Source: Anadara kagoshimensis
Taxonomy: Eukaryota; Mollusca; Bivalvia; Arcoida; Arcidae
Direction: 5' to 3'
DNA length: 64,000 bases
NCBI GenBank assembly: GCA_021292105.1
Contig: CM037870.1
Coordinates: 64,292,083 to 64,356,082, forward strand
Shown in pieces: positions 1 to 64,000 of the stretch. How positions within the stretch are numbered: the stretch's first letter is position 1; every line of letters starts with the position of its first letter. The translations under genes and the position numbers were made by a program. The notes beneath the pieces are model-generated. The model saw only the letters and a list, made by a program, of their open reading frames with translations. It was not told where the DNA came from and did not search any database.

Positions 1-5
1 TCTGA

Positions 6-99
6 ATCCCGCTACCCCGGCTATACTTGACGTCACACAGTTCTACGTTCTGCATCCCGCTACCCCGGCTATACTTGACGTCACACAGTCCAACGTTCT
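6..99. repeat. 48-bp tandem duplication
   Basis: Two copies, at 6-41 and 54-89, share 36 identical bases containing 'gctaccccggctatacttga' and are offset by 48 bp. GC content is higher than in the surroundings. The array may continue beyond the left window edge. Confidence 0.85.
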
Positions 100-282
100 T
101 TTCATTCTTAATTTCGATTTCACACGTTACGGATGTAGCTATGTTAGCGGTAGGTGCTAATCTTTCCAGAACACCCGGCCTCATTTCCCTGGTGGACGTT
201 TACATGTTGAACTAAGTGCAACAGTTTCAAATTTTTGCTTTGCTTTTCATAGTGATTGGAACATGGTTTGTTTGTTTGTCTT
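95..282 (-). mobile_element. Family A element copy, truncated
   Basis: It shares the landmarks of the full copy at 8,994-9,484 in reverse: 'cccggcctcatttccctggt', a tttgctttgcttt block and a terminal tttgtttgtttg. Only the half next to one terminus is present. It overlaps the end of the 48-bp duplication. Confidence 0.75.
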
Positions 283-304
283 TTATTGAACTTCGTTATC
301 GAAA

Positions 305-490
305 TGATTTACAGTCGAACTTGCCTTAAAGGCCATCTCTATAAAAGAGCCACCTGCTTATAAAGGTCAGTAAAATTTTATCTCAATTGCTCTTTATTCG
401 TGTTAATTGAACCTGTATATAAGGGTCATCTGTCCATAAAGGCCATTTTTCTGTTTCCCTTGGGTGGCCTTTGTAGACAACAAGTTTGTA
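305..490. repeat. Degenerate 'taaaggcca' repeat
   Basis: Several spaced copies of ataaaggccat/cc and 'gtttcccttgggtggccttt' occur. It resembles a dispersed repeat I associate with marine invertebrate genomes that begins 'tacagtcgaacttgcc'. It leads directly into the tandem array at 500-965 and may have seeded it. Confidence 0.45.
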
Positions 491-499
491 TGTGATAGA

Positions 500-965
500 T
501 TCACTTGTATATGTAATATTGACCACTTTACATTCACCTGTATGTGATATTGGCCACTTTATATTCACCTGTATGTAATATTGGCCACTTTATATTCACC
601 TGTATGTGATATTGGCCACTTTATATTCAACTGTATATGTGATATTGACCACTTTATATTCAACTGTATATGTGATATTGACCACTTTACATTCACCTGT
701 ATATGATTTTGGCCACTTTATATTCAACTGTATATGTGATATTGACCACTTTATATTCAACTGTATATGTGATATTGACCACTTTACATTCACCTGTATG
801 TGATATTGGCCACTTTATATTCAACTGTATATGTGATATTGACCACTTTACATTCAATTGTATATGTGATATTGACCACTTTATATTCAACTGTAATTGT
901 GATATTGGCCACTTTACATTCACTTGTATATGCGATATTGACCACTTTATATTCAACTATATCAC
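500..965. repeat. 31-33-bp minisatellite
   Basis: About 14 head-to-tail copies of a unit built on gtatatgtgatattgacc + actttatattcaac. The unit varies by a 2-bp 'ta' insertion and tatt/catt, acc/gcc alternatives. Short reading frames on both strands here are repeat artefacts. Confidence 0.95.
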
Positions 966-1398
966 ATAACTCACCTGTTTATTGGTGCAATAAAACGGTG
1001 TAATATTTTTCATATTACACAGGTACCAATGTAATATCACTTGATTGTGACGTAATAAATTCTCACGCTTCTGATCGCCCCTAATGACGTCATTTGAAAA
1101 CTGTGTCGGTCTGTTGTTTATTTTTAGACTTTTAAAGACTTTCCGATTCTTTGAAAAATAATTTTGATGCATTCGAATAAATATAACATAATTTAAACTT
1201 ACATACTGGTTTTTGTCTTTTTTATTTTAGGTGATTAATTTACTTTTACTATAATTAAATAGAACTATATTCTTACTTGCGCAGTTAAATTGGAGGTGAT
1301 TTGTCTGACCTAGATAGAAATCAGCTGTTTCTATATGGCATCAAATAATATGTACATGTCATTGTCTCGGTATTTTGAGTTATGTGATATATAGAATC
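966..1398. other. No gene seen
   Basis: AT-rich sequence between the minisatellite and the palindrome. I see no exon with splice borders, no RNA gene and no repeat relative elsewhere in the window. Confidence 0.5.
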
Positions 1399-1532
1399 CT
1401 AGACTCGTGAGGGTTTAATATGAAATTTATTAAACGAGTTCAATATTAAATATGCCACTCGCCAAGGCTCGTGGCATATTTAATATTGAACTCGTTTAAT
1501 AAATTTCATATTAAACCCCCACTCGTCTAAGA
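1399..1532. mobile_element. Fold-back palindrome with 48-bp perfect arms
   Basis: Arms 1411-1458 and 1471-1518 are exact reverse complements around a 12-base loop. Outside them the match continues imperfectly (ctagactcgtgag against cactcgtctaag). The flanks 'gaatcc' and 'gatcc' are similar. A short hairpin transposon is the simplest reading. Confidence 0.8.
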
Positions 1533-1539
1533 TCCTCTA

Positions 1540-1625
1540 TGTATATGTGATATTGATCACTTTACATTCAACTCTATATGCGGTATTGACCACTTTACAT
1601 TTACATTTGTTTGTGGTATTAACCA
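1540..1625. repeat. Outlying copies of the 31-33-bp minisatellite
   Basis: Two to three diverged units (gtgatattgatcactttaca, gcggtattgaccactttaca) related to the array at 500-965 but separated from it by the palindrome and unique DNA. This suggests the palindromic element inserted into, or next to, an older larger array. Confidence 0.7.
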
Positions 1626-2300
1626 TGTAATTACCTGTTGTGTTTATATTGTCTTTCTATTTGGAAATATGTTTAAAAAGAAATCTTAACAAAATTAAGA
1701 AGCTTTTATTCACTTTAACATGAAAAAAAAAATGCACGATCAAATAATTTTCTATGAACAATATATGTAACAACGAATGGTTTCTTTTGGTTCTTTAAGA
1801 AGAAATAGGAAAACAAACTTTGATATACACAGCCATCAATAAATAACTATACAAATTTATATTTGTCATAGGTTTATATTGTAATTTCATTCATAGATTT
1901 CAAATATTGTAGTATGTGGAATTGATATCTTAACTTAATTGTCTTAATGTTTGCGAAGAAGTTGTTTTAACTGAACACAATATTCTTGGATTACTAAGCA
2001 GTATTTAATGAATTTCGGTGGAAATAAAAACAAATTTGGCTAAATATATATTTTAAGATTGAAAAGCGCTCAACTTGAGAAGAGTACTGTTTTATGATCT
2101 TACTAGTTGTTTTGTTTCAGTCCCTATTGCTATGCGTTTTAAACATGTATAATAATTTATGGATGGCAGTATATAATTGTACATGTCAACAACTGTTTAA
2201 TAATAAATGTTAAAAAGAAAAACTTGCAAAAAACATTGAAAAAACATATCTGCATTCCAATGAATTGAAATGTACCTATCATTAATTCTACAAGAGTTAT
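1626..2300. other. No gene seen; 3' flank of the SCP gene
   Basis: AT-rich sequence downstream of the poly(A) signals of the minus-strand gene. I find no exon, RNA gene or clear repeat. Confidence 0.5.
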
Positions 2301-2320
2301 CTTTCCTTAGTTGAGATTGT

Positions 2321-2336
2321 TTTATTCTTCTTTATT
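2321..2336 (-). terminator. SCP: Two poly(A) signals of the SCP-like gene
   Basis: On the minus strand AATAAA occurs at 2331-2336 and again at 2321-2326, 113 to 128 bases after the stop codon at 2449-2451. The position and spacing suit mRNA 3'-end formation near 2,300-2,315. Single AATAAA motifs are common in AT-rich DNA; the weight comes from the pair directly after the inferred last exon. Confidence 0.65.
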
Positions 2337-2484
2337 GTCTTTCATAAAAAATTGTGCATTATGTACAAAATCTCCATGTTGAACTTTGACCTTGAATTTA
2401 GTTTCTTTTCTCAATGCATAGTAACTAACTTTCGAAGAATAAAACTTCTTAAATTGATGTATCTTCATCCGTATTATCGAATTT
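2337..2484 (-). CDS. SCP: SCP-like precursor, terminal coding exon plus 3'UTR
   Basis: An excellent splice acceptor (a T-rich tract ending tatttttag) precedes position 2484. Read in phase 0, as the upstream donor at 3,477-3,481 requires, the exon gives KFDNTDEDTSI and then TAA at 2449-2451. The rest of the span is 3'UTR. The acidic tail follows the six-cysteine exon after a 997-bp intron. It was found by splice signal and phase, not by homology; the following poly(A) signals support it. A different, unseen last exon is possible. Confidence 0.65.
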
Positions 2485-5400
2485 CTAAAAATAAAAAATG
2501 ATATAATAGATCTTGTAACTATTCTAAGATATAATCGTTAATAACTACAACATTGACCTGTTAGCTTGACCTTTAATTTCGATTTTGTATTATGAACGAA
2601 TGTATTTATATATAATGAGCTCATGTATTTATTTCGTGTACAAAATGAAAAACACTCAGCACGAACACCGTTCATTTATGAGATGCGAATCTTATAAATA
2701 CTGCCCATGTAATAGGTGGATTGTTCTATATGAATGTTCTCATGAAAGGTCAAGCGGACAGATAAAGATCGTTTGCCTTTGATAATAATAATAATAATAT
2801 TATTGTTGTTGTTGTTATGTGAACATACAAATAGTTTTGTGGTGGTTTAAAGGACGCGCCTACTTATCACAGATCCTCTCACCTCTTAGATCCGAATCCA
2901 ACTACATATATATAGCCGTATACGTTTTTCTACAAACAATCTTTGTGTAGATGGTCCTATCATCATACGGTTTGAAATATCATAATACAAACTTTGATGA
3001 GAGTGGTTAATAAGGTAAGATGAGTTAAGAATGAATAGGTGGAAAGAATTGAAATCAGAAACTTCACGAGATATATATTACTTCCATTCTAACCTTATAT
3101 GAATATAAAAAAGACAATAATGAAGAATATACAAAACTTTATATGATACGAAATCGTATATTACATTGCAACCTGACCATGATCGTAGCTCAGTTATTAG
3201 AGCGCACGTTCTGTGCGTAGGAATTGAAGGTTTGAACCCTGGCAGGATGAGGCGAAGATAGAAAATATGTAGTGTCTGTTTGTTCACCAAGCATTCAACT
3301 TTAAGAAAAACTTTAAGAAATTTAAAAAGTCCTGCAACATAGTCCTGAACGCACTGCAAAGGTATAGATTTCCTTCATGTAATTATACATAATACAGCAC
3401 TAGACGGTCGTTTTGGAATACAATTCCTTTTCAGTAGTGCTTGGACCAACAGTGTGTATTATTGTTTTTAATCTATCTTACCTGTATAGGTGCACATAAA
3501 GCATACGTGTTCATGTTTCTTCTTACAACTCTTGTTGTTAGGCCATCACAACATTTACAAAGAAGTTGTTGAATGTCGGGTTCTTGTCCGGAAATCCAAC
3601 TTGTTTTCAATCCAGTACAGCATACATCATCAACATCCGAGTTATCGTTGTCCTGAGGTGGTTTTGGGAATGTTACCGGCTATTTAAATAAAATAAATAA
3701 ATTTTGCAAAAATCTAGTTTTTCTAAATGGTTGAAATATTTTATCTATATTCGTATAGAGACCGGATGTAGAAAAGAATAAATGTATCTTGCATAAGTCC
3801 GGTTTTCTAAATGGTTGAAATATTATACCAAAATCGATATAGAGACCGGCTGTAAATAAATCCAGCTTATCTTATAATTTCATTTTGCTTAAAATCGACA
3901 TATTCACGTTAACATAACCATTGTATTTATTTATTTAATCATTTATTGCATTCAATTTTTTATGCTTGATTTATTTAACATTTATTTGTCTAAGTATTTA
4001 AATCTAAAATGTATTTATTTATTATTGTGCTTATGATACTACTAATACTACTGGCGTGTGTAATTGCTTACTTAAAAAACTGTCATTGCATTTTAAATTT
4101 TTTATAACTTTTGAAAAGGTCAGTTTCAAATATTTTCTCTGTCAAAATAATATGCATGTCAAGGTGCAATGCTGCAAACACCATTTACTTTATACTGAAG
4201 TCAAAATTTATGTGATTACATTAAATCCCTGGTTTGAACCAGAAAACAATGTAATAATAGAAATAACATAATATTAACCTTTTCTGATAGGAAAATAAAA
4301 CAATGGGACCGAATTCAGAAAATGTTGTCACATGACCAATATGTAAATTTTCACATAATAATGCCATTTTCATAATTTAATTAAGAGAACATTTTAATAA
4401 ATTGTTAGCCCCCGAATACTGCTACATTTTAAAGGCCAAATTTATTGACATCGTCGCAAAGTAGGAATATCCACATGGCGTCCATGACAGCATGGCGTAA
4501 AAAAAAAAAAAAATATCAGATAAGGTCTAATTTATGAACATGCTTGAAATAAAAAAACATTTAAATAATTTTTGGTTACATTAAGGAGTTAAATTTCGTG
4601 TTTGATTCTATTTTTTTTATTTTATATCATTCCAACGTTAAGTCAGCGGTATTATAATCAGTGGCTCCCTATATATGTGTTTTGATATCGTTAATAAGGT
4701 TTTATCGTTTCATAATCTTGGTTCTATTGGCATTTGGTCATTGGCAGTTATATCTTTATAATCTTCAAATACCATTTTTATCCTTTCCCTTCAAAGTAAT
4801 TCCAAATTTTGATTTCACACGTGACCAGTGGAGCTAGCTAAAAGGAACAATTTGCACTTACGGAGCACCGAGCCTTACTTCCCTTGTGAAAGTTCACGTG
4901 CTACACATAATTTGCCAGCTTCAAAGTATTTTCCAAAGATTGTGATTTGTACATGGATTGGTATGTTTGATTTTGATTTTATATTTCCATTAAGCAATGC
5001 ATTCTCCATCGGATAATTTTTTCTCATGTATCTTTCTCAGCGATTCCTTTGAAATAAATGTTTTGTAAGATAATGTGTTAAATAATCATACGCTAAGGTA
5101 AATATTTAACAACAAAAGCTTGACGTATGTGCGGGATAACAAAAACAAATTAATGTATAAGACTGGGTAAAATCAAAATGTAGACGTCACCAGAACTCGT
5201 ATACAAGTTATATAGATTTCACAATAACCACGTTTTTATATGGCATAAAATCCGATTAGTGAAAAGTAGCTTATATCCAAAACAATTATTTAGGTTGACT
5301 GAGTAAATAAAACAATTATTGGGACTTGTCTAAAGTCTTGTAAATTGTAAAAATCTTTTACAATATTAGATTCTGCAAAATAAAAACAATCTCGGTGGTA

Positions 5401-7692
5401 AAGAACATAACAGCCATTCATCAATCTTATAAATTCACAACTAACTGAAATATCAGATGATCCTAAATTAATGTCAAATTTTCACTTCGAGAAAGTAAAA
5501 AGGTTTAAAAAATCACAACTTTGTTAAAAGTTCATATAATCACTAAAAGCATGTTAAAAGTTTAAATAATCACGAGTAGTAGGTTTAATTGTCAAATAAT
5601 CACGACGAGAATTTTCAAAGGTCAAATAAATCACTTAAACAAGATTATAAGTAAAAAAATGGTGAAAAATTCATTTTATTCAAATATTTGTCAAATTTGG
5701 ATTTTATACTTTTATTCTCGATTTCACCAAGATGCTATAGGTATTGAATTAGTTATCAATTGGAATTTATTATCGTTTATACCTGAATGTTTTCCATTTT
5801 TCGGATGTTTCTGGGTAGACATTCTTGACACTCAATATATATTCATAGTGCTTAATTTGCTACCATCTCCAACAGTTTAAATTTTTGATACTGTTGTTTT
5901 TTTATATAATGTCTCGATTTGTCAACTTTATTTGAGTTATAAGTTTCATTTTAACATTTGCAATCCCCTTTATAGCATTTTCACTATTACAGGATTTAAA
6001 GGACAAACAACACCATATATTGAACAACAATATATCCCAGAATCTTCGTTTGGATGGAAAAGAAAGTACTGTAACGTATGAAGGGGGCAATGGCAATATG
6101 TGCAAATAATATCAAGATATTTAGAACATTTTAGGGAGAATTTTTGTCAGAATCGACGTATCAATAAATTCGAATTATTTTTTTAAAAATCTATGACATC
6201 ATGACTTGTAATTACGCATGTATAATTGCCTTATCTAAATATTCTAGCTGTTGGACATTTTCAGTTTCAAAGTTTTTGTTTCTTCTGGATGTGATTCAGA
6301 CATGGATTAGTATGTTTGTTTTGGAAATTTATATTCCTTAAAACTATTAAATATTTTTTTGACAGGACACGGTCAAACCAGCGCGGAATTCGAATGCTGC
6401 TTCTGTAAATGGGATTTAGAATAGGTTAATTTTAAGAAAGATGAATTGTTTGTATAGACCAAGACAAACAAAGCCACCTGTGAAATCTAACGGCTCTAAC
6501 AGATACCTTTTCATCGCATGTTGTAACTAGTGATATATGTACAGGATAAATTACGAGATGAACTTTAATAGAACAGAGATCTTTGAGGACCGTTTATTCC
6601 AAGATGTATGCTCTCTTTGTCCTATTCAACACGAACGAGTGGTTTATTAAGCTTTGTCACCCTTCAAAGAAATTTCTCGCATAGCGATTGGTTAACTTGC
6701 AGGCGTACATAGAACTATGTTCGGAAATCTGCCGGGGTACATGAACGCACGCGACGTTTAGTGGTAAAAGGGAATTAACTAGTAATTGCGGACGTCTAGT
6801 TACGGTAAACAAATATGGCGACAATGTACGCAAGTCACTGGCACAAAATACGAAATGGAAGTTAAAAAGATCCAACTTCCAAGGTAACGCTTCAATTATG
6901 GGTGACAAAAACGTTATACAGGGCTTTGGCAGGTCACACGGTCCCATGTACCCCGTCAAAGATTTAGGTACCTAGTCGAACAGATAATAAACTTCCTACC
7001 TTTTCAAAAGATAATTAACTTTCCAAAAGGTAATTGTAAGATAAAATAGTAGATTTTTCAGACGCCATGTTTGGCGGACAACTATAGCTGAAGACGCAGT
7101 TATCTCCCTTTATACTATTTAGATCAAATAAGAGCTGACCTTGTATAAAAGTTTGTTGGAGTTTAAGAAAAATGAAAATGGTTCAATTATAAAGTAAATT
7201 AAATCATTGTTGCATGCTGGATGATACTATAAAACTACTCTTGGGGGCAGGATATGGACTTGGTTTAAAATTAATTTTTAAAATATCATTAAACTCATTT
7301 TTCTTCACCATGTTATTCTTATTCCTCTTTCTTAAGTGATTTCATTAAAGAATGTATTTTATTTTATTAAAATGGTTTATATTATTCAAAAATACCCATT
7401 TAAGAATAAATACCATTTGCTAAAATAAAAACATCATAAAATGAAAATACTGAATCAATCAAAAATGGCAAAAATGATATTTGTAAACAATATCTAAAGA
7501 AGACCCTTTTATCCAGGAACTAAAAATCCTACTTAAATTGTGGTCTTATAGCAGCATTTTGTATGTTTATGGTCAACGAAAATAGGGTCATATGGACTTA
7601 AGCAATTGTTGAGCACCAAAACCGTACGTTAGATTTAGTTATATGTTACTGATATGTCAAAATTAAAAAAACACCATTGACAAAACATGCCG

Positions 7693-7777
<85 letters not shown>

Positions 7778-10700
7778 CACTGGTGTTGAAATACAAACCA
7801 TTGACCTTCCTCCTCTTGGGTAGGCAAAGAAATTCTGTAAATAAATATACAATAAATTTTACATATCCATGGTCTAAAATATGTGATGATGTTATATTTC
7901 AAAATATAATATTGGAGCAACGAAAATATATCATCTATTGTAAATATTGCAATGCATTACCATGACAATTCGTAATCAGTAATCACTTTGACAAAGAATG
8001 TTAAGTTTTTTCAAAGGGATATACCAAAGTACCAAAATATATTTAATTACATTTGGCTAAAAATTACTTTGTAAGAGGCACTATACCTAAGTTTTTTAAG
8101 ATTTTCATAGTTCAACTAGCACAATATTAAAAAATAATATTTCTGACAATACAACATCATTGCTTACGTTGTTTATGATATTATAAGTCCCATTTTCTTT
8201 TTGATGTTATTGATATATCAGTTACTGAAGCCATTATTCATTGAAAGTATTAGTGTATCATTCATAAAATTTTTCACCTTTGAGAGCATTGGGCATCAGT
8301 AACACGACATACCCATTCACTTCCAAGTGAATTCAAAGTAAAACACATTTTAATCAATGTCAAAATTACAACCCCAAGCAAAGTAAAAAGATTTAAACTG
8401 ACATTTAAGGTTAAACGCGGGAACATCCACCAGGGAAGTGGGGACAAATAAGGAATCCGGGCATATATTTATTCACCCATACTTACACTTCTTCCGGCTC
8501 TTGGATAATGGAGGAAATTCTGAAAAGTCAAATGTAAACCACGTTATAAATCACATTAAAATTAAATACAAAGTCTTCAGGTCTTCAGTAGGTGTTAAAG
8601 GATTTTAGCACATCTTATTGGACTATGGTTCACCATTTTAAAATTAAAAAGAAATAATTAAAACATGCTTTAATTTTGACGAGAAGAAAAATCTGTTATG
8701 ATATAAGTAGACACTTAAATATTTGATTATTCAGAACAAAACATCTATTAAGGTTAAAATGCAATAATCAAAGTTGGCGTTCAAGCATGGGTCTTCGCCC
8801 TATCAATTCAAACGTATATTCTTTTCTAAAAAAGACATTCTGGTATTTTTGTAATATTATGGTTTTCTTATTCAAGTTATAAATTGATGTTATATATCAA
8901 TATTTTTTTCTATTTTCGCCTTAACAAACTTTCCTTATCATAGAAATTATGAAAGAAAGAGAAAACAATATTTTAGAAATTACCATTACAATCAAAAACA
9001 AACATACTTATCCATTTCCGAATCACAATCCAGAAGCAAAGTAAAAACTTTGGAACTGACAAGTTAGGCTAGACACGTGAACTTCCACCAGGGAAGTGAG
9101 GCCGGGTGCTCCGGAAGGGTAAGCACCTCCTGTTTAGCTAGCTACACCCGTCACGTGTGTAATCAAAGTTGTGTGAAAGGAACATGGAACTATGAGACGT
9201 CAAATATATCCAAGGCAATCCTGGACACAGAGACATCAAACTTATCAACAATACTGTGATGACGGCCATAAAACTTTTTGAGGGCCTTGATAAGCCTAGG
9301 CTTGCAATATCCCTGAGTCAACAATTTATTTGCAAGCAGCCTACTTCGTTGTACAAAGTCCCCGTAGTGGGAACAAGCTCTACCATAGCGTATTAATGTT
9401 CTTGTTTACTAACATGCCAGTTACAAAGTTTTTACATTGCTTCTGGATTGTGATTCGGGCATAGATATGTATGTTTGTTTTTTATTACCATACTCTTGTT
9501 TTATTCTATATGATCAGAATGATTTTTTGCTATTTTGTTATTCAACAGAATATTTTTGAACTATGCATCTGTATAACAGAAATGGTACACATGAGGAAAA
9601 TATAATCTACAGTTCCCGATAATTTAACAACAATCAACCTGATTTATGACTACTTTTCCTCCTCTTGTACAACAATAATTGGTCATTTAAGAGTAAGAAA
9701 TTCCGTCTTAGTGGGAATTTAATCTTCAACATCTACTTATGGTGTTATCACTCTAAAGTAATAGTGAAGCGGAATGTGACAGAACGATTACTTAGGTACG
9801 CATCCCTATCAATGTGTGACCAATCTTCATCATAACGCGCGAATTGCCATGACTAACAACAACAAAGTCAGTTATTAAGAACTAAAGATAAGTTTGATAT
9901 AACAAGCTTCTACTAATACTGCAGATAAAACTCATTATGCATGATTACTTAAAATAAACATACAGTACAGGCATGTCGAAAGTTTAACGCAAAGCTAATA
10001 AATTGGTGCCAATTTCGCATAACACTTTTGCTCCCTGTTGGCTATATTGCAAAAACTTTTCGGCAGCTGCTATATATCTCTTGAATGAGAAACTATCGAT
10101 ATCTCAACTACTGGGTAGCCGAGCTTCAACTTCTTTTCGATAGCTCGGTGTTAAACTTTCTACAGGTCTGTGATGTAGCCTAGTCTATAATCATCTTTTA
10201 CGACAAGATACCATAAGAGTCAGTAATTGGGATAACTTTCGTTGTACATCAATAAGTTCAAGCATTGGAGCTAATATAATGATGGCTTTTTGCCGACTGT
10301 TTGTGTCCCTTTAACAACCATTGTCGGTTAAAGGTGATCGTGTCACCTCAGTAACAAGACAAAATATAGCATGATGTATTTATGCAGAGAAATATGATTT
10401 AAATTGAAGATTGTCTGTTGGCTAATGTAATGCAAATGTTTTTATTCAAACTGAGTAAGTCGAAAACAAAAATAGCTATTGATTTCAAAATCACAATCTA
10501 AAATGACCTTTAAATTAACATGTAGCCTTGCAGTATATTCTTTGATTGTAATCGATGTATTGGTCAGTAGAGAATCGGGTGACGATAGTATTAGCGTACC
10601 CATTGAAAATGGTTTCACTTGCCAGGTTACGATTTCGAAAAAATGCACAAAATAACCCATGCCATTTCTTTATTGTTGTTTTTAACATTTGCCGGAACAC

Positions 10701-13700
10701 TAAGTGATGAATTTGTAGTAAGGTTTAAGCATTAAAATCAGTAGTTTATTTTGGCAAGGTTTACCTAATACTCAGTAGATTTTTAACGCTTACTAGCAAT
10801 TTGGTAAGGTTTGCCTAACACTTAGTCAGTTTTGTTTGGTAAGGTTTGCCAAATACTTTATAGGTAATTTTGGTAAAGTTTGCCTATAAGTTAGTCAGTT
10901 GAGGTTTCCCTAAAATTTAGTGAGCTATTAAGGTAACACCTCTGGTAAGGTTTGCCTGAGACTTAGTCAGTTATTTTGGTAACGTTTGCCTGACACTTAG
11001 TGGGTTATTTTGGTTAGGTTTAACAACACTTACCGGGTAATTCTGGTAAGGTTTGCCTGAAACTTAGTTATTTTGGTAACGTTTGCCTAACAAACGGTGG
11101 ACAATTGTGGTAAGGTGAACACTTAGTAGGATTTTTTTATAAGGATTGCAAAACACTACTTCGACAGTTTTTTATGATAAGGATTGCAAAACACTTAGTC
11201 CGTTATTTTGGCAAGCTTTGACTAGGTCAGTTATTTTGAAAAGGTTTGCCAAGTGAATTATTTTTTATAAAGTTAGCTTTAAATCTATTGGATTATTTCG
11301 GTAAGATATGCCTAACACTAAACGCCTTGATTGTACATTACTGGATATTATTTTTAAATAATTTATATCATTTGACGATACTGTAAACTAAATTGACAAC
11401 GTTAATAATACTGATACATAATGGTAGATATGACAATTTACCCTATATATTCCATAACAAATCAGTTTCTAAGACTGTAATATATCAAGTGTAATTTGTA
11501 AAAATGTGTTATACGCATGCGTTATGAAACCATGACAATATATCAACTAATATAATGCATATTTTAAATCACAAGTCATATACCTATGTCTTGGTACCTC
11601 TTTGTTTATTTTGTTTCAAATTGATTACTAAGGATTTACATGTATCCAGCTGATAATGTGTAAAAACGCGTTATTGTGTATGTGTTATGAAACCACGACA
11701 ACATATAGACTAATATAGCGTATAACCGTTTTATTGAAGCGTTGTTGAATTTAGTACAGAAACCCGATAAGAACGAAGAAAATATCTAATGTTTAGAAAG
11801 AACAGAGAATTTTAGCGTCTTTGACATGAGGTAGTAAAATAATATTTACCACGTTTCCAGAGTTGGAACCAATTGTGCGAGCAAGAAACTAAGAATAAAA
11901 AATACATTTATCTAACCTTACAATGATTCCAAATTCAAAATTTTAAACCAATTATAAAAATTATTTCAAATCAATTGCTGAAAAACGAAACAGTGGAAGA
12001 TATGTGATCAAAACGGATTTTACTGATTACAAATCACTGACTTAAATATAAAAAATTACATATTGAGTAAAATGAAAATGATAGAATTAATAACTTCAAT
12101 TTACCCTTGTTAAAAAAATTAACTTTTACACATTTACGAATGAAAGTTGAAAGTTATTATGTCTTTTAGTAATGCACATTATGTTTAACAAATTGCAGTT
12201 TTAAAAAGGAGTAGATACAAGTATTTGGTCTTCAAATGCGGTATAATATGAACATTTTTTTATAAAGGATACTACGAAATATTCCATCAGGTGACGACAT
12301 ATGGCATTTTGAAATACAATTCTTAATCAGTAATACTCTGATTATGGCAATTTATAAATTTCTAAGATGATGAAATAAGAAAGAGAGAAGGACCAAAATG
12401 TTGTTTCTTTCCAAATCCAACTAAAATACTACTTTGAGCGATGACCTTATCATGACTGTTTAAATGAAAAACTTTAATGAAATCGGAGTTAAATTAGAGT
12501 TAATAAAATATTTGTTAGATATTATATTTTTGTATAATGTTCTGCTACTTTTTCTTTGATTTTGTAAATTCCTTTTTCATACCTGGTACTAACAAGACCT
12601 ACATCGTATTTACTCCTTATCTTAAGATTGTTTACGTGACAAATATAGTGGAATTATTTATTTATTTATTTATTTAACATATTACTTTTTTCTATGTTAT
12701 ATAGAAACATTCACATATTTCTATAAATGAAAAGTTTTAAGAGAATGTGAATAGGTGGCTATACGAATGGATGTCTACATGCTCGAGAAAATCAGAGAGG
12801 AAAACAGGACGCCAACATGCGCGCGCACACATTATCATCAGACGGCATTATATACCAAGGCATCACTGAACAAATGGTTATATTTGTATATATGTAAATG
12901 CGTATATATCATATATAAGTCTTGTATATCCAGTACATAACATAATTCATACATCTATATATTTCCAGTACATATTCATACATCTATATATTTCCAGTAC
13001 ATATTCATACATCTATATATTTCCAGTACATATCCATACATCTATATATTTCCAGTATATATTCATACATCTATATATTTCCAGTACATATTCATACATC
13101 AATATATTGCCAGTACATATTGATACATTTATATATGTTGAATACATTATATTGACAATACTCTTACATTATTACTCCAGCACATTCACAATACATCGAC
13201 ATATCTTATATCGTTATACAACATAACGTATAATTGAAGTACAATTGAATCTCTATGCGATGATTAAATAGCAGACTCCCTGCGTTTTTGACAATGAACT
13301 TTACAATAGTTTTATAGAAAAAAAAAAAAAAAACTTGAATAAGGTTTGGTATTTTGCATTTACTTTGACCAATCGTAACATAAACAGGCTTAAGTAAGTT
13401 AATTATATCAAACGTTAAATATTTAAGTAATGATTGCAATTTTGTTATGAAAATTGTGAGTATTTCATCTTCACAAACACGATTACTTTGAAACTAGATA
13501 ACCATGGTGTTTCAAGTAGAAAAAGTAATCTTCAAACTTCACACTTAAGTATACCATCAGAATCATAAACAAGAAACAGGACCAAAATTACCTTAATGAG
13601 AAGTTATCTTCCTTTATAAAACAACTCCATTTGTCGGAGTTCAGGCCTTGTTAACAAGTCAATACAAAAGTAGATTTTCTTCAACAAATACATTCAACAA

Positions 13701-16700
13701 TGAAATAGCATGCGCCTAACAACGTCGTTTTAGGGAACATAATATGCATGATGAACCATTGATAACATACAATATAATAGATGACATATATCAATAAATT
13801 CACATTAACACCATCATTTATATTCACTATGTATACCCATATTTCCATAATATACAATTGTGCAATACAAACCAAGTGCTGTGTCTTGTGATTATATATC
13901 GATACCAAACCTCACATGTTGGTGGTTCATGCACATGCAACTTAGCTACAAACCTGGTCAACTTCTTCTCCGTTTTGTAGTGCTTCAGATAACATACCCA
14001 AAAATAGTTTGATATATTGGTCCTTAAGTTTTGGATCTAAATTAGCTCTATCTATATCAGCTATATTGAGAACGCTCTGTAAATGTTGAAGTGGAAATAA
14101 TGTCAACTACGAGGGCACAGGTTAAGTATGTTGATATTGTTGATATTGCGAATCACTTAATAACTAATAATAATATTTCACAAACTTCACAACAACGACT
14201 ACAGTATGAATATAGGAATATATTTTGTAAATCTCCTTATAATATTTAATGTTATAAAAGCTATCATTAGGAAGGAATGGTAATAACGTCAACTACAAGG
14301 TAAAAGTTTGGAGGGTACAGTTTAACTGTATTGATATTGTGAATAACTTCACATACTTTACAACAACGGCTACATTATAAATATTGGGAATATAATTTGC
14401 ATAACGCCTTATAATGTTTTTTTATAATAGCTATATTCAGGGAGAAGTGAATATAAAGTACAAAACAAAGTAAAACCTTGGAGGGTACAGTTTAACTCTA
14501 TTGATATTATGAATCACTTAATAACTAATTATGATATTTCACAAACTACACACAAACGACTGCACCATAATAATAAGGAATATTTCTAATTGATTTCCTT
14601 ACTTTTCAAATTATTTTATCATAACTGTTACATATGTAACAAAATTTAAATTGACGTCAACTAACATGTAATAGCTGAATTCTACTGTTATTGTGAATGA
14701 AATAATAACTAATTATGATAATGTAAAAAACGAATACGTAGTAAAAATCTCGTAAACTGCCTACACCTTTTTATTTGATAAAGCTGTCATCAAGAAGAAG
14801 AGAAAATAAAGTCAACTACCAGATTGAAGCTTAAATATTGATATTGTGAATAAAGCTATATTTAATTATTACACTTCACAACGACGACTTCATAATTTTC
14901 TGTTCTAGTATCGGAACTCCTAGATATAGAGTTTATAATATTAAAATTTAGCTATCTAAAGACTACAAAAACTAAGCAACACTAAATGTTTTAGAATAAA
15001 AAATATTTTCAAAATAACAGAATATCAAGCAATATAAAAAGTAAGAACTATTAACGCATAGGGAAATAGCAAGACTGGGGTCATTTTTGCCTGGAGCTAT
15101 TCCATTGAAAAACAAACAAACACTTCCCGATAAATAGTTTTGACAACATTAAATGCCAATTTGAATTTCGTATTAATAATTGTTTTATAATAGAAGTATA
15201 ATTACCCCCTATAGAGTTGCATCTCAATGAATCTCGGTCCGAGTTTTACATTTTTGTAACCGTCGTTGTATCACAATCACCACTAATTATGAAAACTTAA
15301 TTGATTTTTCACCAAATCAATGATGCTAAATTACATAACCATTCATTTAACAATATAAAACAATTATCATGAATTTTCAAATGGCCTAATTTGGTCAATG
15401 GATTATCCTAACTACATATCTACTATGACAACTATTATAAAATCTTTTTGTTATTACCTAGAATGAAGTAAATAACGTTCAGAGAATCAATGTGTATATC
15501 ACGTGAAAACATTCTTAAGCAGTTCCAATGTAAGTATGAAGTTTTTTTGTATTTTTTGTGGACATTTGGAATAAATATTACCAAACCAGTTTAAAATTTG
15601 CGAAAATAAAGTATTAAATAGCTACGTAAAACAGAAGAATATTCCAAATATGTCTATACAGTTTTGTATAAAAAGCAAATGTCTTGAAATTGTTTGCTAT
15701 TATTTGGATATAAGAATTACTTGTCATTAGTTAGTGTCGACACAATACAAAATTAAAAGTATTATATATGAATTTAATAAATATTTCATTGTCCGGATAC
15801 TGCAAAATTCGACATGATATATATATTAAAACTCTGATTCTGAAACGCTAAGTAAGCAGGCGGCGCATTGTGTTTGTTTTGTATCCTGAAATAGAAGCAA
15901 CAAAGCGCTAGTTGCAGAAACTACTTGCGTACAACGCTTTAAATAAACGATATTTATGACGGTGTATCGTACCCAGGGATCGTCCTCATCTACTGCTCGC
16001 TTTCTACCTAAACGTGGATGCTGGAATCTCTTATAAGATACATGAAAATTCTGCACATACAATGTTTACATAATCAAAAAATCATACAAAATAATAAAAA
16101 TTAATATCAAATAATAAAATTAGTATCAAATAACTAAAATTCATATCAAATAATAGAATGTAAATTGCATCTTTCTTGTGCATCAAATTATTACAAATAC
16201 ATATTACATACTTGAAAACATAATATGCTTAACTGTAGTTTGTATAATTTGAATAATGTTTTATTTTAATTTTAAATTTCCTTCTATTGTGATATGTAGA
16301 CGCATTGAATTTAAAAAATTATATTACAAAAACAATATGTTTGAAATCAATATAAAGTGTATAATAATCAGATTTGGTTTAAAACCAGAAATGAATCGTT
16401 TATAATGTATATTTATTTTGTATCAATTACATCCGTTTCCAGATAATATTTACACTATTATACATGAATATGTTTTCTTTATTCAATAACATTGTATAAC
16501 AGAATACAACAGCAGAGGATGTAATTTTTTTATCGATAAGTTAACATTAATATAGCGCTTAATTTTCCTTGAATGCGTGCGTAATTAGTGTCAAAATTAT
16601 ACATCAAATGTATTGTTTGTTTAAAAAAAGAGAGTACAAAATACACAACATCGGAGATATGAAATGACAGAAAGAGACGTTTAAGTAGATAGAAAAACAA

Positions 16701-19700
16701 TATTAAGTGTCATTGAAGCACTGTAACTAGAACGGAGAAACGGCTTGACAAAAATACGTCCTTGTCTACACCGTACATACAGTGAAAGAACAAACATCTT
16801 GCCTGACAGAGAGTAAAAAGACTACAATCTACTTCTAAAAAACAATTAAAACAGATTTGTAACACTATTTGACGCACTTTTATTGCAATGCTTTCATAAG
16901 ATAGCCAGCATATATAGGTTGGTAAATCCACCGTACTTGAGTCTAGTCTGAAAACAAAATCACTATGCAAATCTTCGATTAGCGTAAAACAGATTGTATG
17001 CATGTTGAGAAAATAATGTTACCTTGATTTTACATATTGCAACTATGATGAAACAAAGTTGCTATTCATATGTGATAGTATGTCATTTAGCAAATCACTT
17101 CTGATGAAACGTAGCAAATGCCACTTGTAAGTTCAAAGCTAGTTTTATTAACAACTGACGTGAAAACCAAAGTGCACTGTATAAAGTTTTGCAAATTGCG
17201 CTACCAAAGAAAGAGTACAATAAGTAGTAATAGATATTCAAAGGTAGTAAAGTATTAGTAAAAAGGTGGATAGCCGATTAAAGAAAGATGTCGCAACAGC
17301 CTATTATCCCGCAGTAAAGATGGAAAAGAATCGGTTAAACAAGAATACACTAAATTCTATACCGAACACATGGTGAAGAATGTCGACGTCGCAACACATG
17401 GTCAGGAACCAGACAAAGATAGATATCTGATCTGTGTGTGTGTTCTCTACTCATTACAATCACCATGATTTCGGTATTGAATTTATGGTTTATTATGAAA
17501 CTACCTACAATATATTTATTTCAGAAATTATGACAATATTATTATTTTTATTTTAATTATATACTGCATTTTCCATTTGTTTTCATAATTAGACGGTTTA
17601 ATATAATTATTATAATTGTGCGATTCATGGTATATACGTCAACTTGTGCCAATAAAATTATAAATACCCGGTATTAAAAAAAGAAATCTTGTAGCCGAAG
17701 CTGGAACACATAATGATGAAACAGTCAAACAAAGGTATATTATACACAACTCCAGAACACATGGTGAGGAATTACTCCAACAAAGAGATCGTCTAGTCGG
17801 TGTCGTAAAACAACTGGTGAGGGATCAGTCAAACAAAGATTGCTTATAGTCGGCGACGTAACACAAGTTGAGGAAACAGTAAAACAACGATATCTTCATA
17901 TTGACAACGAACAAATAACGAAGAAACACCCATGTATCCTACAGGTGAACAGAGATGAAAACTGTCAAAAACAGCCAACCAGTCACACAATAGCCAAGAG
18001 TGAAATACGACCAAGAAAAGAGATAACATACAGTAGAGCAGCAAAGTGTAAAAAGACAAGGAAATAAGTAAAAAAAAGTCTACCTATAGGGAAATCTGCA
18101 TTGTGAAATACATTAAGAAAACAGTCCATGTATAGGAGAAGCATAGTCAAGAAAAAAGACTACATGTATGATTACAACAAAGTATAAAACAAAGAATAAA
18201 CAAGATGGAGTGCGATATAGAGCAATTCACAAGTAACAGAAGACATAGTTCAGAAGTGGAAAAGATCGCGAAATTTTTTATTACCGTGTTACAAGTTCAG
18301 TGTGAAAGAAGAACATCATATTATTCTTTTTTCTGACTCAGGGATATTGAAAGCCTAAGCTTATCAAGACCCTAAAACGTTTTATGTCCGTCATCACAAT
18401 ATTGTTGCTAATCCAAAACATACAAATCTAAAATAAATTATGATGTCTCTGAAATATTTAACGTCCTATATTTTCATACTTAAATGGGTTACTCAACCCT
18501 TCCGGAGAACCCGGTCTCACTTCGCTGGTAGAAGTACACGTGTTTCATTTAATTTGTCAGTTTTTAAAGTTTTTATTTTCCTTTGGAATAGTGATTTGGT
18601 CATAAATGGGGATGTTTGTTTTTTAAATCAGCTAATTTCGAGCGATATAGTTAAAGAAACAATACAAACGGTAAGCAGTTATCTTCATACATGGTTAGTA
18701 CATGAACGTATTGTGCGCAAAGATTGTCTAGACCCATATGTGGTTGGTAGATAAACACGTTATGTGCAAAGTTTGTCTAAGCCCATACGTTGTAGGTGCT
18801 CAAGATACATGCTGTGTACAAAGATTTCCTAATGCCATACACAGTTGATGCTTGGAAAATATTTTGTGTACAAAAGTTGGTATTAGAAAAAATATCAGTT
18901 AAAAAATTTGAAAGCATCAAAATTTAATCACTGCTTTTTCGGGAGTGTTGGGGGGGGGGGGTAGTTGCTGCTAGCGACAGCTGTATTGACAAGACATAGG
19001 GACAGAATCACTTATAAGAAAAAGAAGGTGCGATACTATGTATTTGAAGAAAATTTGAAAAATATCTAAAAGGTTTGAGATAAGTGAAGAAATAATCTAT
19101 AATGCATGTAAAAAAAAATGCGATACTATTAAATTTGAATAAAAGACTGAAAAATTGAAGAATTACATTTAAAAAGGATAAGTGAATAAATAAAATCTAT
19201 AATTCGCATAATGTTTTGACTTATTTATTCACTTAAGATCACAGAGAGATATTGAATACTTATGAATAACACTGAAACACAAAATACATGTACCTGGAAA
19301 TCTTATCGTTATAACTTATACCATCGTTCTATTTATTACTATACCTGTTTTAATTTTACAGCACCAGACGGCTGTATCGAAATAAAATTCCTCATCAGCA
19401 GTGCTCAGATCAAAATTGTGAAAGTTTTTAGATGTTGAAATAAGAAGGTAGAAGGACCAATCCATCTGCGGCAATACTTTGAATTAGCATATCTTATGTA
19501 TTGGAGGAACTGTAAAATTTACGAAGCAGATAGTTTGAATAACAATGTTTATCTGATATACAATAATTCCACTTTTCCTACACCTATCTAATTTCAACAT
19601 GATATGATTAATCTGTAACTTATATAATTTTACCACTAAATAAGATTTAACAATCGTTTGTGTTTCAGTGTTATTTTTCATCTTAATATTAAACACGCTA

Positions 19701-22700
19701 TGCTAAATATTTTATAAAGTTAGAGTTTGCGCATGCGCTGAGTTGTATAGTGTTGGTTGAACGTACCTCTGATGATCGCCTGCCCAATCTTGGATGTTGA
19801 ATGCCCTAAATACAAAATCGATCTATCGCATTGCAAAAGTGTACCCTTAACATGCATCTAATAATCAAACGAAAAATATCTTAAACAAACTCTAAAAACG
19901 TATATCTGCATCGATCTTTGTCCAATCAACTGTGACATTTTCTGAAACACAATTCATTTTGACACCATTAATCATAGTAGATATTGCTACATTTCCCTCA
20001 TTAGAACTTTTTAATTTTCAATGTTTGTCCCGTTTGATTGCTTGTTCCAAGTATGTTTAATTATCCAGAGCGTTTTCAAGTGTACCAAGTGATACACTGA
20101 AAAGTTTATGCGTTAGAACCGAAAGTTTAATTTATAATATGTAATTATACTGATTAATAAAAACAACATTGTCATCTTTCGACCGTGTTAAGAATAAGTC
20201 TCTGGGGTGTACCATGTGATCCATATAAACATCCAGGTGCATCATGTGATCAGCATACGCACGGAGGTTTATCATGTGATACACATACCGTGTGATCAGC
20301 ATAAACACCGTTCGGAAGTGGACCATGTGATACGCGAATGGACAAAACCAACAATGAGTTCAACGTTTATGTAAACGCAAGTACCCATTATTTATGGCAA
20401 AAAGGGCAAAAAATTTAATCTGGTAGTGATATTTGTTTAGATCTAAACTCAATACAACCAAAAGGTATTCAAAGCAAATAATTGGGCCGTATCTATTAGG
20501 CAGTTCATTGTGTTGCATAATAGATTTACCTTAATTGGTACCGCTTTACCATCCATACACGTCTGCTAAAATAACCGCCTGTTGCCAAATATTCTTCATG
20601 GGTTATTCAATAAGTTATGACAATAATACCATTTCTTGTTTAGATGTAAATTATTTTGCAGGCAAAATAAAATAAATTATTAAAAAGTAAAATTTGAAAT
20701 TGGAATATAATTGTCAAAACCCCGTTGATTTTCTATTAATATTTTACAAAGACAAAATTGTTAAACTATAACTATATACCCTGTATTTAAAAGTCTGAAA
20801 CATTAAATAAAATAAAAATTTAATTACAAGGAAAATATTCTTTTTTCTTTTGATTGAAAAACATTTAAGTATTTGCTTTTTTATTTCGGGTAAATAAAAT
20901 TGGTTAGTTTTCAGATGCAAAAGGTTCCCAATTCTTATCACAGATAAAAAATCTTCAATCCAAAAGATTCATCAACTGCATCGAAAGATGTACAACTTAC
21001 CAAATATATAACAAATAAATTGAATATAATTCAAAAACACGAATTTCATCACGCTCCAAAAATTATTCAAGATTTGGAAATGTTTATTGGACATAGCTTG
21101 TCCATGCACCTTTCAAGCTAGTCTGGAAATCAATTATTCATTAAAACGATGTTTGAAATATGTTTATCGAGGGAGGGGTATTATATCTAAATACTATTTT
21201 CTATGTTCAAAAACAATGGTGTTTCTTTGATTCTTCGTTAAAATAAAAAAACGCCTATTATATACATGTAGTGTTATTATCATATTCAAAACTAAGGTAG
21301 TACAACTGGTGCCTTTTATCAAGACAACCCGCAGTTTTTGCATCCTTTGTAAAAATAAAGCGCATGGTGTTTAATTAATGTTTAAATCCTAAAAAAGTTC
21401 GCAGCATATATATTCTTTTCTGGAGATAGCCCGCGGACTATGCGCCTATTTTACAGATAACAAGCAGATTTTTTACATCCTTAATTAAAAAATTTAATAT
21501 ATTTACCCCTTTCTAAAGATAACTCGCAGTCTTTGCGCCCTTTTCAAAGATAATAAGCAGCTTTTTGTATCCTTAATTAAGACTTATTCCTTGAAGAACA
21601 GCCCAGTCTTTGCGCCCTATTTACAGACAATTTTTGTATCCTTAATTAAGATAAGTCGCAGTTTATTGATTAATTTTATTAAGATAACCCCGATTGTTTG
21701 TACTCTTTTAAACCCGTAGTTTTTGTGCCCTTTGTAAAGATAACACACATATTTTTTGTTTCTTGCACCCTTAATTAAGATAAGCCACAATTTATCGAAG
21801 ATAACCCTCAGTGTTTGCGCCGTTTTAAAATATAACATGCAAATTTGTGTATTCTTAACTATAGAAAGTAACAGTATATTGATTCCTTTTATTAAATAGC
21901 CGCATGTCTTCCTTCCGTTCTTTTTAAAAATAACTCTCAGTTCAAAATACCCATGTTAATCCCATATTTATAATACTTTGTATATAACATAGTGCTAATT
22001 ACTACAATGGTGCTGTACTCTATAACAATAAAAATCTACCAAAAAATGAAGTAAATACAAATTCTACATAAATTAAATCAGTGTATTAAGTTATATTAAC
22101 TTAAAAGAATTGAAGTGTTGCTTACCGGAGCTCTCTTCTGTCGAAGTAAAGAAACAGCCTGAAATAAGGAAAAAATGGGTACATGTTAGTAAAATGTATG
22201 TCATGTAATATTTTTATTAAAAAATACCAATCTATGTCAAAATCACAATCCCCAAAGCATATAATTAAAAACAAACATACTAATCCATATCCGAATCACA
22301 ATCCAGAAGCAAAGTAAACACTTTGGAACTGACAAGTTAGGTTAGACACGTGAACTTGCACCAGAGAAGTGAGGCCGGGTGCACCGGAAGAGTAAGCACC
22401 TCCTGTTTAGCTAGCTACATCCGGCACGTGTGTAATCAAAATTGTGTGAAAGGAACATGGAACTACGGGACAATAACTTTGAAAACTGGCAAATCCAATA
22501 TGTGTATAGGACCAATGGTTAAAACGTTTTATAATAGCCCCTACTTATAGTTAAAGGAACCAAAAGAACCTTTAATTTTAGTATTATCTTGTTTCGCACA
22601 CTGGTTGTTAACGATTGAGAAAAGCAAAAACGGGTCAATGTTAAGCTCTACAGAGATAACAAAGAAAAAGGAAAAATAATAATAAAATGTTTCAAAACTA

Positions 22701-25700
22701 CTTTCTTGAGCAAACAATGAATAAAGTATATACATTGATATAGTTCAATTATCTATGTATGGGTAAACCACAAATGTTTTCTACAACCAATAACATTTCA
22801 CATGTGGCGGGTGTAGCTAGCTAGACAAGGGCACTTAGCTTTCCGGAGCAAACGGTCTCACTTCACCTGATGGCAGTTCACTTGTTAAACGCCATTTTTT
22901 CAAATTTATTTTATTGTTGGGATTGTTTGGACATTGGTCGGTATGTTTGTGTTTGACAGTTGTACATTAAGAAAATAACAAAATCAGTAATCCCGCATGC
23001 CTATACTACATAAGACACGAAGGTGGAGAAAAGCCATTTTTGTTACAAATTAAACAACGAAAAATAAAAAAAAATCAGTCAGTTCTGTCCATTTACATTC
23101 CATCTGTTGAATTTCGCCCACTTACGTTTCCGGCGTATTATCATTACCCCGATGTATTCTTTATATGGTTGATTTAACTTATGCTTCCGGATTTCTGCTG
23201 ATATAATCTGTATTAGACTTGATATTCAATTGTTGTGTCAATGTAAGTGAATTTATTGTTTTAGGATTTTATTTGATAACATGATAAAATGCTGTTTTCA
23301 CAATAGATAAAAGAATAAAAATTAGATCATGTTCTTACCAAGCACATTTAACATGTGGCGTATGTAGCTAACTGAACAGGAGGTGCTTAGACTTCCAGAG
23401 CGAACACCAGTTCTCACTTCCCTGATTGAAGTTCAATCGTTAAATTTAATTTTCCAGTTTCAAGATTTTTACGTTTCTTTCAGATTTTGATTTGGATATG
23501 GATTAGTATGTTTCTTTTTTATCCATAAGGCACGCCGTTGGGGCAAAATCATTTTTGTTAAAAGTTAGACACCTAAATCTTTTCAATCAATTTTGTCTAT
23601 TAATAGTCCAGTTGTTGAATTTCGCCCACTGATGTTTCCGGTGTATTACTACTACACACATCTACGGTTGATTTAACTGAAGTTTCCAGGATTCCTGTTG
23701 ATACAATGTGTACTAGACTTGATTCTTTATTGTAGTTTTAATGTTGAACTTATTTATTAATTCAGCATTTCATTTCCCTGGTGGAAGTTCACGTGTTTAA
23801 TTTAATGTGTCAGATTCAAAGATTTTCCAATGCTTTGGGATCGTGTGAGTTTGTTTTTTATGATAACATGATGCAATTTTGTTTTAACAATGAATAAAAA
23901 AATAAAAATAAAAATTAGTTGAGGTTGATTTAATCAGAAAAAAACTATTGGCGAAAATGGTACAGTTATAGTTATTTTAGATCCGGATTCTCGACTCATT
24001 TGTTATAGGATCGTAAAATTTCATTACTACATTAAATTAGTAACAGCTAACTTCAGATGTTACAAACATAACAACATATATCCGAGTCTTCATTAAATGT
24101 TCAAATATTTACCATACTCATAATGGCATACAAGACAAACAGTTATCATTACAATACACGGATATGTCAATATGTCTGAAGTCACTGGAGATCAGCAACT
24201 AAGCTTTAATCGTCAAAACCAGAAAATCCAAGTAAATATACACGACGGAATGTTGGAGATTAGAGGGTTTTTAACAGAAAACATTCATGTGCTGATTGTA
24301 TATTAATGAGTTAAGGATACCATATATAATGTTGAACCTTTGATTAATAGCCGAACACTGTTGATTTTGAAGAGTGTGAAACAAGACAATCCCCCAGTGT
24401 AGTTTTACTAGTGCATGTTAGAATGAACTAATGTATATAATATATATGTTTTGGGACTTAAAAAGTACTATAACCATTCACATGATTCAATTGAACTTTC
24501 ATTCAACTACCCGACCTAAGACGCAGGTTTATAATCAAGAGTCCCTTTATTATATATGGCTGGTGCTTAAATGTAATAAAACCACAACATTGAGTATTTA
24601 TTCTACCACCTGACATAAACCTGAATTTTATGAAGAGGAACCTCCATATGATTGGGGATTCAGAAATATATAACATCACCATTCAACTTTAAATTCACTT
24701 ACCGACTTAAGCCGGAATTTTATGCACAAGGTTCTCCATCGTCTATATTGTTGGGGTTTCAGAATTACTATAACCCCACCATTAAACTTTCCTTTTACAT
24801 CCCATCCTAAGCCAGAATTTTATGATCAGATAGCAGTATATGTTTAATTTTTTTTGTCTTTTTATCATTATATCTTGTGTTGTGTTCTTAGCTGTGTTAA
24901 GGTTTGCAAAATAAGCGCTAACATTTCATATACTATAGGATTAATATTTATTTATCTTAAATGGACCATTTCCTAATTTTTAGGTGCTTGGGGAATTTTA
25001 TTTCTTCCATTACAAATCTGGGTTCGATTATTTACAATTCCTAACCAGTTTATTGGAGAAATATTTTATCTTGTGTAGAATGTAATATTTTTTTTAATTC
25101 TATACAATTGATATTATCGAATAGTTTGGCAATATTAATATTGTACATTCTATTGTTGAAGTGCTTAACCTTCCGGAGCACCCGGTCGAATTTCCATTGT
25201 AGAAGTTCACGTGTTTAACTTAATTTGCTAGTCTGCATAGCATTTACTTTGCTATGGCATTGTGATCCATGTGGACATGAATTAGTAAATTTCTTTTAGA
25301 TTGAATACAATTTTGAATCTACCTAGCCATTTAATTTTTAACGGGGCTTTCAAGAATCAGGCCCAGACCATAAAGATACAATAAGACAATTGCCATTCAT
25401 TAAAAAGCGTCTTGTCCCTGGGTAATAAATATAAAATGACCGTAAATGAAAATATGGGTGATAAGGTGAGAGTTGATCATAAATCATCATCGTAATTGAT
25501 TATAAATGTCCGCTTAACTAGAATTTTAGAAACGCTTTGTCACATTATTATGAGGCTTTTATGAATCTTAAGAATCTTAAAACACCAAGTGGACATATAA
25601 TACAGTACAGACGTCAAAAGTTTAACAGCAAACTAATGCATCGGCAGCTTATCTAGAGTTCCTTGCTAGCTTTTTTCTCGGCAGCTATTGGCAGCATTTT

Positions 25701-28700
25701 TCTGCCACTAGCCACCAAGCTATACATCTTTCTAGTTGCTGTAGTGTTTAACTTTCGACAGGTCTGTACTGTATGTCATTAATAATTAAGTGAAAAAATG
25801 ATGTATATATGTTAAAGAATTATCAGTATAAAATTACAGTAATGTTTTACAACTAATGGTTATCTTAACGCTATCAATATTTTATGAATTTTTTCTTTTA
25901 GATTTCATAACTTGTAAAGCATCATATTACAAGAAAAGTTATAATTAATTCATACATCATGTTCCAAGTTCTATATCAGATATATATTATGTAAAGGTAT
26001 AGATGTACATTAAGCCTTGGTTATAGGCAATCGACATTGACCTGTACGCTAGACCTCAAATGTAAATATCTATTATGAACAACTGCAATTATGTTGGTTT
26101 TGTCTACATCATGGGAACGTTTATTTCAAACACATATACGCATGCATAATTAATGTTGGATAGTTAAAGACAGAAAGCAAAATGGAAACCTAATACTTGG
26201 TACACTACAGATCAGGTTCATGCATTGTGTATGTATTACAGAATCCAACACTACTCATGCACTGGTTGGATTATTTTATATAATAACTAGGATTTTAATG
26301 GAGGTCAAACCAAAGGCAAAGGTCAATATTGTCACCTTATACTGGTATTTGATTAATGTTTAAATTTGAGGTCAGGCGAAGAGTTCAAACTAACAAAATT
26401 ATATATATATATATATATGACAAAAACTTCCATGTTGCTCTTACCCATCACTCATACAAAATTTTTGATGTGGTCCTACATTAGCGCAAGCATATTGTTG
26501 CTCTAACCATTCACTAATTACAATAAATGAAACTGACAATAATGTTAATTACGTGAACTTCCACCAGGGAAGTGAAGCTGGGTGCTCCTTAAGGGTAAAT
26601 TGTTAGCATCTAATGTCTAGCTAGCTACACCCACCACGTTTGAAATAACGCAATTTATATCCACAAAATGAGATACCTCTACTATAACAGTGCTTGCTAT
26701 TCTCTTTGGTAACACAAAATTTAAAGTTCAACCAGGAAAAGAATAAACGGTACCACAATATCGGATGTATATTTGTATATATTTGTATATTTAATTTGTA
26801 TAGATAAAAAAGACATTTATTATGTGTTTTCTGTATTGTAAACATGTGTTAAGCTTTGAATTGTTTACAATATGTCATGTTTTGTTCAAATTATATGTAT
26901 ATGTGCTTATGTAATTATGCAAAGATAAAATTTAAAAGATTATGAAAAAATATATCGGATAGAGTTGATATGTCAATAGTTGCTATCTGTTGAGACACCA
27001 CTTTGTTATATGTTTTATCCGACTTTTTCCTAAAACGCATTTGGTAACGAATGTATGCGAGACATGAACGGGTTTGGTAAGAAAAACTTAAACTTCAACC
27101 TGGAAGAGAATAAACGGTAGCACAGTATCGGTGGGAGGTGTTGATATGTGAAATAGTTGGTATTTATATATAAATATATATTTATAAAACGATATCTCAA
27201 CCGTTTAACAGCTATGCCAGTTAACTCTATTGTATTAGTATATTATTAGAGTTATTGCTGCGTATGTCGGAAGTAGCGGGTCGAACTCTTCCTGGTCTGA
27301 CCAAGTCTTGAAAATAGTTAGTTACTATTATTTTATTGGAAGTTAGAAATTATAGTCACGGGATGATTTGGAAGAGACCATTAAAACATATAGGCGTGAG
27401 ATGCTAAAACATTTTCCATGCACATTGCCCTGAACGCATTGAAAGGTCAATGTTTCTGTCACTTTTCCTTTTGCAGCTGAAGCAACCATTATTCTATATT
27501 TTGCTCTTCATATACTTATATTATTTATACCAAGTTACCCCATCATAGGAACAAAATATCAAATACAAACACAAAATAAAATTAAAATCTTAATTAAGAC
27601 AAAATTCAAATTTTGAAATGAAATTCTATAAAAGGTATTATAGACACTGTGTTTCAGAAAAATCGCCCATTGAAATGAAGATATACATACACACAACCAA
27701 TACGACTTTCCATATATTACATGTGAGAAGCAAGACACGATTTTGCCATTTAAATCTTATCTGCTAACGAATATATGACTCAATATCAATCAAGGAAAAG
27801 AATAATTGCTTAGAAGTATGAATTGATTTTTTTGTTTTTTCTGCTCTCTGGATTTATTTTGACCGTGTTTTAATTAATTTTTTTGTTCATTTACTCCCTC
27901 GTGGCGGTTTCATCTTAGATGTTAATTATAAAATTATATGAGGTGTTCCTGCTATATAATGATTATATTTGAAAGTAAATAGTCCTACGTTAATTGATAT
28001 AACATGTCGGTCGGTTTCTGATATATAGTTATAATTAATTTCAGTGACGTTCAACCATAAGTTTTTATTGAAACTCATTTTAAAATCCAAATGTCAGAAA
28101 AAAATAATTTTTGGGTCAATTAAAATTCCCGAAATAAATACAATATGAAAATAGACAAATTAAATAAATACTCCAAACAATTGTTTTAGTTCTATTCTGT
28201 TTTATTGTACAAATACAAATATTGGCATTTCCATGGCAACAATAACCAAACGAACCAGAAAAGAGAACAATACGGGATCCAAACCAGTGTCGCATGGGCA
28301 TCACCACACATGATCAAATGTTTACAGTAATTTTTTTAATTTATTTAAAAAAACACTTTCAAAGGCATTTTTATCAAAACAAAATAATTAAAAAAAAACA
28401 TTCAATGTCACCAAATAGGTGCATATATCACTATTGTATATGTAAAATGTATTGGCAAAATTTTATTTGATTTGGAAAAAGTCAACTCCACGTCCAAATG
28501 ACATTCCCTGAGCAAAGTTAAACTTTTAAAACATTCAAATTATCAGGTTAAGCACATCCTGTTTAGCTAACTACACCCGCCGACTCAAATATTTTTAAGC
28601 AGCATAATGTGATGAAATTATTGTATGTCCACTTTATTCCAAAGTTGTCTTCTATTGTTGTTAAATTAACACTGGTATAATATGTAATTTAATTACTTAT

Positions 28701-31700
28701 ACAAGCAAGGGCTACTGCTACACTGTTTGATAAAAGGCTTCTTTTGAATTAATAAATATGCATATTTACGGGACACTGATTATAAATTAGGTGGGATAGT
28801 TTAAAGCTCTTCATTGGAACTAAGACTACACCACTGGACATATATTCTGATTAATTTTCTGCTTTAAAACAATTTGAAAGTGGTTCTAAAAATGCTGTTA
28901 CTTTGTGGAATTTTTTTTAATTTTTGTTAATTATTTTTCTTTAAAATTAAACACTTCTACCCGTGAAATTCTTCACTTAAGCATTGTGTAATTATCCTTT
29001 TAACTAAGTAATCTAATTGCACGACACTTAAAACCAATTAAAACTTTGTAAGGTATGCTTCACTTGGTTTAATTAATGTAATTTTCCTTTTTGAAATATT
29101 ACAGAGAGTTAAGTTAACTGAGCAGAAATTATTAACACTTAATTCAAGAAAATTAATTCCTATCGGCAACGTAGCGGTTTCTATTGTTACAGTCAAATTC
29201 AGTCAAGCTTGGGATAAAATCTTCTTTTTAGAATTTCGTTCCTTGACGAAAAGTTACGTATTTCAACCCCTACAGTGAGATAATATCATATCAAAACAAA
29301 GTAAAATTCGCTGAAGCTTTAAATACAATATCGTTGTAAAATATCTTTCTTGACGAAAAACTTCGTATTTCAACTCCAACAGTAAGACAATATCGTATAA
29401 AACTGTTACTGTAGGAACCACATGTGACAGTGAAATTCTCTTTATATCCATAGAAAATCAAATAAATTTGAATAAAGTTTGATATTTTTCACTTACTTGT
29501 ACCTAGTCGTAATAGGAAATCTGTATGCGCATCCGCGATTGTCATAAAGTATGTCTGTAGAAAGGAAAATGTTGGCGGTATGGGGATTTTACACATGCGA
29601 AAATGACGATGTTTTCACCGGAAGTGATGTCCTTGGTGACGTTTTACGTCATATGCGCAACAAGAAGCCGCCATTTGCCTAGTTTTTCAACATGTTAAAT
29701 CCCCATAGCGCCAATGCTTTACACTGTGTAGATATATTCTGGGCTAATCACGAATGCGCATACAGATTTCCTGTTAAGACTAGGTACAAGTAAGTAAAAA
29801 ATATCAATCTTTATTCAAATTTATTTGATTTTCTATGGATATAAAGAGTATTTCACTGTCACAGTCACAGTGGTTCCTACAATAGTAATATTCAGTCAAG
29901 CTTCGGATATAATCTCGATGTTAAAACCTCGTTCCTTATGGACAAAACATGTTTCAACTTCTATAGTGAAACGATATCTTATAAAAAATGAAAGGATTAC
30001 CGCCTCTCAATACCCCCAGAACTTTTTAAAGTCACTGTCTGGAATGCTTTGATCCATAGCTGATTTTCCAGAACTCACTCCGTACTGTCTTCCACCACCT
30101 TATTTGTTAAATTCATATACAATAATGATCATGAAATGGTCACGCGTTTTAATATTTTACACCACATGGTGAAGAGTAAAGATAAAGGAGAGCATTTTGT
30201 AATTCCGAAAGTCTTACTTAAAGCATTAAGCATATGCTTAGAAAAACGAATTACTTAGTAAATTTAGTAACCTCTCATGTCTGAGTAATTTACACCATAT
30301 AACAAGACTAACAATTAAGGTTGCCATATATATTTATTTATCCATCAATATAACCATACCGGAATGAGCTAAAAGGTTTTAATTCTTACAACGTAAAAGA
30401 CCTGTTTTCAAATTGAAGAAGCATTTTGACATTCAAATGATCACTGACTGTCTTCTTCCGGAACTTTTTGAAAGCGGAAATTGGCCCATCAAGAAAGTAA
30501 CTTCCGGTAAGAATAAATGTTTTTGCGCATGTGTTATTCGAGCATGTCTTTTGGTTTTGACTTATTACGTCGCGTTTTAGATTCAGAAATAATTTATTGC
30601 AAACATAAGACGTTCTAATCAAGAAGTGTGGTAATTGACCAATGACTTGGGAGTTTTAAAAGGAACACTTTAAGTGACAATCTGAATGATGACTATAGTT
30701 TTATAAAGTATAGCTCTATAAACAAACACGCGATCTTACATTTATCATTGAGTTTTGTGTCTACTTTATTATTGTTACAAAGACGCATCGACAAGTGTTA
30801 TTCAATCTGTTTATATTTCAAATAGGTTATGTTAAGATAGATTATAAAGCTACATTGCACGAAACTGTGATTTAACAACATTATTCAAACATTCATTAAG
30901 CTCGAAAACTTTAAATTTTAAAATGATTTCAGATAACACTGTGATATCATCGAGGTATATTGGACATTATGATGAAGAGCATTATGCATTGTTCGGTGTT
31001 TGTAACGTTTTTCCCTTGTCATAGCGATCTCTATATAGTTTTTTCTTGGTTGTTTCTTCAGTATGTTCTTTCCTGTGCCTGATTGTAAATACCATTACGA
31101 AGTACTTATTTTAGTTACAAATTGGTTTGTTTCCCAATTAATACACTAATAGAGCGTATTACCACTACAGGAGCTTTATACAACGAAGCAAGCTGATAAC
31201 AAATTAAATTGTTGACACAGGGATAATACAGGCTTATCAATGGCCTAAAAAGTTTATGGTAGTAATCACAACAATATATTGTTAATAAGTATGATAAATC
31301 TGTATCATAATTACCCTTGATATAGCTGGCGTCCAATATGTTCATGAAACTTTCATTCTTAATTTTGATTGCACACGTGGTGGGTGTGGTTAGCTAAACT
31401 AGAGGTCCACTTCTATGGTAAAAGTTTACATGTTTTACTTATTTTTTCAGTTTTCATAGCTTTAAGTTTGCGTTTTTTGTTTGCGTTTAGGACAATATCA
31501 GATATGTTTGTGTTTGATCAAGTTACTTGTAAGGTGTGGAAATGAACAAACGATTTTTAACTATACTTTTAATGAAATGGTGATAGTTAATTAATTTGAT
31601 CTAGGCGTCACTGTGATATATAATAACATTGAACACTGACTAACGCTTAAATAGATGCTTAAATAAGAAATGATCTTGTAGATCAAGACCATAGGAAACT

Positions 31701-34700
31701 GGTCTAAAGTTCACACCACATAACAATCGCCGTAGATTTCAACCTCACTAAGGTAGATCCTATTACGAATCTTTGTTATTTCGCTTGCCGAATGTTTTTG
31801 ATATTTCAGTGTGAGATCTGTTTCCCTTAGCTCTCACCGAAACATTTGTTTATTGGCATTAGTTCCGCTCAGCTATTGTTCAGCAGTATCGTTCTACATT
31901 CCCCTATTACTTCTGTATATATATGATCTTCTAAGAAAGTTAATGTCAATACTTTTTTCAAAAATAATTTTGATCTAACATATATATACTTTTCAGTGAA
32001 TTGTTATTCTAATAATATTGGGTTAAACACATAACGCTATATTCATGATGTACAGACACATATCTAAACGACTCAAAGTCGTTTCTTAATGTTTTTCCAC
32101 AGTTAAAGTTCTCACAGTCATACGTAAATGCTTCGATAAAACAAATTCACGTTATTGTCTTATTGAATAACTATATCTATATGTAAAAACGAAGTTGCAA
32201 AAAAATCTGAATAATTTAGATTTTTTGCAACTCCGTTTTTACATATAGATATACATGTGCACACTAGCAATTTGATTTTTATTCATGGTATATTTGACCA
32301 AGGGTTTTCCCAGCTTAAGATGGACCTTGTGTCGAGGTGAAAAAAACCAACCGATTTTCTCTATTATCTATTATTATTAATTACAACAACACTAAAATAT
32401 AAAACAGAAATGATACAGAAACCAATTTGTTGCCTGCAACTCGGACAAAGTATGGAATTATTACACAGTATATACCTTTTGATAGATGACGTTCACCCAA
32501 AAAATTGTGACGTATTCGGGCGCGGGCAAATAAGAAAAATGCCAGGAAACATAAGAGAGAGACAAAAAGGGTCAAATGAAATAATGATCAATATGTGGAA
32601 TACAATTTATCAAACACAAACATACTAGTCCATGTACAAATCACAAATGAAAAGCTTTGACAACTGGTAAATTTAGTTAAACACGTGGTTTTCCACCAGG
32701 GAATTAAGGCTTTGTGCTCAGGAAAGGCAAGCACCTCTTGTTTAGCTACCTTCACCTGCCATATGTGTCTATTTTTATCAAAATTTAGAAGGAAGGGAGA
32801 ACGGAACTATAAAACGTCAAATATATCGACGATGATTTTTGATAATTGATCATATGACGCATCGTTTAGCAAAATAATCAGCATTTACATAGAATGATTA
32901 AAATTAAATAGGAGCCATTGGCATTCTAATATATCTATAATTCAAATGATTGTATATAAAGTGTCATATTCTGAATTAGAAATTTCAATATAAAATATAC
33001 TCTCTGTGGAATTTAAGAAAATATTAAAACAAGCCGTCCATTGAAGCCAGAGTAATATTATATCACATACCGGTTGTTATGCGGAGTACACATCGACGAT
33101 AGATTCTGTTATCGCGTTATATATGTATTGCGCCCTTAAGATAAAAAAAATAGCGCGAAGATTTTTTTTTCTTAATTCTTTAGAGCGTCGATATATTGAT
33201 ATATAATATAGCGTGACACGTGTGTAACAATATATTTATTATCATTTTTGAACATGTTTTACAAAAGAAACTGCATGAACAAATATACTATTCTCGCAGC
33301 CATGGATAGCAGCATTGGTAAATGATAAAAATGGGTTGACCTCAAGTGAATTTTCTCAACATCTATGACGTCAGGCATGATACCATAGTCACATTAACGC
33401 TTTTAGTATATTGATCGTGTATTTAAATTCGTGTTCCATCATGAATAAAGAGATTTAGAAAAAATACATGTATGTCCTTTCATAATTCTGCAAGAATTAA
33501 AAACTTTATCGCTTACTTCTTTAACAAATGATGTAATGAATACATTTCAGTCGCTTGTCGCTTTTTTTATCCCAATCGTTTATACCAATGCTGTCTTGTA
33601 TAAATTTCGGTCGTTTACCGCCTTTCATTCCAATCGCAAATCACCTAAACAAATGCATTTTTGTTAACAATTGAGTTGCTTAACACCTTTGCATTCATCC
33701 CAATCGCTTACCACTTTAACAAATGCATTCTTGTTTACAATTCAGTCGCTTAACACCTTTGCATTTATCCTAATCGCTTACCACCTTAACAAATGCATTA
33801 CAATTCAGTCATTTACCTCATTTTCATTAACCTAATCGCAAACCACCTTAACAAATAATGTTTTGCAATTCTATACATTCACGATTGGCTCGCACATTAA
33901 ACACGTCATCAAATAACATAATACCATTTATAATCACACGCAGTGAAGGGTAAAATATAACCTCCTCTGATTAGACAAAGTGAAAAGTCGCATTTCGTCA
34001 TACGTTATATTCCAAATACGACGGTGTGATATTGGCTTTTACATCACCAAATTTTCCGAAATACCTATGGTAATTAAACAATTCTGGTTCTGGTCTTTTT
34101 TATTAAATATGTTTTAAATTGTTGTCAGGAGTTTTCTGTGTTTTTTCCTTTACTTTGATTTTGTTGTAGTGTGTTCTTGATCTTTTCGGCTATTGCTTCA
34201 CTAATTTTATGTTGCTTGTTTTATTATTATTATTATCATTATTATTATTATTATTATTCAATGATTATAGGATGATGATTGCAGTTCTAGAAAAACACTA
34301 TATTTAAAATGGGAAAACAGATTGGTAAATATAGCAATATCAAACATACCAGTCTAAAATTATCCTTTCAATCACGAATTGGAACATAATATGGGTGGGG
34401 TTGTAAATAAACGTGTAAATATGTTGCGTAAAATTTCCATGATCCTGGAAACACGTGCATTAACCCGTATGTGCGTGGCGCCAACAATTAACACGTCAAT
34501 AAGCCGATAACAATGGGTGTTCATTGCTTTATTGTTAAAAATAACTCCGCATATATTGTGTCAGAATGAAGTTTTTATATTGCTAACAGTTGTTTTCTGT
34601 ATTAAATGAATACTATTATTTGTGACTTTTATTCTGTTACACAAGGCGTTATCAGTTTACCCAGCAGTAGCAAAAACAATTATGACTAGGAAACTCTGGG

Positions 34701-37700
34701 TGTTAAAATTAAATTGCAAAACATTGTAGAACGAATAAAACGTATTATTTTTAAAATGCGTTGACCAATTATGGAGTTGGCTCCTCGATTACTTCCACCA
34801 TCCCAGAACCTATTGTCCGGGCTCAATATAAGTGAAAGAATCTTTATTAGGGCGTGAAATATCATAACTCCACTCAACAATCCCCGGACTTATGGCCTCG
34901 ATATGAGTGAAAGAATCTTTACTGAAGCGTAAAACATTATATCTTCATTCCATAATTCCAGAATTTACTGCATCGGTATAAGTCAAAGAATCTTTACTAG
35001 GGTGTAAAACATCATTAGTCCATTTCATAATAAAAGAAATTACGGTCTCGATATTTAAGTGAAAGAAACTTTAATGGGACGTTAAACATCAGATCTTCGC
35101 TGCACAATCCCCGAACTTATGGCTCGACATAAGGAAAAAATCTTTACCGAGACCAGAAACGGCATAAATCAATTCCACAATCGTCTCGATATATATAGTA
35201 GTGAAAGATCACTTTTAAAACGGCCTCGATACAAGGAAAAGGCTCTTTACTAAGATGTAAAACGACATTACTCCACTCCACATCCAAGCATTTACTACCT
35301 CGGGGTATTCATCATGAGTGAAAGAATCTTTACTGGGTGTAAAACTGCAACTCCACTCCATAATCCAAGACATTATGGGCCTCGAAATAAGTGAAATAAT
35401 CTTTATTGAGACGAAAAACTTCATAAATCAATTCCACAATCCTCTCGATATAAACGAATTGAAGAGCACGGGCAAAAAGGCATGATTACTCCACTCCACA
35501 ATCACTTAAACTTATGGCCTCAATAAAAGAAAGAATCTTTACTGAGACGAAATGTATTGAAATGTAGATTTGATTGAATGTATTTTTTGTAATAATTGAA
35601 AGACTGAAATATTTCAGTTACACAATGGTATTGTTAGCTCGGAGTGAACAACGTCGACTCAACTCAACGCCTATAGTTCAAAGGCGTTCCCTATCCGGTT
35701 GCTACGAAGCTATTGTTGTCGACAACGAAAATATTTAAAGGTAGTACGGATTATATGAAAATTTAATTTTTGAAACAATGTGTACAAAAATAACAATTGA
35801 TTAAAATAGTCACTAAGCAATTAAAATTTAAATAGAGATATCGACAGTACAGCCCTGTCAAAAGTTAACACTTATCTGACGAGTCGGTCACAAATCGGCG
35901 GCGAATCTCGGCTAGTCGTTAACCAAATCCTGACAGCTTTTCGGCAGCTGCCAACTATCTCTCAACAGCTTTTCGGCCACTGACTCTCAATGTTTCAGTC
36001 ACCCGGCAGCCACGCTTAGATTTCTCTTCGTCAGCTGAGTGTTAAACTTTCGGTAGGTCTATAATATAGTTTTATTTCTATCCCTTCCTTATCTAACATT
36101 ATTAAACGATTGTTACATTACCCCACTATCGAGTTATTGAGATCCTTTATAATTACGTACCATGATTACTTTTGTGTTTTTAATTATTTATTGATGATTT
36201 TTGGTCGTCGTTGTCCTGACAGATGTACAATACAGGCCTGTCAAACGTTCATCAGTAAGCTAACAAAGTAATAGACAATTATGATCATCTCGCCCTCTCG
36301 TTAGCTATATTTCGGCACCTTTTCTTCTCTATAAAGCTTTTCGGCCATTAGCTATTCTTATTTCGCTAACTCGATCGGTAGCCGAGTTTCGACTCTATTA
36401 TTCTCTAAGCTCATTGTTAAACGTTTCGACAGGTATGTCCTACTGGTTATAAAATTATGAACTATATATTCAATAAAAAAGAGCAAATACCTATCTTGTT
36501 TTTTCTGAAACTCCAATTTCTGTCTATTATTATTTTTAAATTCTAGCGTTCAGGGACTTGCTGAATATAAATGCTGGTATATATACAATTGAATTTTAAA
36601 TGAAAAAGACCAAATAGAAATGATCTTGCTTTTTTAAGGAAACTCCAATTCCTTTCTATTTTTATAATATTCCAATTTCCTTCGTATTTATTTCTGAAAT
36701 TGCAAACTTTACGGATTTATTTTTTTCTTTAATTGAGTAAACTTCTATAAATATTGTCATTAACATTATCGTCATCATCGCTGTTGTTGTTGTCATAATT
36801 ATTACAACATTGTTACCATGGTAACACACTTACGGTCACGATAACTGATAATAACATAAATAAATTAAATTATTTGATTTGTAAATCCTGGAAGTGCTTG
36901 AGATAGAGATGACCATCAGATATATCCATCATCGTTTATTATTTTACCCATGGGAGTTATTGAGTACACGACAGGGATTCCGGATGCTGCGGAGTAAATG
37001 GTCATATATTGTATTATGTTTATATTAAGCGTCTTAATGGCTCTATAGAAGGTATATTATATGTACACGTGAAAAACAAAATATTGTTGGCCCATAAGTG
37101 CACAAGAATCGACTAATAAATTCAGGAATGAAACAAATAGGCTCTGAAAAAAGCATCACTGCGGTAGCTTAGTTGCATTGGTAGAGTGCATCCTTCGTAT
37201 GTGATAAAGGGTAAATGGATTGAACACCTCCCAATTCCGACCATCAATTTAAAATCCAAAATAGGTAGCGACTGTTCTATCGGCAAGCAATTCTAATTTA
37301 GAAATAATATTAACCCGATATTAATATTGAAATCCAAAATCAAAACAGTATAGGTAGCGACTGTTCTATCGGCAAGCAATTCTAATTTAGAAATAATATT
37401 AACCCGATATTAATATTGAAATCCAAAATCAAAACAGTATGGGTAGCGACTGTTCTATCGGCAAGCAATTCTAATTTAGAAATAATATTAACCCGATATT
37501 AATATTGAAATCCAAAATCAAAACAGTATAGGTAGCGACTGTTCTATCGGCAAGCAATTCTAATTTAGAAATAATATTAACCCGATATTAATATTGAAAT
37601 CCAAAATCAAAACAGTATGGGTAGCGACTGTTCTATCGGCAAGCAATTCTAATTTAGAAATAATATTAACCCGATATTAATATTGAAATCCAAAATCAAA

Positions 37701-40700
37701 ACAGTATAGGTAGCGACTGTTCTATCGGCAAGCAATTCTAATTTAGAAATAATATTAACCCGATATTAATATTGAAATCCAAAATCAAAACAGTTTTCTA
37801 TAATTCTTAAAACTTATTTAAGAGATCCAATTATCAAGTGTCAAATGATATCAAATGATAGTTAATTCCAAATTCTTGGAAATGTTTAATTCAATGAATG
37901 GATAAGATTGGAATGACGGAGTTTAACGTCCCCGTCAATATTATTTCACTCTTATCGAAAAAGTCATTTTAGAGATAGTGTTGGAAACCAAAGTGTCCGG
38001 AGATTTCAGCTCTTTCAACAAGCGAACAGTTTTCTGAAAAACTTTTTCACATTATGATCTGCCCGAGTTGGATTCGAACCAAGGCGGCGAAAGGTGTTGT
38101 GATCTCATTTGAAAACAGACTTTATCAAAATTCAACAAGTAATATGACAATGCAAATAAATAGATCTACGAGATACGTCAATCGTTTGTTCCATCGACAT
38201 AATATCGATGTTAGAAATCAGGTTATAAAATACACTATGTCCAAAATTCGTTCTTCATTAGTAGATAACAATATTACATTTTAAGGGTATTCGGTACAAT
38301 CGTGATTTTTCACTCGCATAACTTTACACATTTCTATTATAAAAGTGTTTCATAACCCTTGATCACTTTTGAGTTTGTACTCGTTATAATATTAATTAAT
38401 TTTCACCAAAATGAATGAATTCCAGAGGCAAGAACTCTATATTTATAAAAAATTATCAGTCTTGCTCACGACAAAAACCAAAGTGTATCAGGTAGCCTTA
38501 AGAAAGAAATGTATATTTGTAAATTTAATATAAGACGGCAGCAAAATGTTGTATAAATACCATCATTTAATTATGAATATGTTTGTTAGCTGTTTATCTT
38601 GACGATATATTTGCTTTCTTTTCTCTAATTCGATTATTTATCTCGCTAAGGGAATGCTTTGTAATTGCGTTTTACCATAAAGCGATTAAAAGACTACAAG
38701 AACCGCAAAAAACGTTAAGAAATAACATCTCTGAAGTGATAACACTTTTAACGCTGATATCTAAGCACTATTGGTGTCTGAAGTTAAACACGCTAGTCCT
38801 GATTACACAATCATATCTAAGCACTATTGGTGTCTGAAGTTAAACACGCTAGTCCTGATTTCACAACCATATCTAAGCACTATTGGTGTCTGAAGTTAAA
38901 CACGCTAGTCCTGATTTCACAACCATATCTAAGCACTATTGGTGTCTGAAGTTAAACATTCTAGTCCTGATTTCACGACCATTTCTTCACTAAGATTTCC
39001 CTTAACATTAATCACGAAAAAATTAAAATCTTTATTATTTTGTTAATGTTTAAAATATTCAAAAATGTAAGGTAACATTTTGAGATCACTTCTAGCTTAT
39101 AACATTTGTACATGTATTGAGTTTTGTCAAAAAATATTCGTTAGTAGTTCAACAAAAGATAACCAAAAATTTGCTACATTTAAGTAAAGGAAAATCTGTG
39201 AAATTCAACTGGGACCGATACTTAGATAGCTAAGATGCGATTATAAAGCGTGCCCAAAGGTTCCAAAACTTACTAGCACCCAGTGATAATTACTGTGCGA
39301 ATTCTCAAATACAACATACAATTTCTTGTTTAAAAACATTCCCGCTATGAAATTCTTAATTTCGAAAATTTGATTTACACCACAAGTGTTGTACTTGGTC
39401 ACGTATTATGTCGTTTTCAAGAAAAATATGTCATTCGCTTTGATTTTCAACATATAAAAAATTCTATAGTGGCAACGTTTTCTGTGTGAGATGTTCTTTA
39501 GTTATTGCAGATGCGCATAGCGACTATAATATTGCAGTGAAAAAATTACGAAAGAAGCATATACAAAGTCTTGTAGTCATCTGATATGAAGCCATCTAGA
39601 AATTTGTCAGAATTAGACAGGAAGTCTTGTAGTCATCTAATACAAAAAACGCGGGTCTGAAGTGCTCTAGTCATCTGTGAGGAAGACTCTAATACGAAAT
39701 CTTGTAGGTATCTGTAATATTAAGCGGATACGAAGCCTTGTGTTTATCTGCCAGAAAAAGACTCGGATACGAGGTGTTCAGGTCATCTGTCGAAAAGATA
39801 CGAAGTCTTGTAGTCATCTATCCGCCCCGGAAAAGAAATCTGATAAGAGGTGTTCAAGTCAGCTGTCGAAAATAAGCGGATTATACGAACTCTTGTAGTC
39901 GTATTAGAAAGAAGCAGATATACGCGGTCTTGTAGCCGTATAAGAAAGAAGCAGATATACGCGGTCTTGTAGCCATATCAGAAAGACGGGGATACGTAAT
40001 CGTATATCCATTTGTCAGAAAGACGCGGATACGAAGTCTTAAAGTCATTTGTTAGAAAGACGCGGATACGAAGTCTTAAAGTCATTTGTCAGAAAGTCGC
40101 TGATACGAAGTCTTAAAGTCATTTGTCAGAAAGACGCGGATACGAAGTCTTAAAGTCATTTGTTAGAAAGACGCGGATTCATAATTTTTCAGCCATTTGT
40201 AGAATGTCGCGGATACGAATATTATTAGCAATTTATGTGATCTTGCATTCATTTGTCGGAAATAAATGAATACTGAGTTTTGCAGAATCCGATACGAATT
40301 CTCACAGTCACATCATAGGAAGTCTTGTAGTCATCTGTCAGAAACAAGCGAACATAAATTCTTTTGGTCGTCAGTCACAAAAGCTGGATACAGTATTGTG
40401 GTCATCTCAGAATGATTTAAATACGAAATATCACAGTCATCTGTCAGGAAGAATCGGATACGAAATCTCACAGTCATCTGTCAGGAAGAATCGGATACGA
40501 AATCTCACAGTCATCTGTCAGGAAGAATCGGATACGAAATCTTACAGTCATTTGCCAGGAAGAATCAGATACGAAATCTTACAGTCATCTGTCAGAAAGA
40601 ATCGGATACGAAATCTCACAGTCATCTGTAAGGAAGAATCGGATACGAAATCTCACAGTCATCTGTAAGGAAGAATCGGATACGAAATCTCACAGTCATT

Positions 40701-42579
40701 TGCCAGGAAGAATCGGATACGAAATCTCACAGTCATCTGTCAGGAAGAATCGGATACGAAATCTCACAGCCATCTGTCGGGAAGGATCAGATACAATGTC
40801 TTATGACCATGTGATAAATACCTGTGGTAATGTTAGATTTACGAGGGCCGTTACGTCTTATTAATTAGTGTTAACATTGTGGTGTCCGTGATAAACCTAG
40901 CTAACCAGCGGGTCATCGCTACTACTAATGAATCTTTAACGACTTTTAATGAACAATATTCAAGGTTTTGTAAACCTCTGATGAACTTTTATTGACTTTA
41001 TGACATATAAGATATAGAGAGGAATTGGAATACATTAATGGTGTTCCGGAAGGGTAAGGACCTCTTTGTTTAGCTAGCTACGCCCGCAATGCGTGAAATC
41101 AAAATTGAGAATGAATGGAACATGGAACTTTTGGTGTAAAATATATTCATACATATTAACATTATTGTGAAGACGGACATATATATAGTTTTTGAGAGAC
41201 TTGACTCATTCAATAATTTATTTCTATTTAACCTTTTAATTAGTATAGAGTTTTGGTAATTTCTTAAATTTTACTAAAAACTATGATGCATTCCTAATAT
41301 AAAATTTCGGGCATTAAGGCTAAAAGTGGTAAATACCAATCCCTTTATTTTTAGTATTCCTATATAGCTTCCCTTATTTAGGTGTGTAAAATCTTAATGT
41401 CTGTTTCCATGGTAACATACTCGTCGTATTTACTACGAAAATGCGTGTATAAAAAAATCAACAATTTTGTTTTTTTAAAACAATATGTTTTGATCTCAAT
41501 TTTGCCTTGCTGCAAAAAATCCGTTTTCATTAGCAATTAAACGTATACTAGTAGGAGGTTTTACCGGAATAATTGCGAAATTCCGGAATAGTTAGACACT
41601 TTCCGTAATCTTAGCGAAAATCCGAAATCTTTAGACCAAATCCGAAATAATCGGACAAAATCCGAAATAATCAATTATTACGGTAATATATTTCAAATAT
41701 TTTATTTTTTAAAAAATATTTACCGTAATAATCATACTTTTACCGTAATAATCAGTCTTTTACCGGAATAATTATACTTTTACCGTAATAATCAGTCTTT
41801 TATCGGAATAATCAGACTGTTACCGGAATTTTTAGACTCCGGAAAATTTACCTTATTTCGGATTTTGCCTGATTACCGGTATTGCGGATTAGGTTTGATT
41901 ATTCCGGATTTTGCCTGATTATTCCGGATTTATCTGGTTTATTCCAGATTTTGCCTGATTATTCAGGATTTTTTGTTAAGATTACGGATAGTGTCTATCT
42001 ATTCCGGAATTTCGCAATTATTCCGTTGAAACCTCCTTCTGGTGGTAGTATAAACGTAGTGTTTAAGCAAATGTTTTCTTTGTTACTTGATTAATAATTG
42101 GGGAAAATCAACAATTTTGCTTTTTAAAAATGCATTTATCTTAAATGTTGCGTGCTCGAAACATCCGTTTCTAACTAGGATTAAATACATGTTGAAACCG
42201 AATCTTGAATAATAATGACTTGCGTACAGTGATGGGTGATTTCACAGTGTTTATTTTTGTCACACTGCTTACATGGATATCGGCGTGTTACTACTGATTT
42301 ATTAATAATAGAAAAGCCTACTCAATGCTCAAGTTTAATGAAATTCGTTAATAATTAATGTCCATTTATAGAAATCTATGTTCCGTAAATATAGCATCAA
42401 TTACGGATAGGATCACATTGATAATCGGACTGTAAAACATCAATAATGAAAAAAAAATACATGTAGTCGCTAAAATCATCTTGTTGGTAATACCAATTAC
42501 AACCAAAAACAACGGTCAGCGAAATAACAAACTTCCGCGAGTATCAATTTTAATTATTTTCGACTCTCTCAACTCAATT

Positions 42580-42624
<45 letters not shown>

Positions 42625-42826
42625 CAAATAAATGCATGCTCAAGCTATTAAATATTTCTATATAATGTTAGTCTGTGTATTTAGTTGTTTTTCTTGTTGT
42701 TAAAGAAATGCATAATTTTGGTTTAAAAATGTTCTTTATAATATTTGGAGCAACACTTACCTTAGAGTCTATGTGTAGAGCAAACAATAAAAGCACAACA
42801 AGAGCTCGAAGAAATCCTGAAACCAT
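2449..42826 (-). CDS. SCP: Small cardioactive peptide (SCP)-like neuropeptide precursor, nine visible coding exons
   Basis: Spliced CDS (minus strand): 42826-42761, 22158-22126, 19805-19767, 16050-15973, 14076-13954, 11888-11850, 8519-8487, 3652-3482, 2484-2449; 618 nt, 205 codons plus stop. Every exon is a multiple of three and every intron is GT..AG in phase 0. Domain order: hydrophobic signal peptide; pro-segment ending RQKR; APGIQHPRL-GRR; KR-FQHPRL-GRKR; acidic/amphipathic spacer; NFLHYPRA-GR; then CC-x19-C-x-CC-x17-C. Known of the family: SCPs are secreted amidated molluscan peptides ending PRM/PRL-amide, acting through G-protein-coupled receptors on heart, gut and feeding muscle; from memory, gastropod precursors carry peptide copies followed by a six-Cys tail containing CC..GLK and GQE, as seen here. 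Inferred: identity and processing. Introns hold many transposons; the longest is 20.6 kb. A non-coding 5' exon must exist, because an acceptor precedes the ATG. Confidence 0.8.
2781..2818. repeat. Compound (AAT)n-(TTG)n microsatellite
   Basis: Runs of aat then ttg, each about five to six units, joined by 'attattg'. Confidence 0.9.
3165..3365 (+). mobile_element. tRNA-derived SINE-like segment
   Basis: 'gtagctcagttattagagcg' resembles a Pol III A box and 'ggtttgaaccctgg' a B box, about 40 bp apart. No proper cloverleaf forms, so it is not a functional tRNA. The 3' part 'cctgaacgcactgcaaaggt' recurs near 27,430 as 'cctgaacgcattgaaaggt', which supports a dispersed retroelement. Confidence 0.5.
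3393..3455. repeat. Dispersed repeat E
   Basis: 'cagcactagacggtcgtttt' + ggaatacaattcc + cagtagtgctt matches 19,363-19,465 and, more weakly, 12,285-12,400. It lies only ~25 bp from the donor of the six-cysteine exon. Confidence 0.6.
3482..3652 (-). CDS. SCP: SCP-like precursor, six-cysteine C-terminal exon
   Basis: 57 codons open in phase 0, bordered by acceptor cacctcag and donor CAG|GTAAGA. The peptide starts with an acidic stretch (DNDNSDVDDV), then CC at residues 11-12, the string TGLKTSWISGQEPDIQQLL, C32, C34-C35, a basic middle (RVVRR) and C53 in ALCAPIQ. Gastropod SCP precursors, as I recall them, end in a domain with the same order: CC, GLK, GQE, C, CC-GL, then M..C.P. This is the strongest family evidence in the gene. 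GC content is clearly above the flanks. It would form three disulfides if folded like the family; the domain's role is unknown. The plus-strand frame over the same bases is a shadow. Confidence 0.85.
3706..3865. repeat. ~83-bp direct repeat, two copies
   Basis: 'ttctaaatggttgaaatatt' followed by gatatagagaccgg/cgtatagagaccgg and gtagaaaagaataaat/gtaaataaatcc occurs twice in tandem. Confidence 0.8.
3870..4780. other. Intron 7 segment, nothing recognised
   Basis: AT-rich sequence with a poly(A) run at 4500-4514 and scattered tttattta tracts. No exon borders or repeat relatives seen. Confidence 0.5.
4781..4970 (-). mobile_element. Family A element copy, truncated
   Basis: Landmarks in reverse: ttgatttcacacgtg, gctagcta, 'ggagcaccgagccttacttc', gttcacgtg and the terminal block ggattggtatgtttg. 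The 5' half of the element is missing. Confidence 0.8.
5500..5645. repeat. Degenerate ~38-bp tandem repeat
   Basis: About four units of aataatcac...gttaaaagttt/gtcaaa: ataatcactaaaagc, ataatcacgagtag, ataatcacgacgag, ataaatcactt. Confidence 0.6.
6258..6322 (-). mobile_element. Family A terminal fragment
   Basis: 'cagtttcaaagtttttgttt' + cttctggatgtgattcagacatgg + attagtatgtttg is just the ~65-bp terminal inverted repeat, a solo end. Confidence 0.75.
6640..6970. other. GC- and CpG-enriched island inside intron 7
   Basis: About 330 bp with visibly more G+C and CpG (gcacgcgacg, gcggacg, ggcgacaatgtacgc) than the AT-rich surroundings. It holds an open frame of 100 codons on the minus strand that has no initiator context, signal peptide, splice borders or family I recognise. 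'aaatatggcgac' and, nearby at 7060-7080, 'cgccatgtttggcgg' resemble YY1-type sites. It could be a regulatory element or an old transposon fragment. Confidence 0.35.
7691..7778. repeat. Compound (CA)n(TA)n(GA)n microsatellite
   Basis: Three dinucleotide tracts in direct succession: ca, then ta, then ga with one interruption. The minus-strand frames over it (SLSLSL, IYIYIY) are artefacts. Confidence 0.98.
8352..8440 (+). mobile_element. Family A fragment next to an SCP exon
   Basis: ccccaagcaaagtaaaaag, aactgaca, ttaaacgcgg and 'acatccaccagggaagtggg' match the first 100 bp of the full copy. It ends about 46 bp from the donor side of the exon at 8,487-8,519. Confidence 0.7.
8487..8519 (-). CDS. 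SCP: SCP-like precursor, NFLHYPRA-GR peptide exon
   Basis: A 33-bp exon with strong borders: acceptor gacttttcag and donor AGT|GTAAGT. In phase 0 it reads NFLHYPRAGRS. YPRx-Gly-Arg is the amidation and cleavage context of SCPs, giving ...FLHYPRA-amide; the last residue is Ala where known SCPs carry Met or Leu. No dibasic site lies directly upstream in the spliced model; the nearest basic residue is Arg in FLAR of the previous exon. The next exon supplies the acidic start of the cysteine domain, the same order as in gastropod precursors (peptide-GRS-acidic-CC). The exon is too short to be found by ORF length. Confidence 0.75.
8994..9484 (+). mobile_element. Family A, full-length element with terminal inverted repeats
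   Basis: Left end 8994-9060 (aaaaacaaacatac...caatccagaagcaaagtaaa) and right end 9415-9484 are reverse complements with about eight differences. The interior is non-coding: the short frame at 9077-9259 recurs in the copy at 22.35 kb and is repeat-borne. 'attaccat' occurs at 8979-8986 and 9484-9491 and could be an 8-bp target duplication, but the left copy is 7 bp from the recognisable end. Non-autonomous DNA transposon (MITE-like); the superfamily is not determinable here. Confidence 0.85.
9961..10177. mobile_element. Family B element copy
   Basis: Begins tacagtacaggcatgtcgaa and ends ctttctacaggtctgtgatgta. Interior landmarks: ttggtgccaattt, ttttcggcagctgc, tagccgagcttc. The TA-CAGT start suits a Tc1/mariner-type MITE with TA target duplication, an inference from the ends only. 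Confidence 0.85.
10290..10725. other. Intron 6 segment, nothing recognised
   Basis: Overlapping minus-strand frames of 72 and 61 codons cover 10,442-10,700, but neither shows splice borders that fit the phase of the gene nor any known motif. I do not call a gene. Confidence 0.4.
10730..11325. repeat. Degenerate ~34-bp tandem array
   Basis: About 17 units of tttggtaaggtttgcctaacacttagtcagtta with frequent deletions and substitutions. Its high divergence marks it as much older than the satellites beyond 37 kb. Confidence 0.9.
11850..11888 (-). CDS. SCP: SCP-like precursor, linker exon
   Basis: A 39-bp exon with a strong acceptor (tattttttattcttag) and donor GTG|GTAAAT. In phase 0 it reads FLARTIGSNSGNV. 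It connects the spacer exon (ending EEVDQ) to the NFLHYPRA exon; the single Arg in FLAR is the only nearby candidate cleavage site. A second reading frame is also open, so the reading rests on the phase-0 rule seen in all the other exons. Less certain than its neighbours. Confidence 0.6.
11889..12280. other. Intron 5 segment, nothing recognised
   Basis: Very AT-rich unique sequence just upstream of the linker exon. Confidence 0.5.
12285..12400. repeat. Dispersed repeat E, diverged copy
   Basis: 'ttttgaaatacaattcttaa' + tcagtaatactctgatt, then gatgaaataagaaagagagaaggacc, matches the order in 19,363-19,465. Confidence 0.55.
12945..13140. repeat. 29-bp minisatellite
   Basis: About seven units of catacatctatatatttccagtacatatt, nearly identical in the middle and diverging towards 13,140. 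Confidence 0.95.
13954..14076 (-). CDS. SCP: SCP-like precursor, acidic/amphipathic spacer exon
   Basis: A 123-bp exon, 41 codons, open only in phase 0; both other frames hit stops within 25 bases. Acceptor caacatttacag, donor CAG|GTTTGT. It starts SVLNIADIDRANLDPKLKDQ and continues YIKLFLGMLSEALQNGEEVDQ: acidic with an amphipathic helix-like stretch, no Cys and no paired basic residues, as expected of a precursor spacer that is not itself cut. It joins ...DEDDPW of the previous exon without disturbing the frame. I know no named domain for it; its presence between the peptide copies distinguishes this gene from the compact gastropod precursors I recall. Confidence 0.85.
14098..14910. repeat. 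Degenerate ~160-190-bp tandem repeat, about five copies
   Basis: Ordered landmarks recur: gtcaactac, ggagggtacagttta, ttgatattgtgaatcactta, ataactaat.atgatatttcacaa, caacgact.ca, and ttataatagctat. Unit starts lie near 14,102, 14,288, 14,466, 14,655 and 14,812. It begins only ~22 bp from the acceptor of the spacer exon. Confidence 0.85.
14915..15780. other. Intron 4 segment, nothing recognised
   Basis: AT-rich sequence. Candidate donors here (for example near 15,200) lack matching acceptors or give stops. Confidence 0.5.
15826..15885 (-). CDS. SCP: Possible alternative terminal exon of the SCP-like gene
   Basis: A strong acceptor (tttgttgcttctatttcag) sits 87 bp downstream of the donor of exon 15,973-16,050. 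In phase 0 it reads DTKQTQCAACLLSVSESEF and TAA. Retaining the 87-bp intron (29 codons) also keeps the frame open. Either event would end the precursor after the first two PRL peptides, without the spacer or the cysteine domain. It may instead be chance; no poly(A) signal stands out. Confidence 0.3.
   Translation of the reverse strand, partial: DTKQTQCAACLLSVSESEF
15973..16050 (-). CDS. SCP: SCP-like precursor, FQHPRL-GRKR peptide exon
   Basis: A 78-bp exon in phase 0: NFHVSYKRFQHPRLGRKR followed by AVDEDDPW. KR before FQHPRL and GRKR after it are the standard prohormone convertase and amidation signals, so FQHPRL-amide is the predicted product; without KR cleavage the peptide would extend upstream. 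GC content is well above the intron background. The acceptor (attgtatgtgcag) is moderate and the donor TGG|GTACGA is weak, which may matter for alternative splicing. A second possible acceptor (gattccag) inside the exon would start it at HPRLGRKR in the same frame. The acidic DEDDPW end leads into the spacer exon. Confidence 0.8.
16085..16160. repeat. 26-bp tandem repeat, three copies
   Basis: aaaattaatatcaaataat, aaaattagtatcaaataac, aaaattcatatcaaataat in succession, directly upstream (minus sense) of the FQHPRL exon. Confidence 0.75.
16165..17285. other. Intron 3 segment, no gene called
   Basis: The longest minus-strand frame (97 codons, 16,710-17,003) contains an acceptor-like tttgttttcag near 16,953, but the phase-0 reading ends after 17 codons and there is no donor. 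An AATAAA lies shortly after. I do not support a coding exon. Confidence 0.4.
17290..17935. repeat. Degenerate ~53-bp tandem repeat, split by AT-rich DNA
   Basis: Units of agtcggcgacgtaacaca + ggtgaggaaacagtcaaac + aaagat occur at 17,290-17,430 and again at 17,693-17,935. The 260 bp between them is unrelated AT-rich sequence and may be an insertion. Confidence 0.65.
18333..18626 (-). mobile_element. Family A copy, about 60 percent of the element
   Basis: In reverse it carries 'ctgactcagggatattgaaa', cttatcaagaccctaaaacg, gtccgtcatcacaatattgttg, 'cccttccggagaacccggtc' and a terminus at gatgtttgtttttt. It therefore includes the internal part seen only in the full copy, which helps define the element. 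Confidence 0.85.
18700..18880. repeat. ~52-bp tandem repeat, three to four copies
   Basis: tgtgcgcaaagattgtctagaccca, tgtgcaaagtttgtctaagccca, tgtgtacaaagatttcctaatgcca, tgtgtacaaaag at about 51-53-bp spacing. Confidence 0.8.
18947..18961. repeat. Poly-G run
   Basis: An uninterrupted run of about 13 G between 'tgtt' and 'tagttgctgctagc'. Unusual in AT-rich DNA, and prone to length error in sequencing. Confidence 0.9.
19026..19215. repeat. ~100-bp direct repeat, two copies
   Basis: gtgcgatactatgtatttgaa..aataatctataatgcat and atgcgatactattaaatttgaa..aaaatctataattcgcat share order and spacing. Confidence 0.7.
19363..19465. repeat. Dispersed repeat E, best copy
   Basis: cagcaccagacggctgtatcg + aaataaaattcctcatcagc + agtgctcagatc, then gttgaaataagaaggtagaaggacc. 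Related to 3,393-3,455 and 12,285-12,400. Confidence 0.65.
19767..19805 (-). CDS. SCP: SCP-like precursor, GIQHPRL-GRR peptide exon
   Basis: A 39-bp exon with acceptor gattttgtatttag and donor GAG|GTACGT. In phase 0 it reads GIQHPRLGRRSSE. Joined to the preceding exon (...RQKRAP) it yields KR-APGIQHPRL-GRR, so the mature peptide would be APGIQHPRL-amide, nine residues, the size and PRL-amide ending of molluscan SCPs. QHPRLGR is shared with the exon at 15,973-16,050, so the two look like an exon duplication. If the optional exon at 20,530-20,565 is included, the mature peptide would be 21 residues. Confidence 0.8.
20195..20335. repeat. Degenerate ~42-bp tandem repeat
   Basis: catgtgatccatataaacat, catgtgatcagcatacgcac, catgtgatacacatac, gtgtgatcagcataaacacc, catgtgatacgcg in succession. 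Confidence 0.7.
20530..20565 (-). CDS. SCP: Possible extra cassette exon of the SCP-like gene
   Basis: A 36-bp stretch with acceptor ggcggttattttag and donor AAG|GTAAAT, open in phase 0: QTCMDGKAVPIK. It would sit between the RQKRAP and GIQHPRL exons. Inclusion would break the tidy KR-APGIQHPRL-GRR peptide and add an odd cysteine, so I leave it out of the main model. Its length in threes and good borders make optional inclusion or a decoy equally possible. Confidence 0.35.
21300..21950. repeat. Degenerate ~36-bp tandem array with alternating units
   Basis: Units of gataac.cgcagtctttgcgcccttttcaaa alternate with tccttaattaagataa..gcagtttttgtatc, with many deletions. A minus-strand frame of 73 codons over part of it simply reads the repeat. 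Confidence 0.8.
22126..22158 (-). CDS. SCP: SCP-like precursor, dibasic pro-segment exon
   Basis: A 33-bp exon with near-consensus borders: acceptor ttttttccttatttcag and donor CCG|GTAAGC. In phase 0 it reads AVSLLRQKRAP. RQKR is a furin/PC-type cleavage site, so Ala-Pro would become the N-terminus of the next peptide; AP- starts are, from memory, usual for bivalve SCPs. It follows the signal-peptide exon after a 20.6-kb intron. Two family A fragments start about 68 and 108 bp upstream of the acceptor. Confidence 0.8.
22226..22470 (+). mobile_element. Family A copy, with a second partial terminus in front
   Basis: The main copy starts at 22,266 (aaaaacaaacatac) and runs through 'gaggccgggtgcaccggaag', tttagctagctac and gtgaaaggaacatgg. 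A second end fragment (gtcaaaatcacaatccccaaagca) lies at 22,226-22,262, so two insertions are abutted. Confidence 0.8.
22795..22955 (-). mobile_element. Family A copy, truncated (within segmental duplication)
   Basis: Reverse landmarks: catgtggcgggtgtagctag, cttccggagca, ggtctcacttcac, tcggtatgtttgtgttt. Confidence 0.8.
23348..23520 (-). mobile_element. Family A copy, truncated
   Basis: Reverse landmarks: acatgtggcgtatgtagcta, aggaggtgctta, ttctcacttccctgattgaa, tgatttggatatggattagt. It lies between the two halves of the duplication. Confidence 0.8.
23770..23858 (-). mobile_element. Family A fragment
   Basis: 'catttccctggtggaagttc' + acgtgtttaatttaatgtgtcag and a shortened terminus (tcgtgtgagtttgttttt). 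Confidence 0.75.
24430..24830. repeat. Degenerate ~95-bp tandem repeat, about four copies
   Basis: Landmarks aagcc(a/g)gaattttatg, ttggggttcagaa, ataac(c)catcaccattcaact and cc(g/t)acc.taag recur with 92-100-bp spacing. Confidence 0.7.
25155..25298 (-). mobile_element. Family A copy, truncated
   Basis: Reverse landmarks: cttccggagcacccggtcg, gtagaagttcacgtgtttaa, attgtgatccatgtggacat. Confidence 0.75.
25601..25773. mobile_element. Family B element copy, short form (173 bp)
   Basis: tacagtacagacgtcaaaag at one end and ctttcgacaggtctgtactgta at the other. Interior ctcggcagctattggcagc. Both ends are intact. Confidence 0.9.
26398..26418. repeat. (AT)n microsatellite
   Basis: About ten at dinucleotides. 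Confidence 0.9.
26529..26655 (+). mobile_element. Family A copy, truncated
   Basis: gtgaacttccaccagggaag, gctgggtgctcctta, 'ctagctagctacacccacca'. The terminal inverted repeat is lost. Confidence 0.75.
26690..27135. repeat. ~360-bp spaced direct repeat
   Basis: gttcaaccaggaaaagaata + aacggtaccacaatatcgg near 26,727 and cttcaacctggaagagaata + aacggtagcacagtatcgg near 27,088. Confidence 0.75.
27240..27460 (+). mobile_element. SINE-like element, second family
   Basis: agcgggtcgaactcttcctg (B-box-like) + gtctgaccaagtcttgaaaatag matches 49,000-49,105 (ttgagccactgtttggtccg + accaacaatagaaaatag). The 3' block cctgaacgcattgaaaggt is shared with 3,165-3,365. Confidence 0.5.
28492..28580 (+). mobile_element. 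Family A fragment
   Basis: ccctgagcaaagttaaactt, caggttaagcacatcctgtt and tagctaactacacccgcc, with an internal deletion of the accag..ccgggtgc block. Confidence 0.65.
28585..29185. other. Intron 1 segment, nothing recognised
   Basis: AT-rich unique sequence between a family A fragment and the fold-back element. Confidence 0.5.
29192..29990. mobile_element. Fold-back element with flanking direct repeats
   Basis: The arms 29,411-29,545 and 29,755-29,880 are reverse complements (gtaggaaccac, tttatatccatagaaaatca, ttacttgtacctagtc, aggaaatctgtatgcgcat), and a second inverted pair, tatggggatttt/aaatccccata, lies further in. Outside, 29,192-29,300, 29,341-29,402 and 29,889-29,990 carry three direct copies of a unit with attcagtcaagctt, cgttccttgacgaaaa and tatttcaacccctacagtga. 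The centre is relatively GC-rich with 'gtgacgttttacgtcatatg'. Confidence 0.75.
30060..31340. other. Intron 1 segment, nothing recognised
   Basis: No exon with fitting phase: a 9-bp and a 12-bp candidate near 30,355-30,385 are too short to trust. No repeat relatives found. Confidence 0.45.
31345..31512 (-). mobile_element. Family A copy, truncated and diverged
   Basis: Reverse landmarks: cattcttaattttgattgcacacgtgg, ttagctaaactagagg, acatgttttactta, gatatgtttgtgttt. Confidence 0.7.
32174..32251. mobile_element. Palindrome, ~34-bp arms
   Basis: tatctatatgtaaaaacg..gttgcaaaaaaatct against agattttttgcaac..cgtttttacatatagata: one mismatch and one 1-bp indel, loop gaataattt. Confidence 0.85.
32611..32848 (+). 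mobile_element. Family A copy, 5' half
   Basis: caaacatactagtccatgta, ttttccaccagggaattaag, caagcacctcttgtttagct and aaaacgtcaaatatatcgac in the order of the full copy. Confidence 0.8.
33515..33875. repeat. ~72-bp tandem repeat, about five copies
   Basis: Landmarks ttcagtcgctta, acacctttgcattcatccca, atcgcttaccaccttaacaa, atgcatt repeat in order; the first copies are the most diverged. Confidence 0.85.
34221..34258. repeat. (ATT)n microsatellite
   Basis: About twelve att units with one atc interruption. Confidence 0.95.
34790..35550. repeat. ~75-bp array derived from a SINE tail
   Basis: About ten units of cctcgatataagtgaaagaa + tctttactgggacgtaaaac + atcataactccactccacaa + tccccgaacttatgg. 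The core 'ctcgatata.atgaaagaatctt.actgggg.gtaaaac' is the 3' tail of the SINE at 56,960-57,185, which indicates amplification of that tail. Confidence 0.8.
35843..36068. mobile_element. Family B element copy
   Basis: gacagtacagccctgtcaaaag to gttaaactttcggtaggtct. Interior acagcttttcggcagctgcc and aacagcttttcggccactga. Confidence 0.85.
36228..36445. mobile_element. Family B element copy
   Basis: caatacaggcctgtcaaacg to gttaaacgtttcgacaggta; interior ccctctcgttagctatatttcgg. Only ~160 bp from the previous copy, in the same orientation. Confidence 0.85.
37155..37225 (+). mobile_element. tRNA-like SINE head
   Basis: gcggtagcttagttg + ggtagagtgc (A-box-like) and tggattgaacacctcc (B-box-like). 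No cloverleaf; the 89-bp array starts right after it. Confidence 0.4.
37246..37796. repeat. 89-bp satellite, six near-identical copies
   Basis: Unit starts (ggtagcgactgttctatcgg) at 37,264, 37,353, 37,442, 37,531, 37,620 and 37,709, exactly 89 bp apart. Copies 2-6 alternate cagtata/cagtatg before the start, so the amplified block was a 178-bp dimer. Confidence 0.97.
37905..38110 (-). mobile_element. tRNA-derived SINE
   Basis: On the minus strand 'cttggttcgaatccaactcg' is a perfect B box in context, followed by gtgaaaaagtttttcag, gttcgcttgttgaaagagctg, tccggacactttggtttcc and gacggggacgttaaactc. The same body occurs at 44,830 and 56,960. A 30-codon open stretch inside it is not a gene. Confidence 0.65.
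38757..38985. repeat. 56-bp tandem repeat, four copies
   Basis: ctaagcactattggtgtctg + aagttaaacacgctagtcct + gatttcacaaccatat repeats at 38,761, 38,817, 38,873 and 38,929 with almost no differences. Confidence 0.97.
38990..39555. other. Intron 1 segment, nothing recognised
   Basis: AT-rich unique DNA between two tandem arrays. Confidence 0.5.
39560..40795. repeat. 37-bp satellite, diverged at one side, homogeneous at the other
   Basis: Unit cggatacgaaatctcacagt + catctgtcaggaagaat. From 40,430 to 40,780 the copies are almost identical; towards 39,560 they drift (aaagtcatttgt, cttgtagtcat). As 37 is not a multiple of 3, a 90-codon frame here cycles through all three readings of the repeat every 111 bp. 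No unique spacers, so not a CRISPR array. Confidence 0.95.
41041..41213 (+). mobile_element. Family A internal fragment
   Basis: gttccggaagggtaaggacc, gtttagctagctacgccc, gaatggaacatggaac and attgtgaagacggacatata: the middle of the element without either end. Confidence 0.75.
41541..42057. mobile_element. Palindromic element with ~65-bp inverted ends and inner arrays
   Basis: taggaggttttaccggaata + attgcgaaattccggaatag + ttagacactttccgtaatct at the left end is mirrored at 41,975-42,037 with few differences; acgtatacta/tagtataaacgt extends the match. Inside, a left array of ~20-bp ttaccgtaataatcagtctt and a right array of gattattccggattttgcct are themselves rough reverse complements, so the whole 517 bp could fold back. 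Confidence 0.8.
42582..42621. repeat. (CT)n microsatellite
   Basis: About twenty ct units, ~140 bp from the signal-peptide exon. Confidence 0.98.
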
Positions 42827-42851
42827 TTCAACTTTGATTAGCTTTCTGTTT
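42761..42851 (-). CDS. SCP: SCP-like precursor, signal-peptide exon
   Basis: On the minus strand an acceptor (aattttatttcag) precedes 25 bases of 5'UTR, then ATG at 42,826. The frame encodes MVSGFLRALVVLLLFALHI and DSK, then a consensus donor AAG|GTAAGT. One Arg followed by a run of hydrophobic residues is a typical secretory signal peptide. The ATG is the first in the exon (GTTGAAATGG, purine at -3). Since an intron precedes the exon, a non-coding first exon and the promoter lie further right and were not found. The plus-strand frame over the same bases is a shadow. Confidence 0.8.
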
Positions 42852-42965
42852 CTGAAATAAAATTTTGGAATTAATGTGACAAAAATCAACGACGACTATT
42901 CTTCTAAAAGTTGCTTAATTTTATGTACATTACTTTATAGATTTTCTCATTAAAATACTGTATAC

Positions 42966-43026
42966 ACACCCACTTTCACAAGAATCCGTCCACGTGAAGT
43001 GGGCGTGGTCTTGGTAAGTCACGTGT
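42966..43026. promoter_or_regulatory. E-box-bearing hairpin 120-170 bp upstream of the signal-peptide exon
   Basis: cccactttcac at 42,970 and gtgaagtggg near 43,000 pair as an imperfect hairpin, and CACGTG occurs twice. GC content is locally higher. Whether this is a promoter element or a transposon end cannot be decided. Confidence 0.25.
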
Positions 43027-43060
43027 TAAATAAACTGACAGGTTTGTGTCCATTCAGGTT

Positions 43061-43735
43061 TCAGCAAATATTATGTATTGATATTATTACATGATTCAGA
43101 TTGTTTGAGAGTATGATAACACTATCTGTATAAGATGTTCAGAATCAGTGAAACATTTATGATCACTTGATTAGCGACGATAGATACACAATGAAGTTAA
43201 CTGAACGGCAACATGTTAGTCAATAAACAGGATAAAGGCATATGTCCGAGTTAGTACTATCACAGTTATTGCATTTCCTGGAAATTTTACATCAATATCA
43301 TATATGTTTCATTCTAATTTGTAGGTTAATACATTTTTTCTCCAAGAATATGCGAGTATTTGATTATTCTAGGAGTGAAAAAAATGTGCATCTACAAGTT
43401 ACGTATATTTGAATATATATCTTACAAGCTTAACTGAACAGTCCTCTTATTGTCGTCTTTTCGCATTTATTTATTTATTTATTCGCGGCGGTACTCGAGG
43501 TAACGTAATATACATACCCAAAGTCGGCGCCGTTTAATATATAAATACATCGCATATACATACATATCTTTATGTAAAAACAAACACAAAAAATGCAAGT
43601 AATTTATCACAATTATTACAAATTATGCCGTATGAATATTTAGAATTATATATAATGAATAAATAAAATTGCCTTTGTTACACACAAAATCATACTTCAT
43701 TGAACGATCTGCAGAACAGGTAAACAGAATCTAAA
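43061..43735. other. No gene seen
   Basis: AT-rich sequence with an attt run and a short GC-richer patch (gcggcggtactcgagg). No 5' exon of the SCP-like gene recognised. Confidence 0.45.
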
Positions 43736-43989
43736 CGGTTCACTCCCTCTGATTCCTTTATTTGAAAAATTCCTACAAATTTTAAGAAATCATGTCGGAA
43801 TAGAGGGAATAGTACTGATTGTTGTATAAACATGTTCAGTGAAGTTTTAAACTTAACTCCATTAGTGTGAAAAATTGTGTCTTCCCTCTACTCCTACATT
43901 TAAAAAAACAGTATTGTATCTATTCCTAAATGAAATTTCTTGAAATATGTAGGAATTTATCAAAATGTTAGTATAGAGGGAATGGACCG
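43736..43989. mobile_element. ~250-bp MITE with ~65-bp inverted ends
   Basis: cggttcactccctctgattcc..attcctacaaattttaagaaat..ggaatag is mirrored by ctattcctaaatgaaatttcttgaaatatgtaggaat..agagggaatggaccg. Confidence 0.75.
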
Positions 43990-44133
43990 TGATATCTGTA
44001 TCTAACCAGCGGGCTTTTTATTCTGAATCCGTTGTGCTAATAGATCTTTAATGATCACTTATGAAAAATATTCAATGTTTTTGCTGTTTTATATCAAATA
44101 AACATTAAAATTATCTATAAAACATCAATTTCG

Positions 44134-44325
44134 TTGACATCAAAATTATTTGACAAACATGGGATGTATTGACATCAAAGTTATTTCACATACGTAAAAT
44201 TTATTGACATGAAAATTATTTGACATTCATAAAATGCATTATCGTAAAAAATATCTGACGTATATAAGAATTATTGATATCAAAATTATTGGCCAAACAT
44301 AAGAATTATTGACATTTTTTTTAAC
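44134..44325. repeat. 35-bp tandem repeat, about five copies
   Basis: ttgacatcaaaattatttga + caaacataaaattta recurs at 44,134, 44,169 and 44,204, then more diverged copies. Confidence 0.85.
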
Positions 44326-44724
44326 TATTTCTCTCAATTTCGATAGCTTTGCCAAAAGTATTTTGAAGTCCCAAAGTTTTCAGTCTCTCGGAATATATTG
44401 TTCGCTAAACCCATAACCTGAACAAATGGTGGCACTGAATTGATGTTTGACTGTATATAAGTTTTAATAAAAAGGAGTTTATTTGAATTTCACTTATTGT
44501 CTAGACTGTATAAAAAAATAATGTCAGTTTGTGTTATGAGTAAGTTAATTTCAATTTGCCATGAAGTAATGAAATCAAAAGTAACAATTTTGAATACATG
44601 ACATTTATATCAATATTAAATCAAAAAACGGTATTTCGGGATAAGATTCCATCTAAGGTTGATGAATGACGCAAAATGCATTTTTAAATATTATACCAGT
44701 AACCACGAAGCTTTTACAGTTGCA

Positions 44725-44840
44725 ATTCGGGGACACTGGTGGTGTAAAGCACGCGGTTACGTTCGGGGACACTGGTGGTGTAAAGCACGCGGTTACGTTA
44801 GGGGACACTGGTGTTGTAAAGCACGCGGTTACGGATCACG
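44725..44840. repeat. ~43-bp triplication in a SINE head
   Basis: cggggacactggtggtgtaa + agcacgcggttacgtt occurs three times, ahead of the SINE body. The multiplied part corresponds to the Pol III A-box region (gtggtgtaaagcacgcggtta). Confidence 0.85.
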
Positions 44841-44935
44841 GCACCTCTCACCGCCTAGGTTCAAATTCCACTCAAGACAGTTCCTAATGTGAGAATTTTG
44901 TCAGTTCACTTGCCGTAACCATTGACCAAATCTTT
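44830..44935 (+). mobile_element. tRNA-derived SINE body
   Basis: gcacctctcaccgcctaggt + tcaaattccactcaagacag (B-box region) + ttcctaatgtgagaatttt + gtcagttcacttgccg. It passes without a break into the 53-bp satellite. Confidence 0.65.
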
Positions 44936-47765
44936 CAACTTGACCAATGGCAACACAGTTAAGAGAACGTTAACCTTGGACCAAAGCTTTGACTTGACCA
45001 ATGGCAATACATTAACAGAACATTAACATTGACCAAATCTTTGACTTGACCAATGGCAACACATTAACAGAACATTAAACATGGACCAAAGCTTTGACTT
45101 GACCAATAGCAACACATTAAGAGAACATTAAACATGGACCAAAGCTGTGACTTGACAAATAGCAACACATTAACAGAACATTAAACATGGACCAAAGCTT
45201 TGACTTGACCAATGGCAACATATTAAGAGAACATTAAACATGGACCAAAGCTTTGACATGACCTATAGCAACACATTAAGAGAACGTTAAACATGGACCA
45301 AAGCTTTGACTTGACCAATGGCAACACAGTTACAAAACATTAACCTTGGACCAAAGCTTTGACCAGACCAATGGCAACATACATGTATTAAGAGAACATA
45401 AACCATGGGCCAAATCTTTGACATGACCAATGGCAACACATACAGAGAACATTAAACATGGACCAAAGCTTTGACCTGACCAATGGCAACACATTAAGAG
45501 AACATTAAACATGGACCAAAGCTTTGAGTTGACCAATGGCAACACATTAAGAGAACATTAAACATGGACCAAAGCTTTGACCTGACCAATGAGAACACAT
45601 TAAGAGAACATTAACCATGGACCAAATCTTTGACTTGACCAATGGCAACACATTAAGAGAACATTAAACATGGACCAAAGCTTTGACTTGACCAATAGCA
45701 ACACATTAAGAGAACATTAAATATGGACCAAAGCTTTGACTTGACCAATGGCAACACATTAAGAGAACATTAAACATGGACCAAAGCTTTGACTTGACTA
45801 ATGGCAACACAGTTAAGAGAACATTAAACATGGACCAAAGCTTAGACTTGACCAATGGCAACACATTAAGAAACATTAACATGGACCAAAGCTTAGACTT
45901 GACCAATGGCAACACATTAAGAGAACATTAAACATGAACCAAAGCTTTGACTTGACCAATGACAACACATTAAGAAAACATTTAACATGGACCAAAGCTT
46001 TGACTTGACCAATGACAACACATTAAGAGAACATTAAACATGGACCAAAGATTTGACTTACCAATGACAACACATTAAGAGAACATTAAACATGGACAAA
46101 GCTTTGACTTGACCGATGACAACACATTAACAGAACATTTAACATGGACCAAAGCTTTGACTTGACCAATGGCAACACATTAAGAGAACATTAAACATGG
46201 ACCAAAGCTTTGACTTGACCAATAACAACACATTAAGAGAACATTAAACACGAACCAAAGCTTTGACTTGACCAATGACAACACATTAACAGAACATTAA
46301 ACATGAACCAAAGCTTTAACTTGACCAATGGCAACATATTAAGAGAACGTTAAACATGGACCAAAGCTTTGACTTGACCAATGGCAACACATTAAGAGAA
46401 CATTAAACATGGACCAAAGCTTTGACTTGACCAATGACAACACATTCAGAGAACATTAAACATGGACCAAAGCTTTGACTTGACCAATGACAACACATTA
46501 AGAGAACATTAAACATGGACCAAAGCTTTGATTTGACCAATGACAACACATTAAGAGAACATTAAACATGGACCAAAGCTTTGACTTGACAAATAGCAAC
46601 ACATTAACAGAACATTAAACATGGATCAAAGCTTTGACTTGACCAATGGCAACACATTAAGAGAACATTAAATATGGACCAAAGCTTTGACTTGACCAAT
46701 GGCAACACATTAAGAGAACATTAAACATGGACCAAAGCTTTGACTTGACTAATGGCAACACAGTTAAGAGAACATTAAACATGGACCAAAGCTTAGACTT
46801 GACCAATGGCAACACATTAAGAGAACATTAACATGGACCAAAGCTTAGACTTGACCAATGGCAACACATTAAGAGAACATTAAACATGAACCAAAGCTTT
46901 GACTTGACCAATGACAACACATTAAGAGAACATTTAACATGGACCAAAGCTTTGACTTGACCAATGACAACACATTAAGAGAACATTAAACATGGACCAA
47001 AGATTTGACTTACCAATGACAACACATTAAGAGAACATTAAACATGGACAAAGCTTGACTTGACCGATGACAACACATTAACAGAACATTTAACATGGAC
47101 CAAAGCTTTGACTTGACCAATGGCAACACATTAAGAGAACATTAAACATGGACCAAAGCTTTGACTTGACCAATACAACACATTAAGAGAACATTAAACA
47201 CGAACCAAAGCTTTGACTTGACCAATGACAACACATTAACAGAACATTAAACATGAACCAAAGCTTTAACTTGACCAATGGCAACATATTAAGAGAACGT
47301 TAAACATGGACCAAAGCTTTGACTTGACCAATGGCAACACATTAAGAGAACATTAAACATGGACCAAAGCTTTGACTTGACCAATGACAACACATTCAGA
47401 GAACATTAAACATGGACCAAAGCTTTGACTTGACCAATGACAACACATTAAGAGAACATTAAACATGGACCAAAGCTTTGATTTGACCAATGACAACACA
47501 TTAAGACAACATTAAACATGGACCAAAGCTTTGACTTGACCAATGACAACACATTAAGAGAACATTAAACATGGACCAAAGTTTTGACTTGACCAATGGC
47601 AACACATTAAGAGAACATTAAACATGGACCAAAGCTTTGACTTGACCAATGGCAACACATTAAGAGAACATTAACCATGGACCAAATCTTTGACTTGACC
47701 AATGGCAACACATTAAGAGAACATTAAACATTGACCAAAGCTTTAACTTGACCAATGGCAACACA
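44935..47765. repeat. 53-bp satellite, about 53 copies, with a ~950-bp higher-order duplication
   Basis: Unit gcaacacattaagagaacat + taaacatggaccaaagcttt + gacttgaccaatg. Rare variants reappear at an offset of 950-951 bp: atatggacc at 45,721 and 46,672, cgaacc at 46,251 and 47,201, cacattcaga at 46,441 and 47,391. Minus-strand frames of 60-71 codons (LPLVKSKLWSMFNVLL) are repeat artefacts. Confidence 0.97.
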
Positions 47766-48157
47766 AACATGAATTGAATTGATTTTACCATTGGCAATAC
47801 AATACAAACATCAATTATTTTACTTGACCAATGACAACGCAAAACAGGGATATCAAGTATAGTCCGTCAGCGATATTGTGGTAAAGTGTTTATAAACATG
47901 GGTGAATCTATTATACACGAGTAGGTATTATACTCTGTAATCGTATGTGTATACTAGTATTCACGCATGTATGCGTTCGTTTATCAAAATCACCTATATG
48001 ATTGTGATTCCCGTTTACATATTAGACATTTCCCACTTCAATATACTGCCAACGCTGACTGTATACGGTATACAGTTGAGTGGGGGTCATTTCCAAAGAT
48101 GTAACTTATTTAGTTGTCACATTTAGTTAAATACGAAAATGAGGTAGGCTTGAATAT

Positions 48158-48300
48158 TACTCATTGTTCTTCTACAAATTAAACCAGAGGTAGAACTAGA
48201 GAAGATGGGACAAGACAGAGACCGGTGGAAAACTCTAGTCTTTGCCCTGTGTGCCTCCGGGCGTAAAAGGACTAGGTTTTTAATGATTAAACGCGGGTGA
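48158..48300 (+). pseudogene. LINE-like ORF C-terminal remnant
   Basis: An open stretch gives KPEVELEKMGQDRDRWKTLV then FALCASGRKRTR. (D)RDRWK-LV..A-C is a pattern I associate with the C-terminal end of non-LTR retrotransposon polyproteins, after the reverse transcriptase. The frame has a stop 23 codons before this stretch and another shortly after it, and no other polyprotein part is present. The attribution is from memory and could be wrong. Confidence 0.4.
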
Positions 48301-48999
48301 CGTTAGATAGCGTTCAATATTCTGTACACTTTAATTTCCAACTTGAACATTCTACAGGGTTGAACAGGGTTAATTTTCTTTCTTTATTTAGAAAAGCGTG
48401 AAATTTTCCGAGAATGGTTTCTGTGTAAGGATATATTTGTCACTTACAATACTACAGTAAGAAGGAAGAAATGGTAACGTTGTTCCTTCCGGTTGATATT
48501 GATGTGTGTGGTTTTGATGTCACAAAAACGCACACTGTATTACGAATTAGATTAGTGTTGTCCACTGTTAGTTGTATGATGTTAAAAATAAAAGATATCA
48601 ATTAAAGATTGAAGTGAAACTTCTATCCAAAAAACAAGGACACAAGTCGGCGACATCTAATGATAGAAGTAATGCGTATAGTAAGAGAACCGAATCGTCG
48701 TATATAATGGAATCTGGAGTTTTAAAAAAGTTAAAAATAATAATATAGAAATAAAACATTGAAATGTAACTAAAAAAAACCGCGAAGCTATCGAAAGGAT
48801 AATCTACGCGAGGAAAAGACAGAGTCGATAAATTTCATCATTTAGAAAATTCCGACACTATCAAACATTTTGGCTTTTCATAAGATGCAGAACCTGACTA
48901 ATTTCATATTAAACATCATTTGCATTTTTTCTATAGTTTTATGGCAATTGCATATTATGATTAAGGTTTATTCGTGCAATCTCGTATAAATACTCAAGC

Positions 49000-49105
49000 A
49001 TAATGTCTAGCAGCGCATGTTAACGGTGAGGGCTTGAGCCACTGTTTGGTCCGACCAACAATAGAAAATAGAACTCTTTTTGCCAATTACTTTACATTTG
49101 GAATG
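49000..49105 (+). mobile_element. SINE-like element, second family
   Basis: agcgcatgttaacggtgagg + gcttgagccactgtttggtc + cgaccaacaatagaaaatag parallels 27,240-27,330. Confidence 0.45.
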
Positions 49106-49517
49106 ACAGTAATAGGGTCATCTGGACACTGTACATGTGTACCTTAACATTAAATGTTTATTTGGTGCCAATACGATATCAAACACGTCGTCTACATTCA
49201 TAGTGCCTTACATCGGTCAAAGATATATTTATATCAAGCCATCAGTATTATTATGGGTTTCGTTAGAAAATAGAGATCATACTTAAAGACAAGTGATGAA
49301 ATTGTCTCATGGATTCAACTGTTCTGGGAAGTGATTCCGAATATTTATGTTCGTTAAAAAAAGCGTGAGAAGGCGTGAATGTATAGATATACTAGGACTT
49401 TGAAAATTTTGATTCGACCCCTCAACAGTATATCGTATACCGTCAGTGTGGTCAGTATATCGAAGTGAGAAATGTCTATTATAAACACTCTATCAATATA
49501 TCGCTGACGTACTATTT

Positions 49518-49678
49518 AACAATTGAACTGTTTAGAAATGCGGTTCATAGTCGATATGAAGGCAATTGATATGCAAGCAACCTGAATAACGCGCGTTAGT
49601 GCGTTATGATTAGTTTGCCTTGCATATCAATTGCGTTCATATCGACTATGAACCGCATTTCTAAACAGTTCAATTGTT
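49518..49678. mobile_element. Fold-back palindrome, ~62-bp arms
   Basis: aacaattgaactgtttagaa + atgcggttcatagtcgatat + gaaggcaattgatatgcaag is mirrored with one mismatch and one indel. The ~35-bp centre has its own small palindrome (ataacgcgcgttagtgcgttat). It abuts the inverted repeat ending at 49,515. Confidence 0.85.
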
Positions 49679-49689
49679 ATATTTACGTT

Positions 49690-50365
49690 TAAAACTATTT
49701 TCTTTTCTTTTTCTTGGTTCAAAATCAGTTTAGAAAATTTTAATTCCGCGCTTTGTCAACAACGATTTTCGATTAACGGAACAGCTGATGGAACAGCAGA
49801 TCCAACTGATCAGCTGTGCAGTTTGGCGCCAGAAATTCTAGGACAAAATAGTGCGTGGAAAAAACAACAAATTGCATACAAATTTTCTACTAAATTGTTC
49901 AATTTTTTATTAAATACAATTATTTCGGTAATAAATAATCACAATTAGTAATTCGATATCACGGGATGTAAACAAACTTTATTTTTATGTCAATATAGTT
50001 CCGGTTTTGTGTATTTCATATTGTGTATTCATACGCCAATTGTTGTGAATGGAAATCCCGTGACGTCACCAAGGTAGATCTTGCAGTAACGCAATTGCTC
50101 TGAAACCTGTGTGATGAGCTTTCCTGTAATGCTGCAAGGCTTCGTTATATGGCATTTGTATTCGAAGTTGTGCATTATGTAGTGGAGCCTGTCTTACATT
50201 CCTTGTATTTAATACACAAAGATCTCTACTTAACAATGACGTATCTCTGTAATTAGGTTCGTTTTAATGATGACATTTATTCTAACATCTGTGATTAAAG
50301 TTTCTGACTTAAAGACGCCATTTCTATATTCAATTTCGTTCCATATTTATATAATCATACAATAC
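49690..50365. other. No gene seen
   Basis: Sequence of moderate AT content. No exon or repeat recognised. Confidence 0.45.
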
Positions 50366-50371
50366 ATACAT

Positions 50372-50584
50372 TACAGACATGTCGAAAGTTTAACAATATG
50401 CTAACGTAATGGAGTCGAAGCTCAACTGTCGAATGTATGAGATATGTATAACTAATGACCGAACAAATGCCGAGACGCAAAAAGGCGTTGTTAACATATA
50501 TAGCGAATGAGGGGCCGAGATTAACTTCCAATTCGGCGCAATAATACGTTCATTAAGAAAACTTTTCGACAGGCCTGTACTGTA
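50372..50584. mobile_element. Family B element copy
   Basis: tacagacatgtcgaaagttt to aaacttttcgacaggcctgt + actgta. Interior tatatagcgaatgaggggcc + gagatt is the ancestor-like form of the 41-bp satellite unit at 62.8 kb. Confidence 0.85.
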
Positions 50585-50662
50585 TTTTATCTACCATTAG
50601 ACTAGTTTTTCTATCTGATTTGACGAAATACAAGTTTTATCGAACACGTATGATACAGAATC

Positions 50663-50689
50663 TTGTATCACCACAGTGTGGTGATACAA
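50663..50689. repeat. 27-bp perfect palindrome
   Basis: ttgtatcaccaca-g-tgtggtgatacaa. Its core reappears in the larger palindrome at 50,861-51,025 only as gtatcac, so they are probably separate. Confidence 0.85.
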
Positions 50690-50860
50690 CATTAGCGGTA
50701 AAGCGCACGTGCACTTTCTCATTGTTACGTCATCAGGGAGTCTTGGATTTGTCGGTCATAACATAGTTCAGTGGTTTTCTGTGGTAAAATGTAATTTTTT
50801 CACATAAAGTATTGTTTTTTTCATTATTTTAAATAACCTAATTGGAAATGTTAGATAAAA

Positions 50861-51025
50861 ATATTATATACACAGTGTGTATGTACAACACTTCGTATCA
50901 GGTCTCGTCCTTTTTTCGTAGCTGTATCACTACTCGTCGCGCAAGCGCGACTCATAGTGATACGGCTATGAAAAAGGACTCGACCTGATACTGAGTGTTG
51001 TACATACACACTGTGTATATAATAT
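50861..51025. mobile_element. 165-bp fold-back palindrome
   Basis: atattatatacacagtgtgt + atgtacaacact.cgtatcag + gt.tcgtcctttttt pairs with the mirror side ending at 51,025. The arms are ~80 bp with a few mismatches, and the tip is cgcgcaagcgcg. The 66-codon minus-strand frame is an artefact. Confidence 0.85.
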
Positions 51026-51365
51026 GTATATATTGTTAAAGTTAATATCACATGTTACACTGAATTTCATCTGAAAAACAGTAACAAAATGCCACAAAAT
51101 TAGAATTTCAATTCATTTCCTAGTTAAAGGTTAACTATCGTATAGATTAGTATAATCATTCCTATGTGATTATGTATCAAATCTGAAAATGATAGATTTG
51201 TTATCCCTATCTGGGATTAACAAGTGACGTGGATATCCGTGTACATGCGTATGTAGGGATAGCTAGTTATAAAAATTATGTTCATACACCACAGTTATTA
51301 TTAATTGCATGCTTTTTCTTTACGATGGCTTTGGTGATGTGAGGACACGTGTTCACGTGTAAATC

Positions 51366-51367
<2 letters not shown>

Positions 51368-51409
<42 letters not shown>

Positions 51410-51410
51410 T
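51368..51410. repeat. (GA)n microsatellite
   Basis: About twenty ga units with one interruption. Confidence 0.95.
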
Positions 51411-51540
51411 TCATACCTGTGGGCACCGATGCTCTTTTGTTATTCAAAATGTTGAAATTTTACGAAGAAACGGTCATTTTCTACAGGAGTAAAAAACAGA
51501 CCACGTGTGTATTGTAACTAGTGTTCTCATTTTAACATAG

Positions 51541-51744
51541 TACAGGCCTGTTGATAGTTAATCACTACGTTAACAAATTAGTGCCTAATCTCGACCCCTT
51601 GTTAGCTATATTTGGACAGTTTTCAGGCAGCTACTATTTATCTTTTGACAGTTTTCGGTCACCAACTATCTATATTTCGGTAACTGGACAGCCGAGCTCC
51701 TTGTCGTTAGCTCAGTGTTAACCTTTCGACAGGTCTGTACTGTA
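51541..51744. mobile_element. Family B element copy
   Basis: tacaggcctgttgatagtta to cctttcgacaggtctgtact + gta. The minus strand contains ccaaatatagctaacaaggg + gtcgagatta, nearly the 41-bp satellite unit. Confidence 0.85.
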
Positions 51745-51851
51745 ATAGTTGTCATTAAATCATATTTGTAGTAAACTGTTGTAATTTTCTGCTACATTGC
51801 ACAGATACTATAATTTTCCTATCCTAACATGAAATCGTCATCAAAACGTTT

Positions 51852-51905
51852 AGGGTCCTCGGTGGCCAAGTGGTCTAAAGTGTATGTTTACAGATCATTA
51901 CTCTT
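51852..51905 (+). mobile_element. tRNA-Ser/Leu-like SINE head
   Basis: tcctcggtggccaagtggtc + taaagtg is a good Pol III A box as in type II tRNAs. It is cut off before a B box by the next family B copy. Confidence 0.4.
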
Positions 51906-51917
51906 ATCCTTACAAAC

Positions 51918-53860
51918 CAGTGGAAAGTCTAACACCAAGCTAGCGAAAAGGAATAGGATTCGCCTGCTGAGTGGCCGAGACATGGATACTTAGTGACCGA
52001 AAACCGCCGAGAGATAGATACTATCTACCGACAGCTGTATACTAGCTACCGACAGCTGTATACTAGCTACCGACAGCTGTATACTAACTACCGACAGCTG
52101 TATACTAACTACCGACAGCTGTATACTAACTACCGACAGCTGTATACTAACTACCTAAAGCTGTATACTAACTACCGACAGCTGTATACTAACTACCGAC
52201 AGCTGTATACTAACTACCGACAGCTGTATACTAACTACCGACAGCTGTATACTAGCTACCTAAAGCTGTATACTAACTACCGACAGCTGTATACTAACTA
52301 CCGACAGCTGTATACTAACTACCGACAGCTGTATACTAACTACCGACAGCTGTATACTATCTACCTAAAGCTGTATACTAACTACCGACAGCTGTATACT
52401 AACTACCGACAGCTGTATACTATCTACCGACAGCTGTATACTAGCTACCGACAGCTGTATACTATCTACCGACAGCTGTATACTAACTACCGACAGCTGT
52501 ATACTAGCTACCGACAGCTGTATACTATCTACCGACAGCTGTATACTATCTACCGACAGCTGTATACTAGCTACCGACAGCTGTATACTATCTACCGACA
52601 GCTGTATACTAACTACCGACAGCTGTATACTAGCTACCGACAGCTGTATACTATCTACCGACAGCTGTATACTATCTACCGACAGCTGTATACTAGCTAC
52701 CGACAGCTGTATACTATCTACCGACAGCTGTATACTAGCTACCGACAGCTGTATACTAGCTACCGACAGCTGTATACTATCTACCGACAGCTGTATACTA
52801 GCTACCGACAGCTGTATACTATCTACCGACAGCTGTATACTAACTACCGACAGCTGTATACTATCTACCGACAGCTGTATACTATCTACCGACAGCTGTA
52901 TACTAGCTACCGACAGCTGTATACTAGCTACCGACAGCTGTATACTAACTACCGACAGCTGTATACTATCTACCGACAGCTGTATACTAACTACCGACAG
53001 CTGTATACTAGCTACCGACAGCTGTATACTAGCTACCGACAGCTGTATACTAACTACCGACAGCTGTATACTAGCTACCGACAGCTGTATACTAGCTACC
53101 GACAGCTGTATACTATCTACCGACAGCTGTATACTAGCTACCGACAGCTGTATACTATCTACCGACAGCTGTATACTAGCTACCGACAGCTGTATACTAA
53201 CTACCGACAGCTGTATACTATCTACCGACAGCTGTATACTAACTACCGACAGCTGTATACTAGCTACCGACAGCTGTATACTAGCTACCGACAGCTGTAT
53301 ACTAACTACCGACAGCTGTATACTAGCTACCGACAGCTGTATACGAGCTACCGACAGCTGTATACTAGCTACCGACAGCTGTATACTAGCTACCGACAGC
53401 TGTATACTAGCTACCGACAGCTGTATACTAACTACCGACAGCTGTATACTATCTACCGACAGCTGTATACTAACTACCGACAGCTGTATACTAGCTACCG
53501 ACAGCTGTATACTAGCTACCGACAGCTGTATACTAACTACCGACAGCTGTATACTAGCTACCGACAGCTGTATACTAGCTACCGACAGCTGTATACTAGC
53601 TACCGACAGCTGTATACTAGCTACCGACAGCTGTATACTAACTACCGACAGCTGTATACTAGCTACCGACAGCTGTATACTAGCTACCGACAGCTGTATA
53701 CTAGCTACCGACAGCTGTATACTAGCTACCGACAGCTGTATACTAGCTACCGACAGCTGTAGATATATACATGTACATAGAGGGGCCGAGAGAATCGCTG
53801 ATTCGGCACTTATCCGTTAGCTACATGTATGTGTTAATCTTTTGAAAGGTCTGTATTGTA
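51918..53860. mobile_element. Family B copy swollen by an internal 21-bp satellite
   Basis: Start cagtggaaagtctaacacca + agctagcgaaaag and end tcttttgaaaggtctgtatt + gta are the family B termini. The inner left flank (gccgagacatgg, gtgaccgaaaaccgccgaga) and right flank (gaggggccgagagaatcgct) also fit. The element is ~1.94 kb instead of ~0.2 kb. Confidence 0.8.
52024..53761. repeat. 21-bp satellite, about 83 copies
   Basis: Unit ctaccgacagctgtatacta + N, where N is g, a or t; nearly every other base is invariant. Three early units carry ctacctaaagctg, at 52,151, 52,256 and 52,361, exactly 105 bp (five units) apart. Since 21 is divisible by 3 and the frame has no stop, an open frame of 589 codons (YRQLYTS/N/I) runs through it. 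It lacks an independent start context and any flanking coding sequence, so it is a satellite artefact. Confidence 0.97.
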
Positions 53861-54064
53861 CATGTATGTCTGTTCGGACGACGACAAAACCCCTCAATAA
53901 ATAATTATAAACTACAAAAAGTCTGTACTGTAGGTTCGAACTTCTCTCGAAGTCCGAGTCCTGTATTCTGCCACACATTTTTGTAACTGGAACTAATCGG
54001 CTTCCGTAGTAAAGATTGCGACAGTTTCATAAATCGGTCGTCATAGTTGAAATTATAGTCGCTG
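53861..54064. other. Short spacer between two satellites
   Basis: Unique sequence; the first diverged 100-bp unit begins around 54,015. Confidence 0.5.
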
Positions 54065-56650
54065 TAATTTTAGCGCCACATTGTTGATAAGTGGCACTCA
54101 TCGATTTCGCGTTTCGTAGTGAGGATTCCATACATCGGAGGTAATGGTCGGTGTATATATGCTGTAAATTTTGCGACACATTGTTGATAAGTGGCACTTA
54201 TCGATATCGCTTTCCGTAATAAGGATTTCATACATCGGACGTAATGGTCGGTGTATATATGCTGTAAATTTAGCGACACATTGTTGATAAGTAGCACTCA
54301 TCGATATCGTTTACCGTAGTAAGGATTTCATACATCGGACGTAATGGTTGGTGTATATATGCTGTAAATGTCGCGACACAATGTTGATAAGTGGCACTCA
54401 TCGATATCGTTTACCGTAGTAAGGATTTCATACATCAGACGTAAAGGTCGGTGTATATATGCTGTAAATGTAGCGACACATTGTTGATAAGTGGCACTCA
54501 TCGATATCGTTTACCGTAGTAAGGATTTCATACATCGGACGTAATGGTTGGTGTATATATGCTGTAAATGTAGCGACACAATGTTGATCAGTGACACTCA
54601 TCGATATCGTTTACCGTAGTAAGGATTTAATACATCAGACGTAAAGGTCGGTGTATATATGCTGTAAATGTAGCGACACATTGTTGATAAGTGGCACTCA
54701 TCGATATCGTTTACCGTAGTAAGGATTTCATACATCGGACGTAATGGTTGGTGTATATATGCTGTAAATGTAGCGACACATTGTTGATAAGTGGCACTCA
54801 TCGATATCGTTTACCGTAGTAAGGATTTCATACATCGGACGTAATGGTTGGTGTATATATGCTGTAAATGTAGCGACACATTGTTGATAAGTGGCACTCA
54901 TCGATATCGTTTACCGTAGTAAGGATTTCATACATCGGACCTAATGGTTGGTGTATATATGCTGTAAATTTAGCGACACATTGTTGATAAGTGGCACTCA
55001 TCGATATCGCTTTCCGTAGTAAGGATTTCATACATCAGACGTAATGGTCGGTGTATATATGCTGTAAATTTAGCGCCACATTGTTGATAAGTGACACTTA
55101 TCGATATCGCTTTCCGTAGTAAAGATTTTATACATCAGACGTAAAGGTCGGTGTATATATGCTGTAAATTTAGCGACACATTGTTGATAAGGGGCAATCA
55201 TCGATATCGCTTTCCGTAGTAGCGATTTCATACATCAGACGTAATGGTCGGTGTATATATGCAGTAAATTTAGCGACACATTGTTGATAAGTGGGACTCA
55301 TCGATATCGCTTTCCGTAGTAAGGATTTCATACATCGGACGTAATGGTCGCGATCGGTGTATATATGCTGTAAATGTAGCGACACATTGTTGATAAGGGG
55401 CAATCATCGATGTCACTTTCCGTAGTAAGGATTTCACACATCGACGTAAAGGCCGGTGTATATATGCTGTAAATTTAGCGCCACATTGTTGATAAGTGGC
55501 ACTCATCGATATCGTTTACCGTAGTAAGGATTTCACACATCAGACGTAATGGTTGGTGTATATATGTTGTAAATTTAGCGCCACATTGTTGATAAGTGGC
55601 ACTTATCGATATCGTTTACCGTAGTAAGGATTTCACACATCAGACGTAATGGTTGGTGTATATATGCTGTAAATTTTGCTACACATTGTTGATAAGTGGC
55701 AATCATCGATATCGCTTTCCTTAGTAAAGATTTCATAAATCGGACGTAATGGTCGTTGTATATATGCTGTAAAATTTGCTACACATTCTCGTCAATATCG
55801 CTTTCCGTAGTAAGGATTTCATACATCAGACGTAATGGTTGGTGTATATATGCTGTAAATTTAGCGCCACGTTGTTGATAAGTGGGACTCATCGATATCG
55901 CTATTTCATACATCAGACGTAAAGGTTGGTGTATATATGCTGTAAATGTAGCGACACATTGTTGATAAGTGGCAATCATCGATTTCGCTTTCCGTAGTAA
56001 GGATTTCATACATCAGACGTAATGGTCGGTGTATATATGCTGTAAATTTAGCGCCACATTGTTGATAAGTGGCACTTATCGATATCGTTTACCGTAGTAA
56101 GGATTTCACACATCAGACGTAATGGTTGGTGTATATATGCTATAAATTTAGCGACACATTGTTGATAAGTGGCACTCATCGTTATCGTTTACCGTGGTAA
56201 GGATTTCATACATCGAACGTAATGGTTGGTGTATATATGCTGTAAATTTAGCGACACATTGTTGATAAGTGGCACTCATCGATACCGTTTACCGTAGTAA
56301 GGATTTCACACATCAGACGTAAAGGCCGGTGTATATATGCTGTAAATTTAGCGACACAGCGTTGATAAGTGGCACTCATCGATACCGTTTACCGTAGTAA
56401 GGATTTCACACATCAGACGTAAAGGTCGGTGTATATATACTGTAAATTTAGCGCCACATTGTTGATAAGTGGCACTCATCGATACTGTTTACCGTAGTAA
56501 GGATTTCACACATCAGACGTAAAGGTCGGTGTTTATATGCTGTAAATTTAGCGACACAGCGTTGATAAGTGGCACTCATCGATATCGCTTTCCGTAGTAG
56601 GGATTTCATACATCGAACGTAATAGTCAGTGTATATATGCAACACATTTT
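54065..56650. repeat. 100-bp satellite, about 26 copies
   Basis: Unit gcgacacattgttgataagt + ggcactcatcgatatcgttt + accgtagtaaggatttcata + catcggacgtaatggttggt + gtatatatgctgtaaattta. Spacing is exactly 100 bp from 54,171 to ~55,270, then small indels shift it. Variants (gttta/ctttc, gacaca/gccaca) are mixed along the array. Minus-strand frames of 64-78 codons merely read it. Confidence 0.97.
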
Positions 56651-56689
56651 TGTAGGCTTCCGTAGTGAAAATATATATGCAGCCAGTAA

Positions 56690-56955
56690 ACCAGTCGATC
56701 AGCAGTTAGTTTTAATATTTATATTAATTATATCAATTAAGTATATCACCTTACCGTTATTTTCTGAATCAATAGAAGAACATTTTAACTAACTGTATAG
56801 AATTTGTCATAAATTATATTAGGTAGTTTTAAATCTAAATAATGCATGAATTATACTCAAATTCTACATACATGAACATGGTTATTAAATTAGCAATTAT
56901 TGTCCAACACTGAGGAAGACGAGCGTTTTTAACATCTGTAAAGAGGCTTTGATGG
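56690..56955. other. No gene seen
   Basis: AT-rich spacer between the 100-bp satellite and the SINE. Confidence 0.5.
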
Positions 56956-56959
56956 CTTC

Positions 56960-57185
56960 GTAATCTATAGCGCGTACTCGCGGACCACAGCGGGACCACA
57001 GCGCCTCTCACCGCCTGGCTATGTTCCAATCACACTCGGGACATATCCTTTTGTGAGAAAGTTTGTTAGTTCGCTTGCTGAAGTTCGGTGGTTGTTGGGG
57101 TTCTTCGGTTTCCTCAACCAATTTTTTAACTGACCTCCTCGATATATAAATGAAAGAATCTTGACTGGGGTGTAAAACACAATTA
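56960..57185 (+). mobile_element. tRNA-derived SINE, most complete copy
   Basis: cgcctctcaccgcctggcta + tgttccaatcacactcggga, tttgtgagaaagtttgttag, tcgcttgctgaagttcggtg, ttcttcggtttcctcaacca, then the tail gacctcctcgatatataaat + gaaagaatcttgactggggt + gtaaaac. This tail is the core of the array at 34,790-35,550. Confidence 0.7.
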
Positions 57186-57592
57186 AAAAATAACTTTATT
57201 TACAGTACATACGAAAACAACAGAAGTGCATCACTCGGACACATTAAATAAAATAACTTTTTTTCCTTTGAATTGTTTTGTTTGACTGTTTCTATCAATG
57301 CTTATATTGTATTCTTTGTTGCCAAACCCACGTTTTTTCGCATTTAGTTTAGAAATCGGCGATTAGTTCAATAGAGAAATCAGAAACCAGGGAAACAGAC
57401 TCTTAAATAAATATTTGATTAAGTGGATAAGTTCGAAATAGGTCTAGGTGGAAGCCACAAAAAGGATTTAATTTGACGTTACTGTGAAATTTATTAGTTT
57501 GTTAGATAAGCTGCTTATTCCGGGTTAGATCAGTGTTTGTTTCTACTCCGCAATTATATACTAGTAGTTAAGCTTCTTATTTACACAATATA

Positions 57593-57822
57593 ACATATAA
57601 TTGTCGAAAGTTTAGCACAGAGCTAACAAAAAGCGGCCGAATTTCGGCTTCAGAGTGAGTGGCAGAGATATATGAAAAACTAACGACTGGAAAGCTGCCG
57701 AGAGAAAAAATAGAAGCTGACGAAAAGCCGTCGAGTAATAAATAACGAGGGGGCGACATGAGCTACCGAATAGGCACTAATTCGTTAGCTAACCGCCAAA
57801 CTTTCGATAGGTCTGTACTGTA
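57593..57822. mobile_element. Family B element copy
   Basis: ttgtcgaaagtttagcacag to ccaaactttcgataggtctg + tactgta. Interior ggaaagctgccgagag and ataacgagggggcgacatga. The 60-codon minus-strand frame inside is not a gene. Confidence 0.85.
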
Positions 57823-57829
57823 CATATAC

Positions 57830-58290
57830 CTAGTCTTCTCGGAATATTTCAAAGCTGAATCAGTTACGATTGTTAATTTTACCCGTCACACTTCTAAATG
57901 TTCTGCAGACAATTAATTTACCTTAATAATTCTTAAATTTACAATGAATTTTTTCTAACTAGTTTCCCATTTCAAGGATAAATTATTACAACTTTATCAA
58001 GAAGTGGTATCGACTTTTTACGCTTGTATAGTTTCCAGCAATAATGTCAATTGATACTTCTTAATGAAAAATATCTGCTTGATAGTTATATATATGTAGT
58101 TCGCTAAAAGCACAAATATTCTACCATTAATAGGAATAGTTTGAGAATATCTCTATGTTAAATGCACTCCTGTGGTTTGATACTAAATGTCTTTTAGCTA
58201 TTTCAAGCAATCTAATCGAGGGGCATTAAAATCTACAGCTATTAGGTTAATGACATGGGGTAAGACAAGCGAGGATACAGCTTAATGCAT
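57830..58290. other. No gene seen
   Basis: AT-rich unique sequence. Confidence 0.5.
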
Positions 58291-58292
58291 AT

Positions 58293-58326
<34 letters not shown>
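58293..58326. repeat. (GT)n microsatellite
   Basis: About sixteen gt units. Confidence 0.98.
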
Positions 58327-58327
<1 letters not shown>

Positions 58328-58450
58328 CAAACAGATTTACCGATCTGTCGCAATTAATGTCCCAATCTTTAAAGCCATGACGAAACAACCATGGCAAGAA
58401 TTTTAGTTCTTTTGAATATCACGAATGTTGCAGAAAGACGATATATTAAA

Positions 58451-58675
58451 TCAAACACAAACGTACCAGTCCATGTCCGAATCATAATCCCTAAAGCAAA
58501 CTTAAAGCAGATTAATCTAAACACGCGACTGACTTCCACCAGGGAAGCGAGGCCGAGTGCTCCTGGCTATGTAGCTATACAACGCCACGTGTGATATCAG
58601 AATTGGGAATAAAAGGAACATTGGACTACAGAACGTAGAGTAATTCCAGGCTTATCAAAAATATTGTGATGGCGG
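58451..58675 (+). mobile_element. Family A copy, 5' half
   Basis: caaacacaaacgtaccagtc + catgtccgaatcataatccc, cttccaccagggaagcgagg, tgtgatatcagaattggga and attgtgatggcggtta. Confidence 0.8.
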
Positions 58676-58689
58676 TTACATTAATGTTA

Positions 58690-60350
58690 ATAAGGAGGAA
58701 ATGTTCTGAACAAATAGAAATTGGATCTAAATGATTAAAATTATGCATTTCTTGTCAGACCTTTCATCATAAGCAAGGAAGCCGATTTTTATCCGGTTAA
58801 TTTAGGAAATAACATTCTCTTTGGGCACCATTAGGAAGTATGCTATTCCTAATTCTCAATCAAAATACCGAATGAATATGCTATCACTGACTCTTATTCA
58901 TAATACCGAACACTCAAATGGAATATTATTACTTATATTTACAACCACAAAAACATTGTAAGAATGACAGAAATGTAAATACATCGCTACAATAATTTAT
59001 TTTATCCAAGATTCCGACAAAGATATGGTATTGATGGAACGGGCTTTTTCCATATAAGGATAGAAATGTCGAAACTAGGTTCGAATGCTGACCAATCAAA
59101 CAATATATGACGATATTTATAATAACATTCTATGACGTCATCGGATAGTTAAACGTTACGTTGTCAGAGGGCGTGATCCGAACGTGATCATTAGTGATTG
59201 AATGCCACCAAAAACAAATGTAACTATTTAGAAATAACCTGAATGGAAGCTACATGCACTGTGTTAAGGGATTGGCTGCCTAAACAGGTGATCATCATGG
59301 CTAAACGTTTGATTGGAACGTTTTTGAAAACGTCTACGTCGCATATTGTCGGAATAACGTCGTTTTTACGGGAAATCGTAAACGGATATTTCTATACCCG
59401 GTAATGGAAAAAGTTGTTCTGCAAAAACGTTAGGGGTATCGCATAGTACAGCGGCAAGGTCCGGGATAGAAATTAGAATCAATGCCTAATAAAATATCTG
59501 GTTTTCACAATTTCTACAAATTTACCTATAGTTGGTGACGTCTCAATATCAACTTTTTTTCATTTAATCTATGTAAGTTTGCTTATAATGACGACATCTT
59601 CATAGTGTCGCCAAATCTTGTGGAAAGGGCGTGTTTTTGTTCTACGTCATTATATATCTAGTATTACGATCGTCTTTCACTTTCAACTACACATTTGATA
59701 CCAGCAGGTCTAAATAATAATTTAATCCGGTATCAGATAATCTGTCCTACCTGTTGATATTATCAGATTAACTAAATAACACCTGAAACACTTGACGTTA
59801 ATTTAGACGTAACGCAAAAATAATCATATATATAATTCCTTTGTTTACCTTTATTGAATGACCGCATTGACCTTACTGTTACTTCCACAACAAGAACTCA
59901 AAGGTTTACAGAAGCCTATTGATTTTGTTTATGGTTGGCATCGGCAATAAGTATGTTATACAGTTGTTCTGGAGATTTGTTGTATATATAGCTGCGCTTG
60001 TTCCTGATTCAAGTTTACAATTGTCTTGTTTAATATTGTTTAACATTGTTTTATTTGTATTTACTGATTAATAAATATTGTTTAAACTAAGAGTAAGATC
60101 CCCACGCCAATAGGCAGTTTTGTAATCATTAGAAAAAATTAAAAAGGTCATAACTGTAGAAAAATGACTGACCATTTACAGAAAACTAATATGCAAAACA
60201 AAGCATACCACTGATGGTTTTAATTATCTGATGGATAGTAATAAAAAAACTGGTGTGGACAAAAAAGTGGGCCGGAAAAATTGCATAATATGTTTGATAA
60301 ATTTTGAATAAAATTTAAATTCAAATCATTTTAAAGTTTATTTTTTCATT
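58690..60350. other. Unassigned; LTR-like signal at one end
   Basis: Moderate AT content with several CpG-containing patches (59,140-59,200 and 59,320-59,470). At 59,978-60,080 a TATA-like gtatatatagctgcgcttgt is followed ~90 bp later by aataaatattg, a spacing seen in retroelement LTRs, but I find no direct LTR pair, primer-binding site or coding sequence. Confidence 0.3.
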
Positions 60351-60359
60351 TTCTGCTTC

Positions 60360-60715
60360 ACTGGCATTTTAACGCCATTTCAAACGTACTTTTGTTAGGT
60401 TGTAAACGGCGATTTCCTGGCGTGTCCCGTTTTTGGCGGGGTTTTTAACGCCAATTTCTTAGGTGTTCTTTTTCGATGGTTTTATCGGTCATTACTAGCG
60501 TGTTTATTTTTAACGGTCATTTCTATCACTCTTTTCGAGGGACTTTTTAAGCGGTGATTTTAACGTGTTCTTTTTGGCGTTTCTTTTTAACAGCCATTTT
60601 TAATGTGTTCTTTTAACGCCATTTATGGCGTGTTGTTTTTCGCGGTTTTTTACGGACTCTGACGTGGTTTTTATTCGCGGGTCTTTGTGGCCATGTTCCA
60701 AGTGTTCTTTTTCAG
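60360..60715. repeat. Degenerate ~38-bp T-rich tandem array
   Basis: Units of ttttaacggccatttctagc + gtgttcttttt recur about nine times with heavy divergence (acgccattt, ggcgtttctttt, gcggttttttacgg). Confidence 0.7.
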
Positions 60716-60719
60716 AGAG

Positions 60720-61430
60720 GCTCGTTTATGTTTTAAATTTTACAAAGTTTGATAGTTAAGAGATCCTTGAAATCTTATTCCATCTGCTAAATTTTATCTG
60801 TAACTATATTAAAACAATTTAATTTTCAATAACGTTTGTAATAAAATCGCCTCATTACACCCCGTGATTCCAGATTTGACTAGTCAATCTGCCTTTACAA
60901 CAATACAATATAATTCTAAGTAATCATTCAATTCTTAATTGAAGAAAATAGATTTAAACTTCATAATGTTCAATTTATCATTTAACATATCTACGTGTTT
61001 TAAGCGGTCTTAAATATCAAAAATAAATAAATGACATGTAATTTTATCTATGTTAATCTTTATTGTAATTTACATACAACACATAACTTTATTATTTGTT
61101 TGATCTCAGCTGTATCAATATCTTCAGAAAAACCCCTAATTGTGGAAACAACAGACGAATTAAAATAGAATTATAGTGTCAAAGTCATTACCAAGGAAAT
61201 TAAAATTCAAATATTGTTATTAAGACTTAGAAATGTGAGACTTAAGTGTAATGAATCACTGTAAAATCAGATGATAATTGACATATAGAGGGAATACACA
61301 ATCAACTCATCAGAATTGTAACCAGTAAAAAAACGGAGCCGGAATTTCTACATTATTATTTTGTTAGGATATAAACATATAAGTGTCATTTGAGAAGTTT
61401 GATATTATACTGTTTAAACAATTAACAAAT
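60720..61430. other. No gene seen
   Basis: AT-rich unique sequence. Confidence 0.5.
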
Positions 61431-61431
61431 A

Positions 61432-61432
<1 letters not shown>

Positions 61433-61469
<37 letters not shown>

Positions 61470-61482
61470 CACACGCGCGCGT
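61433..61482. repeat. (CA)n microsatellite ending in (CG)n
   Basis: About eighteen ca units, then acacgcgcgcg. Confidence 0.97.
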
Positions 61483-61564
61483 GAGCTATACAAGATGCAA
61501 CGGAAGACTACATGTATTATCAATAAAAATGCCGTTGACGACGGAAATACGTGTAATTCGGTCT

Positions 61565-61755
61565 AATCTGGCTATAGCCAGCTGAGCTAACTGCTTGGCA
61601 GAGTTTGTGCGTGTGTACGTACGTATGTATGTAAAAATCTCTGAAAGCACCAAATTAATTATTAATTACAACCAAAGGAATTGGTATAAAGAGGCATCGC
61701 TGAAGCCCTACAAAATGAAAGTTTACCACTGAGCCATACGGCTATTTATTCCGAA
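61565..61755 (-). mobile_element. Two tRNA-like A-box fragments
   Basis: On the minus strand, 61,720-61,750 reads gccgtatggctcagtggtaa and 61,568-61,605 reads gcagttagctcagctggcta. Both fit a Pol III A box, but no B box or cloverleaf follows. Probably SINE heads; low confidence. Confidence 0.3.
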
Positions 61756-61759
61756 AGCA

Positions 61760-62630
61760 TGCCATGTCCTGTTTGTCATTTGAAACATTAGACATCGTTA
61801 TGCCAATGTCGTCATTATGGCGCAATAGCCAATTTTTAATTTTAATGTGACAAAACTAGCTATAAATAATATATATGACTGTGCAATTATTTGTCACACG
61901 TTATTAGACGAACATGCTTTATTTTGTAGAGTCTTTGAAAATAATCATTTGGTATGAAAGTTAAATTATTACGTGACGGGAGTTAGGGTGGGGTTGGATT
62001 AAAGTTTGTTCAGCCGAACTATATATAGAGTAGTAGTAAAATACTTTTACGTGTCACAAATCATACACAATATTAAAATACTTAATAGAAACAAAAGCTA
62101 ACAAATAACAATGATATGTTTATGTATCATTGATTCGATTCAGAAAGTATTTGTCTAGGTCTTTGATATTTATGTAAAAGTTGTAGCATTTTACTCATTG
62201 TTTGTTATTAGCATGTGAAAATATCTTATTTGAAAACCGTTGGTAATATAAGAAACGCGCATCTTTACCTTAAAATTCTTTTTAACATAAATAAATAAAT
62301 AAAAATAAATAAATAAGCTTATGAAGCCAGCAGAACTTAATCATTGCACGATATAATTCAACTGAAGCAGTCGTGTTATTATTTTAATTGAGTTTAAAGG
62401 TAATAAATACAAACAGTTAATCTTTAGAGCCATGTTAGAATTGTTCATATCATGAAAAATTCTAAAGAACAAAGTTCTGGTGTTTTATTAGAATTTTTTC
62501 CAAATGTTTTTTGAATAAAATTGAGAGATTGATTTCCATAAAGAAAAGGGAGGAGGTACTTACATACATGTATCACTGTCAACAAAACGTATCATAAGGT
62601 TTAAAATAGAATTTTGGCGTCAATATGAAT
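61760..62630. other. No gene seen
   Basis: AT-rich sequence with an (AAAT)n-like tract at 62,289-62,317 of the type that ends SINEs. Confidence 0.45.
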
Positions 62631-62633
62631 GAA

Positions 62634-64000
62634 ACAGTACGGCACAGACTTGTCGAAAGTTTAACGCTGGGCTAGCGAAAATGTGTCAAGACTCTCTTGC
62701 CGAGTGACGGAGATTTGTAAGACTAGTGATCGAATAGCTACCGAGAGATAGATAACAGCATCCTAAAACCTTGGAGATATAGCTAACGAGGGGTCGAGAT
62801 GAATTGCCGATTTGGAGATATAGCTATCGAGGGGTCGAGATGAATTGCCGATTTGGAGATATAGCTATCGAGGGGTCGAGATGAACTGCCGATTTGGAGA
62901 TATAGCTAACGAGGGGTCGAGATGAACTGCCGATTTGGAGATATAGCTAACGAGGGGTCGAGATGAACTGCCGATTTGGAGATATAGCTAACGGGGTCAA
63001 TGAACTGCCGATTTGGAGATATAGCTAACGGGGGTCGAGATGAACTGCCGATTTGGAGATATAGCTAACGAGGGGTCGAGATGAACTGCCGATTTGGAGA
63101 TATAGCTAACGAGGGGCCGAGATGAACTGCCGATTTGGAGATATAGTAACGAGGGGTCGAGATGAACTGCCGATTTGGAGATATAGCTAACAGGGGTCGA
63201 GATGAACTGCCGATTTGAGATATAGTAACGAGGGGTCGAGATGAACTGCCGATTTGGAGATATAGCTAACGAGGGGTCGAGATGAACTGCCGATTTGGAG
63301 ATATAGCTAACGAGGGGTCGAGATGAACTGCCGATTTGGAGATATAGCTAACAAGGGGTCGAGATGAATGCCGATTTGGAGATATAGCTAACAAGGGGTC
63401 GAGATGAACTGCCGATTTGGAGATATAGCTAACGAGGGGCCGAGATGAACTGCCGATTTGTAGATATAGCTAACGAGGGGTCGAGATGAACTGCGATTTG
63501 GAGATATAGCTAACAAGGGGTCGAGATGAACTGCCGATTTGGAGATATAGCTAACAAGGGGTCGAGATGAACTGCCGATTTGGAGATATAGCTAACAAGG
63601 GGTCGAGATGAACTGCCGATTTGGAGATATAGCTAACGAGGGGTCGAGATGAACTGCCGATTTGGAGATATAGCTAACGAGGGGTCGAGATGAACTGCCG
63701 ATTTGGAGATATAGCTAACGAGGGGTCGAGATGAACTGCCGATTTGGAGATATAGCTATCGAGGGTCGAGATGAACTGCCGATTTGGAGATATAGCTATC
63801 GAGGGGTCGAGATGAATGCCGATTTGGAGATATAGCTATCGAGGGGTCGAGATGAATTGCCGATTTGGAGATATAGCTAAGGAGGGGTCGAGATGAACTG
63901 CCGATTTGGAGATATAGCTATCGAGGGGTCGAGATGAATTGCCGATTTGGAGATATAGCTAACGAGGGGTCGAGATGAACTGCCGATTTGGAGATATAGC
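62634..64000. mobile_element. Family B copy swollen by an internal 41-bp satellite, cut by the window end
   Basis: Starts acagtacggcacagacttgt + cgaaagtttaacgctgggct, then gccgagtgacggagatttgt and gaatagctaccgagagatag, the family B left half. The array then fills the rest of the window; the right terminus is not reached. Confidence 0.85.
62773..64000. repeat. 41-bp satellite, at least 30 copies
   Basis: Unit gagatatagctaacgagggg + tcgagatgaactgccgattt + g. Variants: aacg/atcg/aaca, actg/attg, and single-base deletions. The edge units share gctatcg and gaattg and lie at both ends of the visible array. Confidence 0.97.

Follow-up and report, generated by a model that had tools for sequence, protein, structure and literature searches.

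In molluscs, small cardioactive peptides (SCPs) are reported to control feeding and digestion and perhaps the activity of the heart; in the scallop Patinopecten yessoensis a precursor (sCAP) with six conserved cysteines yields APNFLAYPRG-amide and AMFSYPRL-amide, as confirmed by mass spectrometry (PMC5996578). In the nudibranch Melibe leonina, four SCP isoforms are reported, two of them with an extra peptide, SCPC, and their authors term them alternatively spliced (PMC8735849). Here, we analyzed a stretch of 64,000 nucleotides of the bivalve Anadara kagoshimensis (hereafter the window; contig CM037870.1, positions 64292083-64356082), whose minus strand carries tiny exons spread over a gene span of ~40 kb. 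They belong to a real SCP precursor gene, in which splicing would probably set alternative peptide modules behind a common RQKR-AP and in front of a shared Cys tail. Like the scallop precursor as described in PMC5996578, the locus encodes a signal peptide, an AP-starting PRX-amide peptide, two copies of this peptide type and six cysteines. The neuropeptide family is a known one; what is unusual is the exon layout.

Exon structure of the locus

The original prediction had proposed a secreted, amidated, molluscan SCP-like precursor extending over ~40 kb, and a signal-peptide exon, an RQKR site and PRx-Gly peptide exons were indeed located (Table 1). Motif and splice-site scans show AG/GT at the internal exon borders and phase 0 throughout, in line with what had been proposed. 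The same applies to PRL-Gly peptides with dibasic cuts (E3 and E4), a spacer, a CC-x19-C-x-CC-x17-C domain and, at the 3' end, a stop codon followed by poly(A) signals. A further exon, E7, was detected via a six-frame search for PRxG-type motifs.

Table 1 Features of the putative SCP precursor gene in window coordinates
Feature	Content	Position	Strand	Remarks
E1	start codon and signal peptide MVSGFLRALVVLLLFALHIDSK	42761..42826	(-)	donor GTAAGT
E2	AVSLLRQKRAP, furin-type site and dipeptide AP	22126..22158	(-)	splice score given in the text
E3 (module A)	GIQHPRLGRRSSE	19767..19805	(-)	APGIQHPRL-Gly once joined to E2
E4 (module A)	NFHVSYKRFQHPRLGRKRAVDEDDPW	15973..16050	(-)	FQHPRL-Gly flanked by KR / RKR
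E5 (module A)	41-residue acidic spacer SVLN...EEVDQ, helix-like by eye	13954..14076	(-)	
E6 (module B)	NFLHYPRAGRS	8487..8519	(-)	APNFLHYPRA-Gly with E2; donor GTAAGT
E7 (module B)	NFFAYPRGGRSM	7799..7834	(-)	APNFFAYPRG-Gly after E2, SNFFAYPRG-Gly after E6
E8	six-Cys domain CC-x19-C-x-CC-x17-C	3482..3679	(-)	acceptors 3679 (score 3.0) or 3652 (0.1)
E9	KFDNTDEDTSI and stop codon	2449..2484	(-)	acceptor score 3.8
Poly(A) signals	AATAAA at 2336 and 2326	2321..2336	(-)	~113-123 nt past the stop

Across phase-0 introns, the AP of E2 can start three continuations, namely GIQHPRLG (E3), NFLHYPRAG (E6) and NFFAYPRGG (E7). The peptide exons form two modules: module A (E3-E4-E5) comprises APGIQHPRL-Gly, FQHPRL-Gly and the 41-residue spacer, and module B (E6-E7) comprises the SCP pair with Gly-Arg spacing. 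Both modules are in phase 0, both can follow RQKR-AP and both can enter the single-copy six-Cys exon. In the 1.115 Gb assembly (36 contigs), E8 has one match at E ≤ 0.001, with two candidates scored, and E5 has one match at E ≤ 1; the SCP precursor gene is single-copy. Large tandem arrays lie upstream of the gene at 44916-47765, 52018-53761, 54061-56640 and 62771-64000 (units of 53, 21, 100 and 41 bases), some of them yielding long repetitive open frames.

Resemblance to bivalve SCPs and database searches

Compared with the scallop peptide APNFLAYPRG, AP+E7 shares nine of ten residues, a match conditional on E2-E7 joining, and AP+E6 shares eight of ten, whereas AP+E3 agrees at only two of nine end-aligned residues. 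The signal peptide is followed by predicted amidated aromatic-PRX peptides (NFLHYPRA-G, NFFAYPRG-G), which come closely behind it only if E3-E5 are skipped; given E2-E7 joining, a mature peptide near a known bivalve SCP would result. E8 contributes six Cys. The original prediction had equated this domain with the SCP tail, and the number of cysteines does agree with the published account, which states a count rather than a spacing (PMC5996578). Unlike in the scallop, AMFSYPRL-amide is not among the PRxG motifs of this locus; an HPRL-amide module, in turn, does not appear in the sCAP section of the scallop paper (PMC5996578).

Neither the Cys exon nor the spliced precursors retrieved an SCP relative when protein collections were searched and contigs scanned, the collections covered presumably including few animals. 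The sole match of the protein searches is a 76-residue protein identical to the open frame over E4. This protein (P0001, from a contig of 1,855 bases) corresponds to that frame read from GTG, window positions 15829-16056 (-); the contig could be a short public record from this or a very closely related animal. PDB matches of the Cys exon (four sequences at E ≤ 10, the best a non-specific lipid-transfer protein at E 0.035) were rejected as chance. Pfam returned no family for the two spliced precursors; among eight other open reading frames of the window, three had matches below curated cut-offs (E 0.022-0.083) and five had none. Neither an Rfam match at gathering scores nor a tRNA was detected in the window. 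Structure prediction of E8 alone by AlphaFold2 reached a mean pLDDT of 56.

As a molluscan marker, a PGWamide precursor with many PGWGKR copies was found in the same genome (locus L003, contig C1 near 45309273 (-)), where two open frames contain the R/K/V/A-PGWGKR copies; PGWamides are reported from all conchiferans except Monoplacophora (PMC6425005). The AP-NF-x-x-YPRG peptide, for its part, would suggest a bivalve.

Splice-site scores and the nine-exon model

Splice and composition scores were computed with generic matrices not trained on this species. In a scan of minus-strand positions 62000-3000 for signal-peptide-like first exons, E1 ranks at the top of two passing starts (hydrophobicity 3.38, donor 7.7), the other being located at 8426 (-) with hydrophobicity 3.15 and donors of 2.2-2.4. 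A looser first-exon scan of 60000-20000 added starts at 47096, 47078 and 22204 (hydrophobicity 2.08-2.17). Among phase-0 open segments of 27-39 nt, the splice score of E2 is the best, reached by one of 468 segments on the minus strand (E2 itself) and by none of 398 on the plus strand. The score of E5 is likewise reached by E5 alone among 69 minus-strand segments and by none of 51 on the plus strand. E3 (donor 6.0, acceptor 0.2) comes close to this, with 2/329 minus-strand segments, itself included, and 1/360 on the plus strand. Less distinctive are E4 (4/159 minus, 3/202 plus), E6 (4/468 minus, itself included, 1/398 plus) and E7 (acceptor 4.8, weak donor GTTTGT of -0.9; 6/387 minus, itself included, 5/371 plus). 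For longer exons (phase 0, 99-210 nt, both strands), six segments clear the splice thresholds. E5 and E8, with two acceptors each, account for four of them, E5 ranking first and E8 being the sole other locus with a positive score; the remaining two scored negative. By splice score, E2, E5 and E8 are distinctive and E3 almost is, whereas E4, E6 and E7 are supported by their peptides instead. Amino-acid composition speaks for E5 (9.2 bits) but does not favor E6 (0.1 bits, near neutral).

The original prediction described a nine-exon transcript encoding 205 residues. Joining E1+E2+E3+E4+E5+FLARTIGSNSGNV+E6+short E8+E9 gives exactly 205 residues, then a stop, and since 22+11+13+26+41+13+11+57+11 = 205 and the splice reads to the stop, we took FLARTIGSNSGNV (11888-11850, termed E5b) as the ninth piece; this joining is very likely the model that had been proposed. 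Eight of its nine exons hold. The remaining one, sixth in order, lies at background splice level: its score is reached by 4/329 minus-strand segments of similar length, itself included, and by 7/360 on the plus strand, with a composition score of 0.4 bits. E5b was therefore rejected as an exon. As reconstructed, the single transcript also omits E7, whose likeness to a known bivalve SCP is the greatest of all the exons, and leaves NFLHYPRA without a basic site in front, so that the model did not survive as a whole.

Chance level and constraint between paired exons

We next asked how often such motifs arise by chance, using a criterion set after the exons had been seen: an open phase-0 AG..GT segment had to contain PRxG[RK] preceded within two residues by F, Y, H or W. 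The window has four such cases on the minus strand and none on the plus strand. The mean was 0.003 in 300 first-order and 0.0155 in 2,000 second-order simulations, and neither set ever produced more than one case. The bare motif PRxG[RK] has the same four minus-strand occurrences, every one in a segment of the full type, and is absent from the plus strand; in the 2,000 second-order simulations it averaged 0.24 and reached three at most.

The peptide exons resemble each other in pairs. In the core shared by E3 and E4 (eight codons, picked as the matching part after the exons were seen), seven of eight residues are common despite eight nucleotide differences (pS 1.12, pN 0.11). E6 and E7 have eight of 11 residues in common with 12 nucleotide differences over 11 codons (pS 0.78, pN 0.24). 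Silent differences are thus near or at saturation in both pairs and replacements are few. When equal numbers of changes were placed at random, as many residues were retained in only six of 15,194 stop-free trials for E3/E4 and nine of 13,000 for E6/E7. The introns flanking E6 and E7 are not clearly alike (8, 8 and 11 of 20 positions upstream, 15/40 downstream). We read the pairs as old duplicates that appear to have been held by selection; convergence on one motif is conceivable as another source of the likeness, given such short sequences.

These data bear on the notion that the gene is an artefact of chance open segments. Single short phase-0 segments with fair splice scores do exist on either strand of the window, E5b probably among them. 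However, simulations never exceeded one case of the full type compared with four here, the paired exons are under constraint and a known scallop peptide is matched, which together make an artefact scarcely credible.

Alternative arrangements of the exons

Six splice combinations were tested and all are open to one common stop, so the reading frame cannot choose between splicing models. One of them, E2-E6-E7-E8-E9, gives a 133-residue precursor with RQKR-APNFLHYPRA-GR-SNFFAYPRG-GR. Transcripts with one module or part of it would have 133, 122, 121 or 190 codons ahead of the stop, compared with 213 when every exon is included. Because only direct E2-E6 joining puts a cleavage site before the E6 peptide, we infer alternative splicing of modules A and B.

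A constitutive mRNA with all exons, E1-E2-E3-E4-E5-E6-E7-E8-E9, would come close to the original idea. It encodes 213 residues and is equally open because all exons are phase 0, its junctions being in frame and without a stop; SNFFAYPRG would also keep Gly-Arg in front. The products of such a precursor would be APGIQHPRL-amide, FQHPRL-amide, SNFFAYPRG-amide and a peptide of 57 residues with NFLHYPRA-amide at its end. Yet NFLHYPRA would be preceded by EEVDQ rather than by a basic site, and the AP of E2, with which published bivalve SCPs start, would in no case be joined to the exons resembling these SCPs. We therefore regard this arrangement as unlikely; modules A and B used as alternatives are the economical explanation and account for the exons better than a single nine-exon transcript does.

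The dissimilarity of the module A peptides to known SCPs could instead point to two adjacent genes, a PRL-amide gene (E1-E5) that ends separately and an SCP gene (E6-E9) that starts from a different first exon. The E5 frame indeed stops three codons past the donor (VCS-stop, 13942-13953 (-)), and a transcript retaining this intron would encode a truncated protein. However, the first AATAAA/ATTAAA after E5 is found at 12674, ~1.3 kb further on, and minus-strand positions 62000-3000 hold no convincing second signal-peptide exon, the start at 8426 lying downstream of E6 with weak donors. The shared AP boundary, moreover, suits both modules. Two genes are thus improbable, even more so than the constitutive mRNA, and one gene with alternative modules remains our preferred reading.

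Discussion

In the proposed mechanism, E1 would direct the precursor into the secretory pathway, and a proprotein convertase would cut RQKR at the end of E2, exposing Ala-Pro. Joining of E2 to module B would then give APNFLHYPRA-amide and SNFFAYPRG-amide, and skipping of E6, with E2 joined to E7, APNFFAYPRG-amide; with module A, E2 would give APGIQHPRL-amide, FQHPRL-amide and the spacer. Either module would run into the six-Cys E8 and the short E9, and the C-terminal glycines of the peptides would be converted to amides. By analogy with other SCPs, the predicted peptides may be ligands of PRXamide-type receptors in muscle and gut. We lean, by a modest degree, toward a two-way switch, in which splicing behind RQKR-AP swaps the YPRA/YPRG-amide pair for an undescribed HPRL-amide pair while the leader and the six-Cys tail are kept.

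If true, exchangeable peptide sets would show how bivalve SCP peptides diversify, and with such a switch a single locus could supply different neurons with distinct PRXamide dialects. Exons of 33-39 nt evade annotation by ORF length; genes of this kind can nevertheless be found in genomic sequence through motif, phase and exon pairing, and exact predicted peptides and junctions are now supplied for searching.

Judged by its predicted sequences, the pair APGIQHPRL-amide / FQHPRL-amide seems unfamiliar beside the classical SCP set. IQHPRL and FQHPRL were not found as molluscan peptides in the main texts of the open-access papers searched. The same texts gave no match for NFFAYPR or NFLHYPR, and NFLAYPR occurs in PMC5996578 only. 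Among texts with HPRL-amide, QHPRL, HYPRAamide or AYPRG, PMC5996578 (AYPRG) is the sole molluscan neuropeptide paper by title. Identity of module A with pleurin was considered and rejected: the predicted peptides are 6-10 residues long with PRL, PRA or PRG at the C-terminus, and slug pleurins are described with 14-15 residues and PRI or PRV amide ends (PMC7749107). The scallop pleurin is given as IFYTNKEGNDFPRIamide, and that of the oyster is said to end in Famide.

A different branch of the PRXamide family also has HPRL-amide endings: TSSLFPHPRLamide, from the CAPA/periviscerokinin precursor of the locust, ends like the module A peptides but differs in its N-terminal part (PMC4237046, PMC3061863, PMC2667406). 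Module B, in turn, recalls the oyster peptides APKYFYFPRMamide and SAFYFPRMamide, which begin with AP and S as do AP+E6 and S+E7 here, a likeness of the peptides themselves rather than of their arrangement in the precursor; they carry FPRM in place of YPRA/YPRG (PMC4200219).

The proposed splicing has precedents by analogy in the Lymnaea FMRFamide and nudibranch SCP genes. The latter is likewise an SCP gene whose alternatively spliced transcripts add a peptide; in Melibe, however, SCPA and SCPB are described in every isoform and a third peptide is added, whereas here whole sets would be exchanged (PMC8735849). The FMRFamide gene of Lymnaea stagnalis joins a common first exon to alternative peptide exons, giving different sets in different neurons. 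It differs in encoding another peptide family, and in Anadara the 3' Cys exon, too, can be shared (PMC4208409).
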